Assembly: GCF_963576615.1 (NCBI RefSeq)
Contig: NC_088715.1
Coordinates: forward strand, 65,051,981 to 65,115,980
Length of the DNA: 64,000 nt
Origin: Watersipora subatra
Taxonomy: Eukaryota; Bryozoa; Gymnolaemata; Cheilostomatida; Watersiporidae
Direction of reading: 5' to 3'
The position numbers and the translations under genes are program-made. The notes beneath the pieces were generated by a model, which saw nothing but the letters and a program-made list of their open reading frames with translations, made no database searches and was not told the DNA's origin. Below, in pieces: positions 1 to 64,000 of this stretch (its first letter is position 1; each line of letters begins with the position of its first letter).

Positions 1-1479
1 CTTGTAAAAAGCTCATGTAGCTACCATATAACTATATTGTAATGTTTTAATTCTCCACATAATTTATTACTGCTCAATTTTTAAAGACAAAAAGTACCAG
101 TAGAATCACTGATTTAAATCAATTCTCTGTTTGCTCTAGTTACATTGAATAAAACTAAAACAAACCAAACTGCTTTAGCACAATAAGACACTATAAGCCT
201 TACAAGGGTCAGGCTGCATTTCACAAACCTCTTTCTTGGGACATTTTGGGGCTGTGTTTTTGTATTTCCATGGTTTTTGTCTCCATGCTGCCATGATCTA
301 AAAGGTTCAATGGAGATAACCAAAACTACGTTTGACAATTATCTGTACCAATCATAGAGAGTTCATGAAAACATTCAATAAACGTACAAGTGTCACCAAG
401 CTTTTGCCATACAAATAGCTTTATGTGTAAAACTTTCTGCGAAAACGTTATAATATTGGCTATGGTAAACAAAGTAACAAATAGCCCAATTATACTTAAT
501 AATAAATATTTATAGACAGACTCTTCCATCATACAAAAAATAAAAGTTAACTCCCATCTCTCCAAATAAACATATGACATCCCTCTGTCGCAGCTAATAA
601 AATATAACTCCGGAGAATGAGCAATGTATTGATTAATCTGAAAGACACATTAGTGCAGCAAACAAAACTCACTATAGCAAATAGACTGTACCAGCCAAGT
701 GTTTGCTTTAAAAATGAAGGTAAGCCCTTAAACAAGCATGACCAAAGGAGGAACTCCACTTCAAGCTAGAAAACATTAGAAAAAATTTGGATTACAGTAG
801 GAAATAAATACGAATAGGGTAATAAAACATACGTTTAATCATCGAAAAAACAAGCAAAATTAACTTACGGTTACAGCAAAACAGGGTTCAAACGATTGCT
901 TCCTTGATCTATTTAAATAACTGGCACGATTAGTTGCCTTTTCACCGCAAGCAAGCCGGATGCTGGTCTAAGCTACAATGAGGAAGAGTGTTACTGTGTA
1001 CGAGGCGTATGGACCCACCCCGCAGGTTAGTAGCAAACCCAGAACGGGTAAATTGAAGATATCAATGGCCCAATCAATGATCGCATGCAATAAATGACGC
1101 AACGAGCGCGTACTGCATAGCGTGCGCTACTACACTAATTGTTGCCAGTGCGAAATTGAGCATCGCCTAATGTTTCGATAAACTTCATGTATTATGTAAA
1201 GAAAAACATGATTTATCTCAACTTATGGATGATGATCTCCGTTATGCATGTTAAGGCATACAGGTTTGACGATCTAAATAGGTTTCAACAAATTGGCAAT
1301 AGAGGTTTGTAGATATAACTGGCTTCAAGTTTTTGATCACAGTTTTGCTCTGTGTCGATCACTGCTACCTGCACTGATCTGTACCCGTACTTATCTATGG
1401 CTATACTTTATTATTATTAGTAATATTATTACTACTTACCATATCATAAATTTTGCCATTTTTATATTTCACCGTTCAG
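1..1479. other. No gene recognised; AT-rich flank
   Basis: I find no convincing exon here. Short open frames on the minus strand (114-759) are AT-rich and have no recognisable motif. The stretch 930-1150 is more GC/CpG-rich than its surroundings. A minus-strand GTAAGT donor-like site lies near 868, so this could be the non-coding 5' end of a leftward gene, but no coding exon supports that. The first exon of the rightward gene that follows may lie here or before the window. Confidence 0.4.
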
Positions 1480-1740
1480 TTTGCTGGGATGCCATGCTAC
1501 TAGATGTGAACGCCAAGCTCACAACTCTGGGCAGCTGTTTCTATCCAAAGAACTCGTCTCTGTCTCCTCATCTCGTTCCCAGTCTTTTCATCAATGGTTC
1601 ATCAAGGCTACCAGACGTTTTGTTCAATCCGTTACACTATGCAGATTTTGTCGGCTTCACAGATGAAATGTATTACAGCCATGAAACCTTTCATCTTACC
1701 ACTAACGATGGAGTGAAAGCAGTGAAAACAAGAGGACTGA
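1480..1740 (+). CDS. Possible upstream exon of the cysteine-rich gene
   Basis: A frame stays open for 86 codons between a possible acceptor (CCGTTCAG, ending at 1479) and a possible donor (GTTAGT at 1741). Used this way it starts with two bases completing a codon and ends in phase 1, which fits the phase needed by the exon at 2084. The peptide has two Cys and an N-glycosylation motif (NSS) but resembles nothing I know. A second frame is open over part of the same stretch. Treat it as a candidate only. Confidence 0.22.
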
Positions 1741-2083
1741 GTTAGTACCAACACTTACTACTTTTTAGTAAATGCATTACAACTACGCTATCGCAAAACA
1801 AGTGAAGCGCTTTAGATTTCTAGAAGTATTTTATCATTAGATACTCGTTCTTTCTGATTTGTGTCCACAAACTGTTTTAATAACACCATGTTTTGTAGGC
1901 ATAAAATTAGTTGTATTCACTATTAATGCACTACTCGATACTGAAATTTGGTAGCCTTGGCAGCAGGCAGCTCTGAATAAATAACACTGTACCTTTCTGG
2001 ATAATTTATTGTACTCTGTGTGATATGGTGTTACTAAGGCCCATAGACTGTACTCCATGATTTTCCTTAAAATCTCATTACAG

Positions 2084-5000
2084 ATCACACACTCGCGATG
2101 CAAGTTATGGAAGGAGATAAGAAAGCCGTTAAAAACCAGTACACACAATTCTGTGCCGTTCAGACTCACTTCAGACCAGTTCTCGATTGTCTCTCAAATG
2201 AGATTCCAACTTTATTGGATGTGAGTTTCCTTGTTCAAACCTTTTGAATGTGGGTTTTTTATCTACTGTTTTAGACTATTAAGGATGGGTATTTAGTCTA
2301 TTCATTGTGTTGCCACGTTATACTTGTAATGGTTGGACCAATGGCATAAAATACTAGAGGCACTGTTCTGTCCTATATAGTCTGAGGACAATTCACTGCA
2401 ACGCTAGAGTAACTTGAAGCAATAGACCGCAATGTTGACAATACAGTTTATTAAAATGATTAGTCAGATAGTCATAAAGTGAACCAAACACATTTTCATT
2501 AAAATGCCACTAGTTGTACTTGTCTAGGTACCACTAGTCGTACTTGTCTAGGTACCACTAGTCGTACTTGTCTAGGTACCACTAGTCGTACTTGTCTAGG
2601 TACCACTAGTCGTACTTGTCTAGGTACCACTAGTCGTACTTGTCTAGGTACCACTAGTCGTACTTGTCTAGGTACCACTAGTCGTACTTGTCTAGGTACC
2701 ACTAGTCGTACTTGTCTAGGTACCACTAGTCGTACTTGTCTAGGTACCACTAGTCGTACTTGTCTAGGTACCACTAGTCGTACTTGTCTAGGTACCACTA
2801 GTCGTACTTGTCTAGGTACCACTAGTCGTACTTGTCTAGGTACCACTAGTCGTACTTGTCTAGGTACCACTAGTCGTACTTGTCTAGGTACCACTAGTCG
2901 TACTTGTCTAGGTACCACTAGTCGTACTGTCTAGATACCACTTGTCGTACTTCTCTAGGTACCAAAAGCTTTAAGTGCTGTATGTAAATAATACTGTGAT
3001 GGCAGAAGGTAGCCAGGTCTAGGGCCAAGGTTAGCCATCATAACGGGTCGACCGTGCTGAGGCCAAGACGGCCTGGCCTCTAAGCTACTAGGGACTCGGA
3101 TAAGCCCTGCCGAACCGAGGCAAGAGGAGACATAGCCGGCCCTCGACCCAGCCTGAAGTATGACCGGCCATTGGCCGGTGAGGACAACTGGGCTGGCCAC
3201 TGAGCCAGCAGGTAAAGAACCGACCCGCTACCAAGCCGGCAGATAAAAGACAGACCGGCCACTAAGCCCGTACTAAAAAAACTGACCTACCACAGAGTCG
3301 GAGGCTACCAAGAGGCGGAGCCTTCCAACACAAACGATATGTAAGGAGCCCGGCAAGCAGAGGTGGACAGAGCATGAGAAAGCCTCGTTATATGCAGTTA
3401 CTTGTCGCACACCTATTAACTGTATTTTAGTATATGTTGTATGTATATATAAATATTATATGTGTATACAAATATATTTTGCCTTTTATACTCCAAGTGG
3501 TTTGATTCATAATGGAGCAGTAAAGGGCCACAGCCGATCCTTTACAATACAAACATGATAAGTTATCATCGATCTACCCAGTCTTTAGGGAGTAAACTTA
3601 CATAACATGAGTTGCCTTTCCTTTTTTATTTGTTATCAAATTGATTGTTTTAAATATTACTCAGGTTTTGAAATGGCTAAATGTCACCATCTCTGCCATC
3701 TTTCTCCTGTTAAAACAACCATTTCATCATCACCTCTGTCACCACATCACCTGCCCTATCATCTTTTCACCACTGCCCAATACCTTTTCACCACTGCCCC
3801 AACACATCTGCTAAATTATATTTACCGTACTGCTTTAGCTCTTAGTACATGTTCTCAGGCTATAGTTATTATTACAGGACTGTACTTGTTGTTAGAAGAA
3901 TCATATACTGTAGCAATTGTTATACGTTTTGCAATTATTTTCTCTTCTTAGAACACTCGTACCAGATACCTTATTACAAATATTTTGCTCTTTTGTTTCT
4001 TCACAGTGCACAAGGTCAGCTTAAGGTCAGGTTACTTTTTTATTTTTTTAGTACTACAAATACTACTGTCTGGAGGAAGAATCCATGGATGTTCTGCTTG
4101 GCATACAGCTCTCCATCATCAACTGGGAACTGTACGAAAACTTCTGTGAAGAGGTCATTGTTATAAATTGTACACACTAGCGTACTAATATATAAACCAC
4201 TGAAGACATATTTTATTTTGTATTATTTGTCAGACAAGGTAACCATGCATATTGATTTTAGTAAGTATACTTGAGGTTTGTCTACTATTTCAGTAAAGAT
4301 TTTTGCAGCAACAACGTGTCCCCAGTCTCCTGTTTGTTTACATGGCAGGTGAATGAGATCTTATAGATTCTTATGTCTGTGTTATGCTTCTTATGCATAT
4401 CGCGATGTATCAAGTGATGTCAATCACTAGTGATGCCAATCGAGAAAACTACAGACCATGTTCCAAGATGTTTCATGTATTGGAATTTCCCTAGCAGACT
4501 AATTTCGTTGTGCCTGGCTCTTTCGCTTTCCTATTGTCTATCATGAGAGGGAGAAGAAAAGAAGGAAGATTTTTCACTTCGGTAAAATAAATGTTTCTTA
4601 CAGATCTTCCGTTGTTCTCCGAATCCATTGGGTGAATGTAGGGCAAAACAGAACCCAAGAGTTGATCGCTCAGCTCCTGTAGCTACCATGGAATCAATCT
4701 GTACCATCATGCCTGACTTCAATGCCAAGGTGAGTGAAGTTAGGGTGTATGACAGACAAACTTTCTGACATAAGGAATCTCTGCCATAAATGCATGTTAT
4801 AGTAATAAATCATGGTGTTGGGCCTGTACTATATGACATATGCCCTGCGGGTAAAGCGTTGTGACATGTAGGTGCAATATAGTGGCATGTAGGTGCAATA
4901 TTGTGGCATGTAGGTGCAATATAGTGGCATGTGGACGCAGTATAGTAGCATGTAGGCGCAGTATTGTGGCATGTAGGCGCAGTATTGTGGCATGTAGGTA

Positions 5001-8000
5001 CAGTATAGCGGCATGTAGGTGCAATATAGTGGTATGTAGATGCAGTATTGTGGCATGTAAGTGCAGTATTGTGGCATATAGGCGCAGTATTGTGGCATGT
5101 AGGTGCAATATAGTGGTATGTACATGTAGATGCAGTATTGTGGCATGTAGGTGCAATATCGTGGCATGTAGGTGCAGTATAGTGGCATGTAGGTGCAGCA
5201 TTGTGGTGCGTAGGTGCAGTATAATAGCATGTAGATGCAGTATTGTGGCATGTAAGTGCAGTATTGTGGCATATAGGCGCAGTATTGTGGCATGTAGGTG
5301 CAATATAGTGGCATGTAGGTACAGTATAGTGGCATGTAGGTGCAATATAGTGGTATCTAGGTGCAGTATAGTGGCATGTAGGTGCAATATAGTGGCATGT
5401 AGGTGCAGTATAGTGGCATGTAGGTGCAATATAGTGGTATCTAGGTGCAGTATTGTGGCATGAAGGTGCAGTATAGTAGCATGTAGGCTTACTTTCAAAT
5501 AACTTTTAACTTTTGAAAGTTTTGTCAAGTGGAACAGCTGTTGTGCAGTGGTGTGAGTTTTCAAAAATGTAAGTTCAATCATATTATTACTTTGTCATGA
5601 GTTGTAAAAGTTAAAATTAGCAAAAGTTGTCGATTTCTTTGCAAACCCTCATATGGCTTTCCCTAAAACGGAGCGTTATGTTGTGAGCTGCATATTCCTT
5701 TCATTTAATGTTGCTTTTAGACTGAGATAAGATACACTTGTGTTGTACTTTTACAGATTGTTCCTTGTGTTCTGGACAGAATTAGGGACTGTCCCAACAG
5801 GATCAAGGTAGCTTACAATACATTCATTTACGACATCCAAGTCTTCCAGCAGCAGTTTCTTCCAAACACGGATGCTGTGAGGTCTCTGTGTCGCCTTGTA
5901 GAAAATACTTGCCCGGAGCATGATCACTGGGTATGTTGAGGCCGTGAGATCACTGGGTATGTTGAGGCGGTGAGATCACTAGGTATGTTGAGGCGGTGAG
6001 ATCACTGGGTATGTTGAAACCGTGAGATCACTGGTTATGTTGAAGCGGTGAGATCACTGAGTATGTTGAAACCGTGAGATCACTGGGTATGTTGAGGCGG
6101 TGAGATCACTGGGTATGTTGAGGCCATGAGATCACTGGGTATGTTGAGGCCGTGAGATCACTGGGTATGTTGAAACCGTGAGATCACTGGGTATGTTGAG
6201 GCCGTGAGATCACTGGGTATGTTGAAACCGTGACATCACTGGGTATGTTGAAACCGTGAGATCACTGGGTATGTTGAAACCGTGAGATCACTGGGTATGT
6301 TGAAACCGTGAGATCACTGGGTATGTTGAGGCGGTGAGATCACTAGGTATGTTGAGGCCGTGAGATCACTGGGTATGTTGAGGCCGTGAGATCACTGGGT
6401 ATGTTGAAACCGTGAGATCACTGGGTATGTTGAGGCCGTGAGATCATTAGGTATGTTGAGGCCGTGAGATCACTGGGTATGTTGAGGCAGTGAGATCACT
6501 AGGTATGTTGAGGCCGTGAGATCACTGGGTATGTTGAGGCGGTGAGATCACTGGGTATGTTGAGGTGGTGAGATCACTGGGTATATTGAGGCTGTGAGAT
6601 CACTAGGTATGTTGAGGCTGTGAGATCACTGGGTATGTTGAGGCTGTGAGATCACTGGGTATGTTGAGGCGGTGAGATCACTAGGTATGTTGAGGCCGTG
6701 AGATCACTGGGTATGTTGAAACCGTGAGATCACTGGGTATGTTGAGGCGGTGAGATCACTGGGTATGTTGAGGCGGTGAGATCACTGGATATGTTGAGGC
6801 GGTGAGATCACTAGGTATGTTGAGGCCGTGAGATCACTGGGTATGTTGAAACCATGAGCTCACTGGGTATGTTGAGGCGGTGAGATCACTGGGTATGTTG
6901 AGGTGGTGAGATCACTAGGTAAGTTGAGGCGGTGAGATCACTGGGTATGTTGAGGCCGTGAGATCACTGGGTATGTTGAGGCCGTGAGATTACTGGGTAT
7001 GTTGAGGCGGTGAGATCACTGGGTATGTTGAGGCCGTGAGATCACTAGGTATGTTGAGGCGGTGAGATCACTGGGTATGTTGAGGCCGTGAGATCACTGG
7101 GTATGTTGAAACCGTGAGATCACTGGGTATGTTGAGGCGGTGAGATCACTGGGTATGTTGAGGCTGTGAGATCACTGGGTATGTTGAGGCGGTGAGATCA
7201 CTAGGTATGTTGAGGCCGTGAGATCACTGGGTATGTTGAAACCGTGAGATCACTGGGTATGTTGAGGCGGTGAGATCACTGGGTATGTTGAGGCGGTGAG
7301 ATCACTGGATATGTTGAGGCTGTGAGATCACTAGGTATGTTGAGGCCGTGAGATCACTGGGTATGTTGAAACCGTGAGCTCACTGGGTATGTTGAGGCCG
7401 TGAGATCACTGGGTATGTTGAGGCGGTGAGATCACTGGGTATGTTGAGGCCGTGAGATCACTGGGTATGTTGAAACCGTGAGATCACTAGGTATGTTGAA
7501 GCCGTGAGATCACTGGGTATGTTGAGGCGGTGAGATCACTGGGTATATTGAAACCGTGAGATCACTGGGTATGTTGAGGCAGTGAGATCACTGGGTATGT
7601 TGAGGCCGTGAGATCACTGGGTATGTTGAGGCCGTGAGATCACTGGGTATGTTGAGGCGGTGAGATCACTGGGTATGTTGAGGTGGTGAGATCACTGGGT
7701 ATGTTGAGGCCGTGAGATCACTGGGTATGTTGAGGCAGTGAGATCACTGGGTATGTTGAGGCCGTGAGATCACTAGGTATGTTGAGGCTGTGAGATCACT
7801 GGGTATGTTGAGGCCGTGAGATCACTGGGTATGTTGAGGCGGTGAGATCACTAGGTATGTTGAGGCCGTGAGATCACTGGGTATGTTGAGGCGGTGAGAT
7901 CACTGGGTATGTTGAGGCGGTGAGATCACTAGGTATGTTGAGGCGGTGAGATCACTGGGTATGTTGAGGCCGTGAGATCACTGGGTACGTTGAAACCGTG

Positions 8001-11000
8001 AGATCACTGGGTATGTTGAAACCGTGAGATCACTGGGTATGTTGAAACCGTGAGATCACTGGGTATGTTGAGGCCGTGAGATCACTGGGTATGTTGAGGC
8101 GGTGAGATCACTAGGTATGTTGAGGCCGTGAGATCACTGGGTATGTTGAGGCGGTGAGATCACTGGGTATGTTGAGGCGGTGAGATCACTAGGTATGTTG
8201 AGGCGGTGAGATCACTGGGTATGTTGAGGCCGTGAGATCACTGGGTACGTTGAAACCGTGAGATCACTGGGTATGTTGAAACCGTGAGATCACTGGGTAT
8301 GTTGAAACCGTGAGATCACTGGGTATGTTGAGGCCGTGAGATCACTGGGTATGTTGAGGCGGTGAGATCACTAGGTCTGTTGAGGCCGTGAGATCACTGG
8401 GTATGTTGAGGCGGTGAGATCACTGGGTATGTTGAGGCCGTGAGATCACTGGGTATGTTGAAACCGTGAGATCACTGGGTATGTTGAGGCCGTGAGATCA
8501 CTGGGTATGTTGAGGCGGTGAGATCACTAGGTATGTTGAAACCGTGAGATCACTGGGTATGTTGAGGCCGTGAGATCACTGGGTATGTTGAGGCCGTGAG
8601 ATCACTGGGTATGTTGAGGCGGTGAGATCACTGGGTATGTTGAAACCGTGAGATCACTGGGTATGTTGAAACCGTGAGATCACTGGGTATGTTGAAACCG
8701 TGAGATCACTGGGTATGTTGAGGCCGTGAGATCACTAGGTATGTTGAGGCCGTGAGATCACTGGGTATGTTGAGGCGGTGAGATCACTGGGTATGTTGAG
8801 GCCATGAGATCACTGGGTATGTTGAGGCTGTGAGATCACTAGGTATGTTGAAACCGTGAGATCACTGGGTATGTTGAGGCCGTGAGATCACTGGGTATGT
8901 TGAAACCGTGAGATCACTGGGTATGCTGAAACCGTGAGATCACTGGGTATGTTGAGGCGGTGAGATCACTGGGTATGTTGAAACCGTGAGATCACTGGGT
9001 ATGTTGAGGCGGTGAGATCACTGGGTATGTTGAGGCGGTGAGATCACTGGGTATGTTGAAACCGTGAGATCACTGGGTATGTTGAGGCCGTGAGATCACT
9101 AGGTATGTTGAAACCGTGAGATCACTGGGTATGTTGAGGCGGTGAGATCACTGGGTATGTTGAGGCGGTGAGATCACTAGGTATGTTGAGGCCGGGAGAT
9201 CACTGGGTATGTTGAGGCCGTGAGATCACTGGGTATGTTGAATCCGTGAGATCACTGGGTATGTTGAGGCGGTGAGATCACTGGGTATGTTGAGGCGGTG
9301 AGATCACTGGGTATGTTGAAACCGTGAGATCACTGGGTATGTTGAGGCCGTGAGATCACTAGGTATGTTGAAACCGTGAGATCACTGGGTATGTTGAGGC
9401 GGTGAGATCACTGGGTATGTTGAGGCGGTGAGATCACTAGGTATGTTGAGGCCGGGAGATCACTGGGTATGTTGAGGCCGTGAGATCACTGGGTATGTTG
9501 AATCCGTGAGATCACTGGGTATGTTGAGGCGGTGAGATCACTGGGTCATTGACAACGAACTTACACAAAACTTTACTAGATTTTATCAGAAATTATTGAT
9601 ATTTTTCTATCATTTCTGATCGTTTTTTATGCTTGAGGGAATCGGACTGTCAGGATGTTTCAAGTCAAAAATCAACAAAACTTCTTCACGATTAAAATAA
9701 TTCGAAAAAAATAGTTCAAAATATTGTCACTAGTTGTTATAGTTGATCTCTGCTATTAGTAGTCAGTAGCTAGTAGTTAATATTGGCTATTAATAGTTAG
9801 TAGCTAGTAGTTAATATTGGCTGTTAGTAGTCAATAGCTAGTAGTTAATATTGGCTATTAGTAGTTAATAGCTAGTAGTTAATATTGGCTATTAGTAGTC
9901 AATTGCTAGTAGTTAATATTGGCTGTTAGTAGTTAATAGCTAGTAGTTAATATTGGCTATGAGTAGTCAATAGCTAGTAGTTAATATTGGCTATTAGTAG
10001 TCAATAGGTAGTAGTTAATATTGGCTATTAGTAGTCAATAGCTAGTAGTTAATATTGGCTATTAATAGTTAATAGCTAGTAGTTAATATTGGCCATTAGT
10101 AGTCAATAGCTAGTAGTTAATATTGGCTATTAATAGTTAATAGCTAGTAGTTAATATTGGCTATTGTGTTCAGGTAGCAGCGTTTCGTGTCTCCATTCTG
10201 TCGGTCTCTTAGCAACCATAGACATCAGAATCATACGTTCTCATGATCTGAGTGTTTGCACAGCGATTTAGCTTTGCTGATTTAAATACTAAAACGTCCT
10301 AGTAATCAGATTACCTCAAACATCAAAAACAATCACAAATGATAGAAAAACACCGATAATTTCTGATAAAATCTATTAAGATCTTTTGCAATTTGATCTT
10401 AAAAAGTTTTTGATAATGTAATCAGATGGTGTAGACAGTCACATGCCATGCATCTTCATGACATGAATTTGGTTTTCTTAAGTCTGTTGTTGATTTTAAC
10501 CAGGAAATGATGAACAGCGTTACCGATGAATGCTTCGAGTCTGTTTATGACATTAGCCGTAACTCGGATGGTATTTACCTGGATCGGATAATCAAGGGGG
10601 AGGGAAATGCAGTGCCACAGATTGAGGGCATGCCTATTTGCTACTCCTTCATGAATGTTAAGGTAAAGTGGATATTCTACTGATACAGAATTGAAGTGAT
10701 TTCCTTTTTGGTAAAATTTGTTCAGGGCATAAAGAGAAGATGAATAATCTATTTATAGTGTCTCAAGTGCTTGATCTTTTCATAAAGAAGTAGTCAGTGG
10801 CTTTGTAGGTGGCAGAAATAGGTTGAGTATCGGGTAATAGAAAGACCATGTACAGATATAAGGTGGGTGGTTTGTGGGTATGAAGACGAACTACTGGTCC
10901 TATTACTACTTTAGTAATATAGGTGGTCTGTGGGTATGTAGATGAAATACTAGTACTATTGTTACTTTAATAATATGGGTGGTCTGTGGGTACGGAGATG

Positions 11001-14000
11001 AACTACTGGTCCTATTACTACTTTAGTAATATGGGTGGTTTGTGGGTACGGAGATGAACCACTGGCCCTATTACTACTTTAGTAATATGGGTGGTTTGTG
11101 GGTACGGAGATGAACCACTGGCCCTATTACTACTTTAGTAATATGGGTGGTCTGTGGGTGCGCAGATGAACTACTGGCCCTATTACTACGTTAGTAATAT
11201 GGGTGGTCTGTTAAAAGACAGAAGGTTCTATTGATACGCAGGTAAGGTGAGTACTTGTAGATGATGTGAAGTGATTGTAGAGACAAGGTTATTTTGTGTG
11301 TGGATATGGAAATAAGGTGGTCTGTAGATTTCTATGAGATGCTTTTATGATCTACAGACATGTGTTCAGGACTCTGTTCAAATGTTGCCATGTCGTCAAA
11401 ATTATCGAATGCTGGTGGAAGAGCTACTCATGAAGATTACCGCTGCATGCCGAACCTACCTTAATAGAGAGAGCACATCTTTCTTCTCAACATTGTTTCC
11501 CACGGAGTATTCTATCTCAGGTGTGACCTTCCGACCTCCATGGTGGCGGCAGTCTACTAGCCCACCAATTCAACTAACATTCGGACCAACCACTCGACCA
11601 ATCCCTCAACCAATTTCCACTCCCCCAATAGTTGGTAAGTTATAAACTTTTTATTGGAAGTCGTCCGCAGTTCACAAATAATAACTAGTTTGTTTACCCT
11701 GTATATACTAACTAATCTGATCATCACAGAAGAGAAAAATGTCTTGTAAAAAAAAACATTTACAGAAACCTGTAAGAATTTTTAAAATTTTTAGTAGCAC
11801 TCGCTAGAAGTACTAATAGTAAGTACTAATAGAAAGTACTTACTATTATTACTTACTATTATTACTTACTATTAGTACTTACTAGTAATACTACTAGTAA
11901 CTATTAAAAGTAAGTTGGGGTGAAAGGTTAAATGAAAGACTTTGGATACACTTTCTGGGCATAAAATGGTAACAGCCTAAAAACATTCTAACAATTAAGA
12001 TTCTGGGAATAACTATATAAATTATCTAGTCTATGAATTTAAGAATATAAAAAGGTTTTGGAAAGGAACTCTAATAAATAAAACTTCAACCCAAAAGGGT
12101 ATTTTTTTTAAAAAGACCTTAGCATGACAAGAAAATTCATGACAGCATGTTGGAGTCGTCATCTATTCAACAATCTTGCATTATAAAAGGAAATGTAAGC
12201 TAGAACAATGAAACCTGAATTTCCATTCTCAGAAAATTTTAAAAATGCAGTTGAATCAGCAGAAATGCAGTTGAATCAGCAGAAATGCAGTCGAATCAGC
12301 AGAAATGCAGTCGAATCAGCAGAAATGCAGTCGAATCAGCAGAAATGCAGTCGAATCAGCAGAAATGCAGTCGAATCAGCAGAAATGCAGTCGAATCAGC
12401 AGAAATGCAGTCGAATCAGCAGAAATGCAGTCGAATCAGCAGAAATGCAGTCGAATCAGCAGAAATGCAGTCGAATCAGCAGAAATGCAGTCGAATCAGC
12501 AGAAATGCAGTCGAATCAGCAGAAATGCAGTCGAATCAGCAGAAATGCAGTCGAATCAGCAGAAATGCAGTCGAATCAGCAGAAATGCAGTCGAATCAGC
12601 AGAAATGCAGTCGAATCAGGAGAAATGCAGTCGAATCAGCAGAAATGCAGTCGAATCAGCAGAAATGCAGTCGAATCAGCAGAAATGCAGTCGAATCAGC
12701 AGAAATGCAGTCGAATCAGCAGAAATGCAGTCGAATCAGCAGAAATGCAGTCGAATCAGCAGAAACGCAGTCGAATCAGCAGAAACGCAGTCGAATCAGC
12801 AGAAACGCAGTCGAATCAGCAGAAACGCAGTCGAATCAGCAGAAACGCAGTCGAATCAGCAGAAACGCAGTCGAATCAGCAGAAACGCAGTCGAATCAGC
12901 AGAAACGCAGTCGAATCAGCAGAAACGCAGTCGAATCAGCAGAAACGCAGTCGAATCAGCAGAAACGCAGTCGAATCAGCAGAAACGCAGTCGAATCAGC
13001 AGAAACGCAGTCGAATCAGCAGAAACGCAGTCGAATCAGCAGAAACGCAGTCGAATCAGCAGAAACGCAGTCGAATCAGCAGAAACGCAGTCGAATCAGC
13101 AAAAACGCAGTCGAATCAGCAGAAACGCAGTCGAATCAGCAGAAACGCAGTCGAATCAGCAGAAACGCAGTCGAATCAGCAGAAACGCAGTCGAATCAGC
13201 AGAAACGCAGTCGAATCAGCAGAAACGCAGTCGAATCAGCAGAAACGCAGTCGAATCAGCAGAAACGCAGTCGAATCAGCAGAAACGCAGTCGAATCAGC
13301 AGAAACGCAGTCGAATCAGCAGAAACGCAGTCGAATCAGCAGAAACGCAGTCGAATCAGCAGAAACGCAGTCGAATCAGCAGAAACGCAGTCGAATCAGC
13401 AGAAACGCAGTCGAATCAGCAGAAACGCAGTCGAATCAGCAGAAACGCAGTCGAATCAGCAGAAACGCAGTCGAATCAGCAGAAACGCAGTCGAATCAGC
13501 AGAAACGCAGTCGAATCAGCAGAAACGCAGTCGAATCAGCAGAAACGCAGTCGAATCAGCAGAAACGCAGTCGAATCAGCAGAAACGCAGTCGAATCAGC
13601 AGAAACGCAGTCGAATCAGCAGAAACGCAGTCGAATCAGCAGAAACGCAGTCGAATCAGCAGAAACGCAGTCGAATCAGCAGAAATGTTATTATGATAGT
13701 TTGTTATTATTATTTTCTTTATTTATATCGTCATTAAAAACCTTAAAGTTGTAGAATCGACCTGCGCGAGGATTTGTATCCTCCATGCATTCAGTAGTCT
13801 CAGGACCACTGAAGGGAAACCTTAAAGTTGTAGAATCGACCTGCGCGAGGATTTGTATCCTCCATGCATTCAGTAGTCTCAGGACCACTGAAGGGAAACC
13901 AGTAATCTTAGTTACTACTAAATGAGCGAATGGTAACATTATAACAGCAAAGTGACAGCGGCTAATATCGAAAATACTGCTGCCATGCAAAGGCAATCGT

Positions 14001-16840
14001 GGAAAACAGAACATGATAATATACACAAGAGTAAAAGGGTATATAATACAGTTATACCATGACTTATAATCACATCAAAATACTTACAATATTTTTGATA
14101 TGTAACAGAAAACTTCTGCTATACAGAAAGAATTTTCAGCATAGCATGTCCAGACATGTCGATGTCCAGCCTGTAACCTCCAGCATATCATGTCTAGCCA
14201 TGTCCAACATAGCGTGTCCAGACATGTCCAAGATAGCATGTCCAGACATGTCCAACATACCATGTCCAGACATATCCAACATAGTATGCCCACACATATC
14301 CAACATACCATGTTCAGACATGTCTAACATACCATGTCCAGTCATATCCAACATAGCATGTCCAGACATATCCAACATACCATGTCCTGACATGTCTGAC
14401 ATAGCGTGTCCAGACATGTCCAACATACCATGTCCAGACATATCCAACATACCATGCCCAGATATGTCCAACATAGCATGCTCAGACATTTCCAACATAC
14501 CATGTCCAGACATGTCCAACATAGCATGTCCAGACGTCTGACATAGCGTGTCCAAAATGTCTTAAAACATTACAGTTTGCTAATTAAAAATAGAAAAGCC
14601 AGTTGAGTTTGAAAATAAAACATAAAAATTTCAATAGAATTTATAAATTGACTTAATTTAAACCATATTCACTATTAATTAAATTAAGTTGCGCTGTGTA
14701 TCATTAGTTTTACATAAATCATTTGTGTAAATCTTATATATGATTATTTAGAGCATTGTTCATTATTTGTTGAACTCCGAAGCAAATTAGTTGACATACA
14801 ATGTATTATTGTAAAAATATTTGAGTGAACATAACAGGTTTTATATACTGAATACAGCAAATATGGAACTGAGTTCATTTGAAGGGAGAGGTTTTACTGT
14901 AGTATATAGATGTTTAACTGTAATTTGTAGAGCTTTGACTGTAGTGTGTAGAGGTTTGACTGTAGGATATAGAAGCTTGACTGTAGTATGTAGATGTTTG
15001 ACTGTAATATTTGGAGGTTTGACAGTAATATGTAGAGGTTTGACTGTAGTATGTAGAGGTTAGACTGTAGCATGTAGAGGTTTGACTGTAATATGTAGAA
15101 GTTTGACTGTAGTATGTAGAAGATTGACTGTAATATTTAGAGGTTTGACTGTAGTATGTAGATGTTTGACTGTAATATTTGGAGGTTTGACTGTGGTATG
15201 TAGAGGTTTGACTGTAGTATGTAGAGGTTAGACTGTAGCATGTAAAGGTTTGACTGTAATATGTAGAAGTTTGACTGTAGTATGTAGAAGATTGACTGTA
15301 ATATTTAGAGGTTTGACTGTAGTATGTAGAGGTTTGACTGTGATATTTAGAGGTTTGACTGTGGTATGTAGAGGTTTGACTGTAATATTTAGAGGTTTGA
15401 CTGTAGTATGTAGAGGTTTGACTGTGATATTTAGAAGTTTGACTGTGGTATGTAGAGGTTTGACTAATATTCAGAGGTTTGACTGTGGTATGTAGAGGTT
15501 TGACTGTAGTATGTGACACTTGAGACTGTTTTTTGTGACACACAAAACTATTAGTTTGACACCTGAGGCTGTGACACAACTGTTATTGTGGCATCCCTAA
15601 CTTTGATTTATGCATTTACAATCTTATCTTTACGATTTACAATATTTTACAATTTACGATCACACACTCATGTTTTCACCTATGCTGCCGCAGCTACTCC
15701 AAGAGTCATCACTGTGAATCGACCAACCGTAAGTGCTGCCTACTTTACTGCCTACTTTACAGGTTCATCATTTGCTTGTTGCTACAATGCTAACTATACG
15801 TGTATATACAATGCTAACTATGTGTATATTCAATACTAACTATACGTGTATATACAATACTAACTATCTATGTGTATATACAATGATAACTATATGTGTA
15901 TATACAATGCTAACTATATGTGTATATACAATGCTAACTATACGTGTATATACAATGCTAACTATACGTGTATATACAATGCTAACTATGTGTATATTCA
16001 ATACTAACTATACGTGTATATACAATACTAACTATCTATGTGTATATACAATGATAACTATATGTGTATATACAATGCTAACTGTATTTGTATATACAAT
16101 ACGAACTATATGTGTATATACAATGCTAACTGTATGTGTATATATTCTAATGCTGTGATGACTTGATAGCAAGGTGTGCTGCTGGTATTGAGTGGTCACA
16201 TATATTTGTCATGGCTACATACGCTTACCAAATGTGTAGTTTTTGGTAGGCATATGGTGTTCTATTTTGGTCTTAGTAATTAGTTTCTTTCAAACTAAAA
16301 GAAGAGTGGATTAGGCGCAAACATACCACCCTTTTTCATTGCTTAGAAGAAAAGACAAACTTAAAAGCTGCACTCTTTCTGTTGCACAGCGTTCTGAAGG
16401 ACATGAGCAGACAACTTTTTATATTGCACAGCAGTACATTATCTTAGTCATAACTTATCAATATTCTAAAATTTATCCAGGGGTCGAGCGTTCAGTGAGC
16501 ATTCCTTTATCATCAGCGGTTCAAAGTCTATGTATTGCTATTACTCTGTTCATAACACCCAGCATTTGTGAGTTGAAACACAACAAATCATTTGACAATC
16601 AACTATCTAAATGTTGCATCTTGACCTTGTTTGCGTAGCTGTGCCTCAGGCAAGTGCGAGGACTCACAACAAGCTATGTCAAAGTCTGTATGTCTGTATT
16701 TCTGATTACAGACAGCCACTCCACGAACTACTAGAAGGATCGCCCAGCAACAAGACAGCTCATCTACTACTCTGGAGAGCTCATTCGCACCTTTTCTCTG
16801 CATGGTGCTTTTGTCTCTCCTCTGCAAATGGCTCGTTTAA
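2084..16840 (+). CDS. Cysteine-rich, probably GPI-anchored secreted protein (spliced, 5' end not found)
   Basis: Eight exons chain in phase: 2084-2220, 4052-4153, 4604-4729, 5757-5930, 10504-10662, 11358-11634, 15694-15728 and 16712-16840 (TAA at 16838). All acceptors are AG. Donors are GTGAGT, GTCATT (weak, at 4154), GTGAGT, GTATGT, GTAAAG, GTAAGT and GTAAGT. They give 378 residues without an N-terminus. About the first 270 residues are polar and probably mostly helical, with roughly 16 cysteines including spaced pairs (VPC..RDC, RSLC..ENTC). Then follows a Pro/Thr/Ser-rich linker (TTRPIPQPISTPP). The last exon encodes a Ser/Thr-rich stretch and a hydrophobic tail (FLCMVLLSLLCKWLV) ending at the stop, as in GPI-anchor signals. 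The exon at 15694 is only 35 bp. I do not recognise the family; secretion is inferred from cysteines and tail because no signal peptide was found. Intron 4 (5931-10503) is mostly a donor-derived minisatellite. The gene is convergent with TMEM164. Confidence 0.82.
2507..2961. repeat. 24-bp minisatellite, about 19 copies
   Basis: The unit contains GGTACC and ACTAGT palindromes (GTACCACTAGTCGTACTTGT plus CTAG). Copies are nearly identical apart from the outermost ones. The period is a multiple of three, so an artefactual eight-residue peptide repeat (VVPRQVRL) is open on the minus strand. It lies in intron 1 of the cysteine-rich gene. Confidence 0.97.
2990..3350. other. GC-rich island with degenerate GGCCGG repeats
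   Basis: A sharply bounded stretch of high GC content sits inside an AT-rich intron. GCCGGC/GGCCGG and ACCGGCCACTAAGCC-like phrases recur loosely every 30-40 bp, suggesting a decayed tandem repeat or the remnant of a foreign element. No coding potential is convincing on either strand. The sequence to about 3540 returns to AT-rich and shows nothing clear. Confidence 0.55.
4866..5487. repeat. 21-bp minisatellite, about 29 copies
   Basis: The unit is CATGTAGGTGCAATATAGTG plus G, with many point variants (GCAGT/GCAAT, TAGTGG/TTGTGG). It is open in several frames on both strands because the period is 7 codons; these are not genes. It lies in intron 3 of the cysteine-rich gene. Confidence 0.97.
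5922..9546 (+). repeat. 26-bp splice-donor minisatellite, about 139 copies
   Basis: The first unit overlaps the end of exon 5757-5930: exon bases GATCACTGG (5922-5930) followed by donor GTATGTTGAGG. Every later unit repeats GATCACTGG or GATCACTAG directly followed by GTATGT, then TTGAGGCCGTGA or variants (GCGG, AAACC, GCTG). So nearly every copy keeps a donor consensus in sense orientation. Longer blocks are duplicated too: rare variants recur about 260 bp apart (CGGGAGATC near 9194 and 9454; GAATCCGTGAG near 9240 and 9500). It fills roughly four-fifths of this 4.57-kb intron. Confidence 0.97.
9560..10400. mobile_element. TIR/foldback element (family C) containing a 34-bp array
   Basis: Left arm near 9575-9640 (ATTTTATCAGAAATTATTGA, TTTTTCTATCATTTCTGAT) and right arm near 10318-10385 are inverted copies of each other. 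Similar arms occur at 27480-27880. The centre holds a minisatellite. There is no coding region. The element directly follows the end of the 26-bp array. Exact ends are not resolved. Confidence 0.7.
9741..10166. repeat. 34-bp minisatellite, about 12 copies
   Basis: The unit contains AGCTAGTAGTTAATATTGGC followed by TATTAGTAGTCAAT with minor variants. It lies in the centre of the foldback element at 9560-10400. Confidence 0.95.
10862..11212. repeat. 56-bp minisatellite, about 6 copies
   Basis: Repeats of GGGTGGTCTGTGGGTACGGA followed by GATGAACTACTGG and CTATTACTACTTTAGTAATA, in intron 5 of the cysteine-rich gene. Confidence 0.93.
12246..13686. repeat. 20-bp minisatellite, 72 copies, two variant blocks
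   Basis: The unit is CAGTCGAATCAGCAGAAATG. It has no stop in any of the three + frames and, because 20 is not a multiple of 3, each frame encodes the same 20-residue cycle. About the first 26 copies carry AAATG and all later ones AAACG, switching once near 12766. Only single copies deviate otherwise (GGAG near 12619, AAAAA near 13101). It lies in intron 6 of the cysteine-rich gene. The 509-, 489- and 463-residue frames here are artefacts. Confidence 0.97.
13741..13900. repeat. 80-bp tandem duplication with internal hairpin
   Basis: Two nearly identical 80-bp copies, each containing the inverted repeat GAGGATTTGTATCCTC. Confidence 0.9.
14139..14552. repeat. 24-bp minisatellite, about 17 copies
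   Basis: The unit is CATGTCCAGACATGTCCAAC plus ATAG/ATAC. Each unit contains the palindrome ACATGT or relatives (CATGTCnnGACATG). Open frames on both strands follow from the 8-codon period. Confidence 0.95.
14893..15515. repeat. 21-bp minisatellite with higher-order repeat
   Basis: The unit is GGTTTGACTGTAGTATGTAG plus A. A marked run (AGGTTAGACTGTAGCATGTA and its neighbours) occurs at about 15058 and again about 15226, a 168-bp (8-unit) higher-order period. Intron 6 of the cysteine-rich gene. Confidence 0.95.
15786..16146. repeat. 24-bp minisatellite with higher-order repeat
   Basis: The unit is CAATGCTAACTATATGTGTA plus TATA. A block of variants starting near 15809 recurs near 15979. Intron 7 of the cysteine-rich gene. 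Confidence 0.94.
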
Positions 16841-16969
16841 GAGAGCTATCAGAAACTTTATTCATTCATTCGCTTGCATCTATGTTTATTTCAAGAATAA
16901 TGATAATTATCAGGATTTCATGAAAATATTCATACTATTGCACAAAAAAGCGAAGATTGCACAAAGAAT

Positions 16970-16975
16970 AATAAA
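16970..16975 (+). terminator. Possible poly(A) signal of the cysteine-rich gene
   Basis: AATAAA lies 130 bp after the TAA at 16838-16840 and before the convergent TMEM164 end at 17574. The position is plausible; no other support. Confidence 0.4.
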
Positions 16976-17573
16976 TAAGTGGACCATAGGCTATGATAGG
17001 CTTGACTGTTAGTGTGAAGCGTATTATAAACTTAGAATTCCTAAAGACAGTCAAAAACAACGTTTGATAAGTCGAGATGATCTACTTAATGGTAGACCAG
17101 GTAGGTTATAAAGAAATCTTAAAAGATATGTCGACGGAGTTGCAGTTCCTACGAGATCTATCGTTCATCCGATTGGATGCATCTATTCTAAGAAATTGTG
17201 AGAGTTCAACGGCTACCGTTCCTACATGCATAATAGATGATAAATTAATACTCGGGCTATTTGTCCATTTATGATGAACAAACCAGTTAAGTTTGAAACC
17301 TAAATACAAAAAATAACTTCTAAAGAAATAGGTGCATGCACACAGGGGGCCGGTAGGACAAGGAGCTAAGGCTTTCGTGTTGGTCAAGAACAAGTTGCTT
17401 TAGCGAGTTTGCTTGCTTGACTGGAAATGAAATTTGAGTAACATTTTACATGCTAAAAAGTTCAGACACAAAACAATGTCAAGTGAATATCAACAAGCAG
17501 CAACCACAACCTTGCCGCTAACAGAGCAGCAAAGGTCGTGATGGATGACCCCCGCCAACAAATAACGTATATA

Positions 17574-20500
17574 TTAATCGCTCTTGGTCGCGTGTCCATT
17601 TGTGGCCGCTGTTCCATTGACTAATATTGTGGGATTTGATATCCCATTGGCCGGTTCGAGTGAGGTACTCCGGTTGTGTTGTGTGTAGCTGCAGGCTCGC
17701 AGCTTGTCAATGACTTTCAAAGAGAGGTAAGTGTAGAGTTTGCCAAAGCCTAGTATACAGACAGCGCAGTGGCCCATCGCTATCAGTCGGTAGAATCGGC
17801 CATAAAAAGGGTCGGATATCGCCGGACAGACCATGTTGTTGAGGTTGACTTCCGTGAGCTGCAATGAGAATAAGCAATTGCTAGAGAAGCAAATGATGGA
17901 GCAGCACGCAGAGCAGAGTCGATATCTAGACAGCCTTAAGCAGGTGAATCTATTCTTGGTGAGTGGAAAAGACTAACCAGTGAAATAGCCAATGATAGGT
18001 TCTGACTTTCACTCATGAATACCACTTTTATATATGGACGTATGAATACTACCACATATGGACATATGAATACTAGCATATATGGACACGTTTAGGGATA
18101 AAAATTCTTACTCATAATTAATTTTTAAATAAAATTGATGTCTTAAGCATTAATTATTATAGTTAGCTATTTTAAATCTGAATCCTAACAGCTAAAAGTA
18201 AACATTTAAATTCTATTGGCTACAAGAAACATATTTCAATTCTATTGGCTACAAGTAAACATTTGAAATCTATTGGCTACGAGAAAACATATTTGAATTC
18301 TAACGACTGAGAGTAAGCATACATGTATGTGCTATTCCTATTGGCTACAGATAAACAAATGATACAATGAAAGAATCTAGCATAAACAAGTAAAACGCAT
18401 GGCAATTTCTATAGGAGTTCTAAGACAATGTTATCATTGTCTATGATTATGTTATGATTGTAAAACTTAGTTTTAGGCATATTGGCCAGCAGCAACAGAA
18501 TGATTAGAGTTGGTCCTACTCACAATGCATAGCCCTTGAACAGGGATCCAGTAGATAAAGTAGAGAATACCGAGAGCCATGACAGACCAGCCCCACTCTT
18601 TGAAAGGTTCTGTAGTGTAGGGGCCTGCAAGCAATTATGAAAGGTTACAGAGCTAGTGTAGGATGTACTCTTGATGCCGAGAAGTGAACAATAGCGATAC
18701 ATAGATAAAAGGACTCACCTCTTTGGTAGAGAAGGATGATAGGTATGGTAACTATCATGATATGCTGAACCCAGTATATGACCACTTCAAATGTAAGCTA
18801 AAAGCGCATAAAGACACATTAGTTTTATATTAGTTTTATATTAGTTTTGTGGTAATAAAACTAACAATAAACAAACTCGAACAGACATTCTACATGTTTT
18901 CAGCCAAGTTCATGACTTTTTATAGCAACCGATATCCTGGCGGCGTGGCCCACCGTGAGAGATCGGCAGGTACAATAACTTGCACCAAAGTGGTCAGTTA
19001 GGGCACTCGGTAGATCGATAGGCAACCAACCAATATCCTGGCGGCGTGGCCCACCGTGAGAGATCGGCAGGTACAATAACTTGCACCAAAGTGGTCAGTT
19101 AAGGCACTCGGTAGATTGATAGGCAACAAAGCCGAAAGTTGGGAGTCTGAGCCGGTTGAAAGCAAACTTATTTCCTAACATTTAAGCGTGGCTTTAAGCA
19201 GACGGAGACCAAACTTATTATAGTAAATATTTTCCAGCTTCATCTGTTGAACAAGCCTTGCGAATAGAAGTACATTGATATAGGCAACTTTTCATGCATT
19301 TCACATTTTTATGCAAATACTTAACAAGCCTTGTGAAAACACGATGCCACCTACTGGTTCCTCACAAATCTACCAAAAACCTCTTCATCAAAAATAGCAT
19401 TACAGGAAGAAATACTGAGAGTATAACTTAAGCTATCCTAGGGCTAAGGATCTCTGATAGAGTTGGAGAATAAATGGAAGATTGCGATACCAAATGCTCA
19501 TGACACCCGTACCGCTCAGACAGAGAGCTCAGCAACACCAGAAGCTATGCAAACACCTAGCATTAGTAGACACGGTGCATGCATAGCACAGTTCTATTTC
19601 ACTGATGTCTATGTCTATAAGCTTACAAGCCTAAAGACAGCAAAAGGAGACTTCGCGATACTAAAGCAAAGTGAAGTCAGCCCTCTACATCGATTCTAGA
19701 CTTCATGGACAGAGAATAGATAGCACTAAACTGCTGAATATTGTAAAAGATTTTACAAACAAGATGGTGGTCTTAAAATCTTTGGTCACATAGTGATATC
19801 CTAATTACTACTAGCGTCAAAAACAGAGGGTATATAAAAACTATCAATCACTTTTTAAAACTCTGGAGTTGCAAGTTTATGGCTGTCACCAGGTTGTTCA
19901 ACAAGCTGGTTGATTGGTTGTTGGAATACGAGTCAATTTATTGCATGTTAAACAGAGTAACTACACTGAGTAATACCTGAAATACTGCCTCTCAGTTAAA
20001 TCATATACTGATAAACTACTGTAAAACCTCTAATTAAACGCCACGGCGCTCTATTAGAGGTTTTACGGTAGATCCTTTCTAGAAAATTCTAGAACGAACA
20101 TAAACAGTCCAGAAAGATCTAAGAAACTCGGGAGGATTTAGAAAAAAAACAAACACAGAGCATGTACGAGTTAGGCAGAAGGCATGCGGAGGGCAGCTTT
20201 ACATGTAGATTATGTTACACAAGCAAACACAAAAAGTAAACAAACAGTTGAAAAAGCAAACAAACGATGAACATACATATACATTACAAGTACATGACAC
20301 ACACATCTAAACAGAAATTGTGACATGAGCTTATCTCCTAGCATTTTGATTAAACTGCGCAATTCTGTTTTTTTCAGATACCGGACTTTTTACACTATGA
20401 ATTATCATACTTTCTATAAGTTCGGGTGAATTGCAATACACATATGTAATAGATAAGTGGTCAGGCCAACTGCTAACAGCACTCTACGCTCTAAACGCTC

Positions 20501-23500
20501 TAGTTATAATACTCTAGTTAGTTATATATAAATACATAACTATAATTATAATAATTATATATATACATATATATATATATTTTCTATACAAATGTTTGAT
20601 TAAAGCTATTGCACAAAGTTTACTAAGAAAAATTGGATAATATGACGAGGTAACCGTACATTTATAGTGGCTGGTATTGAATTATTTAATTTTATGGCAA
20701 CGTAACAAAAGCAAGTTTACTGAACTTACCATAACCATTCGAGATGAATTTTAACAACGATGAAAGTATTTCGTCTCGAAACAATTGTAGTTCAATGATA
20801 GATCTCATTAGAAAAAAAGTTTTTGGTTTGTTTTGCTGGAGTATTATATATCTTTAGATAAAGCAAAAACTTGGCCATACAAGATTGAAAGTGTCAACAA
20901 AATAACTTCTTTTATCAAAAAGGGGAGAGTTGCCCTTCCCTACCAGACATCATTGGCAACTAACCAAGTTAAACCAGCGAAAAGCCACAAAAATACAGCA
21001 CACAGTTGTCCTTTCAGTCACAGGTAAGCATTTATATCTGTCAGAGCACCCATCAGCGACCTTGAAACTACACTAAAAGTAGTTACTAGCTCTAAAGTGG
21101 AAATTAATAATGGCCAATAAAAACAGTGAAATGACAGCCAGAAAAGAGAGAGGGGGGATGGAAAGAAAGTAATGACAAATTATGGGCCAGTAGCTCTGTA
21201 CAAAGAGAGGAAGTTGATAATTATATGTGAACGCTAGTCGACGTCTATAGATAGACATACCAGTTATAAATAGAGATACTAGGAGTGGATACAGATGGAC
21301 AGCTATAGACAGACATACCAGTTATAAATAGAGATATTAGGAGTGGATACAGATGAACAGCTATAGATGGACATACCAGTTATAAATAGAGATACTAGGA
21401 GTGGATACAGATGGACAGCTATAGATAGACATACCAGTTATAAATAGAGATACTAGGAGTGGATACAGATGGACAGCTATAGATAGATGTACCAGTTATA
21501 AATAGAGATATTAGGAGTGGATACAGATGAACAGCTATATATGGACATACCAGTTATAAATAGAGACACTAGGAGTGGATACAGATGGACAGCTATAGAT
21601 AGATGTACCAGTTATAAATAGAGATACTAGGAGTGGATACCGATGGACAGCTATAGATAGAGATATTAGGAGTGGATACAGATGGACAGCTATAGATAGA
21701 CATACCAGTTATAAATAGAGATACTAGGAGTGGATACAGATGGACAGCTATTAATAGATAGACATACCAGTTATAAATAGAGATACTAGGAGTGAATACA
21801 GATGGACTGCTATAGATAGACATACCAGTTATAAATAGAGATACTAGGAGTGGATACAGATGGACAGCTATAGATAGATGTACCAGTTATAAATAGAGAT
21901 ACTAGGAGTGGATACAGATGGACAGCTATAGATAGATGTACCAGTTATAAATAGAGATACTAGGAGTGGATACAGATGGACAGCAATAGATAGACGTACC
22001 AGTTATAAATAGAGATACTAGGAGTGGATACAGATGGACAGCTATAATAGATAGATGTACCAGTTATAAATAGAGATACTAGGAGTGGATACCGATGGAC
22101 AGCTATAGATAGAGATATTAGGAGTGGATACAGATGGACAGCTATAGATAGACATACCAGTTATAAATAGAGATACTAGGAGTGGATACAGATGGACAGC
22201 TATAGATAGACATACCAGTTATAAATAGAGATACTAGGAGTGAATACAGATGGACTGCTATAGATAGACATACCAGTTATAAATAGAGATACTAGGAGTG
22301 GATACAGATGGACAGCTATAGATAGATGTACCAGTTATAAATAGAGATACTAGGAGTGGATACAGATGGACAGCTATAGATAGATGTACCAGTTATAAAT
22401 AGAGATACTAGGAGTGGATACAGATGGACAGCAATAGATAGACGTACCAGTTATAAATAGAGATACTAGGAGTGGATACAGATGGACAGCTATAATAGAT
22501 AGATGTACCAGTTATAAATAGAGATACTAGGAGTGGATACCGATGGACAGCTATAGATAGAGATATTAGGAGTGGATACAGATGGACAGCTATAGATAGA
22601 CATACCAGTTATAAATAGAGATACTAGGAGTGGATACAGATGGACAGCTATAGATAGACATACCAGTTATAAATAGAGATACTAGGAGTGGATACAGATG
22701 GACAGCTATAGATAGATGTACCAGTTATAAATAGAGATACTAGGAGTGGATACAGATGGACAGCAATAGATAGACGTACCAGTTATAAATAGAGATACTA
22801 GGAGTGGATACAGATGGACAGCTATAATAGATAGATGTACCAGTAATAAATAGAGATACGAGGAGTGGATACAGATGGACAGCTATAAATAGATGTACCA
22901 GTTATAAATAGAGATACTAGGAGTGGATACAGATATAGTGCACAAATAGATGGTGTCAATCTGAGTTAAAGAATAGAGAAAGCATAATATTGTTATGCTT
23001 TATTATTTATCTTGAGTTGTTGACTGATGTTCTAAAAAAGAATCAAGGAGATTGACCAACCAGAAGCTGAGATATAGCCAGCCAAACACAGGTCTACCAA
23101 AAAAACATAAGTGTTTTGGTAATCATCAATATATGACGTATGAAATCGACTCGTGTGCCATTGGTCAATTAAGCCAACTAATGTGCTCTCCTATAACAAT
23201 CACGGCGTTTTAATTGGTTTAATCCCTGGAAGTATAGAACAATCAAATTGGGCCTAACAATCATTGCTCTGAGAATTCCGAACCAGTCCCTCTGACGTGT
23301 AGATTAGTTTTAGCATAGAATAATTACACGCATCTATTATTTCGCAACATTTCGCTATCTTGCTAGTTCAGCTCAGTTTTGTTGTTCTCCTACTTAGCTT
23401 CCCTATTCAGACTCATCTTTAGCGTTGTTCAGATTTTTTAACTATAGCTTATAAATGGAATCAATTAAATCAATCATCAATCTCGATTATCATTTGGAAT

Positions 23501-26500
23501 TTTCTACAAATTATATTAGTTACATCATTTATTCTATACGCAGTTATATTATTATTTTGTGTAATATGCATTATGATTATTATATTAATCATAAAAAATA
23601 ATCATAGATAAGATAATAGATCAATAGAAAAATCAAATCAAAAGTTATCGTTTTCTTTTCTCACAGCAAGAGCAGCACGGTCAAGTTATTCTTTTTAAGA
23701 TTATGGCTGTAGTGAACTTACAGTCTGTTAATAGTGACGATAATCATGAAAATCAACTGATTGCTGCAGTAGATACACAGTAGAAAAATGATGAATGAAC
23801 AAAAAGTCACACTCCCATTTCTTATTCTAAACCAACTGCAAATCGCGGATGTCACATATAGACTATACACGCGCCATTCGTTGAACAGAGGATCTTTGGA
23901 GCATATCCGTGGAGATCGAGTTAAAATTTGAAGCACAATAGTCAAAATCTGCTCTTCTGTTTTGAAAAACCATGGCGAGGGGTTGTGGGCAAATGCCTTT
24001 ACCACACAATGTTTGGTTGATTTTCCTGAGAAACCAGAGCTAGTCTGTAAATTATTTACTATCGCGAGAAGCGTTTCACATCTCGTAGCCAAAACAATCA
24101 TTATACGTAACGGCGGTAAGGGTGCGCAACTCCGACACATGACCATTAAGTCGATTTCATACGTCACAGTTCTCGGGATTTTCGAAGGGTTTTCCTCTGA
24201 TTCTTTATTAGGTAGACCTGTGTTTGGCTGGCTATATCTCAGCTTCTAGTGGGTCAATCTCCTTGATTCTTTTTTTAGAACATCAGTCAACACCTCAAAA
24301 TAACTAATAAAGCATAATAACATTATGCTTTCTCTGTTCTTTAACAAGTTTTTAAATCGGAAAGAGAAGAATGAGAGCGTTAATAATGGCAAACAGACAC
24401 TCTCCTGCTAGCCAAGAAACTGCTGGTGTTATTGAGCCTGCGTTCCTTACCGCATTAGGGGACTAAAGCTATATGGCTACAACAGACAGCATATGCTGCT
24501 GTAAGGAATGCCCAAGGTTGCAATAGTCAGTGACACAACATTAAAGGTTTACTTGCAACAAAATTCACATTACAGTTATTTGGTATCAAAAAGTTCACCA
24601 TGTCTTACCCTGCTGTGTTGTAGGCGCAAAATATGTGGAAATGAGATTGCAAGCGCTTAACTGCTAAAAATTGAACAGCTAATCGCAGCTATCACAAAAA
24701 CGCTGTAGATTGGAAACCCTTTCCAAAACGGCTCAAATAGGATGTAGCTGAACACCATGGCTACTGTTTACACTTTCATGCAACCTCATTCGTCGAGATA
24801 TTTTCACACATATACTTCACGCATTCAATAAAACCATGTCTATCGTCCTTACGCATCATTTTCATTATCGTTGTAATGCTGTCACAATGAGGACTGATAT
24901 CTCAAAACATACCGTAAAAATTCGTTTAATTGTTTTAGTCTTAGCTCAAAGGAGTGCATATCATCCTCTGATATACACGAGTAGCTTGTTGGTCAACTGT
25001 GATAGTCCAAAAAAGGAGTGCATATCATCCTCTGATAAACATGAGCTTGTTGGTCAACTGTGATAGTCCAAAAAAGGAGTGCATATCATCCTCTGATAAA
25101 CATGAGTAGCTTGTTGGTCAACTGTGATAGTCCAAAAAAGCCGCAGAAATTGTCCGCGCCATTTGGCAGAAAGTATGGGTCATATGATCAGATTACGACT
25201 AGATAATTAGACCTGGCTGAAACGAAACTCTAAAGTAGTGAGCATCTCTAATTGATACAGGCCTTCCGGTAGAACCCGAAGTGTTTGTCATAAACTAGTG
25301 CTACGAGACATTTTATGTTGAGCCTTTTATTGGCCTTTAATTTTACGTGATAACATCAGGTGTCAAAACAATAACCAAAATGTTTGAGAACGTCATCAAA
25401 ATAAAGAGATTCCAAACTACGGCGTTTTTTGTGATGGCTGCGATTAACTGTTCGTTTTTAGCTTTAAGAGCTTGTGATCACATTTCCACACATTTTGCAC
25501 CTACAACACAGCAGGGTAAAACATGGTGAACCTTTTGATACCAAATAACTGTAATGTGAATTTTGTTGCAAGTCAACCTTCAAAGGAGAAGAGAGGGACA
25601 GACAACTATTAGCCTGAGGAACTGCTCATATAAGACAGTAGAAGTAAGGGCGGGGGTCACACCGTAATTATCCTTACCATTCGAGTGTTAGTAACCGGAA
25701 GCAAGATAGCAACGACAGCGACGTGCAGCGAATGCATCATCACCCTGAAGACTATGGTAACCCACCTCATCGGGGGTGCTGCCAGCAGTACTATCTGCAA
25801 AAATACAAGCATCTATTCAGGCAATGCTAACAGCTTTAGAACATCGCAAAAAGGTAGATGCGCAGTTTACTACTAGCATTGCCTGAGGTCCTGTAAATGT
25901 CCGCTAAAAACTATGCTTATTTAGAGTCAGTTTTAATCATGAGAGGCTGTTATAGCTGAAGAGGGACCCAGAGTTGTCTTCCCTCGAAAGCAGTTCTGAG
26001 ACACAGCATGCTGCGTCCCTCTGATGTGCCTAAGCTAAACTAGAGAAAGTTCTAAGCAGTATGTAAATGCCTAGCATAATCAAGCATCGTCAGTTTGCAA
26101 TGGTTAAAAACAGACACAAATATGGCTGGTGTTTTCATATTAGAATGAAACCAACATGAATTCAGTGCCCTCTTGTGTGATTAGTATAGTTTGCGAGTCT
26201 CTCATTGACAATAATATGAACGAAAAAAGAAGCACCCCACATCCTTTCCAAAGAGTTGACAGTTCATTAGTTGCCAGCTGTGCTGACACATCTGTTTACT
26301 TCAAAGTCATGGCAGGAGCACGTCTCCCCTATCACAGCCTAATTGTGTCATTGTTTGAGTCATAGTGAGTAGATATACTAACCTGAGTCATAGTGAGTAG
26401 ATGTACTAACCTGAGTCATAGTGAGCAGATGTACTAACCTGAGTCATAGTGAGTAGATGTACTAACCTGAGTCACAGTGAGTAGATGTACTAACCTGAGT

Positions 26501-29500
26501 CACAGTGAGTAGATGCACTAACCTGAGCCATAGTGAGTAGATGTATTAACCTGAGCCATAGTGAGTAGATGTACTAACCCGAGTCATAGTGAGTAGATGT
26601 ACTAACCCGAGTCACAGTGAGTAGATGTACTAACCTGAGTCACAGTGAGTAGATGCACTAACCTGAGTCACATTGAGTGAATGCACTAACCTGAGTCATG
26701 GTGCGTAGATGCACTAACCTGAGTCATAGTGAGTAGATGTACTAACCTGAGTCATAGTGAGTAGATGCACTAACCTGAGTCATAGTGAGCAGATGTACTA
26801 ACCTGAATCATAGTGAGTAGATGTACTAACCTGAGTCACAGTGAGTAGATGTACTAACCTGAGTTACAGTGAGTAGATGCACTAACCTGAGTCACATTGA
26901 GCAGATGCACTAACCTGAGTCATAGTGCGTAGATGCCCTAGCCTGAGTCACATTGAGCAGATGCACTAACCTGAGTCATAGTGAGTAGATGCACTAACCT
27001 GAGTCACAGTGAGTAGATGCACTAACCTAAGTCATAGTGAGTAGATGTACTAACCTGAGTCATAGTAGGTAGATGTACTAACCTGAGTCATAGTGAGTAG
27101 ATGCAATAACCTGAGTCCCAGTGAGTAGATGCACTAACCTGAGTCATAGCGAGTAGATGCACTAACCTGAGTCATAGTGAGTAGATGTACTAACCCGAGT
27201 CATAGTGAGTAGATGTACTAACCCGAGTCATAGTGAGTAGATGCACTAACCTGAGTCATAGTAAGTAGATGTACTAACCTGAGTCATGGTAAGTAGGTGA
27301 CAGGGGTTTGCCAACCATATGACTGTGCTTGTTGACAACTTATAACCAACTTCTACTCCGAATACAAGACACAATGCTGTCAACATCAACTGTCTTGTGA
27401 GAGATATCCGCCTATCTTCTACAGATAACAGAATATCCGCTTTATAATATGGGAAGGCATCAACTACATCACCTCATGATATATATTAAATCTTTTAAAA
27501 ATTTTTTAGGAGTTTTTATCAGAAAGTATTAATAATTTTTCTATCATTTGCTATCGTTTTTGATGTTGGAAAATCGACCAAACTTGATTGCAGTTAAAAA
27601 CACTCAGATCATGAAAAAGTGTGATTATGATGTCTCTAGTTGCTTTGAGACTGACAGAGTAGAGACGTGTAATACAGTAGCTTGAACACAGGAGCCAATC
27701 TCAACTATAGCCACTAGTGATGTCATTCCGCACGTATTTTTCTTCCAATTGATTTAACGGCGATGAAGTTTTGTGGATGTTAACCTTGACACATCCTGGC
27801 AGTCAGATAAACTCAAATACAAAAAACAATAGCAAATAATAGAAAAATACCGATACTTTTTGATGAAATATATTACAATTTCGTGTGGGTTTCGATCTTT
27901 GAACAGATGAATTTAAACAGAAGGTTAACTAATGAAGACATAAGACAAAGAGGACAGACATGAGTGCTGATGGAAGAGAACGGTTCGTGTGGGTTTCGAT
28001 CTTTGAACAGATGAATTTAAACAGAAGGTTAACTAATGAAGACATAAGACAAAGAGGACAGACATGAGTGCTGATGGAAGAGAACGGCCCTGTGGGTGTC
28101 ATGTACTGCCATTTAAGGCCAATGCAAACAAGCAAACAAGGTCAGAAGCCTCCAACTGTCATAGCTTATTGATCCACTGAGCACTCACAATTTTTGTACA
28201 AGACTAGCAGCGCTTATCGATTCAGCCAATGGGAGCTGCTTCCTATTGTCCCTCCGGTTGACAGCTCAGCTTGATTTAATTGCTAGGATTGTGGAAGCTA
28301 ACCAGATGTCTGAGAGCCGAACAAGTGATAATTGCGAGGCCAAACAAAAGTCAAAGGCGAAACCATTCTATCCAGTTCCAAAGAGATCAATAATAAACAT
28401 GCTTAGAGCGTTGCAGTCACGCCATACGATTCTAATTGAAAATCTGGCCATTGCTCGGGTGACCAGGGCCATCAGACTAGCTATGTATCGATCAAGAGGT
28501 AAAAATTCATAAGCAAGTCCGCCTTAACATAGATCCATTGCAAGTGGCAGCAGACGAAGTACTCGCCCTCTGTAGGGGCCATACGAGCCGCCCATCTGAG
28601 GGGGTTCTGAAGCACTAGGATGAAAGCTATGAAAGTATGGCGACACCTCTGTTAGTATAGAATGGGATCCAACCGGAGGCGGCTAATGATCGCTATGTGA
28701 AAAGTTTTTTAATACACTCAGGCTTCAGTCTTTGGATTTTCATGACTGAAAGCACACTTACAAAATGTTTGGAAACTTACTAAATTCAGCTATCCCACAA
28801 TGCATTTACTTTATACTCATTTGACCTCAAACCATGGCTAAATATGAAAATATATTTTCTATCTCACGGTTCTCTACACACAAGACTCTCGTAGAATCTG
28901 GTCTAAGAACCTGTTTTAAGAACCTTGCCCAAGTACCAGGTCTAAAAACCTGGACTAAAGTCTAAGAACCAGGTCTATCAACCAGGTCTATCAACTCGTT
29001 CTAAAACCTAGTCTAAGAACCCGGTCTAATCTAGTCATGCAATTAGTTTATAACACAGCTTCCATTGCTGATATAACTGTCAGTGACCTCCTATCGAGCT
29101 GATATGGCCCATCACCCCTGGTAGGAAACTCCTAACCTATGCCTATACGCACCAGAGAAATAAACACAGCCACAACTCACTAGACAGCTTAAAGATGATC
29201 TCCTGTCTAGGCAGCGATAATGATAGGTTTACAGAGTTTGGCAGGCAGGTCAGGAGGAGGCAAATCTACAGTTAGGTATTGAGTAAACAATATGAAAAGA
29301 TCTCTAGTTGTCAAAATCCTGGAATGCGAAGTTAACAGGTCGCAAGAGCTGAATAAACTTTCACAGACAACAATGGTGTGTAACATACCATAGTGATGAT
29401 GTGTAACATACCATAGTGATGGCATGTAACATACCATAGTGATGACGTGTAACATACCATAGTGATGACGTGTAACATACCATAGTGATGAGGTGTAACA

Positions 29501-32500
29501 TACCATAGTGATGACGTGTAACATACCATAGTGATGGCGTGTAACATACCATAGTGATGACGTGTAACATACCATAGTGATGACATGTAACATACCATAA
29601 TGATGACGTGTAACATACCATAGTGATGACCTGTAACATACCATAGTGATGACATGTGACATACCATAGTGATGACCTGTAACATACCATAGTGATGACG
29701 TGTAACATACCATAGTGATGACGTGTAACATACCATAGTGATGAGGTGTAACATACCATAGTGATGACGTGTAACATACCATAGTGATGGCGTGTAACAT
29801 ACCATAGTGATGACATGTAACATACCATAGTGATGACATGTAACATACCATAGTGATGACGTGTAACATACCATAGTGATGACGTGTAACATACCATAGT
29901 GATGAGGTGTAACATACCATAGTGATGACGTGTAACATACCATAGTGATGGCGTGTAACATACCATAGTGATGATGTGTAACATACCATAGTGATGACAT
30001 GTAACATACCATAATGATGACGTGTAACATACCATAGTGATGACCTGTAACATACCATAGTGATGACATGTAACATACCATAGTGATGACCTGTAACATA
30101 CCATAGTGATGACGTGTAACATACCATAGTGATGACGTGTAACATACCATAGTGATGAGGTGTAACATACCATAGTGATGACGTGTAACATACCATAGTG
30201 ATGGCGTGTAACATACCATAGTGATGACGTGTAACATACCATAGTGATGACATGTAACATACCATAATGATGACGTGTAACATACCATAGTGATGACCTG
30301 TAACATACCATAGTGATGACATGTAACATACCATAGTGATGACCTGTAACATACCATAGTGATGACGTGTAACATACCATAGTGATGATATGTAACATAC
30401 CATAGTGATGACGTGTAACATACCATAGTGATGACATGTAACATACCATAGTGATGATATGTAACATACCATAGTGATGACATGTAACATACCATAGTGA
30501 TGACATGTAACATACCATAGTGATGACCTGTAACATACCATAGTGATGCAGATCCATGTCTGTGCTGATATTACTCCAGCCGACGAATGTGAAGGTAAAG
30601 CTGATGAAAAGAGCAAAAATTGTCTCGGCAATCTTCTGTGAAGTTGGAATGAAGGCAACACACTCGGCACCACCAGTACCAGGAATTGAGAAGTTCACAC
30701 CCTACAACAGTGCAATCAGTGACATGAAAGGAGCAAAACAGTAGTGCAAACTTTCGCTCTTCATGGCCTGTTACAAATATTGAGCAGAAAGAACTTTTGT
30801 TAATGATTTGCATAGGGCCTCAGGCTAACTACTAACTGATAAACCAATCGTGTCAGACCATCAGAGCTGATAAGATACAGAGCTGTAACATAGCCTGTTT
30901 TCTTTAAATTCTTCTTAGCAGTTGCTAGTCTTGCTAGTTGAGAGTCAGGAAGTAAACAGGAAGCAAACAATGATGAACGGGTTTCAGGAGAAATCCTTAC
31001 AATGTAAAAGAATATATAAAGCAAGTCCTTAGCAAACTCGGATAAACATTCGGTGAACGGATGGCGATTTTATCACTAGCGATTGTTCAAATTTATGCAC
31101 AGAATATGAAAATCATGCGCGGTTTTTCATTTCAACTTTCATTTTACAATTTTACAGTAGACAAGCTGTGTTTTACAGTAGACAAGCTGCGTTTTACAGT
31201 AGACAAGCTGTGTTTTACAGTAGACAAGCTGTGTTTTATCGTAGTTAAGCTTGTCTGATTAAATGGAGCACAAATAAAAATTATAATACTCTGTTACATC
31301 GGGAGAAACACCATCTACCAGTTTGTGCATTGCACAGGCATGAATTTCTAGCGATGACTCCATATGCTATATGTTGTTCTGTCCAAATAGAATCTGTTTG
31401 GTCTATTTGGATAACCACACAGCTCTGCATCTCCCAAATAAGTTACAGTACAAAAATATAAATATCTAATAAATATCTTCCAACAGCACTCTATCTCTGA
31501 AAAGTGTGAAATGTTATAATAACTAGAGTGTTGGAATAGGTTAAAGTTACTTTTTATCAGGTTGATGTTTCTCTCTGGAGTCACGACAGGTCCGTTTCGT
31601 GCTTCCGAACTCTCAGATGACTGGTGGTGATACACCACCAGTCAACTGAAGAGTGCAGAAGCACGAAACAGACATGGAAACATCAACATGGAAAAATATA
31701 AGTAACTTTAACCTTTTCCAACACTATAGTTATTATAAACATATACAAATGTATATAATGTATATATAGTTACAGTTGGTGTCATACATGTTGCATTTAT
31801 GTAGTCTATGCTACTTTTGTGTCACAACAAGATCAAGTAAACATCATTACATGATGAAAAGGCACCAAATACATAAATGCAACACACCTTCTATGTAATT
31901 GTTCACTTGAGTTATTTGACAAATGTAAAGGTATGGCCACACGTAACTTTTGGTGCACAATTACATGTATTTTCGCTCAGATAGAACCTTTATAGATAGA
32001 ACGGTGTGGCTGTACCTTTATTCGAAATGGTAAAAATCTAGTCTTACATGGAACATTGTTACAGAGTGAAGGATGGGCATGACTGTTGCTGATTGATTAT
32101 AGAGGTCAAAAGTTGAATGGCAGCAAACCTATGGAGCATATCAGAGAGGGAAAGACAGTAGCGTATCTCGGTTAATCAAATGAACCAGCCTGTTCTCAGT
32201 AATGCTACCAGCATTGAGTCCGCAGGGTGGTGGTTAGCTTCCTAATTGGCCTGCCAAGTAGTTCACCTCTACATGTTGAATGGTATGGCAGCTAGCTTTG
32301 TAGCTTATTTGTTGGTGTACACATACATGTTTGCTACAGCTTCGTAAACCCCCAAGTAACTCATGCATCAAGTACTAATAAAGGCAATCCATCATTTATT
32401 TTGACGCCATCAAGCCGTTTGCACATGCGCTCATTCATGAAAAAGCCGCCATATTGGTAGGAAACCATCATTATTCTCTTATTCAATAGTATCGTTTGGT

Positions 32501-35500
32501 GTTGTTTTGATACTATAATGAAAAAATTGCAAACAAAAGCATCGTTTTCAAAAATTCATTGCAGAAGCTTCGTGTTTTTAATGATAGAAGTTGTCTATAG
32601 AGATGGCCGACAATGATAGAGTGACATTACGAAAAAACGAAGGATAGCGAATGAAGACTTCAGTGCTAAGGCTTGGTGTCAACCTTGGAAGAGGTGTGGC
32701 ATCAGCCTTGGAAGAGGTGTGGCATTAGCCTTGGAAGAGGTGTGGCATCAGCCTTGGAAGAGGTGTGGTATTAGCCTTGGAAGAGGTGTGGCATCAGCCT
32801 TGGAAGAGGTGTGGCATCAGCCTTGGAAGAGGTGTGGTATTAGCCTTGGAAGAGGTGTGGCATCAGCCTTGGAAGAGGCGTGGCATCAGCCTTGGAAGAG
32901 GCGTGGCATCAGCTCCCACCCATATACCCGAATGTGTAGGAATATGAACACCTCACATGCATCCAACCATATACCCCCTATGTGTAGGAATATGAACACC
33001 TCACATGCACCCAACCATATACCCTCATGTGTGTCGGAATATGAACACTTCACATGCACCCAACCATATACCCCCATGTGTAGGAATATGAACACCTCAC
33101 ATGCACCCAACCATATACCCCCATGTGTAGGAATATGAACACTTCACATGTACCCAACCATATACCTCCTATGTGTAGGAATATGAACACCTCACACGCA
33201 CCCAACCATATACCCCCATGTGTAGGAATATGAACACTTCACATGCACCCAACCATATACCCTCATGTGTAGGGGATATGAAAGTGCTTATAAACTTCAT
33301 TACCTGCTGTCCTACCAAATGCGTTCTTTTTCATCTTGAGAAAGAAACAACGCAAACAAAGAGGCTGGCAACTGAAGTCCTACAGTATCTATTTACAACA
33401 CAAGATGATATTGACAAGCTGTCTTCAGCTGTAATGATGCAGCACATATGCCCTAGCAGCTCCGATTATATATAAATATCAGTGTTTGTCTGTCGTCTGT
33501 AGTTGGTGTCCAGTTATAGCAATTACAATCTAAAACTGAATATTCTCTTCGCACTGGATTTGAAATTGGAACCTCGAGGTCTGCAGACAGGTGTACTAAA
33601 CCACTAAGCGATGTTGTCCTTACCATACTATAGAAAAATTGTGTGCATACTTACGCAACTCTCGGGCAAACACCATTGGCCAGCTTGATGTTATACGTAA
33701 CATCAAGATGGCTTCACAGCTCTTACTATAGTAAAGATTTAGACTGACTCAAAGTTACTAGATTAAGTTACTCAAGTTCATTGGGGAATTAATGTATCAC
33801 CTGTGCAACGACAGGCATTCAGTTAGTATATGTATATATTCTAGTAGTATCATACATGTTCTAGGACTGTCATATACGCTCTAGCACTGCCATATACGCT
33901 CTAGCAGTGTCATATATGCTCTAGCACTGCCATATACGCTCTGGCAGTGTCATATACGCTCTGGCACTGTCATATATGCTGTAGCACTGTCATATACACT
34001 CTAGCAGTGTCATATACGCTCTAGCACTGTCATATATGCTGTAGCAGTGTCATATACTCTCTGGCAGTGTCATATACGCACTGGCAATGTCATATACGCA
34101 CTGGCAATGTCATATACGCTCTGGTAGTGTCATATGCACTCTAGTACTGTCCTATACGCTCTGGCAGTGTCATATACGCTCTGGCACTGTCATATATGCT
34201 CTGGCACTGTCATATATGCTCTGGCAGTGTCATATACGCTCTGGCAGTGTCATATACGGCTATGAAAGAGTCATATTCATGTATTCAATATTGTTTGCGC
34301 TCCAGTACATGGCAGACACTGTTAATAAGCCAGGAGCACATCAGCTGAGTAGAGAACAAATGGTTTAATGACGCCCGCTCCGTGGATACCATGCAAAATG
34401 CCAAAGATTGGCAGAAATTCTCGGGAACCAGCTGAGTCTCAGCAAACAGCGGTGTTATTGTTTGACAGCCTCCGAAAGTACCCCACAATGGTTGGCAGCC
34501 TGATGAAGGTAATGAGTTTTTAGTTGCTTCCTGTGTGACAGCCAAGAGAATTCGCTCACGCAACAAATAAAGAAGACTGCCAGCTAATTCTGGCTCCAAA
34601 AGCACATGCTGAGTAAACCGACGAGTGATCTATGCTGCCATGCCGCTACGTGACCTATGCTGCCACGCTGCTATGTTTAGACTAAAACCAGCTTCATACT
34701 CAGTTGGAACTATAATGGGCAATGTTCGACTTATTGTCAGCAGCTATTCCTGGACTCTTGCTGATAGGTAGGTCTTCAGTATTGACATTGGAGCAAACAC
34801 TTGTTGTGCTACTAAAATCATGCACTACAAACATGGTCAGCCCCCACAATCAAAAACAACCTGCAATAATGAAGCTGTAAAATGCATTAAACCACCGTCT
34901 GTCCGCAGGACAAACTTTAAGATCAGCAGGTATTGAAGTCTATTTTCCATTTGATAAGATTAGTTGGTGCAAAGAGGGGATGAAAGGGCTCTTATGAACC
35001 AGCTGCAATGTTATTATACTTGGAGCGCTTGACAAATCCTAGCAGGTGTCTGGTGCCAAGCGCTATCCATGGATAAGAAACTAGACTAGAGCAACGATAT
35101 GCTACCAATGCAGGCTTCACCTGGTGGCCATAAGGTTTTCTAAGCCTAGTTGATATTCGAAGAGCAGTTAGCAGTAAAACAACCTTTCACTGCAGCCATG
35201 TTGACAATCAGATACTCTCTGTGACAGTAATTTGATCGGAGTTTTACATAATCTTGAAATGTTTATCGTCTATTTCTTGGGTTTGGGAACGAATTAGACA
35301 AAATATGGTGGACTCTTATAATCATACTCGATTCAACGTACAATAGTTTCAACATACAAAGTATGCAAATATATTGGGATGTACAGTGCACCCCAGCCAC
35401 ATGATATTAATTTGTTCCAGTGCTGGCATTGTATGACGAAAATGTAGTATAGTCTGGTATAAAAACCTATAGTAATTATCTAATGCAAACACCAGCTGGT

Positions 35501-37314
35501 AAAAATCATCAAAATTTTGTATATGTACTGCACATATCAAAAATCAATTACGAAATGGTATGTTAACCGTAGCAACTATAGTTACCTACAGCAACTTTAG
35601 TGTGTTTAATGGCTATGATCTGCAATAAAATGTAACATTACAATGTACTATGTGCAGTACATACCGTAGGGAGTTTTTACCTTCAAGACAGACATATTAC
35701 ATAAAATTTGAATTTAACTTAAATGAATTTAGCTTACTAAACACACACTTAAAGCTAAGTTTTAGTAAGTATTTAATATGTATTGTACTAAACTAAGCTT
35801 CGATTTTGTCATCATCTCAAATTTTATCACCGATATGTTTCCAGTTTCGTTTTCACTATAACTTATAACGAATAATGTTGAGCTGAGAAAGTGATTATCT
35901 TTTTCAGGCGTTGTGGGAGGGATTTCAGCGAATAGCATATTGGAGTCTTCGTTATTCTGACGTATTCAGCGCACCGACTGCCAAATTTTAATTTACAGAG
36001 AAACTTCTGTTGATGTCATATAGCAAAAAAATGTCATATGGCTGGGTGACAAAACATCGTAAGGTATAAACCCGTATCAAAGGTTAACCAAACCCGGGGG
36101 TACATCATAACCCGGGGGTGCACCGTATTAACTTGGTAAGACAGGTACTGCTGCGTCTCCAATATCTTACCTTCAAACCGACTTTGGAGTTTGACATAAA
36201 ATTCAAACATGATTATTTATGAGTGGTAGCCTGTGAACCAGCAGTTATGATTATTTATGAGTGGTACCGTTGAACCAGCAGTTAAGGTTTCACCTCTTTG
36301 AACTAGGACTTCACGATTTTTAAAAACCACTAAACAATTCCATATTGCAAATAGATGATAGACGATATATCGCGGCATTGTTATTAATGTTATTATATAA
36401 AAAAAAACTTGTGAATGTTTGTTAATATTCTTTTGTGGGTTTGACTTGAAAAGAAACTGTTTTGTGTTCTTGATAATAAAAGAATTTATATCATGAATGC
36501 CCAAGTGCACGGGGAAGGCCATGGAATAAGATTATTATAAAACTAGAAGGCCTGTGTTTTAGTTCCGGTATCGATCACTCTGAAAATCGTTCGGTGTGAG
36601 ATAAATCACCATTTAAATGGCGGCGATTTTCAAATCATCAAGCTTAAAAATAGCCCAACAATTAAATCGCCATATCGTTAACCTCTACTTTTAACAGCTG
36701 ATTTATCAACCCTTTTGTATGTAAATTGTTCCTTTTCATAGGTTAATCATTGACAATGTTCAAGTCATCTCTTCATGACTTGAAGAATAGCAGGACTGAT
36801 CGGTGACCAAAGGCTATTGCTGATTGGTGACCAAAGGCTATTGAAAATGTCTAATCATTATTATTATTATTGCAAAGGTAAGCCACTACTGCGGGGTACT
36901 TAAGGATAAGGAAGGCATGTCTTCGTGTAACAATAGAGTTATGATGAAATACTGTAGTAGGAGCTACATGTATCTATGGAATATGTATAACTTGAAAGGA
37001 AATTAGGCCAAACTGAATACTATAAGTACACAAATGTTAAAAGCTCAGGCTAAGCTTAGCCTCAGGCCAATCTTAGCCGTTTAATAACAATCAAAATATT
37101 CCAGAGTTTTTCGAGATCAATTATTTGAAAAGAAACGCCTCTCTGTACTCCCCTGACAATCTAACTTCTACAAAACGATCATATCTCTGTGCCAACACTA
37201 TTAAGTCACCTCTGGGATGAGAGATTATGCTAAAATGTACTCATATTATCTGAGAAATACCTTGACAAAGCCATCCCACAAGGTCACAGGTATGGGCATA
37301 GTCAGCGTCTCCAT
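17574..37314 (-). CDS. TMEM164: TMEM164 homologue, membrane acyltransferase (seven exons, complete)
   Basis: Minus-strand exons in order: 37314-37261, 30701-30539, 27418-27279, 25794-25678, 18797-18719, 18624-18524 and 17858-17574. All junctions are GT..AG and in phase, giving 312 residues; the human protein has 297. ATG at 37314 has a good context (AACATGG) with an upstream in-frame stop. Diagnostic phrases shared with vertebrate TMEM164: GTGGAEC near the N-terminus, [28 protein letters not shown] and [18 protein letters not shown]. Several hydrophobic segments fit a multi-pass ER/Golgi membrane protein. Human TMEM164 is reported to move acyl chains (C20:4) onto ether phospholipids using Cys123 and His181; the matching Cys112 (NPCH) and His170 (WVQH) are present. 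Introns 2 and 3 begin with minisatellites made from their own splice donors. The hydrophilic C-terminal tail is not conserved with human. Confidence 0.94.
18929..19130. repeat. 101-bp tandem duplication, GC-rich, possibly tRNA-like
   Basis: Two near-identical copies starting with ATATCCTGGCGGCGTGGCCC. A box-A-like phrase (GTGGTCAGTTAGGGCACTCGG) hints at a tRNA-derived SINE fragment, but no box B is clear. Confidence 0.75.
19135..20015. other. No feature seen (TMEM164 intron 5)
   Basis: AT-rich single-copy sequence. The + strand open frame at 19463-19699 (78 codons) has no recognisable motif and lies inside a TMEM164 intron. Confidence 0.4.
20019..20068. mobile_element. 50-bp miniature TIR hairpin flanked by TA
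   Basis: CTGTAAAACCTCTAAT and its inverse ATTAGAGGTTTTACGG form near-perfect arms around an 18-bp loop, flanked by TA on both sides. The same termini bound the 2.19-kb element at 54487-56673, so this is an extreme internal-deletion copy. Confidence 0.72.
21241..22940. repeat. 58-bp minisatellite, about 28 copies, higher-order structure
   Basis: The unit contains ACAGCTATAGATAGACATAC, CAGTTATAAATAGAGATACT and AGGAGTGGATACAGATGG. A shortened unit (GATAGAGATATTAGGAGTGG directly after the CTATA) recurs near 21650, 22100 and 22550, a spacing of about 450 bp, so blocks of about 8 units were duplicated. Confidence 0.95.
22965..24345. mobile_element. 1.4-kb foldback transposon with about 190-bp arms
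   Basis: The left arm (GTTAAAGAATAGAGAAAGCA onward) and the reverse complement of the right arm (ending at 24345) match for about 190 bp. Shared phrases include TTGACTGATGTTCTAAAAAA, AATCAAGGAGATTGACC and CAGCCAAACACAGGTCTACC. There is no convincing transposase; open frames inside are shadows. It lies in TMEM164 intron 4, next to the 58-bp array. Confidence 0.85.
24545..25579. mobile_element. TTAA-flanked foldback MITE (family A, copy 1)
   Basis: The TIR begins AGGTTTACTTGCAACAAAAT and continues over 120 bp; the right arm mirrors it. The left flank is TTAA; the right flank is TCAA, one substitution away. It contains three copies of a 66-bp repeat at 24952-25139. A second copy lies at 50654-51529 in the opposite orientation. 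TTAA target choice is typical of the piggyBac superfamily; no transposase is encoded. Confidence 0.85.
24952..25139. repeat. About 66-bp repeat, three copies, inside MITE A
   Basis: GGAGTGCATATCATCCTCTG followed by ATAAACATGAG and TTGGTCAACTGTGATAGTCC occurs three times. The MITE copy at 50654 has only one, in inverse orientation. Confidence 0.9.
26347..27285 (-). repeat. 28-bp splice-donor minisatellite, about 33 copies
   Basis: Read on the minus strand, the exon 27418-27279 ends CTACTTACCATGACTCAG and the donor GTTAGT follows. Each array unit is CTACTCACTATGACTCAG followed by GTTAGTACAT, so 16 of 18 exon-end bases and the donor are repeated. Most copies keep CAG/GTTAGT. The array takes up about 63% of the 1.48-kb intron 3 of TMEM164. 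Confidence 0.96.
27480..27880. mobile_element. Small TIR element (family C, copy 2)
   Basis: Arms TTTTTATCAGAAAGTATTAA.. (left, from about 27512) and the mirrored right arm (to about 27875) match those of the element at 9560-10400. About 0.4 kb and non-coding; the ends are approximate. TMEM164 intron 2. Confidence 0.68.
27880..28087. repeat. About 104-bp tandem duplication
   Basis: CGTGTGGGTTTCGATCTTTG and about 80 following bases occur twice in direct orientation. Confidence 0.9.
28090..29371. other. TMEM164 intron 2 sequence, nothing certain
   Basis: A + strand open frame at 28246-28512 (88 codons) lies opposite to TMEM164 and has no recognisable motif. The stretch 28915-29030 is a loose repeat of GGTCTAAGAACC. 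Otherwise single-copy. Confidence 0.4.
29372..30547 (-). repeat. 23-bp splice-donor minisatellite, about 50 copies
   Basis: On the minus strand the exon 30701-30539 ends CATCACTATG and the donor GTATGTTAC follows. The array unit is CATCACTATG/GTATGTTAC plus four variable bases (AGGT, ACGT, ATGT). Thus ten exon bases and the donor are repeated about 50 times, nearly all with an intact GTATGT. No frame contains a stop on this strand, so the exon's own frame runs 445 codons from the exon through the array to about 29361. TMEM164 intron 2. Confidence 0.97.
31147..31252. repeat. 21-bp repeat, 5 copies
   Basis: The unit is TTTTACAGTAGACAAGCTGT plus G. TMEM164 intron 1. Confidence 0.93.
31512..31745. 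mobile_element. Long palindromic hairpin element (about 110-bp arms)
   Basis: Left arm phrases (TAACTAGAGTGTTGGAA, GTTAAAGTTACTTTTTAT, TTGATGTTTC, CCGTTTCGTGCTTC, TGACTGGTGGT) recur as reverse complements in mirrored order to 31745, with a tiny loop at about 31630. This looks like a palindromic MITE; transcribed, it would be a long dsRNA hairpin. TMEM164 intron 1. Confidence 0.82.
32676..32913. repeat. 23-bp repeat, about 10 copies
   Basis: The unit is GGCATCAGCCTTGGAAGAGG plus TGT. TMEM164 intron 1; open frames through it are artefacts. Confidence 0.95.
32926..33285. repeat. 47-bp repeat, about 7.5 copies
   Basis: The unit contains ATATGAACACCTCACATGCA, CCCAACCATATACCCCCATG and TGTAGGA. 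It directly follows the 23-bp array. Confidence 0.95.
33545..33615 (-). mobile_element. tRNA-like SINE fragment
   Basis: On the minus strand a box-A-like CTTAGTGGTTTAGTACACC is followed, after a tRNA-like spacing, by a box-B-like GAGGTTCCAATTTCAAATCC. It does not fold into an intact tRNA by eye. Confidence 0.5.
33838..34259. repeat. 20-bp minisatellite, about 21 copies
   Basis: The unit is GTCATATACGCTCTGGCAGT with variants (CTAGCACT, ATGCTGTAG). TMEM164 intron 1. Confidence 0.95.
35382..36127. mobile_element. TA-flanked TIR element (family B, copy 1)
   Basis: It starts TA/CAGTGCACCCC and ends GGGGTGCACC-G/TA, with the ends inverted. The interior matches 50321-52133 over hundreds of bases (CAACTATAGTTACCTACAGC, TTTAGCTTACTAAACACACA, TTTCAGGCGTTGTG). 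TA duplication with CAGT termini is typical of Tc1/mariner-type MITEs. Non-coding. It provides the uninterrupted version of the site where a MITE A is inserted at 50654. Confidence 0.8.
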
Positions 37315-37417
37315 GTTAATTGTAAGGTAGGCCTCCGTGGGTCTCTGGTGAGATTTGAGACAGCTCCACGTGCCCAAAGTTCAGTCCCAAAAGGCAGCAG
37401 TAATTGTCAAGTTGCAT

Positions 37418-37502
37418 AAAGGTGAATATAGATCACTAGGGCTCTACAATATACAATTTAAAGGTGAGTATAGATCACTAGGACTCTACAATACACAATT
37501 TG
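37418..37502. repeat. 41-bp tandem duplication and nearby TA microsatellite
   Basis: AAAGGTGAATATAGATCACT and following bases occur twice; (TA)n follows at 37530-37552. This is just upstream of the TMEM164 start codon, so it may be in its promoter or 5' leader. Confidence 0.85.
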
Positions 37503-38111
37503 TCTGTAGCAATCTCCCCATGAATATATACCGTATATATATATATATATAAAGTTTTTCCTCACACAGGTTAACCCATATGGGTGGTAATTTATGCTCG
37601 GGTCTTTTACCTGAGACCTGGGTGTTTGAGCACTCACCTCAAGATCATAGCTGTCCCCAATAGCGCATTTTCTGCAGCTCAATTGAGTTTTATGCGCAGG
37701 TGTTAAAAAACACCTGCACGTAAAATGGAAAACATTTATATACATTACATATAATAATATAGAGAAAGATACATATAGATATGTATATACATATGCATAT
37801 GTAGGCCTGCACATATATAGATATATACATATAAATATCTACATATAAATACGCATATAAATATATACATATAGATGTAATATAGTATGTAGGAATGCTG
37901 ACAAGAGATTAATTGCTGCCAATGCTGACTAATAATACTTGTCAGCCTGATAGGATACTTGTAAGAGTTAAACTTGCCATCGGTGCACTCACCCTTTCCT
38001 GCCTGTACAACTGATGTCTCAACACTTAGAATATAAAGTAGCAGCAAGTTCCGTAGAATCAATACAGTGATTAACTAGCCGTATGTTGTGCTTATTGGTT
38101 GTTTCTTACAA

Positions 38112-38290
38112 TCATAGGCTATTACCATGGAGCACAGTCTATTATCATAGCGTACAGGCTATTATCATGGCAAATAGGCTTTTATCATGGAACACAGGCT
38201 AGTATCGTGGAACACAGGCTAGTATCGTGGAACACAGGCTATTATCATGAACCACAGGTTATTATCAGGGAGTACATTCTATTATCTTTA
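38112..38290. repeat. 20-bp repeat, about 9 copies
   Basis: The unit is ATTATCATGGAACACAGGCT with variants. Between TMEM164 and CLNS1A. Confidence 0.93.
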
Positions 38291-38654
38291 CATATCATCA
38301 TGGAATTATTAAGCAGTAGATTTGATTCAGCTGAGAATGGAGATGCAACTGCTCTGTTAGAGTCAGCAGCTAACTATAGTCTGCCTACAACTGCTGCCTA
38401 TGGCCGCTGCCCATAACTGCTGCCTAGAACGGCTGCCAATAACCACTGCCTAGCACTTTATATTAGCTAAATGTAACAGACATGTTGTTATGTACTGTAT
38501 ACAGCACTAGTTGTACTGCACAGCGCTGCTTCTTCAGACTACGGTAGCTTATTCCACCCCTTGCTAAGGAACATATGAATCATGTGGCTACATGGGCTCG
38601 GCTCGCTTGTATGATAGGACATGAAATGGAACAGATGTGGTTGTCACATGAAAC

Positions 38655-38870
38655 TCAGACAATCATAGTGGATTGTCATAGAAGTCGGGCAATCATAGAG
38701 GATAGTCATAGAACTCGGGCAATCATAGAGGATTGTCATAGAACTCGGGCAATCATAGAGGATAGTCATAGAACTCGGGCAATCATAGAGGATTGTCATA
38801 GAAGTCAGGCAATCATAGAAGATTATCATAGAAGTCGGGCAATCATAGAGGATTGTCGTAGAACTCAGCG
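38655..38870. repeat. 30-bp repeat, about 7 copies
   Basis: The unit contains CGGGCAATCATAGAGGATTG then TCATAGAACT. Open on both strands because it spans 10 codons. Confidence 0.94.
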
Positions 38871-39287
38871 TAACCAAAATCCAGCTATGAGGATAAGTTG
38901 CAGCAAACGCCTCCGAGTTGTATTGTTTATATTCTAAGAATGCAGTGAGTGACGTTTGTGGGTGAGACACCAATAATTTATTGTAATATTTCTAATATAT
39001 ATAATATATATTTCTAATATATTCTAATGCTGTTAAATGCAACTCTAACAGTATTACCATGTAACAACGACTCTAACAGTATTACCACGTAACAACGACT
39101 CTACCATGTAAAAGCAATTCGTTCACAAACGTAGTTAAGTAGCTTCTCATTTATTTGGAAAAACAGATCGAAGCTTGTGAAAATATTTGAAGCTTTTGCA
39201 GATTTTTAGATGTTCGATTTTGTCCAAAAATGATGTGCATGTTTTTGCATTTCAGTCACTAACAATAGTCTTTTCGTCACGATAACC

Positions 39288-40119
39288 TACAGTACTAATC
39301 AGATAACCTACAGTACTTATCAGATAACCTACAGTACTTATCAGATAACCTACAGTACTTATCAGATAACCTACAGTACTTATCAGATAACATACAGTAC
39401 TTATCAGATAACCTACAGTACTTATAAGATAACCTACAGTACTTGTAAGATAACCTACAGTACTTATCAGATAACCTACAGTACTTATCAGATAACCTAC
39501 AGTACTTATCAGATAACCTACAGTACTTATCAGATAACAAACAGTACTTATCAGATAACCTAGAGTACTTATCAGATAACCTACAGTACTTATCAGATAA
39601 CCTACAGTACTCATCAGATAACCTACAGTACTCATCAGATAACATACAGTACTTATCAGATAACCTACAGTACTTATCAGATAACCTACAGTACTTATTA
39701 GATAACCTACAGTACTCATCAGATAACCTACAGTACTCATCAGATAACATACAGTACTTATCAGATAACCTACAGTACTTATCAGATAACCTACAGTACT
39801 TATCAGATAACCTACAGTACTTATCAGATAACCTACAGTACTTATCAGATAACCTACAGTACTTATCAGATAACCTACAGTACTTATCAGATAACCTACA
39901 GTATTCATCAGATAACATACAGTACTTATCAGATAACCTACAGTACTTATCAGATAACCTACAGTACTTATCAGATAACCTACAGTACTCATCAGATAAC
40001 ATACAGTACTTATCAGATAACCTACATTACTTATCAGATAACCTACAGTACTTATCAGATAACCTACAGTACTCATCAGATAACCTACAGTACTTATCAG
40101 ATAACCTACAGTACTCACC
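39288..40119. repeat. 21-bp minisatellite, about 40 copies
   Basis: The unit is AGATAACCTACAGTACTTAT plus C. On the minus strand it reads as a stop-free seven-residue cycle (LISTVGY) for 288 codons. It begins, on that strand, with CTG/GTGAGT at 40119-40118, whereas later copies read ATAAGT or ATGAGT; I could not find a coding exon attached to it (see rejected items). Confidence 0.96.
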
Positions 40120-41007
40120 AGGTTTGCATAACTTCTTAAGGGTATTTCCTTTTTCTCATAACTAACATTGAAAAGAGAAATAAAAAAGGTTCATCTGTAG
40201 ACCAGTGCAACTGAAAAGCAAACCATGGAAAGAAATGCAATCTTAAAATCACAAAATTTCTATGCAGCAGCCTGAACAGGAAGCTTTTTTATATAATTCT
40301 AAAACTTGAATAACTATTTCAGATGCAATCATAAGCCATAATTTATATTATTATAAAAATTGGTTGGTTGTCAAACTAGAGAAATATATGTGAAGAAACA
40401 CTCACCGTGCTTTTAAATGTCTCAAAATGTGTAGTCATTAAATCAACTCAAAGTCATCCAAAGTTGCGCACAGGTCTCCATATTTGACATACATTATTCA
40501 CATTTCTCCAGCGCATAACTCAAATAAATGGGCACATACATGCTGTTGATCATTCTTATAATTTAAACCACCATCCTACTTTCAATGATGCAGGGCCCTA
40601 ACAATACGCTTTGCACAATTTAAATTCCAGCTAATCCTTTCATCCAGTACAAACAAGTTTTGTATATTGGTAAATTATATATTATAATTATATTATATAT
40701 ATATTAATATGAAATAAACTAGAATTTTAAATAAATGCTGATAACCTTAAAGAAATTACATGATGTCAGTGCCGATATATCACAGGTTCATCACAAAGTC
40801 AGCACTGGTACAAAACATAAGATGAACTCGTTTAGCGAGAAGCATACCATCCTTTGCGCGGGTAAGTAAAGCGTTCAATTTAATCATAATTATAAGTATA
40901 TATAAAACATTTTGGTGTTCTATATATACATGTGTGTAGCTAGCTAATTCCAAAAACAAGTCATAGTTATCGGAGAGAAAGCTCGGCTAGTTTTAATGTT
41001 AAAGGGT

Positions 41008-41115
41008 AAATCTAAAGATGCCTACAGCATGGATTACTGTAAAGATGCCTACAGCATGGATTACTGTAAAGATGCCCACAGCATGGATTACTGTAAAGAT
41101 GCCCACAGCATGAAT
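41008..41115. repeat. 27-bp repeat, 4 copies
   Basis: The unit is AAAGATGCCTACAGCATGGA then TTACTGT; it encodes KDAYSMDYC if translated, but there is no gene context. Confidence 0.92.
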
Positions 41116-42696
41116 TGCTGGAGAGACTCTGTCAGCTACCATAATCAGACAAGCAAAGAAATCTTCAAGGAAATCTTTTTAAACATATTTTTACAGTAAA
41201 GTAGGTGTTTATTAAGCCCACCCAATCCATTTCTAGGAAAGCTTACACGCGCCTTTTATAATCTACTTACATGAAATGCAACTCTGTCATGATAGAATTG
41301 ACAAGTAGAATAAGCGCCTTACAATACGTGACTCCAATACGTGTTATGCAACCTGCTGACAATACGTGACTCTGAGTGTGTTATGCAACCTGCTGACATC
41401 ACAGCATCACCTCTATTTGAACCTCCGCATGTAGCCAACAGAATTGTTTGCCAATGTAAGAGTAAAAATTAGCTTTGTGTGAAGTTTGTTTTGTATTTTA
41501 TTATATTTGTTATTATATATAATTATAAATATAGGCCTAATAAATGTAAAACAAGCTTATTATATATAATATCATATGTATAATAAATATATAATAATAC
41601 TATATATTTATTATATATACATTATATTTATTGTTCTTTGTTTTATACAAAAGATTACACACACATGGTGTTATATCGTTGTCACACAGAAATTTTGTCT
41701 TTTTTTGTAATCTTTTGCACAATAATATCAGGCTGCAGAAGGTGTTCCAACCTTGGACTAGTTCCGGTTTAGTTTCAGCAAAGATGGCATGTCTTGTCAG
41801 TGTTTGTTAAAAAGTAATAATGTCACTTCCGCATGGATAGTCCCACATTTGCCTACTACTCACACACAGCAACAGAACTCATGGCAGAGTTCAATAGTCT
41901 ACAATTTTATGTCTTCAGACGCTTCAGCAGGTTTCTGAGGATTTCTATAGTGTTTCTAATTACCAATTAAATTCGGGTGGGTCATTATTGCTTTACATCA
42001 TGTAAAACCTTCTATTCCTTCGATAGAATGCTGGTCAACAGAAACAAACAAACAGGTACTTCACCGGTACTTTATGAAACTTTAGGCAAATTATTACATT
42101 TGTTCAAAATCTAATGCTGTTGCCCCACAATGCTAAAATTCTCTTGTTATTTTATGCCATCATCATAGGTGCCACGCAGTTACTAGTTAACCCCGTATGC
42201 TCAGCAGTGGTAGTCAAATGCACAATTTCATAACTAGTCAGCATAAATACGTAGCAGGCCCGTAACAGGTGGTTTTGTTAGAAAAAACTATTTCATTCAA
42301 CATGAGGTCGAATACTAAGTACGAGCACAAAATATGCGGCCTATGAATTTTTTTGAAATCGTTAAAGTATCAAGCAAGCCTTTTCTGTCTCTCATACTGT
42401 TATCGTTTAATTAAGTTTATATGAAATTGTGACAATGACTCCTTACTAAATTTGTGATTTAGACATAGTCCTTCACAAAAACAATTTCTAGACTTTTTGA
42501 TGATATTCTTTCTCACCTTTTCTCTTTATGTTGTTTATTTTTAATAAATTTACACCTTCATACACTTAAGTTTTATCACCATATAGTCTATAGCGTTAGT
42601 ATTTGTATCTTAAATAAGCAATTGAGAAATTGGCACAGGTCAACCCCAGGGCTGATACTCTGAAAAAAACACCCACCTGGATAGGCCCAGACTTGG

Positions 42697-42816
42697 ATAT
42701 TGTACCCCCAATCACCTGGTTGGTCAATTTGAATTTGGCTATTGTACCCCCAATCACCTGGTTGGTCAATTTGAATTTGGATATTGTACCCCCAATCGCC
42801 TGGTTGATCAATTTTA
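42697..42816. repeat. 42-bp repeat, 3 copies
   Basis: The unit contains TATTGTACCCCCAATCACCT and GGTTGGTCAATTTGAATTTGG. Confidence 0.92.
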
Positions 42817-43986
42817 AATACACCTCCTAAACACTGGAGTTCCTTAGAGGGCGCCCAGGTTCCACGCCCCGCTAAACATCCAATATGATTCATTGCATTA
42901 ATAAAAAAAATAAAGCTACAAACAAAATTTTCAATTTTATTTAAATACGTTTTAATTTCGGATTTTTTGTTTGTTTAGTAGGCTACTGCAAAAACGATCG
43001 TTATTTCTTCTGCAGGCGGCTTATTTTTTTGTTGCTAACAGAGACAAACATATTGTAGCTTACTATTAGCAAAAAATTAAACAAAAAAGGCAATTAGCTA
43101 ACCATAAATCATTTTATATAAACCGTTCGTGTGGCGACATAATAGTTGCTCTGCCCACTAACATCAGTATCGCAAAACGACAAAATGTCGCTATGCCTGC
43201 AAAAGGGTTAATAAAACTGATTCCAAACAACCATCAGGTCATCATTTTCATTTACAAAGAAAAACATAATGAATATCAATGAAATAAATATCATTCATTC
43301 TGAAGGCGTTGTTGTTTTCTTAATTCTATATATAAAATAAAGATTTCTCTCTCTCTCATTCTGAATATATTGCTAAAGGGTTGCTAAGATGATGCAGTGT
43401 CGACTGTCTCTTTTCCCTTCCTTTCCTGTTAGCAAGCAAGCAGCAGCAATCTGCTTTAAAATGAAGACGGGAATTTCGGTGCAATTTCTTGGTAATACTT
43501 TGGCTGAATAAAACCTTAATGAGCATGGGCCCTTGTACTGGCTTGCTTGTGGAAACACCCCCTAAAGTAGCAAATTCACTGACAGTGCCCCATGGTCTGA
43601 AAACCCCCCTAAAACGTGATTTTGGGCCGAACCTAATGGGCCTTTTAGGGGGGAGTATCAGCCCTGGGAGGTCAACTAGCAATGAGAAGCAGCTGTATGC
43701 TAATAACACAGAAATAACACAAACCAATAAATTTTTGACTTGTAGCAAATATTGGCAATAACACAAAACAATGTGTTTGAAACAATAATTAAGCATTTCT
43801 ACTTTCAAAAGCAAGCTAAACTGCATGCTAATCTATACAAACCAGCTGAGTAAGGAATTCTGCTGCGTATCCTACCGTCGCAGCTAATTCCTTTTGACTT
43901 CGCCTTAGAGCGAAACAATATCGACCGTTCCTAGCTCACACTTGTCCGTTGTTGACAAAATTTCATTCAATCAGCTGATGGCAGCG

Positions 43987-43996
43987 GATATATAAG
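43987..43996 (+). promoter_or_regulatory. Possible TATA box of CLNS1A
   Basis: GATATATAAG lies 133 bp before the CLNS1A ATG, with no intervening exon. Position and sequence fit a TATA element; transcription start not visible. Confidence 0.3.
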
Positions 43997-44128
43997 CTAA
44001 ATATTGTTTCCGCACTCGAAACCTCTTTCGTATTTCGTAGGCAAAGTTTGCGCTAGAGGAAATGCTTATCTCTACTGGTAGAAAACGTGAAGATTCGTTT
44101 TTTCTTTTAATAAAACAATTTCCGCAAA

Positions 44129-47100
44129 ATGGTGACGATGACTGCTCAGCAAATTCCTGATTCTGGAATAGTTCATGAAGAACCTCTCACAGAATTTTTT
44201 GTGAAAGGTAATAGTTGTGGTACCGGCACGCTTTACATTGCAGAAAGGTTTGTTACTACAATTGTGTAATACCCGCTTATTAGGTGAAGGGTGTTTCGGC
44301 AATTTTATATTCATTGTATTGATTGTTTCATTTTGTTGTGGAATTTTAAACAAATGCATGTCGATGACATTCTGTGTCATAGTTAACGGTAAAACATCTC
44401 CACCTACCCAGGTAACATCAGGTGTGCCCCAGGGGTCGGTGCTTGGACCCTTGCTTTTTCTTTTATATATCAATGACCTTCCAGAGTCTCTGAACTGTCC
44501 AAAGACATCCATACGTTTATTTGCGGATGATGCCATACTTTTTAGACCAATAGAATGTGCGTCCGACAGCCTTCTGCTTCAGGACCAACTGTGCAGAGTG
44601 GCTGCATGGGCTGAGTCGTGGCAGTTGAGATTTAATGCTAATAAATGCACATCTACATCTGTGGAACCAGTTAGATTTTCACATATATACAACTATTGCG
44701 GTACATCTCTTATATCCTCGCAATCCTTTTTATACTTGGGTATACTTGTTTCTAGCACCCTCAATTTTAATGAACACATAAATCGCATCATACGTAAGGC
44801 TAACGGCACTCTTTTTATGCTTATGCGGACCCTTAAGAAAACATCTCCTAATGTCAAAAGGACAGCATACTATAGTGTGTGTCGTCCACTGCTAGAGTAC
44901 GCTTCGGAAATCTGGAGTCCACATTTTGATTATAGTATACAAGATTTAGAATCCATTAACCGAAAAGCTTTTAGGTGGGCCAACAATTTAAGAAAATTTG
45001 ATAGTATATCATCAGAAATGGTGAAAATGGGATGGCAAACACTTGCAGAGAGAAGACGCATCAAGGACGAAAGCACACTGCAAAAAATTTTAAGCCAAGA
45101 CCTAATGGTCGATTTTAATAGATTTGTAATTAAGAACTCATCCTATTTTACTCGAGGCTCCAATATCAGACACACAATCAATACAAGTGCAATGAAACAC
45201 TCTTTTTTTAACCGTGCGATGAAATTTTAACATCTGATTCTCTTATAAACTAGACCAAGCGATCTTATACTTTTATCCTTCAGACTTAGATAAATAAGTC
45301 TATGCTTATTTGTGATCTTATTTTATGCCTAATGCACCATTTTATTTCTACAGGCCTAGCGGCCACTTGAGATATTTTACAGAGATAGATAGATAGATGA
45401 GATTGGACGTAAAAACTATTGAAACCTGAATGCCGATATTCAGTGACCCGAACATCAGCATTACTAATAATATTCTTACAGTTGTTTTAGTGTACCTTTT
45501 CTAGATTAGTCAACAGTCAATGTAAGGTAAACATATACCAGACTGGCTAACATTGTGTGAGTCTCAAATAAAATTGGTCAAGAATTGATAAATATGTGAA
45601 TGAGTTAATACATAATGTAGTGTACAAATCATGTAATTTAATGTTAAAAGCCACAGTGAACTGAACATGAAAAACATTAATGATTTTTTGAAAATTATTT
45701 TTTTTCGTTTATCTCTTAGACCCCTGTTGATGGGGAAGGGTAGGATCTACTTGATGGGTTTCACTAAAATGTCTTACAACAAAACATAGTACATTAGTTC
45801 AAACTAGCAGGAACATGAAGGGCATGAAAAAGCTGCATGCAGAATTTCAAAAGATTAATGGATGTTAGTGTAGTATAAGTTCCTTAGTGGTGTTTCCTGA
45901 GGGCAGTGTTGCTGTGCAACACTGCCCTCAGGACTACACTACCCGGACAATTTACTAAAATGGGCTGGTGATTGGCACATGCGTTTCAACACGAGTAAAT
46001 GTTAAACTATGTCAATTGTTGGATCCAACTGCCTGAAACAACATTATAACTACCATATGCAGGGCACCCACCTATTAACAACAACATTATAACTGCCATA
46101 TGCAAGGCACCCACCTATTAACAACCCACTCTTTTGAGGACCTGGATGTTACAATCTATAATAGACTGTCGGTTGATGAACATAGATAATATAACAAAGG
46201 AAGCTAATGGAATTTTGCCTATGCTAATGAGATCATTGAAAAGATCTAAGTCTTTGACCAGGAAGATTGTTTTTTTTTACCATTAGTAGGCCCATTTTGG
46301 AATACACTTATACTGTTTGGTCCCGTTACCTTATTAAAACCCTAGAAAGTATAAATAAAAAGGTTTTGCGCTGCCATAATCTGATCGTATAGTAGATGGG
46401 TCTAAGATCGTAGTAGATCATATAGTAGTAGTAGTCATAGTGGATGTATAACCTCTCAAAATACTCGGAGATTAGTGACATCATGTCCCAGGGATGCTGG
46501 CATTTTCTACAAGATTGACGGGGACTTCTGAGGTCAACGTTTCTAATAAAAGAATTGAAAGAAGGATGAAAATTGCAGAGGAATGATTAACTACAAAATT
46601 AAAAACATCACATAATACACGATTTGGTACCACAATGAGACATGTAACCACAGATGTTAAAAAGAACTATTTATTTTATTACGCGCTAGCGCATCGGCGG
46701 TACACAGGTGGGTAAGGCCGTTTTTGGCAGGATTGTGACGCGCGGGACATTTGAACGCTTCCACGCATACTTCTCAGCTCAAATGCGAAATTCTGGTGTC
46801 ATTCATACTGTTTTAGAAAGCACTTGACATCAACTATCACTGAATGAGATTTCATTTTTGTCATGCAATGCATTAACAAATTATAAACCATTAAAGCTGG
46901 TGTGACGCGCGGGACCATAATTTGGCATGAACAACTTCTCTTTGATCAATTGGAAAAATCTTCTGAAATTTTGGACTCATAACATTATTATTTGACGAGA
47001 TCAAAGCTCTATTGTCCTTCTATTAGGAATACATGCCATTTTGTTTCCAAACCAAATTTTAATGATTCTGTAAGGTTTGAAAGAAGACTACCACCTGTGA

Positions 47101-50100
47101 CGCGCGGGACTGTGACGCGCGGGACTGTGACGCGCGGGACTGTGACGCGCGGAACGAAAATAACATAATGACAAATTGAGCATTTTTCTATGTTTTGTAG
47201 TTGTTATACCACAAATTGTTATGAGTTGCAGTTGTAACATTGAATATACTTTTGCTAAACCAACCAATAGTTTAAAAATGCTATATATTGTATTTATTTT
47301 ATTTAAACATAAAACACATAACTTGAAAATTGTCAGACTTTCATGCAGTAAACTATTTTTTCTTAAAAACATTCTGCCATTATTATTGCCTCATTTTCTG
47401 GTACAACGTGTCTCAGTGACCTGGTAGTTGTTGCTGGTACAATAACTGGAAATACTTTAAGAAGAAAATTCCTGTGGGTGGTTCTTATGTCGTCGAGGTT
47501 TGGCCACTTGAACTGCTTGCATGCACGGTGTATGTACTTTATAGTGTAGCTACCTTCATTAGCTTCCCCTGTGAGAATTTCTCCAATGCGGACTTCGTAG
47601 GCCACTGCGACCAGCGTTTGTGGTAAGAGCTAAGTCAATGTTTGTGAAAGTATCTCCTGTGGTCACCTTTTGATTAGGTTCGCTGCTCGGTGTGGATGGA
47701 ACTGGCTGCCAAGTGGAAGAACACCATTCCATCAGAGTAACATCACCATCTTCTTTAATTGCTATGTGATGGCAAGATCAAATGCCATGAATTGGAGGTG
47801 CAGTGGACCAGCGTTCTTTGCAGATCCTTGCTGTTTTAGTGATCATATTTTCTGAGATGTATAAAATCATCATTGGTTTCACTGATTTGAAAGTTATTAT
47901 TGTTGCAGCTTCTGCAAATGACTTTGCCGAGTTTATGACGTACCATCCTTGATATACTGCCATTAAAACCTGTTGTTTGATGCTTTCCCCAACATCATAT
48001 ACTGTACCTTTGCCATGCAATGTCTCAAAAAACTCCAGTCAGCTGGCATACCCATTTCTTCCTTATGGTTAATCAAGTTTTGAAATGTGAACCGATTTTT
48101 GATTTCCGAAGCGGATCCATCACTTACATAATGAATATGTTGCCAGTTAATACTTTCTGCTTTCAGAAATTTCACAAGTTCTCTATTAAACATGTAAACA
48201 GCATCCTTAGTGTGTTCTAGGCTATCACTAACTATTGCACAGCATTTGTGGGCTAGGACTCCATCAGCTTATAATAAATCATGACAGTGAATACTGTCAC
48301 CCCTATTGTGGTGTAGTAGGTGCTTTGGATTTTGGTTGCTTGCTTACAGTTTAAGTTCTCACTGAAATCTTTGTGAATGATCGCTTCCCCATTTTTTCAA
48401 ATTCTGTTTGAGGTAACTGATTGATTTGTGTTGATGGTTGGAAGTGTACATATGAAGGGAAAGTGATGTCTTTTGGTATTTCAGCAGCACAAGCAAGTCA
48501 GATGATGGCATCAGATCTTCGAGCTTGTTTAGGAAGCTGTTTTGGCCATCTCTCCAGTGATAGAAATTCGCATGTTCTTTTGCGCTAACAACCAAACTAT
48601 CGATTGAATCGGCGCCACAAGAGTCACATTCCCTCTTTACACATGATTCATTTTCCATGTTACACACAGTTCTTTTCAGTAGCTGGTGAACAGTAGTCGG
48701 CATTTCCAAAGAACAGACACTGGCCTGCCGCAGTCCCAGTAGAGCTAATTCCGCATTTTCGCAGTATTTGCAAGCAGACAATTTGATGTCTAGAACCTGG
48801 CTTGCAATTTACTAGGCCCAACTTTTTAAATTTGTTAGGGCTCACTTTGACATCTGGATATTCCTTACTGAAAATCTCAAAGATGTCACTCAACATGTAG
48901 TTCAGCAGGTGTTTCCGAAGCTTTCGTCGCTTGTGGACAGGAAGCGTGGCATGATGTTAACAGCAGTTTGGCAGTCATTAGAATACATGCCAGTTCAGAA
49001 CAAAGTCTTACCGTATCTAGAAGGGAAACCTACTTTCTCTACTGACTGAAAATTCAATGCCTGAGTGAAAGAGAATTTTTGTAACCGTACTTTAAAAATA
49101 CACATTTGGTTCAAAGATTACCTGGTGATTTGCACATTAGGTGTGTGTATCAGAAGAGTAGGCTAATATTGACAAGCTCCAGATTCTGAGTTACAAAACA
49201 TCATAAAATAATTCTAATTCATTAATTTTCTCAAAGAAACTGGCTTTTAGACTTGGAATATCTAGCATTACTTTCACATGCCAGGGTATAAAAGAGAACT
49301 CTCAAACAAAGGCAGACATCACCATATTATTAAAAATGTCCCTCGCGTCACAAATACTTCCATGTACCGATAAAACAGAAACTTGCAGTATTTTCAGCAA
49401 ATTGGCGAGTTTGGCTAAGCTATAGCAGCCCAAAATCGAATTATAGATAATAATTTTTCATCTCAGATAGCTTAGGAAGAACAGGCTGCAACTAAATGCA
49501 CTAAAATTGTGACGCGCGGGACAAACTAATTTTTGCTCGCCTGCATTATAAGGAGAAATTTGCGTTTGCTCTAAAAAAACACCTGGGCTAAAAAATCCAC
49601 CCTTGTATTGATTATAAAATGGAAGCAAAATTTATTTCAGAATGAATTGCAAAGTTTGAGAGGATATGATCAATTGTCCCGCTCGTCACACACCATACAT
49701 TAAAAACCTACTTGCATGCCCAAAATCTTCGTGAGAAAAGATTTCATCATAAAAACCTTTGTGTTTCCACATGTCTGAACATGTTTACTCGCTAATTAAC
49801 TGAAAATTATGGTTGCAAAGAGCAGAAAAAAATTGCCTTTGTGTGTGACACCATGCTTGGCCTTGCCCAGGTATTAGAAAGCCCCTTATAAACACTTGCA
49901 GATAATGTAGTTGACTGCCACTTGCCATTAGCCTGGCACATTGCCAAAGACTAATTTGAGTACGCTATTATCCGTATTGCTAAACTTACCAATATGAGCC
50001 GTGAGAGCAAGCTTTAGTCACGATGCTTTGTGTCATGTTACTCATACCGGCTCATATCGCCTCAGAACTCAATGCACCTCGCTTAGCTTAATTGTAAGGT

Positions 50101-53100
50101 ATTTGCCTGGTGATCGGGAGGTTCTGAGATCAAAACTTCTGTGATATGGATTCTTCATTCCAATATTTTAATAGCTGTAGCTGGACAAACCGAAGTACAC
50201 ACAAACTTTAAGATTTACATATATCTTATCCCAAGTTATCTCTTTTTTATATACAGTAGATGCTCCATATATATATATATGGAACGTCTACTGTATATAA
50301 AATGCTTCATATAATGTATACAGTGCACCTTCAGGATACGATTTTAATCCATTCCTTTGTTGGTATCATATGGTGAAAAAATTGTATAGAGGGCTATAGA
50401 AACCATAGTAATTATATAATGCAAACATTCCCTGATAAAAATTTTATACAAGCACTGTACATATTAAAAATCAGTAACAAAATAGTATGTTAACCTGAAT
50501 AACTATAGTTATCTACGGTAACTTTAGTGTATTTATTGGTCATGATCTGCATTAAAATGGAATGTTGCAATATGCTATGTGAAGTACATACCATAAAGAG
50601 TTCTTACCTTCAAGACAGATGTACACATAACATAAACTTTGAATATACTTTAAAGGTTGACTTGCAACAAAATTCACATTACAGTTATTTGGTATCAAAA
50701 GATTCACCATGTCTTACTCTGTTGTGTTGTAAGTGCAAAATATGTGGAAATGTGATTACAAGCTCTTAAAAGCTCAAAAACGAAAAGCCGCCGTAGATTG
50801 GAATCTTTTTATTTCGGTGACGTGACCACGAAATTTGGTTATCGTCTTGTCACGTATGTTCTCACGTGAATTGAAACACCAATACAAAGCTCAATATAAA
50901 ACTTAGCGTAGAACTAGTTTATGACAAACGCTTCAGGTTTCACCGAAGACCCCGTATCAAATATAGATGCTCGCTACTTTACAGTTTTGTTTTGACATTA
51001 TTCAATCGTCAAGTCGTAATCTGATCATGTGACCCAATACTTCGCAAATAATTTTTGCAGCACTTTTCGATTATCACAGGTGACCAACAGGCTCGTCATT
51101 ATTATTAGACAATGATATGTACTCCTGCGAGCTAAGGTTAAAAAGTTTAATGATTTTTTACGGTAAGTTATAAGATATCAGTGCTAAAAGTGACAGAATT
51201 ACAATAACGATAAAACAGACGCGTAAGAACAATAGACATAGTTTTATTGAATGCGTGAAGTATATTTGTGAAAATATTTCGACGAATAAGGTTGCAAGAA
51301 AGTGTAAACAGAAACTATCCTTCACAACTACATCACATTTTAGCCGTTTTGGAAAGGGAATCCAAACTACGGCGGTCTCGTGTGGCTGCGATTTTCTGTT
51401 CGTTTTTGAGCTTTCAAGAGCTTGTAATCACCTTTCCACATATTTTGCACCTACAACACAACAGAGTAAGACATGGTGAATCTTTTGATATCAAATAACT
51501 GTAATGTGAATTTTGTTACAAGCCAACCTTTAAATAAGTTTAGCTTACTAAACACACACTTGAAGCTAATTTTTAGTATTTATTTTTAGCTATTTTACTA
51601 AATTTTAACTTTTTACCCCTAAAATTTTATCACCCATTAGTTTCTGGTCTCATTTTCAATATATTTTTAGCTGATCTCATTAAAACCTTTTGCAACCTAA
51701 TTTAGCAAGAAAGCCTGAACAATGCTGGTTTCGTGATGAAGTGGTTTTTGTTATCAGGTTACAAGAAGTTATCTGATCGCTGACCTTATGTTTGAGGGAT
51801 CGCAACTCCAACTATCTACTAAGTATTAAAAGGAAAATATTACCGTTTTACACACAAAATTGCTGAACTGCGAGAAATCAGTCATTGTGTCTCTTTCAGG
51901 CGTTGTGAAATTTTTTTGGACGATCAGCATTTCGGGGTCTTTGATATTTTGACTTATGTAATAAGCACACTGACTGCAAAGTTGAACTCAAGGCATAACT
52001 TGTATAATTAATTTGTATAAAGTTGTTTAATTTGTATGATGAAAAAGATTCGAATGGTGAAAAAAGCACCGTGTTCCATTTCATAAGGTGAAAAAATCGT
52101 ATATCAGAGTAATTGTATCCAAAGGGAGCACTGTACCTCCTATAACGTATATTCCAAATAGCATAACGAATTTAATGGAAGTTTTTGCTTCCGTATTGCT
52201 CAAAAGTACATTGTCTGCCACTATTTATCAATATGAGCAACAATATATCATTAATGCAGCAGTTGATGCGTTTCTTGTTACCTAAATTCTGGTTTTGCTC
52301 TTTTAACTTTTAGAAAAACAGCATGCAAAATCTCCAGTTTTTGACTGCTTTGCAAATATGAAAGCCAAAATAATTTTTTAATGTTATTCAAAGTGTGGAT
52401 TGTGAAGCAAGGTGCAGTAAAATGTACTGATGGCAGTATTCAAACCCGCTATCGCTTGGAGTGTAAACCTGACATTGGCAGTGTATAAAGTTAGTAAAAT
52501 TTTTTGTCGCCTTTAAGCACCTGTCAAACAGTAATTAGTCTAATAAAAATATTTTTATAATAATTGCTAAGCTTGTGGTAAAAGGTTTTGCATGTATTTT
52601 TATTTTGTAAACTATCCCAAAATTACGCTCATTGAATTTAAAAATGTCTCCAAACTTAGTAATTTCACAATCGGGGTAGGCTTAAGTCGAGGTTTAAAAA
52701 CACACTGAAAAGGAATATGAAGGAGACAGGCCATAACAGATAGCATGGGAGGGACATGTTGGATCAGACCAAAAAGAAAACTCGTTGTTCTGACAGACTG
52801 CTGTCATAAAGACAGACTCTGTGATGAAAACGGTTCCAATATTACATCTTTGTATAAAGGCTTTCAAGGGAACTCTAATAAAATAACTTTCTAGTTTCCT
52901 GGTTTCTTAAACAAAGTATTTGGTTTCATATTAACATACATCTCTATCAAAGTATTCACTAATAATGCAAACCCTACTTTATCATGTGGCTGGTGTTAGA
53001 ACGAATCACATTGTCTTGTGGCTGGTGTAAGAACAAGTCACATTGTCTTGTGGCTTGTGTAAGAACGAATCACTTTGTCTTGTGGCTGGTGTTAGAACGA

Positions 53101-56100
53101 ATCACTTTGTCTTGTGGCTGGTGTAAGAACGAATCACTTTGTCTTGTGGCTGGTGTAAGAATGAATCGCATTGTCTTGTGGCTGGTGTAAGAACGAATCA
53201 CTTTGTCTTGCGGCTGGTGTAAGAACGAATCACATTGTCTTGCAATCATTTCAAAGGATCTCATCAATGTCATTACCATACTATTTGTTTTCCACAAAGG
53301 TTGTTTAGGTTATAACAATGGTCTTGTCATTTGTTTATTAAAATTAGCCCTCAAAGTAGCTGTAGCCCAGACCTATTGTACTTTACTAAAGACAGGTCGG
53401 CATCCCCAGCTGGTATTTCATTGTAAGTCTCCTAGTGCGGGGTGACAAATACAACAGAGGAAGTTTGTGATTTACACTCTTACCTTGTAAGCGCTTCAAG
53501 TTACGGTAGTCTTGAGTAATCATCTAGCTAATTCTTGTTCTATCGAAATTTCTAAATGACAGAAGTTATCCTTTCTCCATGACCAGTAACAGATAACTCC
53601 CTATTTGGTTTATAGATTGGAACACTGAACTGTCAATTCAGTTTAGGAGCAGGTTTATGGCAAATGTAATTATTGGCAATGCATGCTGGGAATGATAGTT
53701 TGATCAATTGTTTTGCAGCAAGGTATTATGGCTGAACAGTGGAGGAAATGGGGTTTCACTCGCCTACCCTAGCATAGGAATACATGCCATTGCAAGGGAC
53801 ACGTCATCCTTTCCTCACGAGTGTCTTTTTCTGCTCCTTGATGATGCACTCGGTGAGTCTCATGTATTCTTTATTGCTGTTCACTTGCTAGTCATGTTAC
53901 TGTCAGTGTTTGTCCACTCTGCGTCACCTGCTAGTTCTATTACTGTCGGTGTTTATCCACTGTATGTGTCACCTGGTAGTCATGTTACTGTCAGTGTTTA
54001 TCCACTTTATGTGTCACCTGCTAGTCATGTTACTGTCAGTGTTTATCCACAGTATGTGACACCTGCTATCCATGACGGTTACGTATCATTTCACTTGCTA
54101 GCTATGTTACTTGTCAACTTTGTCATGTTATTGCTAGTCATGACTCGAATGTTTTTACTGTCAGATGAAGAGGAACCCATGGAAGAGGAAGAGAGTGATG
54201 ATGATTCACAGACAACTCCTACGGAAGTAAGATTTGTCCCCTCCAACAAGGAAAGCTGTAAGTTTGGCTCATTAATTAAGGAGGAGATAATTAAAGAATG
54301 TTAATGTTTATTTGTTTTTTCGTAGTTTCAGAGGTAGGTAAGGATTGTATTGAGTGAAATACCAGTTTTGAATAAGGACACATAGCTCTATGTGATCCTG
54401 AGCATCATCATGGTCTACTGTGAGCTTCTAGACATCATTTATTTGATATTCATTGTTTTCTAATATATCAGTATGATTATCAGATACCGTAAAACCTTTA
54501 TTTAATTGCCATGGCGCTCCATTTTTCAACCCTTCTCCTATAGTGGCAGTCATATGGAGGTGGCGTTCAAATTGAGGCTGGTGTTGTATTATTCAAATAC
54601 AGTGAAACTCGGCTAACTCGACCTTCAAGTGACCGAAAGAAGGTGCTCGAGTTATTAAAGCATTCAAGTTATGAAAACTGTCACAAGTGCATGTATTTAT
54701 CAGTACATATACAAACTATATATAAACCAAAAGCATTGATTGCTTGTTACAAGTTAAGGGGCCTCTCATGTAATGTTTCAACAATTTTTATCAGAAAGTA
54801 TAAATATTTTCCTATTACTTGAGATTCGTTTGTTTGTTTTAGGTGATGTGACTGCCAGGGCGTTTTCAGATTAAAATAGGCAAAACCTGATCGCGGTTGA
54901 AACTCTCAGAAAAAAAACATCTTTCTTTTGAGCGTTTAAAAAAAACAGTTTTGCCAACTTTTCTTTAAGTTTATCTGAAGGTTACCTCGCTTCTCCTTGC
55001 TTGTGGAGGACTATCCTCAAGCGGATGTTTGGTAAAATTTGATTTTTTGCCAACCTTTAGAAAATTCGTTAACGAAAATATTTTGCCGATAGTGGTAATA
55101 ATAACGCCTAAGAACTACTAAAAGTTGTTATTTATCTCTATGGCTTGGAATAAAGTAATATTCTAAAGCGATAACAACCATCTCGGTAGCCATTGGGCAA
55201 AAACCTGTTTGAGTTAATGATGTTAAGGTCGAGTTCTCTAAAGCAATTTATCATTGCGTGGGAATGGACTAAACAACTCCGTTCGAGTTAACCATGTGTT
55301 CGAGCTATCCGAGGGCGAGTTATTCGAGTTTCACTGTACATGGTTCGTCAGAATTTTGGGAAGATAAATTTAACCCTTCTACGAGCGGAGCGAATGTCGC
55401 CTATATTTTGTACTCTCTTCCGGGCGAAGCGACATTAACCATTTTAGATGCAAGAAATTTGTTAACTTTCCATAGATCTCTAAATAATTATACACAATAG
55501 ATATCTATAATGCCATTTGATATCTATTGCTTGCAATACATCTGTGACGATATAATAGCTTGTGCGATGCTTTGCGATTTTGTTGGAGCTTTAATTTCTT
55601 ATTGCATTCTAAATTTTAAGGCATAGTTTTATTTTATAATAAATATATTTAACAATGCTGCATAAAAGCTCATCGTACTCATTGTTATGTTTTTATTATT
55701 ATTATTATTATTGTTATGTTTTTTAAAGTTTGTTGAAGTTTAAAGTTTTAAACTGGTTTTTGTGTGCAATAGAAGATGAGTTATGAGTGTCGATCTATCA
55801 TAAACCTTATTCAACTGCAATAATGCTATCAAATAATATGCTATGAGTCTGCTAATTTATAAGTCATGTTATAATATTCTATTAAATGCTACAAGTATGT
55901 ATTCAAGAACAAGTGACATGAAAAAGCCATAGTTATAATAATGCATGCAAAAACAAAAAATAACAATTTTGAAACAAAAATATTTCCATCGTTTGTTGCC
56001 CCAGTTGCAAATTATTGTTGCTTTTGTTTGGAAGCATTGGTTTTTCGTTCTGGCTGTTTAATACCTTACGCAATGTCTTCTAATCTCAACTCTTCTTCTG

Positions 56101-57680
56101 CACTGCTGAACTACTCAATATTAGTGTCCAAACAATTTTTTTCGGCAGAGCAAAACTTTAGGCATCCAACTTTAGGCAACTTTTGCATCTTACACAAATA
56201 ATGATAAAATTTTGCGCGCTAGGCACAATTTTTAGCCTAAAACTAGTTGTTCATATGCCATCGTAAATGTGAACCATTTTTCACATATGTCGAAGCATCC
56301 AGACCACGCTAAACAAAGAACTATTTACCAGATACAGTAATTAATTATTTCTATGGCGTTGCTTTCAAACTTGGAACGAAAAAACTAAAAAGCTTTTGAG
56401 TTGAAAAAACGGACTTTAATACGAACAGAAACAATGAAAAAATTGATTATTATTAATGTAAACGATTCATTATTAATACGATTTTGTGGACACTTTGCTA
56501 CTGATCACTTGATATTATGGGTTCATAAATATCAAAAATTGTCAAAGTGGCGGTCAAATTGAGGTGACGTTCATTTAAAAGGTGGTGCTTTATTTTTTAA
56601 TGCTTGTCTTATAGTTGCTTTCAAATAGAGGTGGCGTTAAAATAGAGGTGGTGTTCAATTAGAGGTTTTACAGTATATACATATACTGTTATATACTTAT
56701 ATATAGTAACTGTTATATACTGATATATACTGTTATATATTATAATCATTATACATGTATAATGATTGTATAATGAATGTATACTCTGTGATAGATAAGA
56801 CCATCCTATATATAGTCTAGCAATATACTCTCTGATAGATAAGACCATCCTATATATAGTCTAGCAATATATAGTCTAGCAATTATAGTCTAGCAATATA
56901 TAGTCTAGCAATATATAGTCTAGCAATATATAGTCTAGCAATATATAGTCTAGCAATATATAGTCTAGCAATATATAGTCTAGCAATATATAGTCTAGCA
57001 ATTATAGTCTAGCAATATATAGTCTAGCAATATATAGTCTAGCAATATATAGTCTAGCAATATATAGTCTAGCAATTATAGTCTAGCAATTATAGTCTAG
57101 CAATTATAGTCTAGCAATATATAGTCTAGCAATACATAGTCTAGCAATATATAGTCTAGCAATATATAGTCTAGCAATATATAGTCTAGTAATATAAAGT
57201 CTAGCAATATACTCTCGACTCTAATCACAATCTATGTACAAGATTTCTTACGTTATCGTGTATATAATTATTGTGAGTGCTGTAATATAATAATATTTTA
57301 CCATTGTATTTACAATATATAATTGTCGGTGGCCATCATAATTTACATGTAGCGAAGAAGCCATTTATTCTCGCAACACTGAGCATTGTATATCCTACTT
57401 TTTGTTTGTAGACACTCATGCGTAGTAAAGAGGCTATCATATACATAATCGTAACTACCGGGCAGCTAATGGTATAACTATACATGTCTGGTGACATATC
57501 TATCACACACCTAATAACATAACTCATGTCACTATTACATGTATAACTGTATTGCTATTATACCTACTTCGTGGGAACATAACTCTCAATGCTCCTCTTC
57601 TTCAGTGGATGCCATATACACAGCAATGGGGGTCTGCCAGGAACTGCATCCTGACCCAGAGGATGTTGACTCTGACAATG
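44129..57680 (+). CDS. CLNS1A: pICln homologue, methylosome / Sm-protein chaperone (exons 1-4, 3' end missing)
   Basis: Exons 44129-44247, 53719-53852, 54165-54257 and 57606-57680 join in phase (2, 1, 1, 1) to 140 residues. The start is the ATG in GCAAAATGG. The PH-like fold is recognisable: GTGTLYIAES, then LWLNSG, SLAYPSIGIHAIARD, an acidic loop (DEEEPMEEEESDDD), TEVRFVPS, and AIYTAM..CQELHPDPED. These match vertebrate pICln in order and spacing. pICln binds Sm proteins and PRMT5 in the cytosol and delivers them for snRNP assembly. The acidic C-terminal third expected after residue 140 is not recognised between 57681 and 64000, so it is probably downstream. Intron 1 is 9.5 kb, filled with transposons; introns 2 and 3 carry a 45-bp repeat and nested TIR elements. 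Divergent from TMEM164. Confidence 0.93.
44360..45405 (+). mobile_element. 5'-truncated non-LTR retrotransposon (reverse transcriptase C-terminal part)
   Basis: An intact frame to the stop at 45228-45230 encodes the end of an RT domain and the region after it. SGVPQGSVLGPLLF begins at about 44418 and the catalytic FADD at about 44520; then the thumb-like region and a tail (LEYASEIWSP) follow. Similarity to RT begins only near CVIVNG, so fingers, ORF1 and endonuclease are gone. The 3' end carries a short (GATA)n tail at 45383-45402. About 270 stop-free codons suggest a fairly recent insertion. It is in sense orientation in CLNS1A intron 1. Jockey/CR1-like by motif style; the clade is not certain. 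Confidence 0.88.
45895..45933. other. Perfect 39-bp hairpin
   Basis: TCCTGAGGGCAGTGTTGC, loop TGT, then its exact 18-nt reverse complement. It sits just before the decayed RT fragment. It could be a miniature TIR element or a structured RNA end of that element. Confidence 0.8.
45955..46660 (+). pseudogene. Decayed non-LTR reverse transcriptase fragment
   Basis: Pieces of the RT C-terminal region are readable only by changing frame: WAGDWHMRFNTSKC near 45963, NRLSVDEH near 46160, and an ILEYTYTVW-like piece near 46295. A near-duplicate of about 45 bp (46030-46120) interrupts it. It is clearly older than the copy at 44360. Confidence 0.7.
46733..49690 (-). mobile_element. Decayed DNA transposon, Cc8L18.2-like protein, with TGTGACGCGCGGGAC repeats
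   Basis: Minus-strand fragments 48896-48660, 48781-48359, 48193-47963, 48020-47778 and 47605-47363 together resemble a family of transposon proteins often predicted in corals, molluscs and hydra. They contain FSKEYPDVKVSPNKFKKLG, KYCENAELAL, CVKRECDSCG, YVSDGSASEIKNRF and a HGKG motif. The frame is broken several times. TGTGACGCGCGGGAC occurs at about 46735 and 46903, four times in tandem at 47097-47156, and at 49508. Inverted relatives lie near 49338 (GTCCCTCGCGTCAC) and 49674 (GTCCCGCTCGTCAC), consistent with terminal and subterminal repeats. Ends are approximate. In CLNS1A intron 1, antisense. Confidence 0.72.
47097..47156. repeat. 15-bp GC-rich repeat, 4 tandem copies
   Basis: TGTGACGCGCGGGAC four times (the last ends GGAAC). 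Also dispersed singly across the surrounding element. Confidence 0.95.
50085..50150 (+). mobile_element. tRNA-like SINE fragment
   Basis: CTTAGCTTAATTGTAAGGTA followed by GGGAGGTTCTGAGATCAAAA resembles box A and box B at tRNA spacing. Confidence 0.5.
50254..50293. mobile_element. 40-bp miniature TIR hairpin flanked by TA
   Basis: CAGTAGATGCTCC and the mirrored GGAACGTCTACTG flank an (AT)n centre, with TA on both outer sides. It resembles the 50-bp hairpin at 20019 in architecture, with different termini. Confidence 0.6.
50321..52133. mobile_element. TA-flanked TIR element (family B, copy 2) interrupted by MITE A
   Basis: It begins TA/CAGTGCACCTTCAGGATAC and ends AAGGGAGCACTG/TA, inverted to each other. 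The interior matches 35382-36127 but is split at 50654-51529 by a MITE A. Without the insertion it would be about 0.93 kb. CLNS1A intron 1. Confidence 0.82.
50654..51529. mobile_element. TTAA-flanked foldback MITE (family A, copy 2), nested
   Basis: Arms start AGGTTGACTTGCAACAAAAT and mirror at the right end (..AGCCAACCT), each flanked by TTAA (50650-50653 and 51530-51533). The related family B copy has a single TTAA at the corresponding place (near 35713), so this is an insertion with TTAA duplication. 876 bp, no coding region. Confidence 0.88.
52985..53243. repeat. 32-bp repeat, about 8 copies
   Basis: The unit contains TTGTCTTGTGGCTGGTGTAA then GAACGAATCACT. CLNS1A intron 1. Confidence 0.95.
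53925..54065. repeat. 45-bp repeat, about 3-4 copies
   Basis: The unit contains TGTTACTGTCAGTGTTTATC and CACTTTATGTGTCACCTGCT. It fills much of CLNS1A intron 2; the open frame linking exons 2 and 3 through it is intronic. Confidence 0.9.
54487..56673. mobile_element. 2.19-kb TA-flanked TIR element (family E)
   Basis: The left end is TA/CCGTAAAACCTTTATTTAAT and the right end AATTAGAGGTTTTACAG/TA, mirrored. GAGGTGGCGTTCAAATTGAG-like motifs recur inward of both ends. It has been entered by the element at 54600-55336. No transposase recognised. The 50-bp hairpin at 20019 shares its termini. CLNS1A intron 3. Confidence 0.78.
54600..55336. mobile_element. Tc1/mariner-like MITE nested in family E
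   Basis: The termini CAGTGAAACTCGGCTAACTC and the mirrored GAGTTATTCGAGTTTCACTG are flanked by TA. The interior contains family-C-like sequence (TTTTTATCAGAAAGTATAAA). 737 bp, non-coding. Confidence 0.82.
56806..57215. repeat. 15-bp repeat, about 27 copies
   Basis: The unit is TATATAGTCTAGCAA, with some copies shortened to 13 bp (TTATAGTCTAGCA). CLNS1A intron 3, about 390 bp before exon 4. Confidence 0.95.
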
Positions 57681-57858
57681 GTGAGTCTTGTATTTGTTTC
57701 AAACTCTACTTGCCAAATCGCTTCTCAACAGACAAACTTCCATGACTAGTGAATCACTTTTAGTTAGATAGCTTACATGTGTGCAAACAGTCTTGCCAGT
57801 TCCGTATTCATCATTAGAACAGTAAGAGTGTTTGATACAGCATCATTTAGTACATTAA

Positions 57859-60032
57859 AGATGTGGTTGCGTCAAATTTGAGTAGATCTTAAAAGAAAGC
57901 ATTTTTTTCTCTATCAATTAATATGTTGTTTGTTGTGTTAGGCGATCTCATTGCCAAGATATTTGAAAATTAAGATCGAAAAAATCTGATCGCGGTAAAA
58001 ACGCTCAGCCCAAAAAAACTTGCCCGAAATGATGTCACGCATGATATATCTGTCAATATATCTCGTATTCACATCGGCTATTTGCGATAAAAGTCTAGTC
58101 CTACGCGGCTCTATTGGCATATATTTTATTTTGTATTTGCTCATGTTGACTAGAATAAAATTTCAAATCCAGCTACAGATACATTATTACCAATGTCTCA
58201 ACCGCCTCAAACAAGGAAAATTACAAACTTGTCATATTAGCTTCTTCTAAATGCTGTGTAAACATCTTAGTACCGACTACCAATTCTACCGGTCTATGGT
58301 AATTCTGTCAATCAAACTATGTAGAATAAGGTCTTTGTATCGGCACAGTTCCGTCGCTACCCACACTAACGATATACAGCCTCCCAAAAGCCCCGCCCAC
58401 ATTATGCCTGTCACCTATCCTGGGGTGGGGCTGTATATCATTGCCCACACCGAAAACTAGTTTCTTACTACCGTAAGTAAAATAAGCAAGCTGCGTCTTT
58501 GAAAAGAATATACATAGGGATAGAGTTTTAAAGATGAGAAATCTGCTGCAAACTGGATTTGAACTCACATTCTCCAGTTCTGTGGACATCCATATACCAT
58601 ATCCAATTCACTACAACATTCTGCAAATCAAGTTTTGCATTATCTTCAACAATATTATTTTATTATATAATTTTTACAAGCAAAAAATTTTTCATCTTGG
58701 CATAAAGCTTTTATTAAAAATATTCATCAAGTCGTGGCCACTAACATAGTTTTAGCTGATAAAATAAGACAAATTCATCTACTGCTGCAAACTCAAACAA
58801 AACATGGTTTATGCAGCACACATTCAAGTCTCTCTTTCCCATTTATGGCAGTTTCCACACTGACAAAGCTGCTTCGGCGGGTGGGATGACATAAACATCC
58901 TGTAATCAGTAAAATAAATGCAATAAATATATGTCATTCATAGATATTTCATTCTAGCGCGTATTTACTGAAAGCTTTCAAATTGGGAGTTAGATAGATT
59001 GTGAGTTTAATTTTAAAAACGAATAAATGTTTAACAAAAGCATAAGTACGCCAAGCCAATGATTCGAAGCTTTGGTTCTGGAAGTTAAAGATTTGCATTG
59101 ATCTATCGATTTTCTTCACTTTCTACAAGTGAGAAGTGAACATCTATAGTCAAATCATAAATCTAATTTACTAGATAACACTGCCACAGAAGATTTGAAG
59201 CAAATGTAGCTAGGTGAACCGATAAAAAATTATAAAACGATGATTAGTGATAGCAAAAAGTTATAATTTTATTAATTAGTACATGTATTAATGAGTACTA
59301 AAAATATTACCTTTAGTATATTCATCAATCTAAGCCATTGTATTGCTAGATGCTATGGATTAAAAAGAAGCTGTCAAGAACTCACTGTACATACGTAACT
59401 CGCACGCGCAGGAAATTACATTTTAGCCTCAAACAGGGAAATATAATCTGAATGTAAACTCAACAGTATATCTATAGGAGACTCAAAGTAAAAGATAAAT
59501 TTACCTCCATTCTCCTATCTTCCTCCGTAGCACTGTAACCACCTGATGCACAGAAAACTCGGAGTCGCCTTCGCAGTAACTTCACAGCAATTTTTACAAT
59601 TCTGTTGTTCGCCAATAAAACGTGTCGATCGAGTAATTAATTAAAGTAACGATGTTAATTAATTTAGTAAATATCCGATGTCCATCCGATTTAATAATAG
59701 AGTAAAATCCCTAAATTTGAGATCACAGACAACGCGTTTTACGAGTGATAACATTTATTACGACCTATATAAAAATTTCATGCTGATGATTGGCTAATGA
59801 AGCGACCTTATATTTATGGCTCGTAGACTCTTTTCAGATGAATCACTAGTGATTTCACGAACGAAGCACCCGCTGGAATGTGAGCTTTTTAAAAGATGGC
59901 CTCATTCAAATGCATATATCTCTGGACAGGATTGGTCTACAAAGACAAAAATGACATCAAATTGTAGCTGATGCTTTAGCCTTTCATTGGTCTTAATTTC
60001 ATTAAATCGACTTTTTTGACGCAACCACATCT
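57859..60032. mobile_element. 2.17-kb TTAA-flanked TIR element
   Basis: TTAA/AGATGTGGTTGCGTCAAA at the left and TTTTTGACGCAACCACATCT/TTAA at the right are inverted copies. A direct repeat of about 25 bp (GTTTGATACAGCATCATTTAG / GTTTGATACAGCACCATTCAG) lies outside each end. It contains family-C-like sequence (GATCGCGGTAAAAACGCTCAG) and a tRNA-like fragment. No transposase recognised. Confidence 0.78.
58545..58620 (-). mobile_element. tRNA-like SINE fragment
   Basis: On the minus strand TAGTGAATTGGATATGGTAT is followed by GTGAGTTCAAATCCAG, a good box B. Inside the TTAA element. Confidence 0.5.
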
Positions 60033-60281
60033 TTAAGAGAGTTTGATACAGCACCATTCAGGTTGGGTTGGGCGCAACTTTACGAGAGACTGCAAAATTT
60101 GTGCTCTCTCCGTTGCTTTTTTTAAATTTAAAAACATGTTAAGCAATGAGTACTAAATCAAAAAAAGAGGAAAGAAACATCTTCTGAAACTAATAAAGAA
60201 GGGCAGATAGACAAACTGGACAGTCAGACTTCTGAAGAAGAAACAAGTAGAGCAATATAACCCAATCAGCTGCCATACATC

Positions 60282-61744
60282 TTGTCTAGGATCAAATCTC
60301 TTCACAAGAAAATAGATCACACCGAAAGGACTAAAACTACCTATGACATTCTGGGTAAGCCGGAAAACCTACAGATAGTAATAAATTGTTTTGCTGCCGG
60401 TTATGAGGTTTTCAAACTAGGTTTCGTGATTTACCTATCATCCAACTGTAAAGTGGAGTCGATCAAGGAGAATATAGACCATTCTGGTCTCGTTGTGCAC
60501 TCAAGTGTTTCAGTCTTGTATACTGTGAATTTTTACAACGCTACGAGTAGAATATTTGTGAACCAGCTTACAAATCTTGACATCTTCTTTTTCCACTATG
60601 AACATTTATTAACCACCTTCATAGAGGATCAGGAGAAAACTCTTAATGAGCAAATAAAAACAAAGTGCGTTGGTGAGCTTCCAACACTGTTTCCATCCAA
60701 TTCTTCATCATGTAATCAATCATTGCTCTTGTGTCTGTCTACAATTAATCTTGAAGCCTCAACAAGTGCTTCTCACACTACTTCTTAAAAAGCTACAGAA
60801 ACATAAAAATTACTCAAAATTGAGTACTACAGTAGAATTCCTAATGTCCAGAGTTGCGGAGTTGGAAGCAAAAGTGACAAGTTACAATCAACATCTATTT
60901 CCACAGAGAATTTCAAGTGTGAATTCATGAACTATCCATCATGGTCATCAAATCAGTTTGATAACAAGCTACTAGCTATGCGAGAATCATCGTCTGATGA
61001 GCTCAAGGAGCTTAAGAGTTCTTATACTGAGACAACAAAACGAAATTTTCATGTCTAAAGTCGACCGCCACAGAAACAATCACATCAACCAATGCTACAG
61101 TGTGTTAAAACCCCGAAAGTTAATCATGCAACAAACAAAATATGCCTTCAACTTCAAATCTTACCCTAATGGAAGTTGATCAGCGTATTCCAGCAACAGC
61201 TGTCAAGCAACCAGTTCAACCTGAACAACAGAAAACTGCTTTTGTTGGAAACATCAACATTGTGGTTTCAATTCGATCAAACTCTTTATATAAATCATTT
61301 AATCAAGACACAGTATGGAAGGCTATTAACAGTCATTACGGGCCAACCATCATTGAACTCGTAAGTCGTTACAACTTCAAATCAAACAATTCTAGGATTA
61401 TGATTCAGTTCCGATCCCGGCACATCACTAAAGGAGCTATAGACTGCTGGAAATCTGATCTGTTTGATGGATCATCCTGCAGACTGCCCATTGATCCAGA
61501 TTTTCTTAAGGAGAATGTAGTTATTGTTAAAGGCGTCCCACTCGATGTAGATGACAATAGCATTAATCAAGATAACAAAGATACTGACCCTGATACCTCT
61601 ATAGAAAGATTGTTCAATGATGGTGAAATATTGAGGTCATTAAAGATGAAGTTTTCCTCATCCCTATTTTACCAAAATGCCATCTCACATGGAATAAGTA
61701 TGCCACCAGTTCATTGTTCATGCCATGCAGAACCTTTTAAATGA
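60282..61744 (+). pseudogene. Decayed ORF1-like region of a retroelement
   Basis: Three + strand fragments follow each other in different frames: 60282-60788, about 60780-60930 and 61142-61744. The middle part is a short coiled-coil (VEFLMSRVAELEAKVTSYN). The last has an RNA-binding-like fold style ending VVIVKGVPLDVDD, reminiscent of non-LTR ORF1 proteins. No RT follows. Assignment is by resemblance only; a decayed host gene is possible. Confidence 0.4.
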
Positions 61745-64000
61745 TGGATCTCTCTAAAGGATTTTCCAGTGCCCATTTGAATAAGAGATTTATCTTCCAA
61801 AATGGATGAAGCCGAGTATTTGATTTTCAAGTATAAATTTTTTTTGAGACATATATTGGAGCTAGACACGGTGATGATTACTTTAATATTTCCGGTTTCA
61901 ATATGATAAGAAATGATAGGAACTATAACCAGGATGGTGGCTTGTTATGCTATATTTGCTACTCCATTAATCTCAATTAGTAGTTTACAGCACCTGTTTT
62001 GTCCGTGTCTGTCTCATCCATTTCATCGGCTATAACTTACCAAAGGTGAGGAGCTACACATGTTTGGCTCTGTGTTATTATGCGCATACTATGCAGCTCA
62101 GGGATGTAGAGTCATACACATGAGATTGTGTAAGCAACAGTAGTAACTCATGCTGAGATCTCATGTAAAATTTCATGTTATTGTTGGGAGAAATGCAAGA
62201 TGCACGAGGGATGCTCTCTTTAGTCTGAACTTCTGCTGTGTCAAAGAGTTATATAGACTGACATTGAAGTAATTTAACTGGTGTAAACTTCCAGGGTGTA
62301 TTCTGATGGAAAACAATAGTTTTCAGACGGAGCTATTGATGTTCTGTTGGCCTCTTAGAAAGTTTGTTGACAAAATCCATATTTGAGTTGCAGGGTTTGC
62401 ATGAAAAGAAATCAAATAGTTTTTCATAATTTTGCGAAGATCATTTTTTCTTGATGAAAAATCTTGTTTTGATGTGTAACAAAATCTGCAAACACTCCTC
62501 TGTCATGAATTAACACGCATGATGGAGATAATTGACTTTATGTTTAGAACAATGCTATAGAAAGACCTTTTAAGTTAGGACCTATGAGTTAATTTAGTAA
62601 ACCACAAAACAGGATAAATTGTGAGGTATCAACTGTAACTGGTACAGTTTTTACTCGCTACTCTGTTTAATAGAGGACATTGTGGCATCAAACTTTACTG
62701 CAATCAGCTCAAGTACAAGCATGGATGAATGTTCTACGCCTCTGGTTCCATTCAATCCGAAATAAAAAACCAGCTAGGTACCAAAGAACCAACAATGTGG
62801 AATTTATATTTCTCGTTGATCAGCCGCAACAATCACCTCAAGGAAGAATGACTTGAATTTTTTATAGTGACTTGTGATGTGAAACTGCTAGCAGCTCTGC
62901 TCCACTAACTTACATGAAGGTTGCCCACTATAATTTTATATAACTGTCAAGTGTGAGAAATACAGGAAGCTGTCAATCGAAAGGATGTAAGTTACTAATA
63001 CTGAAAAGTGGGTTCACCAGAATTCTGATATGCAATGCAATTCACAAATCATTGCATGATCAAAAATGAGTGAAAAGATCAAATTTAACAAAAAAATTGA
63101 AAGAAAATTAATTTAAATATAAAAATGGTGGTTTGTTTCAACCCTGTTAAGTAGTTCATAGCAGGGCTGTATTGTTCATTTTTAGGATGTCTCTGCCAAT
63201 ATCTTGAGTAGCCCTCTTCGGCGATTTGTGAGGGCTGTAGGTCCGGGCGGGGCGGGGCGGGCTCGGGAGGGGTGCAACGCCCTCCCGAATATTGAAAAAC
63301 TTTTACAGAACACACACAAAAAACCCTGTTTGAGAGCAGTTTTAATTGCATTATTGCAACTTATACAAGCAAGCATAATACTAAAAAGGTCTCTAAAAAA
63401 TCATGAAGATTGCTGTGTATCACCTTCCGTACGAATTATTGAATATATGTCATGTGGTATGTAAACTTGTGCCAGGGGTAAGAAAGAAAAATATTATGAT
63501 TATTGATTAAGATTTGATAATAAACTCTAAACAGCAAATCTATAAATAAAAGACTAAAAATTATTTAAAATTGAATATTAGAAGGTTTGTGATTCTGCTG
63601 AGAAAAAATAATGGTAGAACAATGAAACTAACTTAAGCTGTCTAAATCTATAATAAGAGCACCAGTCACTGAGTGACTCAAAGTTCAATGTGATATCAGA
63701 GTTCTTTCCTAAATATTATTTAAATTTGAAGATGGTAGATTTTGGATATAACAAAGTTAGAGATTTTTCTCACGCCTTGGGTGATCAGGTTTGGTGCTGA
63801 TGGTACAACCCTTACTCATGGATAAACAGGTTCAACGAGTGAGCATAAAATAAAAACTATACAATAAATATTTCCATGCAAATATAGATAATAACATAGC
63901 TCACTAAACAAACAAATTATAGACATATAATACATGACTAGAACTTGTCAAGCAGGATGATATTAAAAAAGAAAAACACAAAATTACGAAAAGTTTAAAT
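61745..64000. other. No gene recognised
   Basis: AT-rich sequence without convincing exons. A GC-rich hairpin (CTCGGGAGGGGTGCAACGCC then CTCCCGA, 63261-63287) next to GGGCGGGGCGGGGCGGGC at 63244-63261 stands out and may belong to a repeat element. The missing 3' exons of CLNS1A were looked for and not found. Confidence 0.45.

Follow-up and report, generated by a model that had tools for sequence, protein, structure and literature searches.

Tandem arrays at the donors of gene A and TMEM164

The window, which is the whole 64-kb stretch of Watersipora subatra (Bryozoa) DNA that was analysed, was modelled with 15 introns in three genes; in this model the first-exon donor of Voldacs is one base off. 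Among the junctions of the 15 modelled introns, three donors and no acceptors are spanned by tandem arrays. It had been claimed from the sequence that three of about sixteen introns open in this way; TRF and base-by-base reading recovered the three donor-spanning arrays, and the number of modelled introns is close to that estimate.

In gene A, an exon at 5757..5930 on the forward strand has an open frame, the acceptor TTACAG and the donor TGG/GTATGT. The last 9 bases of this exon (GATCACTGG) open array A1 (5922..9546, forward strand), for which TRF reported 139.4 copies of 26 bp. The A1 unit consists of 9 exon and 17 intron bases, including the GTATGT donor, with the junction reading ...CATGATCACTGG/GTATGTTGAGG, and the unit analysis found the in-register donor kept by 136 of 139 copies. 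A stop lies 6 bp beyond the donor. The intron that opens with A1 (5931..10503, forward strand) measures 4573 bp, 88% of which are tandem arrays, and the following exon occupies 10504..10662 on the same strand. Gene A gave no Pfam match and no homolog at E 0.001, and, since no annotated protein was found, its splice model was derived from reading frame and splice consensus.

Arrays A2 and A3 both lie inside TMEM164 on the reverse strand, in consecutive introns of this gene, whose identity was given by Pfam PF14808 (E 1.9e-22). The exon before A3 (30539..30701, reverse strand) carries the PF14808 match and matches NCBI protein P0001, and its last 10 bases (CATCACTATG) begin A3 (29378..30548, reverse strand; 50.9 copies of 23 bp by TRF, with 10 exon bases per unit). 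The junction reads ...CATCACTATG/GTATGTTACAG, and an in-register donor is present in every A3 copy (51). Beyond this donor the exon frame stays open for 1175 bp, spanning the entire array. The intron that opens with A3 (27419..30538, reverse strand; 3120 bp) has a junction that agrees with P0001. It leads to the exon before A2 (27279..27418, reverse strand), which ends in a peptide with NPCH and Q unchanged across 9 homologs. The last 18 bases of this exon start A2 (26356..27296, reverse strand; 33.6 copies of 28 bp by TRF, with 18 exon bases per unit). Here the junction reads ...ACCATGACTCAG/GTTAGTACATC, each of the 33 copies has an in-register donor with the consensus CAG/GTTAGT, and a stop codon is found 30 bp beyond the first donor. 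The A2 intron (25795..27278, reverse strand) is 1484 bp long, 62% of it tandem arrays, and the exon after it (25678..25794, reverse strand) was matched to the NCBI protein.

The NCBI W. subatra TMEM164-like protein reflects use of the first donor at both A2 and A3, one junction being DMDLHHY/EDRRI, and contains no repeat insert. A human minisatellite with multiple splice donors, that of IFI6 (6-16), was reportedly described by Turri in 1995. Two downstream repeat units of IFI6 serve as donors, according to PMC4526556, and the W. subatra arrays resemble it in being minisatellites that offer repeated donor sites. With this precedent, downstream copies might be alternative donors that lengthen the protein, and since A3 is open for 1175 bp, each step of three donors would bring in 23 further codons in frame. 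However, TMEM164 differs from IFI6 in being annotated with the first donor only, the stops after the donors of A1 and A2 would end such extensions early, and about one third of random 23-bp units would by simple arithmetic stay open, so that protein lengthening appears very improbable.

Relatedness of the units and recurrence in dynein genes

The three window arrays had been described as unrelated sequences, which agrees with the comparison of A1 and A2 (P 0.60) and is put in doubt by the two pairs that include A3. An ungapped comparison of A1 with A3 gave a chance-level match; when one gap was allowed, both contained ATCACT-GGTATGTT (P 0.0016 against shuffled units, and P 0.010 for the exon parts alone). 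In the gapped comparison A2 and A3 had TCACTATG in common, again with P 0.0016 against shuffled units. When A3 was compared with 41 other units, the best of them scored 11, equal to A1. Two of the three window-unit pairs seem to share a weak motif, an observation that speaks against independent origins. The arrays were also compared with introners, dispersed elements that bring one sequence into many introns of a genome. Among the matches listed for A1, 12 of 12 fell inside its own array; A3 matched its own array and, more weakly, other places, and the seven weaker matches that were fetched are arrays with a period of 15-29, in which 13-17 of the 23 unit positions match.

Donor-spanning arrays recur in dynein heavy-chain genes. 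At a score of at least 16, the junction came back as an array within its own intron at 5 of 248 supported donors versus 1 of 248 acceptors; at a score of at least 14, donors again gave 5/248, with a foreign-intron null expectation of 0.00, and acceptors gave 2 (of 252 junctions of each kind, 4 donors and 4 acceptors were left out, the edge being too near or the intron stretch too short). The raw acceptor count of 2 includes g3 exon 27, an exon without homology support that sits on an array; the one verified acceptor array in the dynein sample is at g5 exon 36. The recurrent class announced by the sequence-only reading is hence supported by five further exon-derived donor arrays, at a rate of about 2%, which is below the 3 of 15 seen in the window.

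The units of these five arrays contain 18 to 50 exon bases. In the dynein gene on C3 (L035/L036), the 53-bp unit is made up of 3 intron bases and 50 exon bases encoding SLAIKIVATYTLCSEQ, a peptide conserved among dynein paralogs, so it was the exon sequence that founded the array. Another unit (L021) has 30 exon and 5 intron bases, and in the three other cases the homology to paralogs continues straight through the junction. SNF exons showed donor arrays at 0 of 20 and acceptor arrays at 0 of 20 junctions in TRF rows, the sample consisting of 20 hand-picked matches out of 92, all without a stop, with the donor unclear in L066, L070, L073 and L081.

Assembly error is common in long tandem arrays, and gene A came without a homolog or annotation, as would be expected if the arrays were assembly artefacts or the exon models wrong. 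Against this, a separate annotation agrees with the TMEM164 exons, and the ends of the dynein exons show conservation among paralogs as far as the junction, which makes an artefact or wrong exon models scarcely credible.

Placement and length of donor-spanning arrays

With uniform seeding of the 91 dynein arrays, 5.80 were expected to span a donor and 6 did so. Acceptors were spanned by 2 arrays in the raw count (1 verified) versus the same 5.80 expected (P 0.071 for the raw count), a weak acceptor deficit. The proposal that donors specially attract arrays was not upheld by this count, nor by the difference between dynein donors and acceptors (Fisher P 0.22) or the SNF sample (0/20 vs 0/20). 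A check against acceptors and shuffled positions had been suggested, with overlap no more frequent at donors as the result that would count against the class. In the sampled genes, this is what was obtained for the arrays as a whole, since the dynein count equals uniform seeding, whereas arrays of at least 5 copies hint at a donor excess. Such arrays span donors in 5 dynein cases versus 2.20 expected (P 0.073), and in 8 versus 2.45 expected when dynein and window are taken together (P 0.004).

The nine donor-spanning arrays have 2.0 to 139.4 copies versus a median of 3.0 in the 121 other intronic arrays (Mann-Whitney P 0.003), a greater length than simple neutrality would lead one to expect. 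The window itself is also high for a neutral reading, with 3 donor-spanning arrays observed and 0.66 expected under uniform seeding (P 0.030 for at least 3, uncorrected for the window having been chosen because of such arrays).

Donors might be mutational hotspots for the birth or growth of arrays, with R-loops, short direct repeats or a seed motif at the exon end among the conceivable causes. The excess among arrays of at least 5 copies, the greater length of donor arrays and the weak motif common to A1/A3 and A2/A3 are in line with this. However, the dynein arrays taken together stand at expectation, intronic arrays lie no nearer to donors than to acceptors (58 vs 63), and SNF donors gave none, so that we regard a hotspot as doubtful. 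It is unlikely, too, that an array which has captured a donor outgrows other intronic arrays, with splicing or co-transcriptional U1 on each copy driving or shielding its growth; if true, donor capture would be a source of giant minisatellites and of intron expansion in W. subatra.

Downstream donors and a probable mirage-type origin

In eight donor arrays, an in-register GT or GC donor is preserved by 271 of 281 units, first units included. Selection could favour such multiple donors, either as U1 sites acting against premature polyadenylation in long repeat-rich introns or as robustness to donor mutation. Accordingly, intronic arrays favour donors on the sense over the antisense strand (P 0.014 with 67 arrays, P 0.024 with 70 arrays), with 5 sense versus 1 antisense array at a donor score of at least 8, and intron segments outside arrays lacked a significant sense-strand shift (P 0.22). 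However, at a score of at least 6 the strands are equal (0.129 and 0.129), the shift loses significance in arrays lying over 150 bp away from the donor (P 0.12), and arrays occur at only about 2% of sampled donors. Moreover, the variability of the downstream donor 9-mer is within the range of the unit's other stretches and not significantly below it (raw P 0.052, capped P 0.32), so that the earlier suggestion of U1-site selection gains no significant support from it, and selection for multiple donors seems quite improbable. A pooled count, in which 9 of 546 GT positions were changed versus 416 of 7149 elsewhere, had pointed to selection on downstream donors and was rejected because, as a rotation test showed, a handful of variable sites per unit can produce it.

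The class is already known from amphioxus. According to PMC3087553, 'mirages' are minisatellite-like tandem duplications that cover an exon/intron boundary and many copies of which retain splice signals. Regular mRNA has been reported for amphioxus mirages in Adh3, the globins BflGb6 and BflGb9 and TnC, and inferred for PGBD5, and the Adh3 units measure 10-72 bp (PMC3087553 and PMC3902484). The window arrays start 9, 10 and 18 bases within the exon and their units therefore contain the exon end and the donor, and so bases from both sides of a single exon/intron boundary, as mirages do. As in mirages, the copies keep their splice signals (271/281), and both boundary types are duplicated (the acceptor case being g5 exon 36, with none among the window acceptors). 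The annotated NCBI protein agrees at A2 and A3 and would fit regular splicing of TMEM164. Unlike the known mirages, the W. subatra arrays occur in a bryozoan, reach up to 139 copies and affect mostly donors, with one verified acceptor in the sample.

We consider it probable that the arrays are mirage-type minisatellites, tandem duplications of an ordinary kind which persist if they extend across a donor. A tandem duplication would by chance cover the donor, and slippage or unequal exchange would later multiply the unit into the intron. The first copy would retain the exon in full along with an intact donor, which the spliceosome could keep using, and donor-spanning duplications would survive because this copy still splices. 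Everything downstream of the first donor would turn intronic and be free of coding constraint. If a later donor were used, a frameshift or an added stop would usually result, and therefore first-donor use would have to dominate. Seeding would then occur about as often as expected from the chance placement of intronic duplications, donors being tolerant and acceptors seemingly less so. The phenomenon gives the impression of copying that is tolerated, not of a dedicated device.

The duplication of exon sequence together with a splice site also recalls intron gain by tandem duplication, the Rogers model (named in PMC3087553). It differs from that model in that the acceptors at 10503 (A1), 27419 (A3) and 25795 (A2) lie outside the arrays, so that no unit contains both splice sites. 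Since the acceptor falls beyond the array and every one of these introns includes further sequence, the array would lengthen an intron able to exist without it.

These results extend mirages, previously described in lancelets, to a phylum far removed from them, the Bryozoa, and provide a rate for the sampled dynein donors (5 of 248), an expectation under neutrality and a comparison between donors and acceptors. The W. subatra arrays also offer a natural experiment in splice-site choice, in which one exon is followed by up to 139 near-identical donors and the first would have to win.

Arrays beginning at splice donors in the window

TRF returned 87 tandem-repeat rows in the window, which merged into 59 arrays occupying 17,994 of the 64,000 bases. 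Three of them, A1, A2 and A3 (units of 26, 28 and 23 bp), start inside an exon at a splice donor and carry 9, 18 and 10 exon bases, respectively, so that the observation made in the sequence-only reading is true. A1 (5922-9546, plus strand) opens with GATCACTGG, the final 9 bases of an exon of gene A. A3 (30548-29378, minus strand) and A2 (27296-26356, minus strand) open with the final 10 and 18 bases of consecutive exons of TMEM164 (Pfam PF14808, E 1.9e-22). Gene A, with seven modelled exons at 2084-16838, matched nothing in Pfam, and a protein search at E 0.001 yielded no homolog; the gene is apparently lineage-restricted or unannotated. A third gene matches Voldacs (Pfam PF03517, E 5.6e-28), which we take to be CLNS1A/pICln; none of its modelled donors is spanned by an array, and its first intron contains a candidate reverse-transcriptase-like frame, LINE-like by eye (44400-45230).

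The 252 spliced TMEM164 residues were 100% identical, in a protein search, to 'transmembrane protein 164-like [Watersipora subatra]' (P0001), the species being a cheilostome bryozoan. The junctions in this annotated protein sequence (...DLHHY to EDRRI and ...LLTMTQ to IVLLAAPP) show that the annotation uses the first donor copy in both A3 and A2. Read-through past the donor would meet a stop after 6 bases in A1 and after 30 bases in A2, and the frame is open for 1175 bases in A3.

Other repeats were observed in the window. An array of 72 copies of a 20-bp unit (12243-13685, 99% match by TRF), whose plus-strand frame is open throughout, is apparently very young, and two-copy duplications of 104 bp (27880-28087) and 79 bp (13738-13900), both with 100% match, were perhaps caught at birth.

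Recurrence and donor specificity in dynein genes

The proposal that such arrays form a recurrent class was followed in five dynein heavy-chain regions (160 kb) and eleven added stretches (43 kb) from 17 of 30 dynein loci, the remaining 13 lying inside the five regions. Paralog similarity and our own spliced Viterbi served to call exons, and the 252 supported exons comprised 248 testable donors and 248 testable acceptors. A 40-base query from each junction was scored against its own intron, with foreign introns as the null. Recurrence with a score of at least 14 was found at five donors and two acceptors, and with a score of at least 16 at five and one, with 0.00 expected throughout. When the five donor cases were inspected singly, paralog homology extended through the junction in three and to the exon end in two. 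A sixth, g6 exon 4, has two copies and an exon without hint support, and the acceptor-spanning case at g5 exon 36 was confirmed as real. Descent of an array from an exon is clearest in L035/L036, where the 53-bp unit consists of 50 bases encoding SLAIKIVATYTLCSEQ plus 3 intron bases. Dynein paralogs conserve this peptide (g3 has SLSVKIVTTYRLCSEQ); the exon predates the array and was therefore its source. In 20 SNF transporter exons hand-picked from 92 matches, TRF on 250-base windows found no array at any of the 20 donors or 20 acceptors; such a sample has little power at a 2% rate. The class is thus recurrent, with five checked dynein donor arrays versus 0.00 expected, but rare.

Enrichment of donors over chance, also suggested, did not hold outside the window. 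Under uniform seeding, the founding duplication falls anywhere over the intron and its borders, and the probability of spanning the donor, or equally the acceptor, is (u-7)/(L0+u-1), where u is the number of unit bases and L0 the original intron length. For 91 dynein arrays, 5.80 are expected per boundary type, and the observed counts were 6 at donors and a raw 2 at acceptors, of which 1 is verified; among the 221 introns with both flanking exons supported, 61 arrays gave 4 donors and 0 acceptors (3.36 expected). In the window, 41 arrays gave 3 donors and 0 acceptors (0.66 expected, P 0.030). Outside the window there is thus no donor enrichment, and the window represents a local high. Acceptors were somewhat low (raw dynein, P 0.071; dynein and window pooled, P 0.044). 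Compared directly, dynein donors and acceptors did not differ significantly (5 of 248 versus 1 of 248; P 0.22 by Fisher's test); adding the window, taken as 16 introns, gives 8 versus 1 of 264 (P 0.037), with the hypothesis itself coming from that window.

Further arrays were seen in dynein sequence. In L014 and L031 (C1:65413279-65427113), one 38-bp unit, beginning 92 bp past a dynein exon, fills both sampled ends of a ~9-kb stretch between two dynein exons, probably a single giant intronic array. L039 contains 308 copies of a 17-bp unit (4407-9649, 97% match), and in L042 separate arrays with an identical 40-bp unit (3502-3684 and 4368-4596) in one dynein gene region suggest a split or copied array.

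Array length, shared motifs and downstream donors

Copy number in the nine donor arrays ranges from 2.0 to 139.4, the median for the 121 remaining intronic arrays being 3.0 (P 0.003). When only arrays of at least 5 copies are counted, 8 span donors versus 2.45 expected in dynein and window together (P 0.004; dynein only, P 0.073). This greater length and the donor excess among the longer arrays do not fit plain neutrality; we retain, as a bold and unlikely reading, that arrays grow longer once they have captured a donor. Periods divisible by three occurred in 0 of 8 large donor arrays versus 22 of 70 intronic arrays, a result with a chance of about 0.05 by simple arithmetic, on which we place no weight.

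The three units had been described as unrelated, and they are not cleanly independent. In gapped comparisons against shuffles, A1 and A3 have ATCACT-GGTATGTT in common and A2 and A3 have TCACTATG (P 0.0016 each), with P 0.60 for A1 and A2; part of the match between A1 and A3 is donor consensus, and their exon portions alone give P 0.010. The A2 array consensus (26356-27296) has CTACTCACTATG at the place where its own exon copy has CTACTTACCATG; it is in the array form that A2 has TCACTATG in common with A3, ~2 kb off in the same gene.

Donor robustness and U1 sites had been offered as causes besides seeding. Across eight arrays, first units counted, the in-register donor is kept in 271 of 281 units, and in 244 of the 281 the donor score equals or exceeds that of the first unit. 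Variability of the donor 9-mer was not significantly below that of other unit rotations (raw P 0.052; P 0.32 after capping of common variants). In 67 intronic arrays away from exons, donor scores are biased to the sense strand (P 0.014; sense versus antisense, 8 versus 5 at score 7 and 5 versus 1 at score 8). With 70 arrays the bias gives P 0.024, yet the fractions are equal at score 6 (0.129). Arrays more than 150 bp from a donor had no significant sense shift (P 0.12), and control intron segments gave P 0.22. These results allow for some effect of U1 sites but do not demonstrate one.

Known counterparts and explanation

Minisatellites spanning either exon/intron boundary have been described in amphioxus as mirages; AG/GT signals are retained in many units, splicing is reported to be regular, and it has been suggested that new introns can arise from mirages (PMC3087553; PMC3902484). 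In human IFI6, two downstream repeat units serve as donors (PMC4526556). A study of earthworm metallothionein describes intronic minisatellites as well as duplications of the fourth exon that are missing from the transcript; its passages on these repeats do not place them across a splice site (PMC12783039). Among the literature matches listed, no title concerned mirages in bryozoans or other non-chordates, with subscription journals mostly outside their scope. Donor arrays are a real, recurrent but rare class, known already in kind, for which tolerated tandem duplication, with splicing at the first donor, is the best explanation.
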